Shown here piece after piece: positions 1-48,069 of a stretch of 48,069 bases of DNA (the stretch's first letter is position 1; every line of letters begins with the position of its first letter). Under the pieces are notes generated by a model. That model worked only from the letters and a program-made list of their open reading frames with translations, did not search any database and was not told the DNA's origin. Source of the stretch: Fidelibacterota bacterium. Lineage in GTDB: Bacteria; Fidelibacterota; UBA8477; JABMPR01. The stretch is from positions 1 through 48,069 of the forward strand of contig JABMQQ010000195.1 of the NCBI GenBank assembly GCA_013202495.1, in the 5' to 3' direction. The translations under genes were made by a program, and so were the position numbers.

Positions 1-72
1 AAAGCTGGCAAATCGATTATTTTGGCATAGTCTTAGATTGGATGCAAAAAATGCACCATTAGGAGAAGTAGC

Positions 73-3000
73 TTGAAAAACTTTCGTCAAAGCCTCGCAG
101 ATAAAGTCCTTGTTTTTGATGGAGCTATGGGGACCAGCATCCAGCGCTTGAATCTCACCAACGAAGATTTTTGGGGTAAAGAAGGCTGTAATGAACTGTT
201 GGTTTTATCAAAGCCAGAAGCAATTCAGTCCATTCATGCTGGATTTTTGGATGTGGGTTGTGATGTTATAGAGACCAATACCTTTGGCGGTACACATGTT
301 GTCTTAGGCGACTATGATCTTTCTGAAAAAGTTTATGAAATAAATTTAAAAGCAGCTCAACTGGCCCGCTCTGTGGCTGATGAGTTTTCCACAGCGGCAC
401 ATCCCAGATATGTCTCAGGTTCTATGGGACCGGGAACTCGTCTGCCCTCTCTGGGACACATCTCATATAGAGAACTTTACCAGGCTTATCGGGAACAGGC
501 TGCCGGTCTTATTGATGGAGGTGTCCATGTCCTCCAGGTAGAAACGGTTCAGGATCCATTGCAGGCGAAGGCTGCCTTAAATGCCGTATTCCATACCCTA
601 AGAGAAAAGCACATTGATCTACCTGTTATGGCCTCAGTTACCATGGAAACCATGGGAACCATGCTGTTAGGTACAGATATGCTGGGAGCACTCACAACGC
701 TGGAACCCTATCCCTTAGATGTAGTCGGTCTGAACTGCGGCACAGGTCCAAAAGCCATGAGTGAACATCTTCACTCACTTGCAGCCCATTCACACTTTCC
801 CATATCTGTGATTCCCAATGCAGGACTGCCTCACAATATTGATGGTGAAATGGTTTATGATCTTACTGCCCCTGAGTTGGCCCATGATCTCAGCCATTTT
901 ATTACTGGCATGGGTGTCAGTGTGGTCGGTGGCTGTTGCGGAACCACATATGAACACCTAGAGGCAGTCGTTGAACAGGCCGGTCGGCTCAACCCGGCTA
1001 AACGGGAACCAGTCTTTACAGCCGGCGCTACATCACTCTACTCCGTATCCTCTTTTAAACAGGAACCTGCTCCCCTGATCATCGGGGAACGCACCAATGC
1101 CAATGGATCGAAGAAATTCCGGGAAATGCTCCTGGCTGGGGATCTGGATGGCATGGTGAGTATGGCCCGCGATCAGGTTGCTGAAGGTGCCCATATATTA
1201 GATGTCTGTGTCGCCTATGTCGGTCGCGATGAAGCTGCGGATATGGATGATTACATCAATAGACTGAACAGTCAGATATCCATACCCATCATGATTGATT
1301 CAACTGAAGTACCAACGATCCGCATCGCCCTGGAGCGTATCACGGGTCGTGCCATCGTGAATTCAATCAACCTGGAAGATGGTGATGCCAAAGCCGAGGA
1401 AGTCATTAAACTTTGCCGTGAATTTGGTGCAGGTCTGGTCTGTCTCACCATCGATGAAGATGGTATGGCCAAAAGTGCAGAGAAAAAACTTGAAGTCGCT
1501 CAACGCATATATGATTTAGCAGTGACCAAACATGGTCTCCGAGAGAGTGATCTCTTTTTTGATCCCCTCACGTTTACTCTAGCTTCAGGTGATGAAGAGT
1601 TTCGTAAATCTGCCATGGCAACCCTTGATGGCATCCGGCTCATCAAAAAAGCTTTTCCACAAGCTTTTACCAGCCTGGGTGTTTCCAATGTTTCCTTCGG
1701 TCTTAAACCTGCCACTCGACACTTACTAAACTCTGTCTTCTTAAACATGGCCATCGAAGCAGGTCTGGATGCCGCTATTCTTCATGCCGGCCGCATTCAA
1801 CCCTTCTTTCAGATCAAAGAGCAGGACCGAAAGGTCTGTGAAGATCTCATTCTTGATAGACGAGAAGGTGATTACGATCCACTGGTGAGTCTGTTGGAAC
1901 TACACACTGATCTGGTGGCTGCAGCCAAGAACAAAGTCGATCTCTCTTCCCTTCCTTTAAAAGAGCGCCTGATTGCTCGCATCATCGATGGGAATCGGTC
2001 CGGCCTTGAAGCCGATCTTGAAGCTGGCCTGAAGGAATATTCAGCTCTGGATATCGTCAATAACATTTTGTTGGATGGGATGAAGGAAGTAGGTGAACTC
2101 TTTGGAGCCGGGAAGATGCAGCTCCCCTTTGTGCTCCAATCTGCTGAAACCATGAAGGCATCAGTGAACTATCTCGAACCCTTTATGGAAAAAACTGATG
2201 CCTCAGCCAAGGGCAAAATCATCCTGGCGACTGTAAAGGGTGATGTCCATGATATTGGAAAAAACCTGGTAGACATCATACTCAGTAATAATGGCTTCAA
2301 TGTAGTCAATCTGGGAATCAAAGTATCTGTGGAGGCCATGTTAAAAAGTTTCCAGGACGAAAAAGCCGATGCCATCGGTATGAGTGGTCTCCTTGTGAAG
2401 TCCACCATTATCATGAAGGACAATCTTGAGGTTCTCACGGAGCATGGTGTCACACCTCCGATTATCCTGGGAGGAGCTGCTCTCACACGTGCCTACGTGG
2501 AACAGGATCTACGTAAAAACTATGCTGGATCACTGGCTTATGCCCGTGATGCTTTTGATGGATTAAAATTCATGCAGCAGATCGAAGCTGGTACCCTGGA
2601 GCAGGATCTTGCAGCTGCTCAGACAGTGAAAAAGAGCAAGACCAGAAAAGCTACCGTAAAAGATATTGAGATACTCCAGCCTGCCAAACGTATCCCGGAG
2701 CCACCTTTTTGGGGACGTAAAGTTGTGGATGAAGTGAGTCTCGAGACCATCTTTCCCTATATCAATCAGTCCGCCCTCTTTCGTGGGCAGTGGGGTTTCA
2801 AACGGGGCAAGGTGAGTGCCGAAGAATATTCCAGACTTGAGCGGGAAACTATTTTTCCCACGTTTAATAAGTTATCGGATCAGGTAGTCGCAGAGAAGCT
2901 GTTATCTCCAAAAGTCATTTATGGGTATTATGCCTGTCAGTCAGAGGGTGACAGACTCTGGATATATGCGCATCCTGATGATAAAAAGCCCAAACACTTT

Positions 3001-3486
3001 ATTGATTTCCCTCGACAGAGTGAAGCTCCAGGAAGGTCAATACCAGATTATTATGCCAGTGTGGAATCAGGAAAGCGTGATGTGCTGGCCTTCCAACTGG
3101 TGACGGTGGGAGCCAAAGCTACTGAGTACGCTCAAAAATTGTATAATGATAATGCGTATACCGACTATCTGTACTTTCATGGATTTGCCGTTGAGACAGC
3201 TGAAGCGCTGGCAGAATACTGGCATAAACAGGTTCGGAATGAATTGGGTATTGCAGGAGATGACGGTGAAAGTGCGAAAGAACTTTTCAGACAGAAATAT
3301 CAGGGTAGTCGCTATTCATTTGGTTACCCCGCTTGTCCTGACTTGAAAGATCAAGAGCTCATTTTCGAATTGCTGGATGCTGAGTCAGAAGGGATTACTC
3401 TGACAGAGGAATATCAGATTGTGCCAGAACAGAGTACATCAGCCATTGTCGTGCATCATCCCAGAGCCAAGTATTTTTCAGTGTAG
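73..3486 (+). CDS. metH: Cobalamin-dependent methionine synthase (5-methyltetrahydrofolate--homocysteine methyltransferase)
   Basis: Transfers the methyl group of 5-methyltetrahydrofolate to homocysteine through methylcobalamin, in the cytoplasm. All four MetH modules are visible in 1137 residues (E. coli MetH is about 1227). The homocysteine domain (about 1-310) has zinc ligands in NCGTG and GGCCG. The pterin domain (about 335-600) starts at GERTNANGSKKF. The cap and B12 domain (about 640-850) has the base-off motif D724-V-H726-D-I-G729. The reactivation domain (about 880-1137) has SRYSFGYPACPDL, so the reductive-activation function is retained. The start is TTG at 73, preceded by AGGAGAAG at 61-68. 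The stop lies in a 12-base palindrome (3484-3495). It converges with the histidine kinase gene after a 40-base gap. It looks intact and vertically inherited. Confidence 0.97.
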   Translation: MKNFRQSLADKVLVFDGAMGTSIQRLNLTNEDFWGKEGCNELLVLSKPEAIQSIHAGFLDVGCDVIETNTFGGTHVVLGDYDLSEKVYEINLKAAQLARSVADEFSTAAHPRYVSGSMGPGTRLPSLGHISYRELYQAYREQAAGLIDGGVHVLQVETVQDPLQAKAALNAVFHTLREKHIDLPVMASVTMETMGTMLLGTDMLGALTTLEPYPLDVVGLNCGTGPKAMSEHLHSLAAHSHFPISVIPNAGLPHNIDGEMVYDLTAPELAHDLSHFITGMGVSVVGGCCGTTYEHLEAVVEQAGRLNPAKREPVFTAGATSLYSVSSFKQEPAPLIIGERTNANGSKKFREMLLAGDLDGMVSMARDQVAEGAHILDVCVAYVGRDEAADMDDYINRLNSQISIPIMIDSTEVPTIRIALERITGRAIVNSINLEDGDAKAEEVIKLCREFGAGLVCLTIDEDGMAKSAEKKLEVAQRIYDLAVTKHGLRESDLFFDPLTFTLASGDEEFRKSAMATLDGIRLIKKAFPQAFTSLGVSNVSFGLKPATRHLLNSVFLNMAIEAGLDAAILHAGRIQPFFQIKEQDRKVCEDLILDRREGDYDPLVSLLELHTDLVAAAKNKVDLSSLPLKERLIARIIDGNRSGLEADLEAGLKEYSALDIVNNILLDGMKEVGELFGAGKMQLPFVLQSAETMKASVNYLEPFMEKTDASAKGKIILATVKGDVHDIGKNLVDIILSNNGFNVVNLGIKVSVEAMLKSFQDEKADAIGMSGLLVKSTIIMKDNLEVLTEHGVTPPIILGGAALTRAYVEQDLRKNYAGSLAYARDAFDGLKFMQQIEAGTLEQDLAAAQTVKKSKTRKATVKDIEILQPAKRIPEPPFWGRKVVDEVSLETIFPYINQSALFRGQWGFKRGKVSAEEYSRLERETIFPTFNKLSDQVVAEKLLSPKVIYGYYACQSEGDRLWIYAHPDDKKPKHFIDFPRQSEAPGRSIPDYYASVESGKRDVLAFQLVTVGAKATEYAQKLYNDNAYTDYLYFHGFAVETAEALAEYWHKQVRNELGIAGDDGESAKELFRQKYQGSRYSFGYPACPDLKDQELIFELLDAESEGITLTEEYQIVPEQSTSAIVVHHPRAKYFSV

Positions 3487-3526
3487 TGATCACTAATTAT
3501 TTCTATCAGGCTATTCCAGAACATCT

Positions 3527-4921
3527 TTAAAGTAGAATCCCAGGATGTGTCAATGAGCCATTCGGCACCCTTTTCATGGGTTGCTTCACTACAATTGTAG
3601 ACTCCCGCTGACTCGATTCTGTTTTTAATGGAATTTTAAGTCTGAAAATTGATCCACCTTGTTTTGAATCAAGTAGTTCAAGTCCAATGTGATTGATGTC
3701 CAGATAGCGTTTGGCCAGCGCCAGGCCCAGACCGATACCCTGAAAATTCTTTGTAAAGCCTTCACTGCCCTGAGAAAACGGTTCATATAATCTTTCTCTG
3801 AACTCATACGAAAAACCAATCCCCGTATCCCGAATATCTAGGAGAATTAAGCCTGGGGCATTTCTCATGCTAATCCAAACACCCCCCTTTTTGGTGTATT
3901 TTACAGCGTTATCAATAAGATTGTACAGAGCCTTGGAAACAGCATTTGCATCAAGCTCGACCAGGTCGGATTCAATATTGATATCCAACTTAAAGGCCAG
4001 GAGTTTTTCCAGAGCAGCTGTTTCAAATCTGGAGCAAACCTCTTGGACCAGTTGCTCCATATGGTGTTCACCAGACTCTTTCAGATATAATCCAGATTCA
4101 ATTGATGAGATATCCACAATTTCATCCAGAGTATGTTTTAGTCTATCACTCCCTTTATAAATCAAATCGAGAAATCCCTGCTCTTCCTCACCTAGATGCT
4201 GTTCTAGCTTTAATTCAAGCAGTTGAGCATAGCCAATGATCGAAGTGAGTGGAGTGCGGACTTCGTGGGAAATATTTGCTATAAAGACAGTTTTCAGGTG
4301 ATTGGCCTTTTCAGCAGCTTCACGAGCTTTAATAAGCTCCAGCTAAGCCTGTTTTAAACTTGTAATATCCGTGGCAAACAAGTGGAATTGTTGTGTGTCT
4401 GGATTAATGTTTCCATTCCAGAGTAATACTTTTTCGTCCACATTTACAATTCGGGGTAGAAACTTGCTTTCATGATCAATGTGATGGTTGACAAAATTGG
4501 ATCCCAACAGACGGTTGATATTTTCGGCCTCACTTGAATTTTTATCCATTAGCCTTTCGGCAACCGGATTGACATACGTGATCCGAAAATTAAAATCAAT
4601 CTCAAGAACAGGTTGTGGGTTTAATGATGGGAAAACCTTGAGAACACTGGCTTCCCGTTCATCAATAATTGCTCGACTAATCCTGCTGATCCAGAGTGGT
4701 AAAGTGAAAGGAATTATAATTTTTATTGATCCCGATATGGGATTCATAATAAGATCATGGAGCATGTAGGAAAAATGATCTACATCCATGAACATCCATG
4801 AACTGAGTTGCATTATGAAATGCAAGCCAAAACCCACCAGCAAAGACAGTAGATAAGGCTTAGCAAAAATATACTTGATTAAACCCCATAATTTTTCTCT
4901 CATCCAGACACCCCATTTCAA
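3527..4921 (-). pseudogene. Membrane PAS histidine kinase interrupted by one in-frame TAG codon
   Basis: A sensor histidine kinase in one continuous frame broken only by a TAG at 4343-4345. The upstream part (4921 to 4346) has two membrane segments and a PAS domain ending in ATDITSLKQA. The downstream part carries the phosphoacceptor box NISHEVRTPL (His codon 4265-4267), an N-box (NLIDNAVKYT), DTGIGF and GIGLGLALAKRYL. Linker residues LELIKAREAAEKAN follow the stop directly, so no sequence is lost. A Gln codon (CAG) there would fit the family, making a single C-to-T change the simplest explanation. No ATG lies between the TAG and the H-box, so a separately translated kinase half would need an unusual start. 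The likely start is ATG at 4921 or 4903 (GGGGTG upstream of the latter). It could be a pseudogene, a read-through gene or a sequence error. The signal sensed is unknown. Confidence 0.85.
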
Positions 4922-5060
4922 ATCGACAAAAGCTTAGGCTATTGTACCTGGGGTATTTTACATGGGAAGGCGGCCCACTTCTGTCTGATGAGAGACAGTT
5001 GATCATTTCTGAGGGGGAAATCGTAATAGTTGAAATTAATTAAAAATTAGGAGTCACCAG

Positions 5061-5335
5061 TTGAGTTCTGTACTCACCTATTGGGACGGTTTTTTTTGTT
5101 ACGCTTTGGGGTTAGAGGTTTCTAGAGATTCCGGCTTCGAGAGCACTTCGATGCTTCGACGCGCTCAGCATAGGCTTGCTCAGTGTGACACCTCAGCCGC
5201 CTGGAAACTGGACATTGAGCTTGCCTGCCAAGCCGAAGCTGGTCCTTGAGCCTGTCGAAAGGTGCGAAGACTGGTCGAAATGTCCTGAACCATCATAAAC
5301 ACCCTTGGCTTCGACAGGCTCAGCCGCCGGAGCAC
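5061..5335. repeat. Intergenic repeat cluster with inverted CTTCGACAGGCTCAG-type units
   Basis: The 494-base gap 4922-5415 has no convincing gene. It holds an inverted pair, 5247-5259 and 5310-5322 (13 bases, perfect), both of the form TTCGACAGGCTCA, and a related copy at 5153-5171 (GCTTCGACGCGCTCAGCAT). A similar perfect stem occurs at 17685-17735, so this is a dispersed palindromic intergenic family in this genome. Short ORFs here are chance frames through the repeat. Confidence 0.6.
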
Positions 5336-5360
5336 CCACCCCACAGCACACGCCCCTAAA

Positions 5361-5414
5361 CTCACCAAACTCACCAAACTCATTAAACTCATTAAACTCA
5401 TTAAACTCATTAAA
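5361..5414. repeat. Tandem 9-base repeat, six units
   Basis: Two units of CTCACCAAA (5361-5378) followed by four units of CTCATTAAA (5379-5414). A seventh, degenerate unit contains the stop codon of the TonB receptor gene (TGA at 5416-5418, minus strand). Read on the minus strand, each TTAAT unit adds further stops immediately after the natural one. Confidence 0.9.
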
Positions 5415-5415
5415 C

Positions 5416-7806
5416 TCAAAAACTAACCCTGGCACCAAAAAAAGGTAACAACGGGAGCATGTAAGAAGTGAAGCGCGTCTCATAGTCATCAGACCAGTAG
5501 TACTCATAAATATTCTTGTGGTCCAGAGCATTGATCAACTCCAGATACCATTCAATCTTATATTCTCCAAATAGATCCCCCAGCATGGACATCCGGAGAT
5601 CCAATCGTTCGTATTCAGGGTATCGCGCCGTATTTTTCTTTTCAAAACGTATTTCTCCATCTGCATCTCGAAGCACATGACCCTGGCTATCATATCTGGG
5701 AGGTGTCCAGGGAAAACCGCTGCCATAGCTATATTGAATATCCAGAAACATGCTGTTGTAAAGGTTATATCGGCCCACCAGCGAGAAGGTATGTCGTTGA
5801 TCAAATTCACGATAGTAGTAGTAAGGCTGCTCCCCCTTTTCCTTGGAAACGCTATATGAGTAACTGAGCCATCCAGATAATCGTGAGTTGGGCAGGTCCC
5901 GTTTCTGCAGAAATATTTCTGCCCCATATGCAAAACCTTCCCCAGAATTATCAGGGATATAATTGTAAGAGGAGTCACGTTGAACCACCAGGCTCTTTAG
6001 ATCCTTGTAATAACCTTCTAGTTTGCTCACATACTTATCAGAAGGATGATACTCGATGCCAAACAAACTGTGCTCAGCCTTTTCAGTACCCAGAGTAATG
6101 GTCTCAAACAAATTCCACTCAATGGATCGCTCAAAGCGTTCAAAAAGTGAAACAAAATTGGGGGCTTGATAATAGTGTCCCCAACCCATATGCAGCGAGG
6201 TCTGGTAATTCAAATTGTAGGTTGCAGATAAACGCGGGCTATATACCCATTCCTGGGTATAGGTTGAGTAATCCCCTCTGAAACCTGCTAAAACGGTGAG
6301 AACCGGTGGAATCAGAATCCACTGATCCTGAATATACATTCCGCTCATTGAGCTGGCATTCTGAAGCCGAATATCCCGGTCCAGGATGGCGCCATCATTT
6401 ATGCGTCGATCTTCAGGATTTTGCTCATAATAGGAGCTGGAATCCATGGTCATAGAGATACCAATATCGGTGATCAGATCAGAAACCGTTATTCCGGTTT
6501 TCAAGGTATGTTTGGGAGTCAGAATATGGGTGAGATCTTCTCTAATCTCCATTTTTCGCATATCTATGACAGGCGAGTAGTGAAAATCACCTGCTTTGAG
6601 GTTCATGGTCCAGGTATCATTGAAACGGGAGAGGGTCAGGTTGGATAGTGAGACATCACTAAAGGCGTTCATCCAGCCTACACTGGTCAAACGACTATCA
6701 ATATTGTTGCTTAAGGTAAAGAAGTCTTCATCCTCAAACAGATCGAGATCTTCACCTTCACCATCAATTTCAAGCTCGGTTAAAATCATCTCTTCCCGGG
6801 AATCAGAAAAGTTGACCCGGATCTTCTGTTCTGGGGAAAGATCATAGACCACTTTGCCTTGAATGTCTTTGAAATTTGGGAAAACCGTACCGGTGGGGAC
6901 ATCTGCCATTCGATCCAGGAGTACATCATAATAGGTGCGACGACCCGATAACAGCCATGAGCCCTCTTCACCTGATCCTGGCAAAGGGCCCTCAGCGAGA
7001 ACGCGTACGTCTATGAGACTCATACTTGCTTTCCCCAGATTTTCAAAGCGACTTCCCTCTCTATTCCGAGCAATGAGAACCGAGGAAAGCTTATCACCAT
7101 ATTGGGCAGAAAACCCTCCAGGCAAAAGCTCGACATATTCAACTACATCAGGATTAAACATGCTGATGGGACCACCCAAAGCCTTGAGTCGGTATGGATT
7201 GAATACAGGAACATCATCCACGATGATCAGATTCTGGTCCGGGGTTCCCCCTCGAACATAAAATTGGGCTGAGGCATCTGAGCGGGCAATGACACCGGGC
7301 ATGGTGGTAATCCCACGGAAAATATCTTCACCGCCACCAGCCAGGGTCATGATCTCGCGGGGTTCCAGTTCTCGTTGACTGGGATTCAGTCGTTCCCCGG
7401 CTGCCTCCCGCTTCCCACGGGTTACAGTAACTGCACCCATCTCAATGGAAATAGCTTCCAATTCAATCTGCAATTCGGTATTCTGATCAGCAGCAACATG
7501 AACCTGTCTCAGGATTTTAGCCTTATAACCGACCATCCTGATGTGGAGGCGATATTCACCAAGCGGAACTTCCCCGATAATAAAATAGCCATCCCCATCT
7601 GCGGCTGCACCCAGGCGGGTGCCATCAATGACAACATTAACACCAGGAAGTGATTCCTGGGTTTTTGAATCTATAATTCTACCAGTGATTGTACCAGTAC
7701 CCTCAGCCAAAACATAGGAATAGCTGGTGAATATCAATAAGAGTTGTGTGAGTAGAAATGTTTTTTTCACGGTGGGGAAATTTGATATACACCAGCGCAT
7801 TATCAA
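5416..7806 (-). CDS. TonB-dependent outer-membrane receptor with carboxypeptidase-regulatory-like N-terminus
   Basis: An outer-membrane receptor of 796 residues. A signal peptide (hydrophobic FLLTQLLLIFTSYSYVLA) is followed by a carboxypeptidase regulatory-like fold (about 38-120: GTITGRIIDSKTQESLPGVNVVIDGT...GYFIIGEVPLGEYRL). A plug domain comes next (about 130-250, with IMTLAGGGEDIFRGITTMPGV, FYVRGGTPDQNLIIVDDVPV and GGFSAQYGDKLSSVL), then a long barrel ending in Phe (GARVSF), as usual for BAM substrates. The first Met may be residue 1 or the MRWC Met two codons later. It is divergent from the transporter gene, and the 96-base gap must hold both promoters. The substrate is not evident: no siderophore or B12 gene adjoins it, although metH is nearby. 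Its 3' end runs into a 9-base tandem repeat. Confidence 0.92.
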   Translation of the reverse strand: MIMRWCISNFPTVKKTFLLTQLLLIFTSYSYVLAEGTGTITGRIIDSKTQESLPGVNVVIDGTRLGAAADGDGYFIIGEVPLGEYRLHIRMVGYKAKILRQVHVAADQNTELQIELEAISIEMGAVTVTRGKREAAGERLNPSQRELEPREIMTLAGGGEDIFRGITTMPGVIARSDASAQFYVRGGTPDQNLIIVDDVPVFNPYRLKALGGPISMFNPDVVEYVELLPGGFSAQYGDKLSSVLIARNREGSRFENLGKASMSLIDVRVLAEGPLPGSGEEGSWLLSGRRTYYDVLLDRMADVPTGTVFPNFKDIQGKVVYDLSPEQKIRVNFSDSREEMILTELEIDGEGEDLDLFEDEDFFTLSNNIDSRLTSVGWMNAFSDVSLSNLTLSRFNDTWTMNLKAGDFHYSPVIDMRKMEIREDLTHILTPKHTLKTGITVSDLITDIGISMTMDSSSYYEQNPEDRRINDGAILDRDIRLQNASSMSGMYIQDQWILIPPVLTVLAGFRGDYSTYTQEWVYSPRLSATYNLNYQTSLHMGWGHYYQAPNFVSLFERFERSIEWNLFETITLGTEKAEHSLFGIEYHPSDKYVSKLEGYYKDLKSLVVQRDSSYNYIPDNSGEGFAYGAEIFLQKRDLPNSRLSGWLSYSYSVSKEKGEQPYYYYREFDQRHTFSLVGRYNLYNSMFLDIQYSYGSGFPWTPPRYDSQGHVLRDADGEIRFEKKNTARYPEYERLDLRMSMLGDLFGEYKIEWYLELINALDHKNIYEYYWSDDYETRFTSYMLPLLPFFGARVSF

Positions 7807-7902
7807 TGGAATATTTAGTGAGTTTTTTTTATTTCTACATTAATATGATTCCATGATAATTCTGGACTTAACTTCCATTTTTTCCTGTAGAGGATCGAAT
7901 AA

Positions 7903-10086
7903 ATGAAAAAACTAGGGACCTTTGCTGGTGTCTTCACCCCCACCATTTTAACCATTCTTGGCGTCATCATGTATCTGCGTCTCGGCTGGGTTGTAGGCAA
8001 TGCGGGATTTGGCGGTGCGCTGGTTATTATCATGCTGGCGAAAATGATCACAGTCACTACGGGTCTGTCAATTGCTGCCATTGCTACGAATACACGGGTA
8101 GGCGCTGGTGGTTCCTATGCCCTCATTTCCAGATCTCTTGGTCTCGAAGCTGGAAGTGCTGTGGGAGTTCCCCTGTATCTATCTCAGACACTGGGTGGTG
8201 CCATGTACATATCAGGTTTCACAGAAGCCTGGATCGCACTTTTCCCAAGTCACGATCCCATCATAATTGGGGTATCGGTACTTGTCCTGGTACTTGGAAT
8301 AAGCTTATTAGGCGCCCAGTTTGCCATGCGTACCCAATATATTATCATGTTTGTCATCGGGGTATCCCTGGTATCATTCTTTGCCGCCACCGGGGAATCA
8401 ACCCCGCAAATTGTTGTCTGGGGTGACTTTCCCCAGGCACCATTCTGGGCTGTCTTCGCGATTTTTTTCCCGGCAGTAACTGGAATTGAAGCTGGTGCGG
8501 CCATGTCAGGTGACTTGAAGGATTCCAAGAAGTCTTTACCCCGGGGCATGCTATCAGCCATCTCAGTCTCATTTGTCGTATATGTGGTTGTAGCCTACTA
8601 CCTGGATCATCTCGCTGACTCAGCTGCATTGGTTTCGAACAACACCATTATGATGGACATATCACGCTGGAAATTGGCTGTAGCGGCCGGAGTCCTGGGT
8701 GCCACCCTATCGTCCGCCCTGGGTTCAGTCGTAGGTGCTCCCCGAACACTCATGGCCATGGGCTCAGACAAAGTGATTCCCTTTTTTCGAATTTTCGCCA
8801 AACGCAGCAAGGCAGGAGAACCTGTTATATCAATCATTTTCACAGCAATAGCCATACTAGTGAGTTTATTACTTGGTGATCTCAATACGATTGCACCACT
8901 CCTGACCATGTTTTTCTTGATTACATACGCCACCATCAATCTTGCGGTTGCGCTCCAACTCGGTATTGGGATCCCTTCTTTCAGACCTCTGTTCAGAGTC
9001 CACATCAGTATCCCAATTATTGGTTTTTTATGGGCCTTGGTCGTCATGTTCATGGTGAACCCTATATTTGCCGCCGTGGCCTGGCTGCTCATCATTACCG
9101 CTTATCTGGTACAGGTCAAACGCGGTTTGCAAGCACCTTGGGGTGATGTTCGCGCAGGAATGTTTATGGCTATGGCTGAGTGGTCGGCGCGTCAATCTGA
9201 AAAATTGAGGTCTCATCCAAAATCCTGGAAGCCGAATATCATGGTACCAGTTGAAGATCCCCTGACCTGGAAGCACCGTATGGGATTTCTCAGAGATATC
9301 GTTTTCCCTTCTGGCACCCTGCGTTTATTCTCAGTAAAAATTGCTGAAGAGAGCATGAATTCAATCATCCGTTCTTTTAGCAATCGAATTTTTAGAAAAG
9401 GTCCCGAGGTAAAAGTAGATTCAGAAGAACACAGTACCAAGGAACGCCAGTTGATTGCACTGGCTGAGCCGCTTAAAGCTGAAGACTTGCTGGTCACCAG
9501 CTCTCTCATTGAATGTCGTCATTTCCTTGAAGGTATCAGTATTACCTCCCAGGTCATGCGGAGCATGTATTTTGCACCTAACATCATGTTTTTGAGTATG
9601 AGTAATGATCGTTCCAAGGATGAGAGATTAGAAGATATGATTGCTGTTGCTGTCAGGGAAAAAATGGGGATTGCTGTCTACTCGCAACATGCAAAAAATG
9701 CACTGGGAGACAGGGAAACCTTGAATGTCTGGTTGAGGCGATCCAGCCCCAATAAAGATCTGGCAATTCTTATGGCAATTCAATTGCACCGCAACTGGGA
9801 TGGGCAACTCAGGTTTATTACCGCTGTAGAGAATGATGAAGATGTTGCACGCGCCAAGGCTGCCCAGGAAAGACTTTTTGACCGGGCCAGGCTACCTGTT
9901 TCCACTGAAGCGGTTGTCCTTGTTGGTAATTTTAAGGTAGTATTGCCCACAGCACCTGTGGCAGATCTTAACATTTTTGGCATTTCCAACGAATTGGATG
10001 GAGATACCATGCATACGCTTGCAGAGGCAGTAAACACCTCATGCCTCTTTGTAAAGGATAGTGGTGTAGAAAGTATGGTAGTATAG
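7903..10086 (+). CDS. SLC12-like cation-chloride cotransporter / APC superfamily permease
   Basis: An integral inner-membrane transporter of 727 residues. The N-terminal FAGVFTPTILTILGVIMYLR and GWVVGNAGFGG match the first helix of cation-chloride cotransporters. About 12 membrane segments fill residues 8-430 (including GVPLYLSQTLGGAMYISGF, and VTGIEAGAAMSGDLKDSKKSLPRG, the conserved loop after helix 6). A soluble C-terminal domain follows (about 440-727), as in eukaryotic NKCC/KCC and bacterial homologues. Coupled movement of K+/Na+ with Cl- or of amino acids is inferred from family only. The start is ATG with GAGGATC upstream. A small membrane protein follows after 21 bases, probably in the same transcript. 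Confidence 0.88.
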   Translation: MKKLGTFAGVFTPTILTILGVIMYLRLGWVVGNAGFGGALVIIMLAKMITVTTGLSIAAIATNTRVGAGGSYALISRSLGLEAGSAVGVPLYLSQTLGGAMYISGFTEAWIALFPSHDPIIIGVSVLVLVLGISLLGAQFAMRTQYIIMFVIGVSLVSFFAATGESTPQIVVWGDFPQAPFWAVFAIFFPAVTGIEAGAAMSGDLKDSKKSLPRGMLSAISVSFVVYVVVAYYLDHLADSAALVSNNTIMMDISRWKLAVAAGVLGATLSSALGSVVGAPRTLMAMGSDKVIPFFRIFAKRSKAGEPVISIIFTAIAILVSLLLGDLNTIAPLLTMFFLITYATINLAVALQLGIGIPSFRPLFRVHISIPIIGFLWALVVMFMVNPIFAAVAWLLIITAYLVQVKRGLQAPWGDVRAGMFMAMAEWSARQSEKLRSHPKSWKPNIMVPVEDPLTWKHRMGFLRDIVFPSGTLRLFSVKIAEESMNSIIRSFSNRIFRKGPEVKVDSEEHSTKERQLIALAEPLKAEDLLVTSSLIECRHFLEGISITSQVMRSMYFAPNIMFLSMSNDRSKDERLEDMIAVAVREKMGIAVYSQHAKNALGDRETLNVWLRRSSPNKDLAILMAIQLHRNWDGQLRFITAVENDEDVARAKAAQERLFDRARLPVSTEAVVLVGNFKVVLPTAPVADLNIFGISNELDGDTMHTLAEAVNTSCLFVKDSGVESMVV

Positions 10087-10107
10087 CAATTAGATCGGGG
10101 AGGATTT

Positions 10108-10389
10108 ATGGAATCTAATCAAAAGAAATCACGTAGAGATATCACCAATATCATTCAGGTATCTATTGGCGTCGTTGGAGTGATCGGTTTACTCATCTTT
10201 GGATGGCCTTCACCTGATACCCGACCAAAAATCTATGAACTGTATCTGGCAGGTGTTTGGACCCTGATAGCTGTTGCGGGCAGTTCATCCTATTGGAACT
10301 GGAATGACTCAACCTGGGCCAATAAAATTATGGCCATTGCTGCGCCCATTGCGGCACTGCTATACCTTCAAAAATATTTCATGAGCTAG
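10108..10389 (+). CDS. Small membrane protein of unknown function, downstream of the transporter
   Basis: 93 residues with a charged N-terminus (MESNQKKSRRD) and three hydrophobic stretches (about 15-33, 45-60 and 72-90), suggesting an inner-membrane protein. I do not recognise the family. The start is well supported by GGGGAGG at 10096-10102. The 21-base gap to the transporter gene suggests co-transcription and possibly an accessory role, which is inference from position only. Confidence 0.7.
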   Translation: MESNQKKSRRDITNIIQVSIGVVGVIGLLIFGWPSPDTRPKIYELYLAGVWTLIAVAGSSSYWNWNDSTWANKIMAIAAPIAALLYLQKYFMS

Positions 10390-10434
10390 GAGCCCTTGAA
10401 AATACCCTCCTGTATTGAGCATATTATTTTAATT

Positions 10435-10450
10435 CGGACTATATACTCCG
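10435..10450. promoter_or_regulatory. Near-perfect palindrome upstream of the Rrf2 gene, candidate operator
   Basis: CGGACTATATACTCCG is symmetric at 14 of 16 positions and is flanked by AT-rich DNA, 50 bases before the Rrf2 start. Rrf2 regulators commonly bind such dyads in their own promoter, so autoregulation is plausible. No footprint or second site was seen. Confidence 0.5.
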
Positions 10451-10499
10451 ATTATGATTGCAATATATACAAAACCCAATTATTATCAGCGAAGAGTGA

Positions 10500-10925
10500 A
10501 TGATGACAGTCCTATTTTCCAGAAAATGTGAATACGCCCTCCAGGGAATATTATACCTGGCCGAAAAACAATATATGGGCAACATTTCCGCGGAGCAAAT
10601 AGCTACTGATCTGAATATCTCTCGGGATTTTATTTCCAAAACATTGCAAAGCCTGGTAAAGGATGGCATCATCCAATCCCATCGTGGGAAATCTGGTGGT
10701 TTTTCATTGGCCAGAGATCCCGATTCTATGTCCTTGCTGGATATAATTCTCATTATTGATGGCAATTCAGTATTTGAAAGCTGCGTACTTGGATTACCGA
10801 CCTGCAGTACAGAATCACCCTGCCCCGTCCACAATAAATGGGGTCCCATCCGTGAAGCATCCAGAAAGATGCTGGAAAATACAACAGTTGCTCAATTTCA
10901 ACCTATCACTGGGAGTGCATACTAA
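10500..10925 (+). CDS. Rrf2 family transcriptional regulator with three cysteines for an Fe-S cluster
   Basis: 141 residues. A winged-helix DNA-binding region (about 1-80; EYALQGILYLA, ISAEQIATDLNISRDFISKTLQSL, GKSGGFSLARDP) is followed by the cysteine cluster C95-x6-C102-x5-C108. IscR and NsrR carry a comparable three-Cys cluster region that binds Fe-S, so redox, NO or Fe-S sensing is likely; the exact signal is unknown. Two ATGs lie in tandem (10500 and 10503). The cupin gene begins at the base after its stop, so the two are translationally coupled. A dyad at 10435-10450 is a candidate self-operator. Confidence 0.9.
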   Translation: MMTVLFSRKCEYALQGILYLAEKQYMGNISAEQIATDLNISRDFISKTLQSLVKDGIIQSHRGKSGGFSLARDPDSMSLLDIILIIDGNSVFESCVLGLPTCSTESPCPVHNKWGPIREASRKMLENTTVAQFQPITGSAY

Positions 10926-11270
10926 GTGAATGATAAAATTAGTTTAGATAAAGGTTTACAACCCGGTCAAATTCAAGATTTGATCCAGGATATCCAGGTG
11001 AATCCTGGGGCTATTGTGAGTAAGACTTTACGAAAGTCTCCAAATATGAATTTAACGCTTTTTGCTTTTGATACCGGGCAGGCCTTGAGTGGTCATTCCA
11101 GTCCCATGGATGCCTATGTACAGATTCTGTCAGGCGAAATGAATATTACTATTGATCAGACAACCCAAGCGGTTAAAGTCGGTCAGTTGATACTCATGCC
11201 AGCAGGTATCAATCACGCACTGGAAGCACTTGAACCAACCAAAATGCTGCTCACCATGGTGAGTGTTTAA
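10926..11270 (+). CDS. Single-domain cupin protein
   Basis: 114 residues forming one cupin barrel: GHSSPMDAYVQILSGEMNITI and GQLILMPAGINHAL match cupin motifs 1 and 2. The usual metal-binding His/Glu set is only partly present (H in SGH, H in INHAL), so metal binding is uncertain. The start is GTG at 10926, immediately after the Rrf2 stop; this is the only start consistent with full N-terminal sequence. Homologous small cupins often accompany Rrf2 regulators and YecH-like proteins, suggesting a shared redox or metal-stress role (inference). Confidence 0.85.
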   Translation: MNDKISLDKGLQPGQIQDLIQDIQVNPGAIVSKTLRKSPNMNLTLFAFDTGQALSGHSSPMDAYVQILSGEMNITIDQTTQAVKVGQLILMPAGINHALEALEPTKMLLTMVSV

Positions 11271-11273
11271 CGT

Positions 11274-11369
11274 AACCAATTTCCGGAGGAGCTTGCGACG
11301 ACTAAATTGGTTTCAGGCCCACAATGGAAATCAAAACCTGTTTGACCGCTGCGCGCTTGAAAACAGGTT
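11274..11369 (+). promoter_or_regulatory. Two successive hairpins in the cupin-yecH intergenic leader
   Basis: The first stem pairs AACCAATTT (11274-11282) with AAATTGGTT (11304-11312). The second pairs AACCTGTTT (11335-11343) with AAACAGGTT (11361-11369). A further AACCAAT at 11371-11377, just before the yecH start, can also pair with ATTGGTT of the first stem, so mutually exclusive folds are possible. Neither stem is followed by a U-tract, so they look like mRNA processing, stability or regulatory elements rather than terminators. Confidence 0.55.
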
Positions 11370-11390
11370 GAACCAATAAATGAGGTATTA

Positions 11391-11630
11391 ATGAATACTA
11401 TACATGGTCACGAAGTTATGCATATGATGGTAAATTCTGGTGAATCCTACACCAGAGAATCTCTCCGATCAGCCATACAGCTACAATTCGGTGAAGACAC
11501 CCGATTCTTTACCTGCTCTGCCCAGGGTATGACAGCCGACGAGCTGATCCACTTCCTGGAGAACAAAGGGAAGTTTCATCCTGTAGATGGTGGTTTTACC
11601 ACTGCACCTGAGCGTATTTGTAATCACTAA
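11391..11630 (+). CDS. yecH: YecH-family metal-binding protein (DUF2492)
   Basis: 79 residues matching the whole length of the YecH/DUF2492 family: HGHEVMHMM at the N-terminus, GEDTRFFTCSAQGMTADELI in the middle and GGFTTAPERICNH at the C-terminus. Candidate metal ligands are H5, H7, H11, C42, C77 and H79. The biochemical role is not established; the family is annotated as probable metal-binding. It follows the Rrf2-cupin pair on the same strand after two hairpins, with a weak ribosome site (TGAGGT). Confidence 0.9.
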   Translation: MNTIHGHEVMHMMVNSGESYTRESLRSAIQLQFGEDTRFFTCSAQGMTADELIHFLENKGKFHPVDGGFTTAPERICNH

Positions 11631-11672
11631 TTGTTTACTCCGCATGAGAAATCATTCGGAGTGTTTGGCAAA

Positions 11673-12288
11673 CTATTTTTGAGGTTGGAAGGGATTCCCC
11701 ACTGCTGTTCCCAATTGTGTCACCCCCATGGCCACCTCACCAATATGCTCATAGTTTTGTGAGTAACTCACAAATTTAGAATCATTCTCTATACCAAGAT
11801 TTGTCAAGGCGGTTTCTGCGACAAGCAGGTAGGAATGAATTCCTGTCTTTTCAGGCACATCATTTTTCATCATCCGGTGAGCTGTGATGACATCAGAGCC
11901 AATGATCTCATCACTGGTCCCCACAGTTTTTTCCAGATACTCCCCATAGTGCATGAACATTTTTAAATCCAGCATGGTGATATTTGCACAGGCATTACAG
12001 CCACAGGGCGGATCAATTTGCATCTCGGCGATCTTAGCTGAGAATGCATCATAAATAGCATCTACTTGATGCATTAGATCAGCACCCTGCCCCACTGTTT
12101 CTTCAGGGACATGGCACAAAATAGCATCCCCTTGAAAATTGGAGATTTCCAGAGGTGCTCCAATTACCTCAAGCTGAGATTCAAAAAGTGCATGAATTAT
12201 ATGATGAGCATAATCCAATTCGGATTCTGTTAGGAAGATGGTGTATCCCGTAATATCCGTAATGATGAAATAGCCCTTTTTTAATCAT
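11673..12288 (-). CDS. DUF2652 cyclase-like protein, frameshifted near its start
   Basis: The body (12218 to 11673) is a DUF2652 protein, a family related to class III nucleotide-cyclase folds, with a cysteine pair in PPCGCNACANI. The conserved N-terminus YFIITDITGYTIFLTESELDY lies upstream in the same frame but has no start codon. ATG at 12286-12288 is six bases after the stop of the upstream TerB-like gene, in a frame one base off. It reads ATG ATT then six A and three G. Removing one base from the A6 or G3 run (12274-12282) gives MIKKGYFIITDITGYT, a normal start for the family. The cause could be an indel, transcriptional slippage on A6, or sequence error. Without correction only a core-less fragment from TTG at 12218 is made. 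Confidence 0.75.
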
Positions 12289-12293
12289 CGTTG

Positions 12294-12701
12294 TCACTCG
12301 TTGGTCATATCAAAGGAGATCTGAAAACGGGATCGAAGTTTTTCCAGAATTACTTTTTCCTCATCAACAAGACCATCTGATTTGGCCAGTTCTACGGCCA
12401 TGACATAGGCCTGAAATTTCTGATCGGCATTCAGCATAGCTCCAGCAGAAGTAATGACTTCATCAATGGCAGGTGGTGCTAGACAGAATCCATTGTTGTC
12501 AAAATTCTTGAATAATTTGGTACGAGTTGATGCCAGCAAGGTGCAAAAATCATCACGGGACATACCGGAAAAATCCTGTGTATTCCTGACATGTGCGTGG
12601 AGAAAATCTCTTTCCTCAACCGACCCCACATCATCAGCGCTGCAAATTAACCAGGTGATTGCTGCCATTGCTTCCACAGGTCTATCGAATTGAATGCCCA
12701 T
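12294..12701 (-). CDS. TerB-like (tellurite-resistance B fold) protein
   Basis: 135 helical residues. The C-terminal AYVMAVELAKSDGLVDEEKVILEKLRSRF matches the acidic helix-loop motif of TerB-like proteins, and an N-terminal half (ITWLICSADDVGSVEERDFL) resembles the first repeat. Acidic residues may bind metal as in TerB; the role is unknown. AGGGAGGAAAAAG precedes the ATG at 12701. It is followed by the DUF2652 gene after a five-base gap, so the pair probably forms a two-gene operon. Confidence 0.75.
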   Translation of the reverse strand: MGIQFDRPVEAMAAITWLICSADDVGSVEERDFLHAHVRNTQDFSGMSRDDFCTLLASTRTKLFKNFDNNGFCLAPPAIDEVITSAGAMLNADQKFQAYVMAVELAKSDGLVDEEKVILEKLRSRFQISFDMTNE

Positions 12702-12868
12702 ACTTTTTCCTCCCTGAAATTGTCGTCAAATATATAGCTAATTAATATGTGACTATTATAGTCTTTATTCGAAGCAAATCAATAAATATCAAGAACACGT
12801 CATGGGTGGAATCATATGTTAGGAATGATGAATCGAGGATTGAATTGATCCAGCGCAAAATGGAAAAG

Positions 12869-14119
12869 CTAGTGGGTTACCGCCAGTTGCTCCACCCTGG
12901 TGAACACTCGCATCAAATTCCCACTCCAGATTTTGCGAATATCTGATTTACTATAACCCCGTTTGAAGAGTTCTCTGGTAATGTTTGGCAATTCACTCAC
13001 ATCAAAGCAATCGGATAAAGCAGCACCCCCATCAAAATCGGTTCCGATACCTACGTGATCAATGCCCACCAACTCGACCATGTGATCAATATGATCCACC
13101 GCATCGGCTACGCTGGGCAATTCTCTTGGGAAAAATCGATTTAATTCACTCCACTCCAGGCGATATGCCTCTCGATTCATGTCAGATTGGCGATCGATCC
13201 CTCTCCATTTCTGTTTTAAGGCTGCTCGTACTGAATCTCGGGCTTCCTGGAGTGGATCAGGAGTAATATAATCGCTAAGCAGACACATCTGGACCACTCC
13301 GCCCCTGGCAGCAATGAGTGTTAGCAGACTGTCGCTCAAGTTCCTGGGATTATCACACATGGTTTTGGAGCAGGAATGTGAGGCAATCACTGGTGCGCGC
13401 GAGATTGCCACGGCTTGTTCAACAGTAGCCTCACTGGTGTGGGAAATATCGACCATCATTCCCAGCTGATTCATTCTCTCAATCACTTCCATACCAAAGG
13501 GGCTCAAACCACCATATTCAGTGGTGTCATTGGATGAATCACAAATTTCGTTATTGGTCATATGACATAGGGTGATATAGCGAATACCCCGTTGATAAAA
13601 CAAATCCACATTCTGTATATCAGTACCAATCGGGTACCCATTTTCCAGCCCCAGATAAATAGCATGTTTGCCCAGAGCTTGAAGTCGACTTGCATCTTGG
13701 GAGTGGGTCACAATTTCAGCAAGCTGGGGAAGCTTGCTTATCTTTGTTTCCACTAAATCAAGAATATCAAGAGCTTGTTGCTTTATGGCGGAATGACCTG
13801 AATCTGTACGCGCTCCCTGGGGTGTCCAGATGGCAAAGAAGACTGCATCGAGACCTCCTTTATCCATGCGGGGGAAATCCAGCTTGCTGTTGTATTCATG
13901 GGGATCATGATGTTGACTTAGATCAATCCCCTCATACTTGAGGCGTAGAGGTGTATCCACATGGGTATCGATGGTGAGAATACTGTGGTGGAAGGCGAGA
14001 ATATCGGCTTCAGTCGTCGATGTATTCACCTCAGTCCCCACACAAGTGAACACCAATAGGCTGACTAGAGATGTAAGAACAAGGGAGAGAACTTTGTAGA
14101 AAGATGGGGAGTTAATCAT
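12869..14119 (-). CDS. Membrane dipeptidase, peptidase family M19, lipoprotein
   Basis: A zinc dipeptidase of 416 residues. The N-terminus is a lipoprotein signal with lipobox LVFTC (C26), so the enzyme is anchored in the envelope facing the periplasm or surface. Family signatures are IDTHVDTPL (H53 and D55 zinc ligands), the bridging Glu in YLGLENGYPI, MVDISHTSE, VIASHSC, and GIGTDFDGG near the C-terminus. Dipeptide hydrolysis, possibly including D-amino-acid or cysteinyl peptides, is the family activity. Its ATG overlaps the stop of a 46-residue ORF (ATGA), indicating translational coupling. Confidence 0.93.
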   Translation of the reverse strand: MINSPSFYKVLSLVLTSLVSLLVFTCVGTEVNTSTTEADILAFHHSILTIDTHVDTPLRLKYEGIDLSQHHDPHEYNSKLDFPRMDKGGLDAVFFAIWTPQGARTDSGHSAIKQQALDILDLVETKISKLPQLAEIVTHSQDASRLQALGKHAIYLGLENGYPIGTDIQNVDLFYQRGIRYITLCHMTNNEICDSSNDTTEYGGLSPFGMEVIERMNQLGMMVDISHTSEATVEQAVAISRAPVIASHSCSKTMCDNPRNLSDSLLTLIAARGGVVQMCLLSDYITPDPLQEARDSVRAALKQKWRGIDRQSDMNREAYRLEWSELNRFFPRELPSVADAVDHIDHMVELVGIDHVGIGTDFDGGAALSDCFDVSELPNITRELFKRGYSKSDIRKIWSGNLMRVFTRVEQLAVTH

Positions 14120-14256
14120 CTAGTTTTTTGTCGCCGATCTTCTTGAGCACGTCTACTCTCATTCTTGCGTCTGTCTACCTCGACAGTGATGTCCTGTTTG
14201 CGCCGATCTTCCCCACGTCGTTCTTTGGATTTATTTGCTGGTTTTTGATCGACCAT
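14116..14256 (-). CDS. Very basic/acidic 46-residue small protein coupled to the dipeptidase
   Basis: The minus-strand ORF starts at ATG 14256 after GGGAGAAAT and ends with TGA at 14116-14118, overlapping the dipeptidase ATG by four bases. The protein is almost entirely charged, with spaced Arg pairs (SKERRGEDRRKQD, VDRRKNESRRAQEDRR) and no hydrophobic stretch. I know of no function. It may mainly couple translation, or be a nucleic-acid- or protein-binding peptide. Evidence is the ribosome site and the coupling; it was too short for the usual ORF cut-off. Confidence 0.6.
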   Translation of the reverse strand: MVDQKPANKSKERRGEDRRKQDITVEVDRRKNESRRAQEDRRQKTR

Positions 14257-14358
14257 AATATTTCTCCCTGGTGTGTGTCATATTCAACTAAAATAATACA
14301 TTGAGTGTAGGAAGATAAATATAACCTATTGGTATTCAAGCCTCAAGGAATGCTGCCT

Positions 14359-17300
14359 CTATTTCAGATAAATCATTTTAATAGTTTGGCTGAATTCAGT
14401 AGTTTCCAGACGGCAGAAGTACACACCAGTACTTACTAACTCACCTCGTTGATCTCGAGCATCCCAATCGAGATGATACAATCCTGCCAATTTGTATCCA
14501 GCATCAAGAGTTACAACTTCCTGACCCTGAATATTATATATCACCAGAGACACATCCTGTGCTTCAGATATTTGATACTGAAGGGTGGTTTGTGGGTTGA
14601 AAGGATTGGGGTAATTCTGATCCAGTGCATAGCTCAAGGGCAATTCGGGTTCAATGGATACTGGGTATAGATTCTGCAAATATTGGATTGTGACCGCATA
14701 GCTCCAATCAAAATCACCCAGGAGCATATAGTGGCTACTTCCTGTCACCCAGACAGTTCCGCGGGAATCCACAACAATATCTGAGGGATCATCATAGGAA
14801 TATCCAGAACCAGAGAAGTTCTTTTCCCAGAGGTGTTCACCGCTCTCTGAGTATTTCAGTGTGGTATAGTCAAAACTACCTGATTCAGATAAACTCTGAC
14901 CTGTCACGTAAATGGCTCCAGTACCATCTCTGGTCATGGATTGGAGTTGATCCTCTCCCTGGCCTGCACCACCATAAATATTGGTCCATTGAAGGACCCC
15001 GGCTGAAGTATACTTCAGCGTGACAAAATCCTTGCCGCCGGCAAGACCGTAGGTACTGCCACTCACAACCACTCCACCCCGATTGTCAACGGAGAGATGA
15101 GTTGCCCTGTCCTCAAAATTAGCTTCACCATCGAAATCTCTCACCCAGACTTCATCACCTGCAGGTGTGTATTTGATAGTGGTAATATCATCATTTAGCG
15201 ACGCACCCACAGTAAATCCAGTGACATAGATGTTTCCCTGGGTATCAAGATCAATTGATGTTGCATAATCATCGGAGTTCACAGCGCCGTTGTAGCGCAC
15301 CACCCATTCTTCAGTGCCAAACATATCGTATTTTACTGTGGTATAATCGATATTAAAACCCATTCGATAGCTTGAGCCCGTGACATAAATATTCTCATCA
15401 TCATCCAACACCAAATCCACAGCAACATCGCTGCCATAATTAGGTCCAACATATCTGGCCACCCAGGTTTCGTTACCCGAAGCATCATACTTGATGGTTG
15501 TATAATCAAAGTTGGTCAGACTGCCGCTACTATGTCCCGTCACATAGACATGTCCGTTGTTATCTACCAGCATCCTGGTGGCTTCATCATCATCATTTCC
15601 AGGACCGTTATAAGTGACAACCCATAGTTGGTCACCCCCAGCGGAATATTTCAATGTAATCATGTCCCTGTCGCCCAGCATACTTTCACTATATCCAGTG
15701 ATGATCACACTACCTTCAGGATCAGTCAAAATATCGCGAGGTACATCATGTCCATTGCCAGCACCATTGTACTCCCTGGACCATTCCACAATACCTGTGG
15801 TATCATATTTAATGATGGAGATATCTGCTCCGCTCACGGGGCTTATGACAATTCCAGCGATGTAGGCATTGCTGGAACCATCCGTGGTTAATGCTACACC
15901 GAGATCCAGATTATTGCCAGGTCCGTCATACTGAGTATTCCAACTTTCAGTACCATCCCCTTGATATTTGAGGATGGAATAATTTTCAAGATTTAACATA
16001 GAGCTGGCCCGGGCTCCCACAATGACTGCATCGCTGCTATCAAGACCCAAATAGAAAGCAGCATCATCGATGCCTGCTCCCCCATCAAAAATGCGCGACC
16101 ATAACTCCACACCTGCAGTATCATATTTAACCGTGACGATATCATCTGTCTGGTTATCGGATTCAGTCACACCTGTTATGATGACATTGTTCTCACTGTC
16201 AAGTATGAGTGCCGTGGCTTCGTCATAACCACCAAAAAGATTATTGGTGTAGCTTGCTACCCAGGATTCTGTACCAGAGGAATCCCATTGTACGGTGACA
16301 TAATCAAAACCAAACTGACCTCCATAGCTGACTCCAGTCACGGTAACATTCATGCTATCATCCACAACTATATCAGATGCCCAACTATCACCATCACCTG
16401 AAGCTCCCCAGCGGATCCCCCAGACTACAGCTCCCGCTGAATCGAGTTTCAAAGTGTAGTAATCTATAAAGTCATCATAATGTTGACTCACACCAGTAAC
16501 ATAAGTCTGCCCCGCTGTATCAACTGCAATGCTGGTTGCCCAATCTGTGCCTGTGATCCCATCGAATTGGGTCGCCCAAACTGCGGTACCATCTGCTGAA
16601 TATTTAATGATGCCATAATCATCATTGCTGGTCTCTCCTGCAGTGATTCCAGCCACGTAAACATTACCGCTATCATCCAGAGCAATATCCGTGATCCAAT
16701 CATCTCCCCAGGCGCTACCATTAAAAAGCATATCCCAGAGCAAATTGCCATCATTGTCAAACTTCAGTGTAGCAAAATCAGCCTCAACATTGGCACTATA
16801 ACTATACCCTCCGACAAAGATATTTCCCTGAGCATCCAACTCCATGTCATTGGGAAAATCGTTGTTGAGACCTGCTCCTGCATACTCAGCCACCCATTGC
16901 TGAACGCCTGATGGGTCATATTTGATGAGTAATATATCTGAGTCAATAAATGGACCCCAGCGATAGCCAGTCACATAAACATTGCCAGCCGTATCCACCT
17001 GAATCCCATCTCCATAGGTATCTGTTATGCCCGCTTCGGAATAGGTCTGGCTCCAAACCAGGGTACCTGAGGCATCATATTTCATGGTGAGCCATTCAAA
17101 ATCGCTGTTTCCAGTTACATAAACATTTCCAGAGGCATCGGTGGTCATTCCAGTTAACACATCGGTACTGGGCATAGTGTTTGAACCGAATTCCTGCATC
17201 CAGCCAAAATCAACGCTATCTGTTCTCAGGTCAGAAAACTGCCAACTTGGAGTACTGGAATATTCATCTCCCATACCTGTCGTAGCTGCAACCTTTTGAT

Positions 17301-17472
17301 AATCATTGATGAGAGCCCCGGGACTCATATCGATAATTTTTCCCAATCTTGGATTGGAGCGATCCTGAAAAAGATCCGTAGCTTCAGTGGCATTTCGAGC
17401 ACGCCCCATCCCACTGGTGAGCAGTAAAATTGTTACGAGGAAATAGGATACAGGATTCAGTTTCAAACGCAT
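14359..17472 (-). CDS. SBBP-repeat beta-propeller protein with type IX sorting tag
   Basis: Secreted protein. The start is taken at the ATG at 17472 (MRLKLNPVSYFL, preceded by GGAG) rather than four codons earlier, giving a clean signal peptide. About 16 SBBP repeats of roughly 55 residues follow (pattern D-x-x-GNVYVTG...D-x-x-TxKYDxxGxxxW), predicting one or two beta-propellers. The last ~90 residues are the sorting domain (LDQNYPNPFNP, GQEVVTLDAG, STGVYFCRL, TIKMIYLK) recognised by type IX secretion. Surface display or release is expected; ligand unknown. It shares the tag with other genes in 27-39 kb but lacks their promoter/leader module. Confidence 0.9.
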   Translation of the reverse strand: MRLKLNPVSYFLVTILLLTSGMGRARNATEATDLFQDRSNPRLGKIIDMSPGALINDYQKVAATTGMGDEYSSTPSWQFSDLRTDSVDFGWMQEFGSNTMPSTDVLTGMTTDASGNVYVTGNSDFEWLTMKYDASGTLVWSQTYSEAGITDTYGDGIQVDTAGNVYVTGYRWGPFIDSDILLIKYDPSGVQQWVAEYAGAGLNNDFPNDMELDAQGNIFVGGYSYSANVEADFATLKFDNDGNLLWDMLFNGSAWGDDWITDIALDDSGNVYVAGITAGETSNDDYGIIKYSADGTAVWATQFDGITGTDWATSIAVDTAGQTYVTGVSQHYDDFIDYYTLKLDSAGAVVWGIRWGASGDGDSWASDIVVDDSMNVTVTGVSYGGQFGFDYVTVQWDSSGTESWVASYTNNLFGGYDEATALILDSENNVIITGVTESDNQTDDIVTVKYDTAGVELWSRIFDGGAGIDDAAFYLGLDSSDAVIVGARASSMLNLENYSILKYQGDGTESWNTQYDGPGNNLDLGVALTTDGSSNAYIAGIVISPVSGADISIIKYDTTGIVEWSREYNGAGNGHDVPRDILTDPEGSVIITGYSESMLGDRDMITLKYSAGGDQLWVVTYNGPGNDDDEATRMLVDNNGHVYVTGHSSGSLTNFDYTTIKYDASGNETWVARYVGPNYGSDVAVDLVLDDDENIYVTGSSYRMGFNIDYTTVKYDMFGTEEWVVRYNGAVNSDDYATSIDLDTQGNIYVTGFTVGASLNDDITTIKYTPAGDEVWVRDFDGEANFEDRATHLSVDNRGGVVVSGSTYGLAGGKDFVTLKYTSAGVLQWTNIYGGAGQGEDQLQSMTRDGTGAIYVTGQSLSESGSFDYTTLKYSESGEHLWEKNFSGSGYSYDDPSDIVVDSRGTVWVTGSSHYMLLGDFDWSYAVTIQYLQNLYPVSIEPELPLSYALDQNYPNPFNPQTTLQYQISEAQDVSLVIYNIQGQEVVTLDAGYKLAGLYHLDWDARDQRGELVSTGVYFCRLETTEFSQTIKMIYLK

Positions 17473-17484
17473 TGGAGTCTCCAA

Positions 17485-17764
17485 ATAGGGATATTAATTC
17501 TCAGGCCTGAAGTATGGTTTAGAAGCCAGCTAATTCAAAAATATTTCAGTCTACAAAATCATCACAATTTAACAGCTAAAAAACACCCCTCTCGCCAGGA
17601 AGGGAGCTAAAAGCCCAATGATGTGGTTGTTGGCGTTATGGCTCTTTGACTTCAGCACGCCCATTTAAACTTAGGATTTACTCCCTTCGAGAGCCTCAGG
17701 GAGACAACCAGTGTGTCTTGCTGAGGCTCTCGAAGCATTCACACACTTAAAAGCTCAGTTGGTA
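17485..17764. repeat. Intergenic with perfect 15-base inverted repeat
   Basis: CTTCGAGAGCCTCAG (17685-17699) and its exact reverse complement (17721-17735) form a stem with a 21-base loop. It is related to the TTCGACAGGCTCA family at 5.2 kb and lies between two minus-strand genes. No T-tract follows, so a simple terminator is not supported. The rest of the gap shows nothing coding. Confidence 0.7.
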
Positions 17765-20700
17765 CTACCTCACACAGCGGAAACCAATGGTGTTATAGGC
17801 GGCTGCAGGAACACCCTCACTGCGATACCAGACCTTGAGGTTGTCTGTGTAGTTGGACCAACTGCCGCCACGTAATACATAGGAATCATTGGCACCATCA
17901 TAGAAGGAGCTTGTCCATTCCCAGGCATTACCTACCATATCGTAAATGTTAAAGGGACTTACGCCAGAAGTTTGACCCACAGGTAGCATTTCATCAGAGC
18001 AACCTGAGAAATTTGCCAGATCACAATCTGGATCGGTATTACCCCAGGGATAGTCGAATTCCGTATCTGCACGAGCAGCGACTTCCCACTCTGCTTCAGT
18101 TGGAAGGGACCACTCATAGAAGGTAGCGAATGCATCAGCACCATGCCAGGTAACGCCTACCACTGGATGAAGCTCATAGCCGGGATCTATGGAAAAAGCT
18201 GAACCATCCCATTGAATGTGACCGCCTGTCATGGCCAGATTATAGACAACACTATCAACTGCACCACCTCTAAAATCCAATACCAACTCATCGTAAAATA
18301 TCTCACCGGCTACCAGGGCTTCTTCCATAAAAGCAGCAAATTGATTGTTTGTAACTTCGTAGCGCATCATTTCAAAATCGTCTGCAAGCACATGGTCAAA
18401 CACTCCTGATGGTACATCTGCATGACCCAGGGTGTATGTGGCAGCTGTTATGGTCTCCCATTCTGAGTACAGCCAGCCAACACTACCAGTGGCCTCATCG
18501 GTATAATCAGACTCCTGGCCATTGGCAAAGGCTGAGACGCGATAGACATATTCAATCCCGTATGATAACCCACTATCTATGTAGTTGGTAACATCAGCAG
18601 CTACCTCGGCGATCTGGGTAAATCCTGAACCATCATCACGATGAATGCGGAATCCCTCCTCGGCAGTTGAATTGTCCTGCCATTCCAGAAGTATTTCTGT
18701 GTCGTAGGAAGTCACAATCAGATCAGATGGTGTGATGTCCACCGGAGATTGAACGTTAATGATTGGTGTATAATTGGACTGCTCAGTTGCCGTATAGGCA
18801 GCAACCCGATAGCGATAGATAGTGTAATATTCAAGATCATCGTCTGAAAAGAAGGTGAAGTTGGCTCCCAGATTTCCAATTTCTACAAAAGTACCAGATC
18901 CATCATCTCGTTCAATCGTAAATCCATCTTCAAAGGTGCAATTGTCCACCCAGGATAAATCAATGGCGTTATCCTGCGTAATGGCCAGGAGATTTAATGG
19001 TGCAAAAGAAATGGGAGATTGCACAGTTATGATTGAGCTGTAATCTGATTCATCCGATGGGGTAAATGCAGAGATTCGATATCTGTAAGTCACACCTTCA
19101 ATCAAATCTGTATCAGAATAAATGGTAACATCGACTCCAACATCAGCAAGTGCTTCAAAACCACTCCCTAAATCACGTTCGATATGAAAACCCGATTCGA
19201 AGATGCAGTTATCCTGCCAGGAGAGATCAATTGAATTGTCAGTTACATAGGCAAAAAGGGAGGACGGAGTGAAGCTCAATGGAGACATGATGGTTGTAAT
19301 ATTTGAATAATTTGATACTACCTCACTCGTAAATGCAGAAGCACGATATCTATATTCTATACCATATTCTAGGTCCAGATCTGTGTAATTTGTGGTATTT
19401 GCTGCTACCTGATCCAACACTACAAATCCCAGCCCAGCATCTCGCTCAATAGAAAATCCTTCTTCAAATGAACATAGATCAGTCCAGCGTACCACCAGGC
19501 TGTTTGAAATGGCAGTGACAAACAGATTCTGAGGTGCAAACACAATGGGTGAATATATTGAAATACTCCATGAGTAATCTGATTGGGTATCACTGGTGAA
19601 AGCAGCTACTCTATATTGATAGTTTACAGCCTCGGATAAAGCTTCATCTGTGAAACTGGTAATGTTACTGGCAACTGTACCCAATACGGTGAAGCCAGTT
19701 CCTTCATCCCGTTCAATGATAAAGCCTTCTTCAAAAATGCATACATCAGACCAAGACAAACTGATGGAAGTATCATTGGAAGTGGCATTTAAATCCGTTG
19801 GCGTATAGCCCAAGGGGGAGAGGATTGAAAATGAAGTTGCATACTCTGATAGATCTGAACTTGTGTAGGCTGCCACACGATATCTATACGTCACATCATA
19901 GCTCATGTCTGAATCTAGATAACTTGTGGTACTGGGTGCCAGGTTTGCGATTTGGACATAATCTGCTCCAGCATTACGCTCCAGTACGTATCCTTCTTCA
20001 AAAATGCAATTGTCGTTCCAAACCAATTGAACACTATTATCGGAAACGCTTGCAGTCAAATATGAGGGATCATATTGTAGTGGGGATAATCTGGAAACCT
20101 CCCCAGAGTAATCCGACTGATCTTCACCATCAATTGCTGCAACCCGATAGTGGTAAACAGTTCCATACGCCATATCAACATCCAGATAACCGGTAATATT
20201 TGCAGCCAATTCAGCAATAATTACATACCCAGAACCGGCGTCTCTTTCCAGCACAAAACCATCCTCGAAAATACTATTATCCACCCAGCGAAGCTGGATT
20301 GATGTATCCACCGATGTAGCGGTTAAGCCTGTTGGAGCAAAATTCAAAGGCGATCCAATACTTGAACTACTCGAATATGAGGATTGTTCTTCTGGAGTGT
20401 ATGCCGATACTCGGTAATAGTACCATTCATCCTCTTCAATATTAAAGTCAGTATATGTCACCACATTGGCACCCACAGTATCGATTGTGAAATAACCATT
20501 ACCACCAGCTGAACCTTCGCCCCTCTCAATGATGAACCCGCTTTCAAAAATACATCTATCCTCCCAAGTCAGGATGATAGAAGTATCGTTACTTGTAAGT
20601 GCTAGATTGACAGGTGCAAATTGGAGTGGAGATAATCTGGAAATCTCCCCTGAGTAATCCGACTGATCTTCACCATCAATTGCTGCCACACGATAGTGGT

Positions 20701-22360
20701 AAACGATTCCATATGCCATATCCGCATCCAGATAACCGGTAATATTTTCAGCCAATTCAGCAAGAATTACAAATCCAGAACCGGCGTCTCTTTCCAGCAC
20801 AAAACCATCCTCAAAAATACAATTGTCCGTCCAACGTAATTCGATTGACGTATCCAGCACTGTAGCTGTCAAGCCTGTGGGAGCAAAAGTTAAAGGCGAT
20901 CCAATACCAGAGGTGCTAGAATAGTTAGATCGTTTATCTGGTACATATGCAGCGACTCGATAATAGTACCAGGCATCCTCTTCAAGATTGAAATCCGTAT
21001 AAGTCACCACATCGGCGCCAACGGTATCAATGGTGAGATACCCGCTACCCGTAACGGAACCTTCACCTCTTTGAATGATAAATCCAGTTTCAAAAATACA
21101 ATCGTCCTGCCAGTTGAGAATGATGGAAGTATCGTTGGATATGAGTGATAAGTTTGTGGGCGCAAAAATCAGTGGAGAATAAATCGAATAGTAATTAGCC
21201 CAATATGATTGCCTGGTTTCAGTGAAAGCCGCGACACGATAATCATAACTGATATCATATGCCATAGCCGTGTCTACATAAGAAGTCACATTAGCGCCCA
21301 ACTCAGCCAGGGGAAGCCATCCTAGCCCGGCCTTGCGCTCGAGCCGGAATCCGTCTTCAAAATTACAATTGTCCTGCCACCCTATTTGAATGGAATTGGT
21401 AAGTGCCATCGCAGCAAGATTACTGGGGGTGAAGAGCAGAGGCGAGTGGACTGTTGCTATATTTGAGTACTCAGAATTGACACCACCATAAAAAGCAGCG
21501 ATACGATACCTGTATTGCTTATCATACTCCAGGTCTACATCTAGATACAATGTGAGATCCGAGTCTACTGTGGCCAGGAGCTCATAACCATTTCCAGCAT
21601 CTCTCTCAATGATAAATCCAGCTTCGAAATGTGACTCATCATTCCATCTCAGGAGAATCGTTGTATCACTTGAACTGGCTGTTAAACCAGTTGGAATGAA
21701 CAATGCAGGAGAAGGAGATGCCACAATCCTGCCTACTGAAACATAGCTATTAATATCCGTCACCATGACCTGGTAATAATAAATCACCAGGGGATTCGCC
21801 GTGGAGTCATAGTAAACCGTATCTGCAGCAAGTGGACTCGTGAGAAGTGTCAGGGCAGAATCCATGGAAACCTTTTCGGATCTCAATACAGAATAGGATG
21901 CAAATTTTTCATGATCTGACATCTCCCAGATGAGCAGGTTGCCTTCAAGTTGAAAGCTGACATCCAGATCTTCTATGGGTGCTGGATGCGCTGTTGTATT
22001 GTCCACAATCACGACGATGGTATCACTATTGGCATAGTTGTCCTCCTCGTCCCAACCCTGGACATAGAGGATGTGTGATGAACCGTTCTCATAACCTTCT
22101 GTGACCCAGTCAAATGCATAGGGAGCGGTAGTATCGATCAAACCTGTGGCCTCGTGATCAACATAGAGCTCGGTACCGGCGACACCGGATTCATCAGTAG
22201 CAGTCGCACTGACCACCACTGTCTCAGACACTATGTCAGAAGTTGAGGGGGACTCGAGGACGATTACTGGTCCCGTTTCATCATCATCGGGGAGAAACAG
22301 GCTGCATGAATAATTAATTATTGTAAAAAGTATTAGTAGTGAAATAGCAATCTTACGCAT
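17765..22360 (-). CDS. Giant FnIII-repeat lipoprotein with C-terminal formylglycine-generating-enzyme-like domain
   Basis: 1531 residues. The lipoprotein signal has lipobox INYSC (C19). An Ig-like domain (about 30-130; GPVIVLESPS, TATDESGVAGTELYVD) is followed by one divergent and 12 clear fibronectin type III repeats of about 90 residues (pattern FAPTxLTA...SIxLxWxDNCIFEDGFxIERD, then YRYRVAA). The C-terminal ~230 residues are an FGE-sulfatase fold (YTLGHADVPSG, YEVTNNQFAAFM, LPTEAEWEVAARAD, YDMVGNAWEWTSSFY, VLRGGSW, IGFRCVR). Most such domains in long surface proteins are likely binding modules, not sulfatase-activating enzymes. It has no sorting tag. Two repeats were recently duplicated as a pair. 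Confidence 0.9.
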   Translation of the reverse strand: MRKIAISLLILFTIINYSCSLFLPDDDETGPVIVLESPSTSDIVSETVVVSATATDESGVAGTELYVDHEATGLIDTTAPYAFDWVTEGYENGSSHILYVQGWDEEDNYANSDTIVVIVDNTTAHPAPIEDLDVSFQLEGNLLIWEMSDHEKFASYSVLRSEKVSMDSALTLLTSPLAADTVYYDSTANPLVIYYYQVMVTDINSYVSVGRIVASPSPALFIPTGLTASSSDTTILLRWNDESHFEAGFIIERDAGNGYELLATVDSDLTLYLDVDLEYDKQYRYRIAAFYGGVNSEYSNIATVHSPLLFTPSNLAAMALTNSIQIGWQDNCNFEDGFRLERKAGLGWLPLAELGANVTSYVDTAMAYDISYDYRVAAFTETRQSYWANYYSIYSPLIFAPTNLSLISNDTSIILNWQDDCIFETGFIIQRGEGSVTGSGYLTIDTVGADVVTYTDFNLEEDAWYYYRVAAYVPDKRSNYSSTSGIGSPLTFAPTGLTATVLDTSIELRWTDNCIFEDGFVLERDAGSGFVILAELAENITGYLDADMAYGIVYHYRVAAIDGEDQSDYSGEISRLSPLQFAPVNLALTSNDTSIILTWEDRCIFESGFIIERGEGSAGGNGYFTIDTVGANVVTYTDFNIEEDEWYYYRVSAYTPEEQSSYSSSSSIGSPLNFAPTGLTATSVDTSIQLRWVDNSIFEDGFVLERDAGSGYVIIAELAANITGYLDVDMAYGTVYHYRVAAIDGEDQSDYSGEVSRLSPLQYDPSYLTASVSDNSVQLVWNDNCIFEEGYVLERNAGADYVQIANLAPSTTSYLDSDMSYDVTYRYRVAAYTSSDLSEYATSFSILSPLGYTPTDLNATSNDTSISLSWSDVCIFEEGFIIERDEGTGFTVLGTVASNITSFTDEALSEAVNYQYRVAAFTSDTQSDYSWSISIYSPIVFAPQNLFVTAISNSLVVRWTDLCSFEEGFSIERDAGLGFVVLDQVAANTTNYTDLDLEYGIEYRYRASAFTSEVVSNYSNITTIMSPLSFTPSSLFAYVTDNSIDLSWQDNCIFESGFHIERDLGSGFEALADVGVDVTIYSDTDLIEGVTYRYRISAFTPSDESDYSSIITVQSPISFAPLNLLAITQDNAIDLSWVDNCTFEDGFTIERDDGSGTFVEIGNLGANFTFFSDDDLEYYTIYRYRVAAYTATEQSNYTPIINVQSPVDITPSDLIVTSYDTEILLEWQDNSTAEEGFRIHRDDGSGFTQIAEVAADVTNYIDSGLSYGIEYVYRVSAFANGQESDYTDEATGSVGWLYSEWETITAATYTLGHADVPSGVFDHVLADDFEMMRYEVTNNQFAAFMEEALVAGEIFYDELVLDFRGGAVDSVVYNLAMTGGHIQWDGSAFSIDPGYELHPVVGVTWHGADAFATFYEWSLPTEAEWEVAARADTEFDYPWGNTDPDCDLANFSGCSDEMLPVGQTSGVSPFNIYDMVGNAWEWTSSFYDGANDSYVLRGGSWSNYTDNLKVWYRSEGVPAAAYNTIGFRCVR
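20075..21165 (-). repeat. Tandem duplication of a two-FnIII block inside the giant lipoprotein gene
   Basis: The roughly 545-base blocks 20075-20620 and 20621-21165 (approximate edges) each encode an ERGEGS-type FnIII repeat followed by an ERDAGSG-type repeat ending in DGEDQSDYSGE-SRLSPLQ. Stretches of more than 30 bases are identical at 20105-20140 and 20652-20687, whereas other repeats in the gene are diverged. This indicates recent in-frame expansion. Confidence 0.75.
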
Positions 22361-22615
22361 AAATCCCTCTCAGTTCATTTATACATCCCGAAGTAGACGC
22401 GGGAAAAAGGCATGGCGTTTTTTTTGACAATAGAATTGATAAAAAATCCATAAGGCATGAAATTACTCTCCGCTCAAAGTAAGACCAAGCATTTATGGAA
22501 GCGCAGAATGATCTCTGCCACGGTTTGATGAAACAAGAAAGCTTACAGACTGATGAGAACTTGAATCAATTCTTTGCTCAGTATTAAGAGGATAATAACC
22601 AGTCTGTCCCAGAAA

Positions 22616-23419
22616 TTACTTTAGACTGAAAAAGGCTTTGATGCCGACATCAATTTTTAGTTGAGTCGCCTCGTTGTCCCGGGTATTCTTATTACCATCG
22701 TATTCCGAAGTCTGATCTAATCCACTTAGATAATTGAATCCAAGATTCAAATATACATTGCTGGCCAGTTTATGGAGATATCCCCCTTGGAGCAAAATGA
22801 AATCTAAACTGGATTTATAATCATCGTCTTCATCTCCACTTGTGCCCTTGGCATAACCTGCTCCGAGATAAATATTGGAGCTGGTATAATAGCTAGCTGC
22901 CAAACCGTAGATATTGAATGAGTCCTCAGATTCACCCATGGAATATTTGGTCATGCTGACGATGGCATCAACGGATACACCATCAATAACAAAGTAGCTC
23001 AACATGGGGGTTACGGTAAAGCTGAGGAAATTAAACTCATTACCGATAGTTGAGACGGTGGTTCCATCATCCTCCGCATCGTTCTTTAATGAACTATAGT
23101 TAAAGAGAGAGCCGGCACTCAGGGTACCGGCTGTGAAGGGATGGTCAATCATAGTTGCCAGCTCAAAGTTTTCAGCCATTGTAGAAATATCATTATTTGA
23201 AGCTTCCAAATTTAAGGAGCCTTTTTTGAAAAGTCCAATTCTTGCTACCCTTTCCAAAGCTATTGGTTGTGCATTTGAAGTATTTTGCTCTTTGAACATG
23301 ACATGCTCATCGGTCTTTTCTATAAATGTCCCGAGGTAAGTAACACCAAATTTGGTTATAAGTGTGTCCTGACCCAGTAGAACAGAACTTACAATCATTA
23401 AAATCAATACAAATCGCAT
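22616..23419 (-). CDS. Uncharacterised outer-membrane beta-barrel-like protein
   Basis: 267 residues. A signal peptide (MRFVLILMIVSSVLLGQ) is followed by a short N-terminal segment typical of FCB envelope proteins (DTLITKFGVTYLGTFIEKTDEHVMFKEQ, as in 'expressed upon stress'-type domains). A predicted barrel of amphipathic strands ends in KAFFSLK. A strong AGGAGGGGAAG site precedes the ATG. Exact family not recognised. The N-terminal layout resembles the 210-residue protein at 31.7-32.3 kb, suggesting two members of one family. Confidence 0.75.
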   Translation of the reverse strand: MRFVLILMIVSSVLLGQDTLITKFGVTYLGTFIEKTDEHVMFKEQNTSNAQPIALERVARIGLFKKGSLNLEASNNDISTMAENFELATMIDHPFTAGTLSAGSLFNYSSLKNDAEDDGTTVSTIGNEFNFLSFTVTPMLSYFVIDGVSVDAIVSMTKYSMGESEDSFNIYGLAASYYTSSNIYLGAGYAKGTSGDEDDDYKSSLDFILLQGGYLHKLASNVYLNLGFNYLSGLDQTSEYDGNKNTRDNEATQLKIDVGIKAFFSLK

Positions 23420-23675
23420 GATCTTCCCCTCCTTGAATTATATGTAGCCCAGTTGTATCATTTTTGATTTATTGAACAATGTAAAGTGGTGTCCCAGTTC
23501 AGCAACTTATTAAACTGGATATTTAAAGGTTCTAATTCACTAAAAGATTGGATTGCAGACTGACAAGAATCTCAATCAGTTCTTCGACCAATTCTAGTCC
23601 AGTTGTGTTCATTGAATGAGAGATCTTTTTGACGGATTAGTGGCGGATGGTCGTATTGAAACCTAGATGTTACAA

Positions 23676-24125
23676 TTAGCCACCCTTGATTGATCCGTCA
23701 TGTTTGAGCTTAAGGTCTTTTTCTAGAAATGAGGTTTTCTTCTTAACTTTAATTTCCCACTCCTCACCATCTTTACACTTATAGTAATATGAGGAATCAG
23801 AAAAATTATTCCCGGTTAATTCTCCTGGTTTTATATGATTCCAAGACGCTCCAATCACATACACATCCTTATCCTCAATAGGATACCAGCCATATTCAGC
23901 ATAATACCAGTTAAGCTCAGATCTGATACTTCCCATGGCTGCAATGGCTTCGGCCCTTTTCGCTGAATAGACGCTGTCTAAATACATGGGTACTCCAATG
24001 GCAGCCAAAATTCCGATAATCACAATAACGATCATTAGTTCAAGTAATGAAAATCCATGCGTCAGTTCTGATGTGTGTGGTTTCAGTTCATTCTCCCCGA
24101 GTGTTTCAAATATACCACAACGCAA
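23676..24125 (-). CDS. Type IV pilin / type II pseudopilin-like protein
   Basis: 149 residues. The prepilin peptidase site is THG followed by FSLLELMIVIVIIGILAAIGVP, with Glu5 of the mature protein present. A globular part of about 100 residues has aromatic strands and two Cys-free sheets. The start is uncertain: TTG at 24125 gives a long leader, while a CTG nearer the cleavage site has GGGGAG upstream. It is isolated from other pilus genes, so it may be a minor or orphan pilin. Confidence 0.82.
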   Translation of the reverse strand: MRCGIFETLGENELKPHTSELTHGFSLLELMIVIVIIGILAAIGVPMYLDSVYSAKRAEAIAAMGSIRSELNWYYAEYGWYPIEDKDVYVIGASWNHIKPGELTGNNFSDSSYYYKCKDGEEWEIKVKKKTSFLEKDLKLKHDGSIKGG

Positions 24126-24520
24126 TAAATGTGCCTATTTATATTTTTCGTCCTTTCTGTATTATTATTAACGACTTATGATACTTTTCTTAAATTAAGA
24201 TTTATAGTCAGCTGTCGTATTTATGCGATAATTATAAGAATATATTCCTTCAGTAGCGTTTGGTGCCTCGGTAGATTCCAAGTGAACTCACAGGCAATAA
24301 TTGATTCTAACAGTTGGATCAGTTGAAAACACCAAATATCCATATCATATCGATATAGCTATATATCATATCCTGTTGGTAAACTCTGTTTTTGAAAGAT
24401 TGGCATACCTTTATATGTACTATATTTTCAATAGTTTACATGCGTAAATATAAACATGGCATATGGTTTGAGATAGTAGGTGGCATGAACGAATTAATCA
24501 AAGCCACCAAGGAGGCAATC
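24126..24520. other. AT-rich intergenic region with a spaced ATATCATAT direct repeat
   Basis: No gene is supported in these 395 bases between divergent genes. ATATCATAT occurs at 24342-24350 and again at 24363-24371, 21 bases apart start to start (two helical turns), with a nearly symmetric core between them. This is a candidate regulator site for either flanking gene. Confidence 0.35.
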
Positions 24521-24889
24521 ATGATCAAAACGAAACTTACTTTAACCGCTCTTTTACTTCTCATCAGCACAGTCAGTTTGACAGCTGAACCCATTTCAAC
24601 TAATTATACCGCTGGTCCAGAACCGGTCTATGGCTGGGACAATCTGGAAGATAACGCTGAATATCCCTCTATCACTAGAGGCCTATGCTGTGCAACATCA
24701 GTAGTGGTGAACTTCAAGATCGATGCAATTGGAACAGTATCCCAGATTGAAGTCACAAAGAGTGGCGGAGCACCTTATGATCAGGCTGCAATTGATGCCG
24801 TCATGAGTACCAAGTGGAATCCTGCCATGCAGAATGGTAATGCCACACCAGTCTCATTCTCAGTTCCTTTTGAGTTCTACTCAAAATAG
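24521..24889 (+). CDS. Secreted TonB C-terminal-domain protein
   Basis: ATG at 24521 is chosen because AAGGAGG lies at 24509-24515 and it gives a signal peptide (MIKTKLTLTALLLLISTVSLTA). The earlier in-frame start at 24392 has neither. The 122-residue product has one TonB-like C-terminal domain (VVVNFKIDAIGTVSQIEVTKSGGAPYDQAAIDAVMSTKWNPA). It has no N-terminal membrane anchor or proline-rich arm, so it is not a full energy transducer. Such stand-alone domains may sit in the periplasm as accessory or surface modules. Confidence 0.82.
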   Translation: MIKTKLTLTALLLLISTVSLTAEPISTNYTAGPEPVYGWDNLEDNAEYPSITRGLCCATSVVVNFKIDAIGTVSQIEVTKSGGAPYDQAAIDAVMSTKWNPAMQNGNATPVSFSVPFEFYSK

Positions 24890-24934
24890 TTGACTGCTCC
24901 AAACGTTATTTGACAGATCGTCCCTTTGATATAA

Positions 24935-24967
24935 AAAAAGCCCATCACGTAGAGTGATGGGCTTTTT
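24935..24967. terminator. Bidirectional intrinsic terminator
   Basis: A 14-base perfect stem (AAAAAGCCCATCAC / GTGATGGGCTTTTT) with a GTAGA loop. It has A- and T-tracts on both sides and lies between the convergent TonB-domain and URO-D genes. Confidence 0.92.
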
Positions 24968-24989
24968 ATTTTGTACAAAATTTTAAGAT

Positions 24990-26084
24990 TTAGCTGTAGT
25001 ATCCATGTTTCCGTGTGGCTTCAAACATGGCAATACAATTTTCAGGACGAACCCCTGGATGCAGCGAATTTGAAGAACAGAGGATCATCCCACCTCCTTC
25101 ACTTCCATCAGCCAGGGCTTGTATGACTGCCTGCTCAACCTCCTCGGTAGTACCAAAGGGAAGCAGATCAACACAATCGATGTTTCCCAGAAGACAGATT
25201 TTGTCTCCACAATAATCCTTAACCTTTTTTAAATGCATTCCGGCCTGGGGCTCCAGAGGGTTAAGGCCATCATAGCCGGTCTCCAATAAAGTGTCCATGA
25301 GCGGCCAGAGGTTTCCATCAGAGTGCCGGACCACCTTTAAACCCATTTTATGAGCCTTCACCACGAGTTGTCGATTATAATGATTTACAAATGTATTGAA
25401 CTGCTCCGGGGAGATCAGGGGTCCCTGGGTCATGGCAATGTCGTCCTCAATCACCAGAACATCTAGTCCAGCTGCCACCAGATAATCGATTTGGATCAAA
25501 TTGAAGTCCAGTGTCATCTGTGCAACTGCATGAACAAAATCTGGATCTGTCATCATACTCATGAGCAAGTTGTTCATTCCCAATAGTCGCCATGAACGCA
25601 CAAAGGTGCCTCGCATAAGCCAAAAAGTTGCTTTGCGCCCCTGGAATTGATTCACGGCAAGCTGTAGTAGCCCTAGATCTTCTGGTTTTGGTGTTGGTGG
25701 TTTAAAATTTTTCAACTCCTCGAATGTGTTTATAGGATGCCCAACAGGTACCGGAATTCCATATTCCGACAGTTCATAGATGACGCCAAAGCCATCTTTT
25801 ACATGTGTCTCATCCACAAAAGTCTCATGGTTAACCTCGAAGGTGGTAATTCCATCAATATCGAAGTGTTCATGTATCATGAAGAGGGTTTCCATCATGA
25901 GCATTTTATCCTGTTCGCTCATAAGTCTGAAATCCTGAACGTCAGGTAAACCCTCTCGGAGCTTTTTGCCAATACCTATGATAGGGGCTTCATTAATTCC
26001 ATGGATGTACAAGGGGACACAATCAGGTTTGTCCAGCTCCAGGGCAGTTATAATTCTTTGTTTTCCGTTCAAGTCATGCTCCAT
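24990..26084 (-). CDS. Uroporphyrinogen decarboxylase (URO-D) family protein, methyltransferase-like
   Basis: 364 residues of the URO-D/MtaA/CmuA superfamily: KQRIITALELDKPDCVPLY at the start, DGLNPLEPQAGMHLKKVKDYCGDKICLLGNID in the barrel, and GGMILCSSNSLHPGVRPENCIAMFEATRKHG at the end. Real HemE usually has the FAGAPFTL-type and RQAGR motifs, which are not seen, so a corrinoid- or cofactor-dependent methyltransferase role is more likely than heme synthesis. The substrate cannot be told. No corrinoid protein or activase adjoins it. Confidence 0.85.
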   Translation of the reverse strand: MEHDLNGKQRIITALELDKPDCVPLYIHGINEAPIIGIGKKLREGLPDVQDFRLMSEQDKMLMMETLFMIHEHFDIDGITTFEVNHETFVDETHVKDGFGVIYELSEYGIPVPVGHPINTFEELKNFKPPTPKPEDLGLLQLAVNQFQGRKATFWLMRGTFVRSWRLLGMNNLLMSMMTDPDFVHAVAQMTLDFNLIQIDYLVAAGLDVLVIEDDIAMTQGPLISPEQFNTFVNHYNRQLVVKAHKMGLKVVRHSDGNLWPLMDTLLETGYDGLNPLEPQAGMHLKKVKDYCGDKICLLGNIDCVDLLPFGTTEEVEQAVIQALADGSEGGGMILCSSNSLHPGVRPENCIAMFEATRKHGYYS

Positions 26085-26320
26085 TCTCAGATGAAGATAG
26101 CATCAAATCTCCCGCCAGAATTTTGAACAGCGACTACAACAATATCTGACATTAATGGAAACGAAATTAGATTACGATTAATTTATGAAGTAAAGATTAC
26201 CTATCAACATCTATCCCCGACACTCATAATATGGTAGGGATAGAAAAGTGGCTGGACTAACACGCCAGGAACCAATCCTGTCACTCCGGAACGTTTCTAG
26301 CCGTTTTTGGGGGAAGCGAC

Positions 26321-26839
26321 CTAAAAAATTGAATAGCGGGCGGCAGCCATACCAATGACTGAAATAATCATAAAAACGAGGGCCGTTTTTCCAACTTTCC
26401 CAAGTCTTTCGACTAAGGCTTGCATTTCACTTAATTTTTCAGGATTGGGTGGAGCATCACTTGACTGCAGCTCTGCACCGACCACACCCATTTGATTGAA
26501 TATCCGGCGGATAAAATGGATGGCAATAAACCAGGCGATGATTCCTGATACGCTACCGAGGGTAATAATAAGTCCCCAGCCAGAGTTGATAAAGGAATGC
26601 TGGAGATTGGAGATAATCCCAAGCTGGATGAGCCCAGTGAACATGGTAAGTGTTGCCGCAAGATAAACGGATGTCATCAGACGGGTTTTGCGCATTAAAT
26701 ATTGGAGGGTCTTTTGCCCTTCAGCTCCAGTGGCTCTGATTGTTGGTTGGAGGAAAGCCAGATTGAAGATGGCAAAGCCAACCCAGAATACACCTGACAA
26801 AATGTGAATTACTCGCAAAATAATCATTAGAATATTCAT
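26321..26839 (-). CDS. Four-helix membrane protein (CopD/DUF2269-like)
   Basis: 172 residues with four membrane segments (about 5-25, 53-75, 85-110, 145-168) and a short soluble loop. HIL in RVIHILSGVFWVGFAIFN resembles the heme/copper-type helix of CopD-like and DUF2269 proteins (H-x-x-x-G-x-x-W-x-G). Function unknown; a b-heme or copper role would be inference. Ribosome site AAGGAGAAT lies upstream. No adjacent redox genes. Confidence 0.75.
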   Translation of the reverse strand: MNILMIILRVIHILSGVFWVGFAIFNLAFLQPTIRATGAEGQKTLQYLMRKTRLMTSVYLAATLTMFTGLIQLGIISNLQHSFINSGWGLIITLGSVSGIIAWFIAIHFIRRIFNQMGVVGAELQSSDAPPNPEKLSEMQALVERLGKVGKTALVFMIISVIGMAAARYSIF

Positions 26840-27150
26840 TATAGATTCTCCTTTTAAGTAGCATTCAGATTCACCTCAACGGATACAATAGAGCTCAAGT
26901 TGGTGAATCATTGAGGTAATGTGACTTATTTAGTCATATTAATAAATCAGAGATGGATCACAAGTCCAAAATACTCCAGAGGTTAGCAATTTATGATAGT
27001 CGCTGCACGATACAGAAAACCCCACGATGTGAGGTTTTCATAGTAAATCAGCGTGGACATATTCGCGTCACTCGATTCGCGAAAATGTGCCATGCCTCCA
27101 CGTATGAAGGTCACCAGTATAAATTTTACTTCAAATAGACCATCCATCTA
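26840..27150. other. Intergenic with an intrinsic-terminator-like hairpin
   Basis: No gene is supported. GAAAACC (27015-27021) and GGTTTTC (27033-27039) form a stem with an inner CAC/GTG pair, giving a compact hairpin that ends in T's on either strand. It lies upstream of the membrane protein gene and downstream of the gene ending at 27290, so it could end the latter's transcript. Confidence 0.4.
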
Positions 27151-27291
27151 CTCCCCTATGGGGTCAACCAGTCTTCGTCAAAAGGGGACTCCGCCCCAGC
27201 AGGCGATGGATAAACCAATCTGCGCCCCTTCGGGGTCTACCAGTCTTCGTCTTTATGGGACTTCGCCCTGGCAGGCGATTGGTAAATCTTT
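27151..27291. repeat. Two imperfect ~71-base tandem repeats at the 3' end of a secreted-protein gene
   Basis: 27151-27221 and 27222-27291 share GGGGTC-CCAGTCTTCGTC, a GGGAC-CGCCC stem and GGCGAT-GGTAAA. Each can fold as a hairpin. The second copy runs into the stop codon of the gene at 27290-29965. Short frames through it look coding but are repeat artefacts. Confidence 0.7.
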
Positions 27292-29965
27292 ATCTCAATA
27301 ATACCATTTTAATGGTCTGGGTATGATCCCCGGCCCTGCCTGTGGCGGGATCTACGACCTGCAGTCGACAGAAATACACACCTGTACTGACTTGATTACC
27401 TGAATGATCTAAGCCATTCCATTGAACCTCATAATTGCCTGGTGGCTTGTCTGATTCACTGAGAATGGTGACTTCCTGACCCCGAATATCGAAGACTGTC
27501 AGTTTGATTGAGGATGGTTCAGGAATAGCATAGCTGATGGCTGTGGTGGGGTTGAAGGGGTTGGGGTAGTTGGGTTCAAGCAAGAATGCAGTAGGCAACA
27601 CCTGATGCTTGTCCACATCAACTGGCAACCAGCTATGCAGCAGAACGTCATCAATATACCAGTTGATTGGTCCACCTGCCCGGTGAACCAGGAAGCGCAG
27701 GGAAAAGTCATCTTGACCTGAAAAACCACCAATATTAAATCGTTGCGTGTCAGGCATGACCACACCCGTAAGCTGCACCAGAGACTGCCACTCGCTATCC
27801 ATGAAGACTTCCACGCTGACATAACTTGAGGTGTCAGGTATCTGAGTGGCCATGGGAATACTCAGCCAGGCATGCTCAAATGCAGAAAGATCCAAACTAC
27901 GAGTGTATCTCATTGTATCTGTCTCGGCACCGCTGCTGGTAATTGTTTCTTGAATGACTCGCCCCCAGGGTGCACCTGGCGCATTGAAAGGGAGCAGCGC
28001 TCCGTTATCAAAACCCTCCCAATCCATTATACTTGAATAGGAACTGGAATGCTCCCAATCACCAATATATTCCTGGTCACCAGCCATAAACCAGTTCACA
28101 GGAGTCGTCGCGAGGCTGCCATTAAGACTAGCATCTGTGGCAGAAATCCAGAAATAAATCGAGTCAGCTCCTGCCAGAGGTTCAATATCCATCAAGGCAT
28201 GGTAACTATAATGCCAATCCATGTATAACTGGACTGAATCCACTAAATCCATGACTGTGGACTGAATCGCACCATCCCCCACCTGCCAATTCAAAGCAAC
28301 CTCAGCGATGTCTGTTCGTTGATCAAAGGTGTCATCAATATATATTTGTTTCTCGATGCCCAGTTTATGATGTATATCCTGGAGCTGAATTAATTCTCCG
28401 ATGTGAGGACCAGTTAAGTCAGGACCGAAAATAAATTGTCTGCCATTTTGATCCCCGGGATAGTAGAACTCGCTTCCATCTGCTGACCTAATTCCAAGGT
28501 TATAGTTAAGTATAGCGGTTTCGGAGACATCAAAGGCGGGCAGGGTCACCTCCCATAAATTGCCACTAGTATTGATAAATTCAATAAACTGACCACCCGA
28601 TCCACCTTCAAGCTCATAGTTGAATATTCGGTAATCAGACCAGTCTCCCCAGACATCTACCATCTCATATTGTATAGTAAATGGGCCTACTGATTCAGTG
28701 TTATGAGGAAAATCGATCTCGTTAACGATAATAGGGGGAGTTAAAATATCGAAATCCGACTCCCAAATTTCCTTGATAATCGCCGCTTCGTCCTTTAGTC
28801 GAGAGACGCTGTTGAGATAATTCCCACCATCACTGATTAAGATTGCGCCCATAAGTACCTGGCTCTCACCCGGTGCCAGAGCAAAGGGACCCGAGTTAAC
28901 CAGCAGGCGGAGGTCGTCTGGGGTCTGATCGTCGCTCATATTCCATCCATCACCTGTCAATGGATCCCCTGGATACAAAAAAGAGGTGGGATTACCATTC
29001 GGGTCAAACCAGGGATCTCCTTGCATTGTCAAGCCAGACACATAGTTGTAGGCTTCTTCAGCGTTACCTGGATCACCAAAACTGGGACTACCGTTCGCCC
29101 CCATCACAAATGAAGACATGCCTGATGGTTCCTCACCTTCGAGTAATAGATAGCCAACAGCTGGAATTTGGGTGGCAAAGGAATTGTCAAATTCATTCCC
29201 ATTATAGCAATAGCCCATGCCCAGAATGGTATCGCAACCGACAAAATCATCCGTCGCATCTCCGAGATCTGGATCAGACCAGATTCCAATATAAACATCC
29301 TCGAGATCGTTCTCGCTCACATTGACAATGTCCCATTTAAAGAAAATTGTATTTCCCAGGGGTGCAATCGTGTCGAACCCAAAGAACGAGGAGCGAACCT
29401 CGACTCCTAGTGGTAGTGTGCTAAATTGGGTGGAGTGGGCATTCACATCGTGGTCACCCATAACATACCAATAAAAAAGATCCCCCCTCACATCAGGTTC
29501 ATCTATGGAGGGATCATATTCATTATTACCATCGTTATCGATCCAGGGAGCACCCTGATCTACTGGCCAGTTCTGCCAATCCTCACTGGAATTGTCGTCT
29601 TCTGCAGCAATGGAATAGAAACGATATTCTGGCTCGTTCGAATCCGAACCTATGGGACCAGGTACAAATTCGCTTCCATATTCAGCCACAGCTGACCGAA
29701 TCTCACCATTGACCCGTCCTATTATCCAGGGACCGGAAGCAAATATTACCGATTGATCCATCTCTCCAGGCCAGGTCATTCCTGATCGTCCTGTTTGGAT
29801 ATGGCTGACCAGACGGCCAGTGTTCATCATCCAGTTTTGAACCTGGTTTCGATCCCACAATGAATTTTCCAGTGAGCGCAGATTCGCTGCTTGTGAATCA
29901 TTGCCAGTAGCGGAAGCTGAGTAGCCCCCAACAGCTAATAGTAGAAAAATAATTAAACGTAACAT
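27290..29965 (-). CDS. Large secreted protein with type IX sorting tag, family not recognised
   Basis: 891 residues. A signal peptide (MLRLIIFLLLAVGGYSASA) is followed by a long body with repeated Asp/Asn-Gly loops (DNDGNNEYDPSIDEPDVRGDLFYWYVM; GYCYNGNEFDNSF) typical of Ca2+-binding surface proteins in this phylum. A jelly-roll-like segment (about 640-790; SIPMATQIPDTSSYVSVEVFMD, GQDDFSLRFLVHRAGGPINWYIDDV) precedes the sorting tag (NYPNPFNPTT, DIRGQEVTIL, STGVYFCRLQ). Function unknown; it may be an adhesin or hydrolase scaffold. It has the conserved promoter/leader module at 29966-30076, and two tandem repeats follow its stop. Confidence 0.85.
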   Translation of the reverse strand: MLRLIIFLLLAVGGYSASATGNDSQAANLRSLENSLWDRNQVQNWMMNTGRLVSHIQTGRSGMTWPGEMDQSVIFASGPWIIGRVNGEIRSAVAEYGSEFVPGPIGSDSNEPEYRFYSIAAEDDNSSEDWQNWPVDQGAPWIDNDGNNEYDPSIDEPDVRGDLFYWYVMGDHDVNAHSTQFSTLPLGVEVRSSFFGFDTIAPLGNTIFFKWDIVNVSENDLEDVYIGIWSDPDLGDATDDFVGCDTILGMGYCYNGNEFDNSFATQIPAVGYLLLEGEEPSGMSSFVMGANGSPSFGDPGNAEEAYNYVSGLTMQGDPWFDPNGNPTSFLYPGDPLTGDGWNMSDDQTPDDLRLLVNSGPFALAPGESQVLMGAILISDGGNYLNSVSRLKDEAAIIKEIWESDFDILTPPIIVNEIDFPHNTESVGPFTIQYEMVDVWGDWSDYRIFNYELEGGSGGQFIEFINTSGNLWEVTLPAFDVSETAILNYNLGIRSADGSEFYYPGDQNGRQFIFGPDLTGPHIGELIQLQDIHHKLGIEKQIYIDDTFDQRTDIAEVALNWQVGDGAIQSTVMDLVDSVQLYMDWHYSYHALMDIEPLAGADSIYFWISATDASLNGSLATTPVNWFMAGDQEYIGDWEHSSSYSSIMDWEGFDNGALLPFNAPGAPWGRVIQETITSSGAETDTMRYTRSLDLSAFEHAWLSIPMATQIPDTSSYVSVEVFMDSEWQSLVQLTGVVMPDTQRFNIGGFSGQDDFSLRFLVHRAGGPINWYIDDVLLHSWLPVDVDKHQVLPTAFLLEPNYPNPFNPTTAISYAIPEPSSIKLTVFDIRGQEVTILSESDKPPGNYEVQWNGLDHSGNQVSTGVYFCRLQVVDPATGRAGDHTQTIKMVLLR

Positions 29966-30076
29966 GAGATCCCCCTATATATGATTTAAATCAGGTTTGA
30001 GAAGTAGTAGGAGTAAATAGTGGTCGTGGTTCAATTTTGAGAGGCCCAAGATAAGATAATTGTTGTCTGCTGGCAA
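29966..30076 (-). promoter_or_regulatory. Conserved promoter and 5' leader (copy 1)
   Basis: Minus strand: -35 TTGCCA (30071-30076), 17-base spacer with AGACA, -10 TATCTT (30048-30053), then an ~80-base leader with TTTACTCC and CTGATTTAAATC before GGGGGATCTC and the ATG at 29965. The layout is shared with copies at 36.5, 39.0, 44.4 and 46.4 kb. Confidence 0.75.
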
Positions 30077-30205
30077 ATACTTCAATTAATCTGCAAGATA
30101 CATGGATATAGGTCGGAGCTGACTAACACACCCGGAAACAATCCTGTCATTTACCACAAGTACACCAGCAATCTGCACCCTAACAGAGAGACTGATTGAT
30201 AAATC

Positions 30206-31549
30206 TTATCTCAGGAAAACCATTTTAATAGTCTGGTTAAATGATCCAGTCTGTAATCGACAGAAATACACACCAGTACTCACTTGAATTCTGTTATGAT
30301 CCTTACCATTCCAATGGACCTCATATTTGCCTGGCGGCTTGTCTGATTCACTAAGAATGATGACTTCCTGACCCCGAATATCGAAAACTGTGAGTTTGAT
30401 TGAGGCAAGTTCAGGTAGTGTGTAGCTAAAGGCCGTGGTAGGGTTGAATGGGTTGGGGTAATTCTGATTTAGGGCATATTTATCTGGCAATACATCAAGA
30501 TCATTTACTGCACCAACCGTATATGGTGATTCATAGGCACCCATATCCGGGGCATTTCCATTGTATAAAGAATCTGGGATATTAACCATTGTATCGCCTT
30601 CCCAAATAAAAAGTGAAGCTGCCGCATCGATTCCGGGTGATCCCTGCTGAAGACAATAATCACCGTTATCTGGATCTACAAAAAGTGGGTCATCACTAAT
30701 ATTTCCCGAGCCATCCATTCCGTGATGAAAGTTAGTATATGACATTGAAATAATACTGCTATCGAGACTAACAATATCCTGTAATGAATCACTCCCCCAA
30801 ATAATTGAATTGATTACAGTCAGTACAGAGTTATTAAGCTGAATCCCATTCCCAACTTCGGAATTTATTTTACTCGCATCATTATCGATGGTTGTACAGT
30901 TAAGCATAATGATAGTTGACGAGTTTGACATCAAACCACCACCAGTTCCAGAATGATTATCAGCGATTAATACTGTGCTAAATGTAGGACTTGAATTTGA
31001 GCAATATATACCACCACCACTCCCATTGTGACCCCAACCCCCTGAAGTTAGGTTTGAAGAGATAATAGAGTCGTATACATAGGCATCAGAATTAATTAGG
31101 GCTATTCCCCCTCCGACACCAATTCCATCCCATGCTGCAGAATATCCAGAATGATTGTTAATGATCTTTAAATCTTTCAATACTGGTGATGAATTTTCGC
31201 ATAAAATACCACCGCCCATACTTTCAGCATTTCCACCACTTATCGTAAACCCCTTTAGTTCCGCAGTGTGGTTTTCACCATTCTCAAATATCACAACTGT
31301 ACCGTTCTCAAACACGCCTGCAGCGCTTTCAATTGTGCAACTGTCTGCACCATTTTCTGACATTACGATCACATTTTGGCCATTAAAATTAATGTTTTCA
31401 AAATACGTACCTGGTTGAACAAGTACAGTGTCCCCATCTATAGCACCGTTAATGCCACCCTGAATCGATGATGAATCGGTGGGCACATTAATTATTGTGG
31501 CAAAAAGTCCAGTGGTAATCCCAAGGATCAACAAGATTTTTCGTTTCAT
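30206..31549 (-). CDS. Right-handed parallel beta-helix (polymorphic-membrane-protein-like) secreted protein with sorting tag
   Basis: 447 residues. A signal peptide (MKRKILLILGITTGLFATI) is followed by a parallel beta-helix of pectate-lyase or Chlamydia Pmp type (VPTDSSSIQGGINGAIDGDTVLVQPGTYFENI; FTISGGNAESMGGGILCENSSPVLKDL; INNHSGYSAAW; GGIYCSNSSPTFS). It ends in the sorting tag (NYPNPFNPTTAF, GQEVIILSES, STGVYFCRLQ, TIKMVFLR). Proteins of this type in this phylum are often annotated as right-handed beta-helix proteins. Enzymatic activity is unproven. Its leader motif (31565-31602) matches the conserved leader, but the -35/-10 pair is not recognisable. Confidence 0.88.
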   Translation of the reverse strand: MKRKILLILGITTGLFATIINVPTDSSSIQGGINGAIDGDTVLVQPGTYFENINFNGQNVIVMSENGADSCTIESAAGVFENGTVVIFENGENHTAELKGFTISGGNAESMGGGILCENSSPVLKDLKIINNHSGYSAAWDGIGVGGGIALINSDAYVYDSIISSNLTSGGWGHNGSGGGIYCSNSSPTFSTVLIADNHSGTGGGLMSNSSTIIMLNCTTIDNDASKINSEVGNGIQLNNSVLTVINSIIWGSDSLQDIVSLDSSIISMSYTNFHHGMDGSGNISDDPLFVDPDNGDYCLQQGSPGIDAAASLFIWEGDTMVNIPDSLYNGNAPDMGAYESPYTVGAVNDLDVLPDKYALNQNYPNPFNPTTAFSYTLPELASIKLTVFDIRGQEVIILSESDKPPGKYEVHWNGKDHNRIQVSTGVYFCRLQTGSFNQTIKMVFLR

Positions 31550-31564
31550 GATACCCCCTTTTCT

Positions 31565-31602
31565 TTGATTTCAATCAGCCTCGATAATCAGGAGGAATAA
31601 TT
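31565..31602 (-). promoter_or_regulatory. Conserved leader motif without the matching promoter
   Basis: The minus strand reads AATTATTCC-TCCTGATTATCGAGG-CTGATTGAAATC, the core of the leader module, upstream of GGGGGTATC and the ATG at 31549. No TTGCYA/TAYMTT pair was found at the usual spacing, so transcription may start elsewhere. Confidence 0.55.
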
Positions 31603-31687
31603 GCTGGCTCAGTATGGGAAATAATATGAAGTGACTGGGTTCCCCATCTTGCGGGGGATCCAAAATTTTCAAAAGATTTGCATCAAA

Positions 31688-32290
31688 CTAAAAACGGTAA
31701 TCAAAAGAAAGGCTGGGTAAGATGAGGCTGTTCTTCCCTTCTTCATTTTCAAAAGTTCCAGCGATCAGTCCTGCTGATATGAACCCCTGACTAGCAATTC
31801 TCCACTGGTAGCTTAATGCGCTGCTTAGTGCTAAAGAGTTTCCTGTATACCCCAGGGTTCCGGACACATTCAACCCATTATTGTTATAATTGCTCTGCCT
31901 CGAATAACCCACGCCAATTAGATCCACACCCAGGCCGGCTGTGAGGAAAAATGACCCCTTCTCCCCCGTTCGGTAATCCTTTGTTATCCCGATGAGATTC
32001 AGGCTGCGCGGATTCCCCAGACCCAAATGAAGGGACCAAGTGTTATTAGATAAATCTGGGCGCTTCGCTACGAATTCCTCTGGCAAGGGCTCCTTTGTGA
32101 ATTTGTCAATCTCGTCTAATTGATAAACCAGAACATTTCGTCCTGATAGAATCTTGATATGCCTGTCAGGAGCATATTCTATTATCATTCCATGGATTAT
32201 CGAGCCATCCTTCAAATAAACCACATCCTCATATGTTTGTGAAAATACCAAGCCGCTTAAAAAAATAAATAGTATGATGACATGTTTCAT
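31688..32290 (-). CDS. Small outer-membrane-like protein, family not recognised
   Basis: About 200 residues from ATG at 32290 (MKHVIILFIFLSGLVFSQ, AAGGGAC upstream). A signal peptide is followed by TYEDVVYLKDGSIIHGMIIEY, a motif common at the N-terminus of FCB envelope proteins, then glycine-rich beta strands (LNLIGITKDYRTGEKGSFFLTAGLGVDLIGVGYSR) ending in FDYRF, as for a small barrel. The 267-residue protein at 22616-23419 starts in a comparable way. No promoter module seen. Confidence 0.7.
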   Translation of the reverse strand: MKHVIILFIFLSGLVFSQTYEDVVYLKDGSIIHGMIIEYAPDRHIKILSGRNVLVYQLDEIDKFTKEPLPEEFVAKRPDLSNNTWSLHLGLGNPRSLNLIGITKDYRTGEKGSFFLTAGLGVDLIGVGYSRQSNYNNNGLNVSGTLGYTGNSLALSSALSYQWRIASQGFISAGLIAGTFENEEGKNSLILPSLSFDYRF

Positions 32291-32486
32291 ATGAATAGTC
32301 CCTTGAATTAACTGAGACACAAGTTATCCCCACCCCCATCATCTGTCAAGATGAGACACCCCTCGCACTCATGCAGAAAGAGCGTTACGTAGTGAATTGA
32401 AGTGGAATCAAAGTTTTTGGTTTAAGATGATCTACCAGTTTGGGTAATATTGTTGTTGATACATTTACATTGTAATACATTGAAAT

Positions 32487-33455
32487 ATGAACAAATTTCT
32501 ACAAAAACATTATGGTTTCCAAGATATTGAGATAAAACAACTCGATGGCTATGATAATGCAAATTATCTAATCAAAACTGAATGTGGAAAATATATTTTT
32601 AAAACATACCCCAAAAGCACAGAATCTATTGCTCTGGTGAAGGCAGAGAACGAAACGCTTTTGTTTTTGCAGAGCAGAAGTAACAATCAGTTTCCCAAAC
32701 CGATTCCGTTTATAGATGGTTCGTTGATTAAAGTGCTCCAAATAGAGGGGCAAGAATCAACATGCCGAATGCTCTCTTTTCTTGAAGGGCAAAGTTTTGG
32801 AGATGTATTACACTCAAGAATCTTATTTCAATCTTTGGGGGTCTTTCTGGCCCAAATGAATTTGGAACTTCAGTCGTTTAGCAACTACACCATTGAGGCC
32901 AGACAATGGGAATGGGGCATTCAGTATTTAAATTTGAACAAAAAATATATAAAGGAAATTGATGATTCAAAAGACCGGAATATTATAATCTATTTCTTTC
33001 AGCAGTTTGAAGAAAATGTCTCCCCAGTACTTCACCAATTAAGAAAATCTATTATTCACAATGATGCCAACGAGTGGAATGTTTTGGTGAGCAATGGAGA
33101 AGTATCTGGGTTAATTGATTTCGGAGACCTCGCATACTCTCCGCTTATTACTGAATTGGCTGTAGCCATAGCCTATGCGTGCTTTGACAAGGAGAATCCT
33201 TTAGAATGGGCTTCTACTATTCTCAAATCATATCATCAGGTAATAGCAATTGAAGAAAATGAGATAACCGTTTTATACTATCTCATAGCAGCCAGGCTTT
33301 GCATAAGTGTATGTAATTCTGCTCATTCAAAAAAGAAAGATGCCGAAAATGTATATGCCTTTGGAAGCGAAAAACAAGCCTGGGGACTGCTCTATCGTTG
33401 GATAAGCATCAACCCGATAGAGGCTGAAACCTGTTTTCGCTCGGCAATCAGTTAA
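32487..33455 (+). CDS. APH-fold kinase, hydroxylysine-kinase/aminotransferase-linked type
   Basis: 322 residues of the aminoglycoside phosphotransferase fold: N-lobe DNANYLIKTECGKYIFK, catalytic HNDANEWN (H-x-D-x-x-x-x-N around residue 191) and metal-binding IDFGD. Overall layout, including the end (SINPIEAETCFRSAI), resembles the kinase part found fused to class III aminotransferases, and hydroxylysine kinases. Small amine or hydroxy-amino-acid phosphorylation is more likely than drug resistance. It is visibly more AT-rich than its neighbours and is the only plus-strand gene between tagged genes, suggesting transfer. No partner aminotransferase is adjacent. Confidence 0.82.
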   Translation: MNKFLQKHYGFQDIEIKQLDGYDNANYLIKTECGKYIFKTYPKSTESIALVKAENETLLFLQSRSNNQFPKPIPFIDGSLIKVLQIEGQESTCRMLSFLEGQSFGDVLHSRILFQSLGVFLAQMNLELQSFSNYTIEARQWEWGIQYLNLNKKYIKEIDDSKDRNIIIYFFQQFEENVSPVLHQLRKSIIHNDANEWNVLVSNGEVSGLIDFGDLAYSPLITELAVAIAYACFDKENPLEWASTILKSYHQVIAIEENEITVLYYLIAARLCISVCNSAHSKKKDAENVYAFGSEKQAWGLLYRWISINPIEAETCFRSAIS

Positions 33456-33582
33456 CCTGCTTTAAGTCGAGTAAGAATTGATATATAGTCAGTTGCGATA
33501 AGCACTCGGCCCCTTACCGTCATAGGTTCTAAGAGAAGGTCAATCAATCGGTATCCCGATTGAATCCCCGGTTTTGTATATC

Positions 33583-34242
33583 TTATCGCAAGTAAACCAT
33601 TTTAATAGTTTGTCTAAAATTCTGCGCCTTAATTCGGCAAAAATACACACCTGTACTCACAGGATTATCAGATTGATCCATACCGTTCCACTGAACTTCG
33701 TAGCTTCCGGGTGGTTTATCTGAATCACTTAGAATGGTGACTTCCTGACCCTTAATGTCTAGGACCGTCAGTTTTACAATAGATTGCTCTGGTAGCGTGT
33801 AGCTTATGATTGTGGTGGGGTTGAAGGGGTTGGGATAGTTTTGTTCTAAAGCATAGCTCATGATAGGTGAATTCTTGTCGAAGAGATTGACTGGTTCAGC
33901 CAAAATAGTAATAGGGCCGCTTACGCCAGCATAATTTGCACCAACGTTGTCCTGAATGATTTTTATGTAGGCCTCATCCGCCTCATCCTGGCTAACAACC
34001 CATAGATAGCTTTCCTGTGGGACGGGTATATCCTCGACGATAATGCTCCAGGTAGAACCACCATCGTCGGAATATTCAATATCCCAGTTATTGGGGTCAT
34101 GCTCTTGTCTGGGATGCCATTCAATGAGGACGGTATCGCCTATAAAGAATGTTTCACCACCAACAGGATAATCAAGATCTACATGAGCTATTGCCAGGCT
34201 TCCCATCAGGAAGGGCAGCAGAAAGGATATAGATTTAACCAT
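33583..34242 (-). CDS. Short secreted protein with sorting tag (Ser/Thr-protein-like N-terminal module)
   Basis: About 219 residues from ATG at 34242 (MVKSISFLLPFLMGSLAIA signal peptide). One beta-sandwich module (VDLDYPVGGETFFIGDTVLIEW; NWDIEYSDDGGSTWSIIVEDIP; YLWVVSQDEADEAYIKIIQDN) matches the short Ig-like domain repeated in many FCB surface proteins. It is followed at once by the sorting tag (NYPNPFNPTTII, GQEVTILSDS, STGVYFCRIK, TIKMVYLR). Minimal cargo: one domain plus tag. Confidence 0.85.
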   Translation of the reverse strand: MVKSISFLLPFLMGSLAIAHVDLDYPVGGETFFIGDTVLIEWHPRQEHDPNNWDIEYSDDGGSTWSIIVEDIPVPQESYLWVVSQDEADEAYIKIIQDNVGANYAGVSGPITILAEPVNLFDKNSPIMSYALEQNYPNPFNPTTIISYTLPEQSIVKLTVLDIKGQEVTILSDSDKPPGSYEVQWNGMDQSDNPVSTGVYFCRIKAQNFRQTIKMVYLR

Positions 34243-34443
34243 TATATTCTCCATTCTCCCCACAACGATTAACAGAATATATAGAAATATTGGTATTTTG
34301 ACATATTATAATTCAATTAATAATAAATAATTAGGCGGGTGATTGCCGGGATTGAGTCGGATCTTGTCCTCCTCTTACTCCATTTCGTTCAGTTTGGCGT
34401 TCGTTCCCTCCCTCTCACCTGCGAAAATGGAACCTGCCCAATC

Positions 34444-36444
34444 CTATTTCAAATAAACCATCTTAATCGTCTCGTTGTACTTCCCAGCCTGCAGCCGGGC
34501 AAAATACACTCCTGTACTCATTGGATTTCCTGACTGATCTAATCCGTTCAATTGCACTTCATATTTGCCTGGAGGTTTGTCGGATTGCTCAAGTGTTGTT
34601 ACCTCTTTACCACGAATATCGAAAACTGTCAGGTTAACTGTTGTTTGCTCTGGAAGATCATAGCTGATGGTTGTTATTGGGTTGAAAGGGTTAGGATAAT
34701 TCTGCTCTAAAGTAAGATCCCATGCTATATGAGCTTCAGTGCTAACGCCCACCAGCATCAGTGAGTAATACTCCTTCTCTCCGACGTAGGAAATATCAGC
34801 CAGACGATAGTCATAGACTTCACCGGGTTTGACAGCTCCATCTGTAAAGGAGTAGCTTGACTGACGGATGGTACTGCCTTGACCGGCAAGTTCCGGATGT
34901 GTAATGTAACTGGCGATCTCTACCCATGCTTCGTTCTGGGTGCAGCGCTCTAAAATGAATCCCAGGTTGTCGGTCTCACTTTCGGTGATCCATTGGAGAA
35001 GGATCTGGCTGTGATCAATACTGTAGCTGAAAGCAGCTAATTTTACCGGAAGGGAGAAGTCACTATCGTTGTTCTCATTCTGAACGATGATGGGTGTCGA
35101 TCGATTGGTGTTAGTATTATCCCCGAGATTGGCAGACGCGTTCGAGCCCCAGGCATAAAGTTTATTATCATTAGCTAAAGCGAGGCAGAAGTCGGCTCCC
35201 AGCGCAATAGCCTGGATCAGGTTTCCGGTATCATCACCAAGATAGGTAGTCCCATCGTAAGCACCTTTCAGTACGATAATAGGTGTCCAGCGATCTGTTG
35301 CAGTGGCATCACCAAGATTATAATAACCATTCTGACCCCAGGTGTAAACTTGTCCGTCTTCAGTAAGGCTCGCAGAAAAATATAATCCAAGTCGAATAGA
35401 GGTGATCTTATTGCTGGCACCATCCCCCAGGTAGGTGGTCCCAAAGTAGGCACCTTTAAGAACATGGACAGGAGTCGTACTTGTCGAAGTGGAGTTATTT
35501 CCAAGCTGACCGACGCTGTTCGCACCCCATGTATAAACAGTACCATCTGTCGCCAGGGCAGCCGAATGACCGGAACCAGCAGCCACCGCGATCATTTTAT
35601 TCCCTGAGTCATCCCCCAGATTTGATGTACCTGAATATTCACCATCCTGGACAAATACGGGTAAATAACTGTTGCTTGTATTGCCATCGCCAAGGGCACC
35701 TGATAAACCATAACCCCAAGCAAACACAGTACCATCAGCCGCCAGGGCGAGTGAATGCCCCTCTCCACAGGCAAGTCCAATGATCTTATTTCCACTGTTA
35801 TCACCCAGGTAGGTGGTCCCGCTGTAGGCACCCTTTACAACTTGTATGGGCGTATGTCGAGCAGTTGTGGTCCCATCACCCAAACGGCCATTGAGATTAC
35901 CACCCCAGGAATACACTCTCCCGTCTTCGGCGACGGCCATTGACATATATCTTCCGGCAGCAATTGCGATGATCTTGTTATTCGTATCATCGCCGAGATA
36001 GGTTGCCCCGGAATATGCACCTTTCAGCACTTTGACCGGTGTAGTCCTTTGGGTCGTTGTCCCGTCCCCCAACTTGCCGTCCACATTATGACCCCAGGCG
36101 AAGACTGTTCCATCCGCAGCCAGGGCAAGGGAGTGCCGTCGACCACCTGCTACGGCAATGATCTTATTATTCCCATTATCACCCAGGTAGGTTGTCCCCG
36201 AGTATTCACCCTTCAACACTTCGTTGGGCAAGGCAGGATTGGGCGGGTCTTCGTCACCGAGCTGCCCGTTGCTGTTACTCCCCCAAGTCCATACAATCCC
36301 ATCAGCATGCAGGACGATGGAATGATAAGCGGTAGTCATGGCACCGAGTTCCTGCGCGGTCACAGTTTGTTGTGGGAAACAAAAGAATATGATCGCGAAT
36401 CCTGAAAACAATAGGTCCCAAAGTTGAAACCCGCTCTGTTTCAT
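34444..36444 (-). CDS. RCC1-type seven-bladed propeller protein with sorting tag
   Basis: 666 residues. A signal peptide (FAIIFFCFPQQTVTAQ) is followed by seven RCC1-like repeats (about 40-460; VYSWGGNLNGRLGDGTTTARHTP pattern, with an insertion KGAYSGTTYLGD-NNKII after each blade). A FnIII-like carrier (about 462-570; LLQWITESETDNLGFILER, YDYRLADISY) precedes the sorting tag (NYPNPFNPITTI, GKEVTTLEQS, STGVYFARLQ, TIKMVYLK). Seven repeats close a propeller. Ligand unknown. The carrier and tag match those of the gene at 37068-38930. A conserved promoter and leader lie at 36445-36558. Confidence 0.92.
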   Translation of the reverse strand: MKQSGFQLWDLLFSGFAIIFFCFPQQTVTAQELGAMTTAYHSIVLHADGIVWTWGSNSNGQLGDEDPPNPALPNEVLKGEYSGTTYLGDNGNNKIIAVAGGRRHSLALAADGTVFAWGHNVDGKLGDGTTTQRTTPVKVLKGAYSGATYLGDDTNNKIIAIAAGRYMSMAVAEDGRVYSWGGNLNGRLGDGTTTARHTPIQVVKGAYSGTTYLGDNSGNKIIGLACGEGHSLALAADGTVFAWGYGLSGALGDGNTSNSYLPVFVQDGEYSGTSNLGDDSGNKMIAVAAGSGHSAALATDGTVYTWGANSVGQLGNNSTSTSTTPVHVLKGAYFGTTYLGDGASNKITSIRLGLYFSASLTEDGQVYTWGQNGYYNLGDATATDRWTPIIVLKGAYDGTTYLGDDTGNLIQAIALGADFCLALANDNKLYAWGSNASANLGDNTNTNRSTPIIVQNENNDSDFSLPVKLAAFSYSIDHSQILLQWITESETDNLGFILERCTQNEAWVEIASYITHPELAGQGSTIRQSSYSFTDGAVKPGEVYDYRLADISYVGEKEYYSLMLVGVSTEAHIAWDLTLEQNYPNPFNPITTISYDLPEQTTVNLTVFDIRGKEVTTLEQSDKPPGKYEVQLNGLDQSGNPMSTGVYFARLQAGKYNETIKMVYLK

Positions 36445-36558
36445 GATACCTCCTAACAGAAAAGATTTTGTTCAAATCTCAGATTCAGAAGGAATAAATG
36501 CGACCTGTGGATCAATGTAGTGTGCCTTAAATGTAATGCACTATTTGTCTTTTGGCAA
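36445..36558 (-). promoter_or_regulatory. Conserved promoter and 5' leader (copy 2)
   Basis: -35 TTGCCA (36553-36558), 17-base spacer with AGACA, -10 TACATT (36530-36535). The leader has ATTTATTCC-TTCTGAATCTGAG, then GGAGGTATC before the ATG at 36444. Confidence 0.75.
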
Positions 36559-36711
36559 ATGATCATGGATTTGATACGGCGAGGGGCAAGAGCAACTGAT
36601 ATTGAATCAATTGACGGATTAGCTCAAACAGTTATCTCTTAGCATTTACAGGGTAGTGAAGAAATAGGTATCCCGCCGGCATCCCCGATTGTGTATCCAA
36701 TCCTACAAAGA
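36559..36711. other. Intergenic, one copy of a short CCCGCCGGTATC-type repeat
   Basis: No gene. GTATCCCGCCGGCATCCCCGATTG (around 36668-36692) recurs in diverged form near 37017-37045, after the GYD gene start, and near 33551-33575, after the kinase gene. It is a small intergenic repeat at gene ends. Confidence 0.45.
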
Positions 36712-36990
36712 TTATGAGAACAAAATGTCAAAATCCCCTACAGAAACAGCCTGAGATGTAATAAACCCTATCCCGGTTTCCTTGCTCAATTTGATAGATG
36801 TTTTCATGGCTGCCTCGGGAGATGGCATATCCATAATGATCATTAAATCTGGCTCTCCCAGTAGTGCATACATTGCTATAACCTTGCCGCCAAGCTCTTC
36901 GATAATCTCAACAGCCTTTTCGGTACGGGTTGAGCTGATATCGTCCATTGCCTCTGCTGAATAGGTTCCAAACATGATGAAAGTTGACAT
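36712..36990 (-). CDS. GYD-domain protein
   Basis: 92 residues matching the whole GYD family (FIMFGTYSAEAMDDISSTRTEKAVEIIEELGGKVIAMYALLGEPDLMIIMDMPSPEAA). Typically small ferredoxin-like cytoplasmic proteins of unknown role, sometimes ligand-binding. It sits between two secreted propeller genes, with no obvious operon partner. Confidence 0.88.
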   Translation of the reverse strand: MSTFIMFGTYSAEAMDDISSTRTEKAVEIIEELGGKVIAMYALLGEPDLMIIMDMPSPEAAMKTSIKLSKETGIGFITSQAVSVGDFDILFS

Positions 36991-37067
36991 TGTATATCTC
37001 CTTTAGTTATGGGTTTATCCCGCCGGTATCTCCGATTTTGTAGAACTAACCTACCGGAAGACCTTCC

Positions 37068-38930
37068 TTATCGCAAATACACCATCTTAATAATTTGACT
37101 ATATGATCCAGCGTTTAATCGACAAAAATACACTCCTGTGTTCACAGCGTTACCATCATCACTGATTCCCGCCCATACAAATTCGTGCCAACCGACTGGC
37201 TGTGATGGCCAATAAAAGCGGGAGATGAATGCACCACGGACATCATAGATGATCAGTTCAAGAGCTGACTCTTCTGGAATACCATAACGGATGGTGGTCA
37301 CTGGATTAAAGGGATTCGGGTAATTTTGTTGGAGGATGTATTCAGTTGGCAGCTCCACAGCGGAGCTTGTGACCAGCACTGTTAGTGTATGGTATTCCAT
37401 TTCCCCGGTATAACTGACATCGGCCAGACGATACTCATAGGCTAGACCTGCTTTAATGGATTCATCAGCATAGCTATACTCAGTTCTGGCTGTAGAGTTG
37501 CCTTGACCTGCCAGAGACTTATCTGTCAAATAGCTGGCGATCTCTATCCAGCCTTCAACAGGTCCTGGGACTGAGGTTGTTGTCCGGCGTTCCAGTATGA
37601 AGCCCAGATTTTCGATCTCACTCTCGGTGATCCAACTTAATAGGACTTCACCGTTTCGATCCACGCTGGCCGTAAATGATGAAAGTTCCACGGGCAAAGA
37701 GAAATCGGCACTGGATGAATAAATATAAGCCGATCCTGCTGAGGAGCCATTGTCATCATCCTGATACGCAGCAACAATTATATCATCACCTGATATTGCA
37801 ACAGAGTTACCGAAATAATCATCACCCTGACCATCGGATGCGGTAGTTTTAGCTTTTTCTGTCCAGGTTACACCACTTCGCAGATAGGAATATGCGGCAC
37901 CCGCACCGGAGGCTTGTTCATCTTCATAGTACGCCCCTATAAGAGCGTAATCTTCGGATATTGATACCGAAACTCCGAAAAAATCACTTGCTTGAGCGTC
38001 AGATGCAGAAATTATTGTTTGCTGAGTCCAGTCAGCCACGCTTCTAATAAAAATATAGGCTGCACCTGCGTTGCCGCCGAACTCGTCTTCGTAGTATGCA
38101 CCTACAATGGCGTAATCACCCGATATTGCTACGGAGTGTCCGAAATAATCACCTGATGATGCGTTGGAGGCAGAAATTTTTTCCTGCTGTCCCCACAGGT
38201 TGGCTCCGTCCTGATTACGAAAAAATAGGTAAGCAGCCCCTGAGGTACTGCCGCCGGTGTCTTCACCTTCCGCACCCACAATGGCGTAATCCCCCGATAT
38301 TGCTACAGACCTGCCAAAATAATCTGTAGACTGCTTATCGGAGGCCTGAAGTTTTTTCTGCTCCGTCCAACTTGTACCACTTCTGACAAAGACATAGGCT
38401 GCACCCTCACTACTGCCAGTCGCCTGTGATAAATCTGCACCCACAATGGCGTAATCACCTGAAATGGAAACTGCACATCCGAAGTGATCAGAATTACTCG
38501 TGTCTGAAGCAGCTATTTGTTGTTGCATTGTCCAATCAGCACCATTCCTGATAAATATATAGGCTGCACCCGCATTGGTTATGCCTCCGGGATCATCGTA
38601 ACGGGCACCAACGATGGCGTAATCACCAGATATAGATACCGAATATCCGAAATGATCTGTAGCAGTTGTGTCGGATGCTTTTAACATTGCCTGTTGACCC
38701 CAGTTATCAGCCCCACCCTGGTCACGATAATAAATGTAAGCTGCGCCAGCATCGTTACCACCGGTGTCTTCGTAAAATGCTCCAACAATGGCATAGTCAC
38801 CTGAAATGGATACCGAATATCCAAACCAATCAGAAGCGCCCCCGTTGAGAGCGGTTACTTTCATCTCTGATCCCCATATTAAGCTTATGCTCACGATCAT
38901 CGATGTAGAAACTAATAGTATTTTTCTCAT
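37068..38930 (-). CDS. FG-GAP (integrin-alpha-like) seven-bladed propeller protein with sorting tag
   Basis: 620 residues. A signal peptide (MRKILLVSTSMIVSISLIWG) is followed by seven FG-GAP repeats (pattern FGxSVSISGDYAIVGAxYED, about 20-400), a FnIII-like carrier (about 405-525; LLSWITESEIENLGFILERR) and the sorting tag (NYPNPFNPVTTI, LIIYDVRGAFISRF, NTGVYFCRL, IIKMVYLR). The repeats are close in sequence, suggesting recent expansion. The carrier is shared with the RCC1 gene. Promoter and leader lie at 38931-39044. Confidence 0.92.
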   Translation of the reverse strand: MRKILLVSTSMIVSISLIWGSEMKVTALNGGASDWFGYSVSISGDYAIVGAFYEDTGGNDAGAAYIYYRDQGGADNWGQQAMLKASDTTATDHFGYSVSISGDYAIVGARYDDPGGITNAGAAYIFIRNGADWTMQQQIAASDTSNSDHFGCAVSISGDYAIVGADLSQATGSSEGAAYVFVRSGTSWTEQKKLQASDKQSTDYFGRSVAISGDYAIVGAEGEDTGGSTSGAAYLFFRNQDGANLWGQQEKISASNASSGDYFGHSVAISGDYAIVGAYYEDEFGGNAGAAYIFIRSVADWTQQTIISASDAQASDFFGVSVSISEDYALIGAYYEDEQASGAGAAYSYLRSGVTWTEKAKTTASDGQGDDYFGNSVAISGDDIIVAAYQDDDNGSSAGSAYIYSSSADFSLPVELSSFTASVDRNGEVLLSWITESEIENLGFILERRTTTSVPGPVEGWIEIASYLTDKSLAGQGNSTARTEYSYADESIKAGLAYEYRLADVSYTGEMEYHTLTVLVTSSAVELPTEYILQQNYPNPFNPVTTIRYGIPEESALELIIYDVRGAFISRFYWPSQPVGWHEFVWAGISDDGNAVNTGVYFCRLNAGSYSQIIKMVYLR

Positions 38931-39044
38931 GATTTTCCCCTCTATCTAAGACTTCAATCAGCTTTAAGATTCAGTGGGAATGAAAACAGGTTGTTTTCGA
39001 GTAAGGAGTGTTGAAAATATAATGCAGATATTGTCTATTAGCAA
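38931..39044 (-). promoter_or_regulatory. Conserved promoter and 5' leader (copy 3)
   Basis: -35 TTGCTA (39039-39044), 17-base spacer with AGACA, -10 TATATT (39016-39021). The leader has TTCATTCC-CACTGAATCTTA, then AGGGGAAAATC before the ATG at 38930. Confidence 0.75.
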
Positions 39045-39122
39045 CTATTGGTGAAAAATCGCAGGTGTGCAAGAACGGCAGATTAGATGTATAAAGTGGG
39101 TTCCCCAGAAAGGTGGAAGGGG

Positions 39123-39231
39123 TCTAATCAAGCCTGCCCATCCTAAGCCTACGGAGTGGTATTTCTGTCGATACTATGGCATAGATTGGTAGGTATTTAT
39201 CGGTAATAATGGCAGCTTCTTAGTAAAACAA
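39123..39231. repeat. Dispersed intergenic repeat, copy 1 (most diverged)
   Basis: TCTAATCAAGCCTGCCC...GAGTGGTATTTCTGTC...ACTATGGCATAG...GGTATTTATCGGTAATAATGGCAG...AAAACAA, the leftmost of six copies between 39.1 and 48.1 kb. Confidence 0.6.
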
Positions 39232-39263
39232 AAGAACTCACCATCTTCGTGATGGGCTCTTTT
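39229..39263 (-). terminator. Terminator of the outer-membrane-like gene
   Basis: Minus strand: AAAAGAG-CCCATC, loop ACGAA, GATGG-GAGTTCTTTTGTTTT forms an imperfect stem followed by T's, ~90 bases after the stop at 39351. Confidence 0.65.
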
Positions 39264-39350
39264 AATTTTATCCTTGTGAAATGGTATACCACTGGTCAAT
39301 CAATCACCCCATTCATGCATAGTTTAAACTACTGGGGTCCTTGAACTGAA

Positions 39351-41207
39351 TTACCAGGAAATTGATCCACCCACTTTGGCAGCATATGCATCGCGTCCTA
39401 CATTTGTGAGCACGACTGACAGACGTAGTCGATCTCCAGAACGCAAATTCAACCCTGCATTGAAATCAAAACGATCACTAAAATCCTTGATGACAGGATA
39501 CTCATAACCATCCACGTAATCGCTATCGTTTTCATCACGAACAATGACACCATCCTCAGTCTCCACGAAGTGAAATGCTTCTATAATGACGTCATAACCT
39601 TCTTCCACCCGCGTGCGCTGGAAAATCTTGGTCAGCCCCGCCTGCAGTCCGATGCTCGGTCTTACCTGATACTCAACACCCACTGGGACTGCAAGTGTTG
39701 TCCGCCACTGATGTTGCTCCCATAAATAGGTTTTTGAATCGCTCTGATAAGCCTCATAGTTTGTGTAGTTATAATAGGTGTAACCCTCTCTCGTATTAAT
39801 TGAGCTCTTTTCTCCGACAAAGGGCTCTCGCGAATCTTGAAACCGGTCGAAATGTTCAAAATATATTCCGCCATAGAAATTCAGAATGGGCTGGAGCTCC
39901 CATTCTACACCCCCGCTCAAATTATAGAATTTTGATGTGAATTGTCCACTCCCCGTTCGCTCCACTGAGGAATTAGAACGATCTGAATACCTACGCTGGG
40001 TATTGTCATATGTGCGCCAATATTGATTGAAGTATTTTCTTCGACGATACTCACTTTCAGACTCTGTCAGATCAGCTGAGCGCCATTCAATCAAGCCACC
40101 AAATCTATACTTCAACCCCTCCGATTGTGGATGTTCTGAAATAAATCTGATATAGTATCCATTCCCTTCATAAAGCCAGGTTTTGTTACTTTTATAATAT
40201 GATGATGACCTATATATGTTCGTATCCAGTGTGCTATCATTGGCATCAGGATTCAAACAAATCGAGATATAGCGGCTCGTATCCAGCTCCATTAAATCGC
40301 GCTCCAAACTACCGCTTGTTAGTCCAGCATTGATGGCGATTCGTTCCTGGAGCGGAGTCTCGTATGCGAATCCAATATTGAAGTCATTCAACTCCTGAGA
40401 TTGGTTGCGCTTTAAGTCATTATCGTAATAGCGCTCATACACATCAGCCCAGTCGGAAAAGTCCGTGAATTGGTAATCGCGTAAATTGCCATCTACTTCA
40501 GAACGGACCATACCCAGCCGAGCACCCACGGACAGACCTTTAGAGAGGACCTTCGAGAGGAAGAGATTTAGCTGATGTTCGGTGCTGATACTCTCATCGT
40601 CCCCTGCTTCACGGAGTCGATAATCTTCATACACCTCAGTTCTATCGTATGCGTTACCTACAGAACCAACTGTTATCATACTGTAATAATTATAGGGCTT
40701 ATAAAATACGGTCTCATCATAGGCTAATGAATAGGAGCCACCGATATTCAACGCTCCTTCTGAATCGCCCAGTCGATTCAAGTAGAACAAACGGAAGGAA
40801 GGTTCGGGAATTTGCTCATGGGAAAGCTCTCTGTAGGGGCTCCAAAAACCGTAATCTCTAATGAAGGAAGAGCTTTCTCCGTAATAACCCGGTGATCCCC
40901 CTCTCCCAGATTCTTCCGACCCCTTCAAGCGCTCTGATCCCAGATCCATATAAAACAAATGGCGTCCTGCTGCGAGAGGATATGTGGGATCTAGAAAGCG
41001 AAAATCGGGTTGAACAGGATAGAGGTACTGGAAGTATTCACCCATCCCCTGAAGAGCTGCGGAGCGCAAGGACAAGGGGCGTAAAAAATCGTTGCGTACT
41101 GGAAAATCGGTTGCCAACACGCTGTATTTTGGATACCAGGCATCAAGCTGGTGTGGCACCAAAATTATTATCAGGATCAAATAGACGGTGATTTTTAATA
41201 GCTTCAT
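39351..41207 (-). CDS. Large outer-membrane beta-barrel-like protein
   Basis: 618 residues from ATG at 41207 (MKLLKITVYLILIIILVPHQLDA signal peptide, TTGGAGGGAAAC upstream; the in-frame start 29 codons earlier lacks a ribosome site). The mature part is rich in Tyr, Arg and alternating strands (SGGVEWELQPILNFYGGIYFEHF, RTTLAVPVGVEYQVRPSIGLQAG) and ends in KVGGSISW, an aromatic C-terminus suited to barrel assembly. Family not recognised. No TonB plug, so a passive pore or adhesin-type barrel is possible. Confidence 0.75.
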   Translation of the reverse strand: MKLLKITVYLILIIILVPHQLDAWYPKYSVLATDFPVRNDFLRPLSLRSAALQGMGEYFQYLYPVQPDFRFLDPTYPLAAGRHLFYMDLGSERLKGSEESGRGGSPGYYGESSSFIRDYGFWSPYRELSHEQIPEPSFRLFYLNRLGDSEGALNIGGSYSLAYDETVFYKPYNYYSMITVGSVGNAYDRTEVYEDYRLREAGDDESISTEHQLNLFLSKVLSKGLSVGARLGMVRSEVDGNLRDYQFTDFSDWADVYERYYDNDLKRNQSQELNDFNIGFAYETPLQERIAINAGLTSGSLERDLMELDTSRYISICLNPDANDSTLDTNIYRSSSYYKSNKTWLYEGNGYYIRFISEHPQSEGLKYRFGGLIEWRSADLTESESEYRRRKYFNQYWRTYDNTQRRYSDRSNSSVERTGSGQFTSKFYNLSGGVEWELQPILNFYGGIYFEHFDRFQDSREPFVGEKSSINTREGYTYYNYTNYEAYQSDSKTYLWEQHQWRTTLAVPVGVEYQVRPSIGLQAGLTKIFQRTRVEEGYDVIIEAFHFVETEDGVIVRDENDSDYVDGYEYPVIKDFSDRFDFNAGLNLRSGDRLRLSVVLTNVGRDAYAAKVGGSISW

Positions 41208-41580
41208 TAGTTTCCCTCCAATGTGAATTAAACTGTAAGCAGAATAAATCGTTCCCCTTAAATATTTTAAGATATCATTTCTACCAAAATCCAATATGAG
41301 CCTTGTAAATGAGCGTATCTGTCTTAGCCCTTCAACAAAACCGCAGTACCTTCATGCTATCCTAATGGGGACAAATCACATGCCACCATATATGGATTAC
41401 GAACCGGGGGTTACTAAAAGTGAGAGCCTATATCGTTTTCGGGGGTCAAAAGTAGTTAAAATATGTGTGTTTGTTGCTTCGTACATGATCCGAGCTCAGA
41501 AATGTTTCAGAAACCTGAAACAACATTCAGATACCTGATACAAAATGGGACTGATCTCGAGGGTTGAGTAGGATTTCATC
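41208..41580. other. Intergenic with a short hairpin
   Basis: No convincing gene; the ORF on the plus strand at 41296 lacks family similarity and a ribosome site. GTTTCAG (41504-41510) and CTGAAAC (41515-41521) form a tight hairpin followed by another CTGATAC at 41534-41540. Confidence 0.35.
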
Positions 41581-41582
41581 CT

Positions 41583-41723
41583 TCACTTGCTTCCGTCTGT
41601 ATGGCAGGTTTTTTCAGGCTTCGGCTCGTTTCTCTCAATTAAGGTAGAACGTCCCATTATACGGGTCTCCGTTTCGAGCCTCTGGCCCACACTATTTCCG
41701 TGGCAGGCGTGTTGTGAGACCAT
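41583..41723 (-). CDS. Hypothetical 46-residue peptide downstream of the radical SAM gene
   Basis: A minus-strand ORF starting 43 bases after the radical SAM stop, ATG at 41723 to TGA at 41583-41585. The product has two Cys (HACHGN and KTCHTD), a charged middle (RLETETRIMGRSTLIERNE) and no hydrophobic run. Radical SAM enzymes often act on neighbouring small peptides, so a modification substrate is conceivable. The ribosome site is poor and no conservation can be checked, so it may be chance. Confidence 0.25.
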   Translation of the reverse strand: MVSQHACHGNSVGQRLETETRIMGRSTLIERNEPKPEKTCHTDGSK

Positions 41724-41766
41724 GTCCATATCTTTGAATCGTTGTGAGAATCAGATTGCTTGTGAA

Positions 41767-42678
41767 TCATTCTTTTGCATCAAGCCCGTAGACCTGCCTC
41801 GGAGCGAGATACATGGGAAATCTGTCAATAAGTTCCCGACGAGTAAGATAGCAGAAGTGGCATTCATCAATATATTCTTCCTCATGATCCACTTCATATT
41901 GCCTCGCTAAAGCCGCAGGTCCCCCCATAGTAAGTGGAGCGCATATTGGGTGCTCACCAGCTTTATATTCGTCAATCAGTTCAGAAAGAGGTCTTTGCCA
42001 AATATTACCCATGCTGATGCCTTGGCATAGGTGGATATGACCGTGTGAATCAAGATGCACCCTGGAAGGAGATTGCAGGTCTTCATGAGGACATTGTATT
42101 AGTTTATCCCAGGGTTTTTGAGGTAATCCCTCTGTTAATTTGTCAACTGCTCTTCCTTTGAACATCGCACCCCCTCCTACTACAGGGGCTCCCTTTTCCA
42201 GTCCTTGACCGGGCAATGCTTCGACAAAAGGCTTCTGGATGCAAATCGGAGAACTCGGTATACCAAGTTTGTGTGCTACAGTCAACGCTCGTTTGGCGAA
42301 ATTATCTGTTCGTCCTCGGTTATGAAATATATCGTCGCTAATGCTGAGGAAATCCAATCCAAGTTCTTGAAGAGGCCTTAGTTTAAGTTCTGCGACTTTC
42401 TGGGATGTTGCCCAATATGCGTTGGTCACAATCCCGACCTGAAATCCCATGTTCCGAGCGAGTTTTACTCCCTCAAACAATAAAGGATAAAAAAGAAATG
42501 GTTCACCTCCTTCGAAGTATATCCATTTCACACTACCAATCTTTTGTGATTCTTCAAGGACATTACGTATCTGTTGTATCGTTATGGTACCATCTGCTTC
42601 TGGATTTGAGTAAAGGAAACAATGATCACACTCGTAAGTACATTTGTAGGTCAGGAAAATGTGGATTTCTGTTAACAT
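41767..42678 (-). CDS. Radical SAM protein with C-terminal Cys-rich region
   Basis: 303 residues. The SAM/4Fe-4S motif C-T-Y-E-C-D-H-C lies near residue 15 (C-x3-C-x2-C), with GGEP at about 55 and a TIM-barrel core. The C-terminal part has Cys clusters (IQCPHEDLQSPSRVHLDSHGHIHLCQG, and DECHFCYLTRREL) suggesting an auxiliary cluster of SPASM or related type. The substrate is unknown. Its start has GAGATG upstream. The small ORF after it may or may not be a partner. It stands alone on the minus strand. Confidence 0.85.
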   Translation of the reverse strand: MLTEIHIFLTYKCTYECDHCFLYSNPEADGTITIQQIRNVLEESQKIGSVKWIYFEGGEPFLFYPLLFEGVKLARNMGFQVGIVTNAYWATSQKVAELKLRPLQELGLDFLSISDDIFHNRGRTDNFAKRALTVAHKLGIPSSPICIQKPFVEALPGQGLEKGAPVVGGGAMFKGRAVDKLTEGLPQKPWDKLIQCPHEDLQSPSRVHLDSHGHIHLCQGISMGNIWQRPLSELIDEYKAGEHPICAPLTMGGPAALARQYEVDHEEEYIDECHFCYLTRRELIDRFPMYLAPRQVYGLDAKE

Positions 42679-42802
42679 GTCTACATCTCATTCTTTTTAG
42701 CTTACCAAGCGTCCACTAAACCGAGGGAAATTCTATGATTCAATATATGAATATGGGAGATCATCTCCAAATTAGTGATAGTCAATTGTGGGTGAGATAG
42801 GG

Positions 42803-43026
42803 TTTAACTAAGCCTGCCTGCCAGGGCGAAGCTCAACGAGCGTAGACTGGCCCAAACGTAGCCTGCCTGTCCCGTCATAGCTCGAAGGAGCGAAGACGGA
42901 CGGAATGGTATTCCTGTCATATTATGTCATACTATGGCATAGTTGGCAGGTATTTATGGGTAATATTGGCAGAGTCTATATAAAACAAGAAAGCCCCTAA
43001 CTCGTTATGAGTCAGAGGCCTATCTA
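42803..43026. repeat. Dispersed intergenic repeat, copy 2, with decayed tRNA-terminator copy
   Basis: It starts TTTAACTAAGCCTGCCTG, continues through the GGTATTCCTGTCATATT core and ends TTGGCAGAGTC...AAAACAAGAAAGCC followed by a TAACTCGTTATGAGTCAGAGG terminator copy with two mismatches in the stem (42991-43021). It has two nested GC-rich palindromic inserts near 42820-42910. It matches the flank of tRNA-Pro at 47871-48026. Confidence 0.75.
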
Positions 43027-43063
43027 ATGCTTGTTACGTCGTAGTTCTTTGAACGAAGACGAA

Positions 43064-43079
43064 TCGAGGTGAAAGGATT
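43064..43079. other. Remnant of a tRNA 3' end, possible old attachment site
   Basis: TCGAGGTGAAAGGATT matches the last 16 bases of tRNA-Pro on the plus strand (48028-48043) at 15 of 16 positions. It is followed by degenerate tRNA-like sequence. Confidence 0.5.
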
Positions 43080-43125
43080 GACTTCGACTCCCCTTCGACA
43101 AGATCAGGGTCGCTCGTCTTACTAC

Positions 43126-43144
43126 GCTTGTACACTGTACAAGC
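43126..43144. repeat. Perfect 19-base odd palindrome
   Basis: GCTTGTACA-C-TGTACAAGC, fully symmetric around a central C, in non-coding DNA after the tRNA-like remnant. Could be an operator, a recombination core or a replication remnant. Confidence 0.55.
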
Positions 43145-43357
43145 TCCGTTTCGAACCGAGGTTCTCATCCTTACTTGGTGTAATCACTAGATCGCGGAAC
43201 TATCTATCTTTTCTGATACTCGCTTATTTGATGGGGGTAAATGCCATCCAAGCATCAGGGGATTAAGACAATATATTGGTTAGTGTATTCGTATTCTCCA
43301 TATACTTCAACAGTGCGCAGAGTATACTGCAATTACTTCTGTTAAAGAGTGAGGTTT

Positions 43358-43573
43358 TTATTGACCACCTTCATATTTGAATGAAACTTTGACTTTTGCG
43401 CGAAAAGCTTCAATCTTTCCGTCTTTGAGCTGCAAATCAAGCGTGGAAACCTCAGCTATTCTGAGATCACGAATTGATTCAGCCGCTCTACTAACTGCAG
43501 CTGAGGCTGCTTTTTCCCATGATTCACTGCTCGTACCTACAAGCTCAATCACTTTGTAAACGCTCTCTGCCAT
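43358..43573 (-). CDS. Dodecin
   Basis: 71 residues from ATG at 43573 (AGGAGGTGGCAAAA upstream; the earlier in-frame start is unsupported). The full dodecin fold is present: MAESVYKVIELVGTSSESWEKA, then AAESIRDLRIAEV and VKVSFKYEGG. Dodecins form 12-mers storing flavins or coenzyme A. No flavin genes adjoin. Confidence 0.93.
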   Translation of the reverse strand: MAESVYKVIELVGTSSESWEKAASAAVSRAAESIRDLRIAEVSTLDLQLKDGKIEAFRAKVKVSFKYEGGQ

Positions 43574-43685
43574 TTTTGCCACCTCCTGTAAGATGTAATT
43601 ACTCAACACTATCTGTGTATATTAAGATCATAGTTATTAGAATTCCACGAAATTAGCAGTGGCAAATACATTGGATAATCAAATC

Positions 43686-43745
43686 CTATTTCAAATAAAC
43701 CATTTTGATTGTCTTGCTGTAATCCCCTGAGTCTTTGCGAGTCAA
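43686..43745 (-). pseudogene. Remnant C-terminus of a sorting-tag gene
   Basis: The minus strand translates as DMPTMPLTRKDSGDYSKTIKMVYLK then stop; the last 12 residues are the end of the type IX tag. The 22 bases 43683-43704 are identical to the 3' end of the RCC1-type gene at 34441-34462. No upstream tag or protein remains, so this is a truncated, decayed copy. Confidence 0.7.
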
Positions 43746-43774
43746 GGGCATGGTGGGCATATCACTGACTTACA

Positions 43775-44335
43775 TTAAGTGTTTAATTTCCTGAGCTTAA
43801 CTGCTGTGCCATATGCCAGAAGTTCCGCAGCACTGGCTATGACACTATTGGTCATATAGCGGACGTTGATAATCGCATCAGCCCCTATCGCTTCAGCTTG
43901 ACTGATCATCCTATCAGTCGCTACCTCACGAGCCTGGCCCATCATCTCTGTGTATTCAGTCAACTCACCGCCGAGAATTAGCCTCATGAGAGCTGAGAGG
44001 TCCTTTCCAAGCCAAATGGCATATATCGTATGTCCCTTGACTAAACCTAAAACCTCAGTGACCTCATGGCCAGGGGTTTCAATGGAACTCTGTAGCCGTA
44101 TGCGCTGCAGAGATTCAACTGGGGGGAGTTTCTCACCCAGACTTATGCCTTTTCGCTGGTTGATGCCCACCACAATCAGAACCAGTAGGATACCTCCCAT
44201 AAGGCAGTAGATCGCATCCTTTAGCCACCAAGGTAGTGTGGGTTCATGGTACACGTACCAGGGTATCCCAACAAAGATCACCGTGAATAGCCCGAGCACA
44301 AAAGCAAGCGAACCAATGTGTCGAAGTATTTTCAT
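43775..44335 (-). CDS. YbjQ-family (UPF0145) protein with N-terminal membrane anchor
   Basis: 186 residues. Two membrane helices (about 10-28 and 37-58) are followed by a YbjQ domain (about 88-186; VLGLVKGHTIYAIWLGKDL, ATDRMISQAEAIGADAIINVRY, ELLAYGTAVKL). YbjQ pentamers are proposed metal-binding proteins; typical members lack the anchor, so this is a membrane-tethered variant. GAGGAGGAATC before the ATG. It carries the conserved promoter/leader (44336-44454), unexpected for a non-secreted protein. Confidence 0.88.
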   Translation of the reverse strand: MKILRHIGSLAFVLGLFTVIFVGIPWYVYHEPTLPWWLKDAIYCLMGGILLVLIVVGINQRKGISLGEKLPPVESLQRIRLQSSIETPGHEVTEVLGLVKGHTIYAIWLGKDLSALMRLILGGELTEYTEMMGQAREVATDRMISQAEAIGADAIINVRYMTNSVIASAAELLAYGTAVKLRKLNT

Positions 44336-44454
44336 GATTCCTCCTCTAAATAAGCAATTGATTTCAATCAGTCCTGAGAATCAGATGGAATAAATACTAT
44401 TCGTATTTCAGTTTTGAAGTTTAACAAGATAGTGTAATGGCTGTCTATTGGCAA
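44336..44454 (-). promoter_or_regulatory. Conserved promoter and 5' leader (copy 4)
   Basis: -35 TTGCCA (44449-44454), spacer ATAGACAGCCATTACAC (17), -10 TATCTT (44426-44431). The leader has TTTATTCC-ATCTGATTCTCAGG-ACTGATTGAAATC, then GAGGAGGAATC before the ATG. Confidence 0.8.
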
Positions 44455-44483
44455 CTAATCTAAACCCAGATCGAAGATGGTAA

Positions 44484-44663
44484 TAATCAAGCCTGCCTGT
44501 CGCAGCGGAGTAAAACGGAGACGGGCCAAACGTAGCCTGCCTGCCTTGTCGTAGCTCCAGCGGGCGGAGCGTAGACAGGCGGAATGGTATTTCTGTCATA
44601 CTATGGCGTAGTTGGTGGGTATTTAGAGGTAAATATGGCAGAGTCTATATAAAACAAGAATAC
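44484..44663. repeat. Dispersed intergenic repeat, copy 3, with nested GC-rich palindrome
   Basis: AATCAAGCCTGCC...GGTATTTCTGTCATACTATGGCGTAG...GGTATTTAGAGGTAAATATGGCAGAGTC...AAAACAAGAA. A nested ~35-base insert after CAAACGTAGCCTGCCT carries CTTGTCGTAGCTCCAGCGGG and can fold on itself. Frames here are artefacts. Confidence 0.7.
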
Positions 44664-44709
44664 AGCCACACCATATTTTCGCCTATCAGAGCCCAAACAT
44701 TAATTACGC

Positions 44710-44910
44710 TCACACACCAGAAACTGCTGCTAAGGCAAGAATTAACACAAAAAAGCCAAGAACAATAACTACCAAAAACTGTAATAAACGTTTGCCAATT
44801 TCTTTCGACACAGATTTATTCGGACGCTTTTCGTCTTTTTTGAATGGCCGAAATAAACCGCCCAATAATTCAACAAAACCAAGGAATAATTCAACAATGA
44901 ACATCTGCAA
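44710..44910 (-). CDS. Small single-pass membrane protein
   Basis: 66 residues. N-terminal hydrophobic face (MQMFIVELFLGFVELLGGLF), basic middle (RPFKKDEKRPNKSVSKEIGKRL) and a C-terminal membrane helix (LQFLVVIVLGFFVLILALAAV). No family recognised. The ribosome site is weak (TTTTGCAG), so moderate confidence only; it lies in the repeat-rich accessory region next to an integrase remnant. Confidence 0.5.
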   Translation of the reverse strand: MQMFIVELFLGFVELLGGLFRPFKKDEKRPNKSVSKEIGKRLLQFLVVIVLGFFVLILALAAVSGV

Positions 44911-44967
44911 AAGTAAACTGTCAGAATCGTTTCACTACGTCTAACTCACCCACTTTATAAGATCATC

Positions 44968-45129
44968 TCACTTTATCCAATTTGCATGAATCTCTGCTGT
45001 TCGGATAGAGCGGTGACCTAAGAATGTTTGAAGCACCTCTTTTGGCATTCCTTTCGCCAACATGTTATAGACATAAGTATGTCTGAAGGTATGTAGGCTT
45101 ATTCTGTTCTGTCGTACCCGGGTGCGTCT
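44968..45129 (-). pseudogene. Decayed C-terminus of a tyrosine recombinase (integrase)
   Basis: The minus strand reads ...SLHTFRHTYVYNMLAKGM then PKEVLQTFLGHRSIRTAEIHANWIK and stop. This is the last ~50 residues of the phage integrase family: H-T-F-R-H, LGH, and the position of the nucleophilic Tyr. That Tyr is His here (EIHAN), a one-base TAT-to-CAT change that would inactivate it. The N-terminal ~250 residues are absent; sequence upstream runs into an intergenic repeat (from 45124). Confidence 0.85.
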
Positions 45130-45197
45130 AATCAAGCCTGCCCAAACGTAGCCTGCGGGATGGTATTTCTGTCATATTGTGTCATAGTTGGCGGGAA
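45124..45197. repeat. Dispersed intergenic repeat, copy 4, abutting the integrase remnant
   Basis: GCGTCTAATCAAGCCTGCCC...GGTATTTCTGTCATATTGTGTCATAGTTGGCGGG. Truncated at its right side. It breaks the integrase reading frame, so it inserted or recombined there. Confidence 0.75.
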
Positions 45198-45215
45198 GAA
45201 TGATTAATGGCTTAA

Positions 45216-46364
45216 TTACTTCTCAATAGATTCCCACGCTTCTACGATTTTATTGGGGATGGGATATTTGAGGAATTTCTTACTGTCTTCAAGAGCATCT
45301 GCTTTTTCTTGGACTTGTTTATAGGCAGCTTCAAGGTAGGATTTGTCCTCTAAAAGCTCAAAGATGCGGAAATTTAAGTTGAACTCAATATTTTTAGTTT
45401 TTCCAATGAGTATTTGTAGTTCTCTTGAGTCAAATACTTCTCCTGTTTTTTTGTATGAGAGGAAGAGATAGGTATTGGCTACAAGTAACAACTCATTGTT
45501 CTCTGTTTCAGAGTCTTTTTGAATTGCGATAGCTTTTTCTAAATGTTTAATAGATTTATCAAAATTACCGTGATTGTAGTACGCTTCTCCGATGGTACTA
45601 TGTGCACGGCCAAACCTTTCTGCGTCCCCAAATTCCTTTGTTGATGAAAGACTCACCGCATCAGCGGTTTCAATATCATCCATACTGGCGACTCTTATCT
45701 TGCCTGCCCTTGATAGATCAGCTGTAATTCCATCCGCATAAAAAGCATCATCTTCCTTTCCTTTATTTTTGAGAGGAAGAACAACAACTGATGGAACTTC
45801 ATCGTCAGGGTGTGGCTCTACTTTGTGTTCCTCATATTCTTTGGGGTCAGGATGATTGAGGTTCTCCGCTTTGAGAGCAAAGACATCAATTAATCTTCCA
45901 ACCCCTTTCAACTGTTGCAAACCCAGCGGAATCCCATCAATCTTTTTCTTGTTAAGAAGTTCTTCAAAGACTGACTTGGATACACAGACCCCGCCCACTG
46001 GAGCCATGCTCTTCAACCTGGCAGCTACATTTACGCCATCTCCGAACACATCCTCCTCATCAAAGACAATATCTCCTACATGGACACCTATCCTCAGATT
46101 CATATCATCATCGTCATAGGTGGCTTGTTGGAGCTTTACAGCACAGGTTGCAGCATCTATGGCTGAGGGGAAGTAGGAAAGGGTGCCATCCCCTATTTCT
46201 TTGACGAATGTACCATTACAATCACTAATTAGTGGTCTAAGAATGGATCTCTTTTTTCTGAGAGTCTTTAGCGCAGATTCTTCATCTGCTGACATTGCTT
46301 TTGTATAGCCAGCAATATCTGTGAACATGATAGCAGCAAGTTTGCGTAATGGAGTTGTCGTCAT
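45216..46364 (-). CDS. Class III adenylate/guanylate cyclase with TPR-like C-terminus
   Basis: 382 residues. The cyclase domain (about 1-175) has complete catalytic residues: metal Asp16 (FTDIAGYT) and Asp59 (EIGDG), K55, transition-state N112 and R116 (FGDGVNVAARL). The shape is of the FCB/Chloroflexi 'AAIMFTDIAGYT' type. A second module starts as VVVLPLKN, DAFYADGITADL, the FlgO-like segment often seen after such cyclases, but is cut short before KIRVASMDD. It is followed by TPR-like helices (about 255-300; SKEFGDAERFGRAHSTIGEAYYNHGNFDKSIKHLEKA). An internal deletion in the FlgO-like part is likely. Promoter and leader at 46365-46483. Confidence 0.88.
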   Translation of the reverse strand: MTTTPLRKLAAIMFTDIAGYTKAMSADEESALKTLRKKRSILRPLISDCNGTFVKEIGDGTLSYFPSAIDAATCAVKLQQATYDDDDMNLRIGVHVGDIVFDEEDVFGDGVNVAARLKSMAPVGGVCVSKSVFEELLNKKKIDGIPLGLQQLKGVGRLIDVFALKAENLNHPDPKEYEEHKVEPHPDDEVPSVVVLPLKNKGKEDDAFYADGITADLSRAGKIRVASMDDIETADAVSLSSTKEFGDAERFGRAHSTIGEAYYNHGNFDKSIKHLEKAIAIQKDSETENNELLLVANTYLFLSYKKTGEVFDSRELQILIGKTKNIEFNLNFRIFELLEDKSYLEAAYKQVQEKADALEDSKKFLKYPIPNKIVEAWESIEK

Positions 46365-46483
46365 GATTTCCCCTTTGCTGAAAATTTAATTTTAAGCAGC
46401 CCTGAGAATCAGTGGGAATAAATACTACTTGAGATATAGTATTGAAGTGTTTGCAAGATAGTGTAATGGCTGTCTATTAGCAA
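46365..46483 (-). promoter_or_regulatory. Conserved promoter and 5' leader (copy 5)
   Basis: -35 TTGCTA (46478-46483), spacer ATAGACAGCCATTACAC (17), -10 TATCTT (46455-46460); leader TTTATTCC-CACTGATTCTCAGG-GCTG before GGGGAAATC and the ATG at 46364. Nearly identical to copy 4 in the promoter. Confidence 0.8.
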
Positions 46484-46511
46484 CTAATCTAAAACCAGAT
46501 TGAAGATGGTA

Positions 46512-46590
46512 ATAATCAAGCCTGCCCAAACTAAGCCTGCGGAACGGTATTTCTGTCATATTGTGTCATACTATGGCACAGTTGGAGGGG
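46512..46590. repeat. Dispersed intergenic repeat, copy 5
   Basis: AATCAAGCCTGCCC...GGTATTTCTGTCATATTGTGTCATACTATGGCACAGTTGGAGG, right end truncated. Confidence 0.75.
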
Positions 46591-46654
46591 TGCTTTAAAT
46601 TAATATCTATGGGTACCTGACTATAGTGGTCAGAAAACTCATAATTGTTTACAT

Positions 46655-47773
46655 TCAGGAAATAATAAACTCGTAAATATCTTCTTTTAACTTTTCTGTA
46701 GTGAAGTTAAACCATTTCAGTGCTTGATCTTGGCTAATATTATTTACCTCTGCATAATTTTTTAAAATTACATCCTTGTTTACAAGACTCATTCTTTCCA
46801 ATATTTCGTGCGATTTACATTGATCGAAAATAGATTTTTTAAGTACCACCAATGTTCGAGGTTGATCTGCATAAAGGTATCTGCCCCATGATTCTAACCT
46901 TGCAGCAATATCAACACTTGTTCCATAGATAAATGATCTAAAAATGTTCAACGTACCTTTACTTACACCAATCCGAATGTGAAGATTCATATCATTTTTA
47001 TCTATATATTCCTGCCAATTCTGTCCAAAGCGTAGGAGACACTTAAAAGCAAAATCAGCTTCAGAAAATGTTATAAAGAATGCATCCGCTATGGTTTGAC
47101 GAATAATTCCTCCGTACTCCTCACATGCATCATGCATGATATGTTCCAATTTAGCCAATGCTGCCTCTACTCGCTCCATACTCTCACTGTCTACAAACGA
47201 TCTAAACAGAGCTGCATCGGTAAACACGATGAACTGATTTTTAATAATTCGTGTTTTATGTTTTTGATTAATCTTGTATACTCTCTCAGCTTCATTAATA
47301 CCCTTCAGATTATACCTATCAACAAAACTGTTACCGATCTCAGCTTTATTTAGTGCCAGCCAGGCACATTGTGATAGGTAGATTTCATTTGGAGGAGTAA
47401 TTGCTTCAATTCGAGCTGCAAGATTTGCTGAATCACCAAAAATATCGTTTTCTTGATGTAAGACATCTCCTAATGTTATCGCAATTCTTATTTGAAGTGT
47501 TCTATCATCTGGCAATCCAGCCTGTACAATTTGGAGCTCCTGTTGTATTTCCACAGCTGCTATTGCAGCTGTGGTTACACTGGGAAAAACAATCCAAAAT
47601 GAATCCCCTTCACCCTTAACAATTCTGCCACCACTCCCCGAAACAACATCTGTTACAATATTTTTGTGGATACCCAATAGTTTTGTGAGATCAGATTCTG
47701 AAGATATTGCGACACGATCTGTAAATTTGGCAAGATCAGTCTTCATTATCACTGTTGACTGTAGATTTGACAT
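46655..47773 (-). CDS. Tandem class III cyclase-domain protein
   Basis: 372 residues with two cyclase-fold domains. Domain 1 (about 1-170) has all key residues: D13 (KTDLAKFT), D57 (KGEGDS), K53, N117 and R121 (FGDSANLAARI). Domain 2 (about 180-345) keeps D186 and D230 and R292 but has D288 where Asn is expected and Gln226 in place of the substrate Lys, so it is likely a regulatory or altered-specificity partner. Pairing inside one chain could make an asymmetric heterodimer-like active site. The C-terminal ~30 residues are helical. It has no leader module. Confidence 0.85.
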   Translation of the reverse strand: MSNLQSTVIMKTDLAKFTDRVAISSESDLTKLLGIHKNIVTDVVSGSGGRIVKGEGDSFWIVFPSVTTAAIAAVEIQQELQIVQAGLPDDRTLQIRIAITLGDVLHQENDIFGDSANLAARIEAITPPNEIYLSQCAWLALNKAEIGNSFVDRYNLKGINEAERVYKINQKHKTRIIKNQFIVFTDAALFRSFVDSESMERVEAALAKLEHIMHDACEEYGGIIRQTIADAFFITFSEADFAFKCLLRFGQNWQEYIDKNDMNLHIRIGVSKGTLNIFRSFIYGTSVDIAARLESWGRYLYADQPRTLVVLKKSIFDQCKSHEILERMSLVNKDVILKNYAEVNNISQDQALKWFNFTTEKLKEDIYEFIIS

Positions 47774-47870
47774 GCTGCCCCCTTATTGTTTACAAATGTA
47801 TGATGTAATATAGTTGTGCTGGAGAAGTTCTCCAAATCGAGTGGATTAGTTGTTGGAGAAGTAACTACTC

Positions 47871-48026
47871 GAAATCAAGCCTGCCCAAACGTAGCCTTCG
47901 GAACGGTATTCCTGTCATATTGTGTCATAGTATGGCATAGTTGGCAGGCATTTATCGGTAATATTGACAGATAGTGGTTAAAACAAGAAAGCCTCTAACT
48001 CGTTATGAGTCAGAGGCTTATCTAAT
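47871..48026. repeat. Dispersed intergenic repeat, copy 6, flanking tRNA-Pro
   Basis: GAAATCAAGCCTGCCC...GGTATTCCTGTCATATTGTGTCATAGTATGGCATAGTTGGCAGG...AAAACAAGAAAGCC plus the tRNA terminator. Longest match to copy 2 at 42803-43026. Confidence 0.8.
47989..48019 (-). terminator. tRNA-Pro terminator hairpin
   Basis: AAGCCTCT (47989-47996) pairs with AGAGGCTT (48012-48019), then ACTC/GAGT with a GTTAT loop. Minus-strand transcription leads into TTTCTTGTTTT, a canonical terminator after the tRNA. Confidence 0.85.
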
Positions 48027-48027
48027 G

Positions 48028-48069
48028 TCGAGGTGAGAGGATTCGAACCTCCGGCCCCCTGCTCCCAAA
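48028..48069 (-). tRNA. tRNA-Pro (anticodon UGG), 3' half only, cut by the window edge
   Basis: The minus strand from the window edge reads anticodon loop TTTGGGA (U33, anticodon TGG, G37, A38), then AGCAGGGGG, T-arm GGAGGTTCGAATCCTCT, acceptor CACCTCG and discriminator A. CCA is not encoded. The 5' half lies outside the window. Confidence 0.88.

Follow-up and report, generated by a model that had tools for sequence, protein, structure and literature searches.

In the RfaH/ops system, ops is a short linear element located early in the transcribed region. We know of no account of how type IX secretion cargo is chosen outside the cultured Bacteroidota. Promoters of the Bacteroidota primary sigma factor (sigma-ABfr) carry TTTG at -33 and TAnnTTTG at -7 (PMC7366714). 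In Porphyromonas gingivalis, PorXY-SigP controls genes of the type IX secretion system (T9SS), and SigP/PorX are reported for component genes such as porT (PMC8265659). In what could be consulted of the open-licence literature on Marinimicrobia/Neomarinimicrobiota, type IX secretion, SigP and shared leaders, no description of the module presented here was found.

The window, that is the whole stretch of 48,069 nucleotides analysed, contains five full copies of a promoter and leader module (TTGCYA-nn-AGACA-N10-TAnnTT plus leader) and one leader-only copy. All of them lie on the minus strand, and the promoter pattern is exact in 5/5 window promoters. The features are as follows.

46455 to 46483, minus strand: promoter of the cyclase gene, TTGCTA-AT-AGACA-N10-TATCTT (pattern search)
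46365 to 46454, minus strand: leader ahead of the cyclase gene; CTGATTCTCAGG is exact at 46401-46412, the ribosome site reads AAAGGGG and the gene starts at 46364
45216 to 46364, minus strand: class III adenylate/guanylate cyclase domain and TPR protein, 382 aa, without sorting tag
44426 to 44454, minus strand: promoter of the ybjQ-like gene, TTGCCA-AT-AGACA-N10-TATCTT (pattern search)
44336 to 44425, minus strand: leader ahead of the ybjQ-like gene; CTGATTCTCAGG is exact at 44373-44384, CTGATTGAAATC at 44360-44371
43775 to 44335, minus strand: YbjQ_1-domain protein, hydrophobic N-terminus, 186 aa, without sorting tag
39016 to 39044, minus strand: promoter of the FG-GAP gene, TTGCTA-AT-AGACA-N10-TATATT (pattern search)
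38931 to 39015, minus strand: leader of the FG-GAP gene (leader alignment)
37068 to 38930, minus strand: FG-GAP repeat protein of 620 aa, tagged (T9SS type A), N-terminus export-like
36588 to 36614, minus strand: element upstream of the RCC1 gene with inverted repeat CAATTGAT..ATCA(A/G)TTG
36530 to 36558, minus strand: promoter of the RCC1 gene, TTGCCA-AA-AGACA-N10-TACATT (pattern search)
36445 to 36529, minus strand: leader of the RCC1 gene (leader alignment)
34444 to 36444, minus strand: RCC1-repeat protein of 666 aa, tagged (T9SS type A), N-terminus export-like
31550 to 31633, minus strand: leader-only copy, promoter not recognisable (model positions 51-137 including the start codon)
30206 to 31549, minus strand: protein of 447 aa, tagged (T9SS type A), N-terminus export-like
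30048 to 30076, minus strand: promoter of the 891-aa gene, TTGCCA-GC-AGACA-N10-TATCTT (pattern search)
29966 to 30047, minus strand: leader of the 891-aa gene, first CTGAT block divergent (CTACTTCTCAA)
27290 to 29965, minus strand: protein of 891 aa, tagged (T9SS type A), N-terminus export-like

These positions bear out much of the initial annotation. The recurring promoter that it described, with a 17-base spacer containing AGACA, is matched exactly in all five cases, and its nearly constant distance from -10 box to start is 83-91, counted from the last -10 base to the first base of the start codon. The leader core is indeed present without a recognisable promoter ahead of a sixth gene (start 31549). 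The genes behind the module do differ in function, as they encode the cyclase, the YbjQ_1 protein, the FG-GAP and RCC1 proteins and other tagged proteins. Two hexamers 17 bases apart (TTGCYA-N17-TAnnTT) stand upstream of the gene in 5/5 window copies, and with its predicted start the promoter would belong to the sigma70 type in the broad sense.

Taken singly, the short leader strings are found at chance level in searches allowing up to three mismatches (CTGATTCTCAGG, 57 found and 49.8 expected; CTGATTGAAATC, 79 and 75.7), and within the window CTGATTCTCAGG is exact in only the two copies listed. The module as a whole, unlike these strings, exceeds chance. A search of the 3.95 Mb genome with the 29-base promoter pattern gave 28 matches at up to two mismatches, of which 11 are exact, 3 have one mismatch and 14 have two; the reversed pattern used as control has 18 at this threshold, a total not split by mismatch. 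Shortening the spacer by one base leaves no genomic match at up to one mismatch (control, 1). The leader continues behind 12/14 promoter matches with at most one mismatch, including C150, which is truncated by the contig end; the two others are C81, without leader, and C4, broken off at a contig end. Behind the two-mismatch matches, one of which lies at window positions 9659-9687, the leader was found in 0/14. The genome-wide model search that had been proposed as a check yielded, with a sequence-only model, 11 full copies in the genome; the module occurs elsewhere in it and also across the genus.

A second model gave 67 matches in 18/19 genomes of the genus, and 0/226 other genomes of the phylum contained the module at E<=1e-4; at the thresholds used, it is restricted to the genus. 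Mean column identity among aligned copies is 62-69%. In the 53 copies that are less than 80% identical, near-invariant columns (TTGC, CA of AGACA, TA--TT, C53, C65, G71, TTCC, CTGA, TCTC and GCTGA) stand beside free ones, and column-wise conservation weakens ahead of the ribosome site. The distance from the -10 box to the leader core is 26-27 bases in 33/35 scorable copies, while that from the core to the ribosome site varies between 0 and 17 (33/35 copies). Within the core, repeats of the kind expected from tandem protein sites are weak: at window sizes of 8, 10, 12 and 14, the observed score was reached in 59, 17, 6 and 31 of 200 column shuffles for direct repeats, and in 69, 8, 86 and 71 of 200 for inverted repeats.

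From -200 to -41, in-register identity between copies is 0.25-0.28, so that the flanks are unrelated except in the duplicated pairs 44335/46364 and 36444/C50 (numbers are start positions). One segmental duplication, which the initial annotation had named as a way to be refuted, thus does not explain the copies in register, these two pairs apart. Out of register, some likeness exists: the gene starting at 38930 has part of the stretch common to 44335/46364, and 29965 retains a remnant of an upstream element, U1. This element lies 73-76 bases before the match start in 11/14 copies; an apparent reading frame in U1 was rejected, as stops interrupt several copies (visual reading). The inverted-repeat element ahead of the RCC1 gene occurs in this genome, at up to three mismatches, only there and ahead of C50. 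Different upstream elements are joined to the same core, with sub-families common to groups of copies, and one element is also found alone ahead of other exported-protein genes.

Most genes behind the module encode proteins with a T9SS sorting domain. Behind the first 62 of 80 matches, 33 complete products reach 150 aa or more, and 27 of them carry the tag by motif; once L169 and L124 are included the count is 29/35, and the remaining six of 35 are without it. For the four tagged window genes, TIGR04183 also recognises the domain above its cut-off. SprA is matched in 11/11 genus members searched, 10 of them above cut-off. With 150 of 180 candidates scored, the genome contains no fewer than 150 tag matches; in 3.95 Mb, tagged genes are therefore a small minority of its genes, whose number is estimated. 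Since only 8/11 full copies were seen ahead of a tagged gene, against these at least 150 matches, the module is not a general control of T9SS cargo. Its distribution suggests instead a common control switch for a set of mostly exported surface-protein genes, and we infer that these genes are regulated through it.

The analysis shows that the module is present, that its register is fixed, that it is confined to the genus under the thresholds applied, and which kind of gene it precedes. On these grounds we consider it slightly better than an even bet (roughly 0.53) that it is a genus-specific cis-regulatory module, composed of a promoter and a linear early-transcribed element, which a putative trans-acting factor reads at a subset of exported-protein genes. 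The module would span ~100 bp, beginning ~5 bases ahead of the -35 box and ending ~66 bases beyond the -10 box, and selection would keep it ahead of a subset of exported, mostly T9SS-tagged protein genes in one genus, which its nearest named relatives place in Candidatus Neomarinimicrobiota. RNA polymerase with a primary-type sigma factor would start a few bases after TAnnTT. A dedicated factor may recognise two conserved parts, GCTAATAGACA across the -35 box and spacer and a linear block, ATCCACAAGCTGTATTTATTCCTTCTGATTCTCAGAGCTGATTGAAATC, within ~65 bases downstream of the -10 box; through this recognition module promoters would respond jointly. Since this block keeps its distance to the promoter but not to the ribosome site, we would place its action at promoter escape, early elongation or the mRNA 5′ end in preference to the start codon. 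Further inputs might come from the differing upstream elements. In a bolder and rather doubtful version, the ~100-bp block would be one protein-recognised platform spanning the promoter and initial transcribed region. The putative factor would engage the spacer, then either stay with RNA polymerase for ~65 bases or move onto the nascent RNA, and in this way license T9SS cargo genes for expression. With exchangeable elements placed upstream of them, such platforms would let the genus build its surface proteome from mix-and-match regulatory cassettes.

A less probable but serious possibility is that the leader acts as RNA: it would be an unstructured stretch of 5′ UTR whose sequence is recognised by an RNA-binding protein or a single small RNA, and it would set how stable the mRNAs for exported proteins are or how well they are translated. 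The promoter distance would then merely keep the element near the 5′ end. The linear core without consensus fold and the weakening conservation ahead of the ribosome site agree with this. Leader-only copies precede intact genes at 31549 and at C253, the latter directly after the stop codon of a tagged gene, where it is possibly co-transcribed; such copies fit a role at the RNA level at least as well as the promoter-linked reading, or else reflect decay. By visual reading, L146 and L152 are also leader copies with a decayed or lost promoter. However, an element acting only as RNA explains neither the locking of the core to the -10 box nor the strong extra conservation in the promoter spacer.

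It is unlikely that the copies are shared chiefly as a side effect of duplication and gene conversion, with no regulation in common, the module and the tag being conserved ends of promoter-leader, cargo and tag cassettes shuffled by recombination. Partial copies, the shared upstream sub-families and the longer common flanks of the two pairs point this way, and so do modules placed directly behind the tag end of the upstream gene in C150, L125 and L136 (visual reading). Yet the flanks are otherwise unrelated in register, the mean column identity of 62-69% goes with sharply conserved columns beside free ones, and some non-tagged genes also carry the module. Moreover, the entire upstream regions of five orthologues agree to 85%, and blocks within U1, the promoter and the core are invariant, although this contrast is modest.

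Loading of a specialised NusG paralogue onto elongating polymerase, in the manner of ops and RfaH, appears improbable. In its favour, the element is conserved, linear and located early in the transcribed region of exported-product genes, and in the non-template strand CTGA-TTC-TCAG might fold into a small hairpin. The genome has a single NusG match, a weak one of 67.6 bits where 10 of the other 11 genus members with a match reach 84-92, and it could be a paralogue, the main nusG missing from the assembly. Genus members have 0 or 1 NusG-family match (12 with one, 7/19 with none); nusG is expected in every genome, and the search therefore misses some. The idea is weakened by the module-rich genomes G009, G012 and G018, each of which has one match, of the strong kind.

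The initial annotation also envisaged a structured leader, which is not supported; its other suggestions, a regulon and a protein-bound leader, may hold. The proposed covariance check with RNAalifold gave no consensus pairs on 45-51 sequences; column shuffles also gave 0.0, and the test is hence without contrast. Single-sequence folding gave a mean z of +0.35 over 42 leaders, with 1/42 below -2 (leader 46364, z -2.13). Rfam showed no match at gathering scores in 27000-48069 and only three, far sub-threshold, in five loci. Conserved structure with covariation, as in a riboswitch or thermometer, was not found. As an upstream reading frame, the core can be read as GTA TTT ATT CCT TCT GAT TCT CAG AGC TGA, with many third-position-like changes and no clear codon periodicity (visual reading); this candidate was rejected, since a complete start-to-stop frame is present in 5/54 leaders and absent in 49/54, and a leader-peptide attenuator is not seen. 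A structured switch, thermometer or leader peptide is thus hardly credible, despite the one well-folding leader and a stop triplet at columns 98-100 in 41/54 leaders. Concerning phage origin, a 28-position consensus core pattern had no exact match in viral contigs, but this test is weak, as the window copies do not match it exactly either.

If the cis-regulatory reading holds, a module so sharply delimited, present in dozens of copies across the genus, offers a handle for finding a regulator of type IX cargo genes. To our knowledge, a leader conserved as linear sequence and locked to the promoter instead of the ribosome site is unusual among 5′ UTR elements. The module shares with RfaH/ops the short linear element in the early transcribed region; it differs in preceding single cargo genes, as far as read, instead of long operons, and a second NusG-family match was seen in 0/19 genus members by a search that misses some. 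The module resembles sigma-ABfr promoters in its TTG and TAnnTT, with 20 bases from TTTG to TA (PMC7366714). The -35 letters TTG are present in 47-48 of 49 copies and the first T of TTTG in 24/49. In contrast to those promoters, the final TTTG of the -7 box is absent (TA and TT are near-invariant, but columns 43-44 are not TG), while GCTAATAGACA and a ~65-base conserved stretch past -10 are added. As with PorXY-SigP, the genes concerned are linked to type IX secretion; whereas SigP/PorX are reported for component genes such as porT (PMC8265659), here it is cargo genes that carry a common leader.

On the minus strand of the window, five gene starts share one layout: TTGCYA, 2 bases, AGACA, 10 bases, TAnnTT and a leader of 80-90 bases. 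This leader holds a box resembling TTTATTCC, two blocks close to CTGATT and a ribosome site rich in G. A sixth gene has the leader without the promoter. The initial annotation had described this module before five genes and the leader core before a sixth, and its coordinates and distances are correct. The start codons are as follows.

46364, minus strand: class III cyclase, full module
44335, minus strand: YbjQ-like protein, full module
38930, minus strand: FG-GAP protein, full module
36444, minus strand: RCC1 protein, full module
31549, minus strand: leader only
29965, minus strand: full module

The nearest two of 22 named relatives of the YbjQ gene belong to Candidatus Neomarinimicrobiota (78 and 75% identical), which is accordingly adopted as the phylum. 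At 31590-31680, the promoter position of the leader-only copy, GGATCCCCCGCAAGATGGGGAACC could form a hairpin between the upstream gene and the leader. Taken together with the genome comparisons, the module is one rigid, conserved, genus-specific promoter and leader block, which stands before mostly exported proteins with a type IX secretion (T9SS) sorting tag.

The own assembly comprises 3.95 Mb in 255 contigs (86% complete), the window being contig C190. In the window, with up to three mismatches allowed, the short core strings show no enrichment by themselves. With its exact spacing, the promoter has 11 exact and three one-mismatch matches in the own genome, and no match at up to one mismatch is found when the spacer is one base shorter. 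Twelve of these 14 matches continue into the leader; one on contig C81 lacks it and one on C4 stops at the contig end. By contrast, none of 14 two-mismatch matches continues into the leader, and this class is at chance level since a reversed-pattern control yields 18 matches at up to two mismatches. A model built from the sequences of the 11 full copies (R1) gives 23 matches in the own genome at E ≤ 10: all 11 full copies (E ≤ 1.4e-20), a copy on C150 cut by the contig end, the leader-only copies at 31549 (2.8e-7) and C253:2610 (1.2e-4), the promoter-only copy on C81 (1.7e-6), a partial copy on C52 (6.9e-4) and C4 (0.002). The six remaining, weaker matches are treated as chance. The genome-wide search proposed in the initial annotation was thereby run, and both the promoter pattern and R1 find further copies outside the window. 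On C81 (3664-3727), the sequence is intact through the promoter and slightly beyond, but the leader is swapped for unrelated sequence that includes the inverted repeat GGACTATAAG...CTTATAGTCC; this may be an insertion.

Conservation was assessed on the first 60 by score of 80 aligned matches, reduced to 53 by removing those at least 80% identical to another. Near-invariant positions are TTGC, the CA of AGACA, TA--TT, C, C and G at columns 53, 65 and 71, as well as TTCC, CTGA, TCTC, GCTGA, GGGG and ATG; they are interleaved with free columns. In 35 of the 53 copies both parts score well, and the core starts 26 bases after the -10 in 22, 27 bases in 11, and 24 and 25 bases in the other two. The core end lies 0-17 bases from the ribosome site in 33 of these 35, with outliers at 56 and 59. 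The near-constant first distance and the variable second one indicate that the core is fixed to the promoter and not to the start codon.

Descent of every copy from one segmental duplication, raised in the initial annotation as a refuting case, is contradicted by the flanks. For the 14 promoter matches of the own genome, identity in register stands at 0.25-0.28 between -200 and -41 (counted from the -35), at 0.31 and 0.38 in the two windows closest to the -35 on its upstream side and at 0.73 at the -35 itself, in an ungapped test that misses shared elements at shifted positions. Such shifted likeness was seen between 38930 and 44335/46364, and between 29965 and copies carrying U1, an upstream element. 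Only for 44335/46364 and 36444/C50 does likeness near the promoter extend past a single upstream window to a level that points to duplication; elsewhere, a few pairs score 0.6-0.7 in isolated windows. We conclude that the copies have diverged and are maintained by selection, with two recent duplications.

Beyond the -35, the copies sort into groups by upstream sequence. U1 (AAATGTTCCATCTGTGCAAGGATATGTTCCATCTGTGTTAGTCA) is a tandem repeat of the unit ATGTTCCATCTGTG with a period of 21 bases. In 11 of 14 copies it lies 73-76 bases ahead of the match start; in the other three the distance is 38, 117 and 144. Among its places are the following.

Matched locus L172, 4100-4174: U1
Matched locus L167 (own contig C253), 290-364: U1
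Matched loci L112 to L116, and others: U1

A U1 search returned 39 matches in nine of 19 genomes (14 of these built the U1 model); of 17 further places inspected, three of them misplaced, several lack the module and stand before other genes whose N-termini look export-like. A comparison of five orthologous upstream regions shows 85% likeness overall, and runs without any change fall in U1, the promoter and the core. The group of 36444 and C50 carries an inverted repeat CAATTGAT..ATCAATTG upstream, within a 27-base stretch which, at up to three mismatches, occurs in the own genome only before these two. A common promoter and leader is thus combined with different upstream elements. A different repeated stretch, TATGACACAATATGACAGAAATACCGTTCCGCAGGCT...GGGCAGGCTTGATTATTACC, lies upstream of several copies (window ~44455-44500 and ~46484-46530; L128; L151) and of the module-less gene starting at 47773; it may be an interspersed repeat.

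At E ≤ 1e-4, matches occur in 17 of 245 phylum genomes, all among the 19 members of the window's genus and none among the 226 others, under strict filters that lose weak matches. In a smaller, more sensitive search of 40 genomes, some match at E ≤ 1 turned up in 18 of the 19 genus genomes and in 14 of the 21 from elsewhere. The best of the latter, at E = 5e-4 (next 0.012), is the sole one below 0.01: G037:C9:68885-68999 (L158), followed by a tagged 230-aa frame; this match may have arisen by chance or be distantly related to the module. With a second model (R2), for which 63 matches were used, there are 67 matches at E ≤ 1e-5, spread over 18 of the 19 genus genomes; most of these matches had served to build R2. 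In G011, which is 72% complete, no match reaches E ≤ 0.01. In G015, G017 and G018 (L138, L149, L150, L151, L154) the same promoter precedes a variant leader, CACGATATCCACATTCGATCTCG...TCTCACCGCT...TGGAATCCAA, perhaps a lineage-specific version.

Immediately behind the first 62 of the 80 matches, 33 complete products of 150 aa or longer could be read, 27 of them tagged by motif; C97 and its orthologue L124, with longer leaders and tagged products, bring the total to 29 of 35. The other 27 of the 62 were uncounted: they run into contig ends, are short or broken, or offer no readable ORF. The six untagged products are the window cyclase, the window YbjQ protein, L119, L120, L138 and L143. By eye, the last four have hydrophobic, export-like N-termini; a numerical measure does not discriminate, as all 33 products pass, cyclase included. 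Four tagged window genes exceed the cut-off of the tag profile TIGR04183. Since the own genome holds at least 150 tag domains (150 of 180 candidates scored), the module marks only some of the exported proteins, and the folds of these are unrelated (RCC1, FG-GAP, DUF3160, others). The translocon protein SprA matches in all 11 genus members searched (10 over cut-off). Class III cyclase genes recur with module parts: full in the window, leader only on C253, partial on C52. On C253 (383-2652), a tagged gene is followed right after its stop codon by the leader core and a 741-aa cyclase-TPR protein, 74% identical to the window cyclase over 246 residues; the 382-aa window protein aligns with both its ends, much of the middle TPR part being absent. 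The C52 copy (1084-2632) precedes a MASE10-guanylate/adenylate cyclase gene, the third module-linked cyclase in the own genome.

We propose that transcription would start from the TTG/TAnnTT promoter, that a trans-acting factor may read the AGACA region of the spacer together with the linear block transcribed early, and that the module genes may be under common control. The register of core and promoter favours an effect during promoter escape or early elongation, or at the 5′ end, and the leader-only copies argue that at least part of the module may act as RNA. A mechanism through a NusG paralogue is weakened by three module-rich genomes with a single, ordinary NusG match each, although the own genome's only match is atypical and seven of 19 genus members gave none, so that such a mechanism keeps a small probability. 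The structured leader suggested in the initial annotation is not borne out: RNAalifold on 48, 51 and 45 sequences gave no consensus pair, as did 100 column shuffles, so that this test lacks contrast; on the first 11 copies it predicted five weak pairs (-0.33 kcal/mol), none with a compensatory change; single leaders fold with a mean z of +0.35 against dinucleotide shuffles (42 leaders, that of 46364 alone below -2); and in the part of the window covered (27000-48069) no Rfam family reached its gathering score. A leader peptide is rejected, as the stop triplet at columns 98-100 (41 of 54 leaders) has an in-frame start upstream in only five of 54.

Our literature searches on Marinimicrobia/Neomarinimicrobiota, SigP/T9SS regulation and shared leaders found no report of such a module. 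A study of PorX/SigP in Porphyromonas gingivalis reports regulation of T9SS component genes (PMC8265659). The proposed promoter of the common block resembles the Bacteroidota sigma-ABfr promoter, TTTG / TAnnTTTG (PMC7366714), without its last bases.
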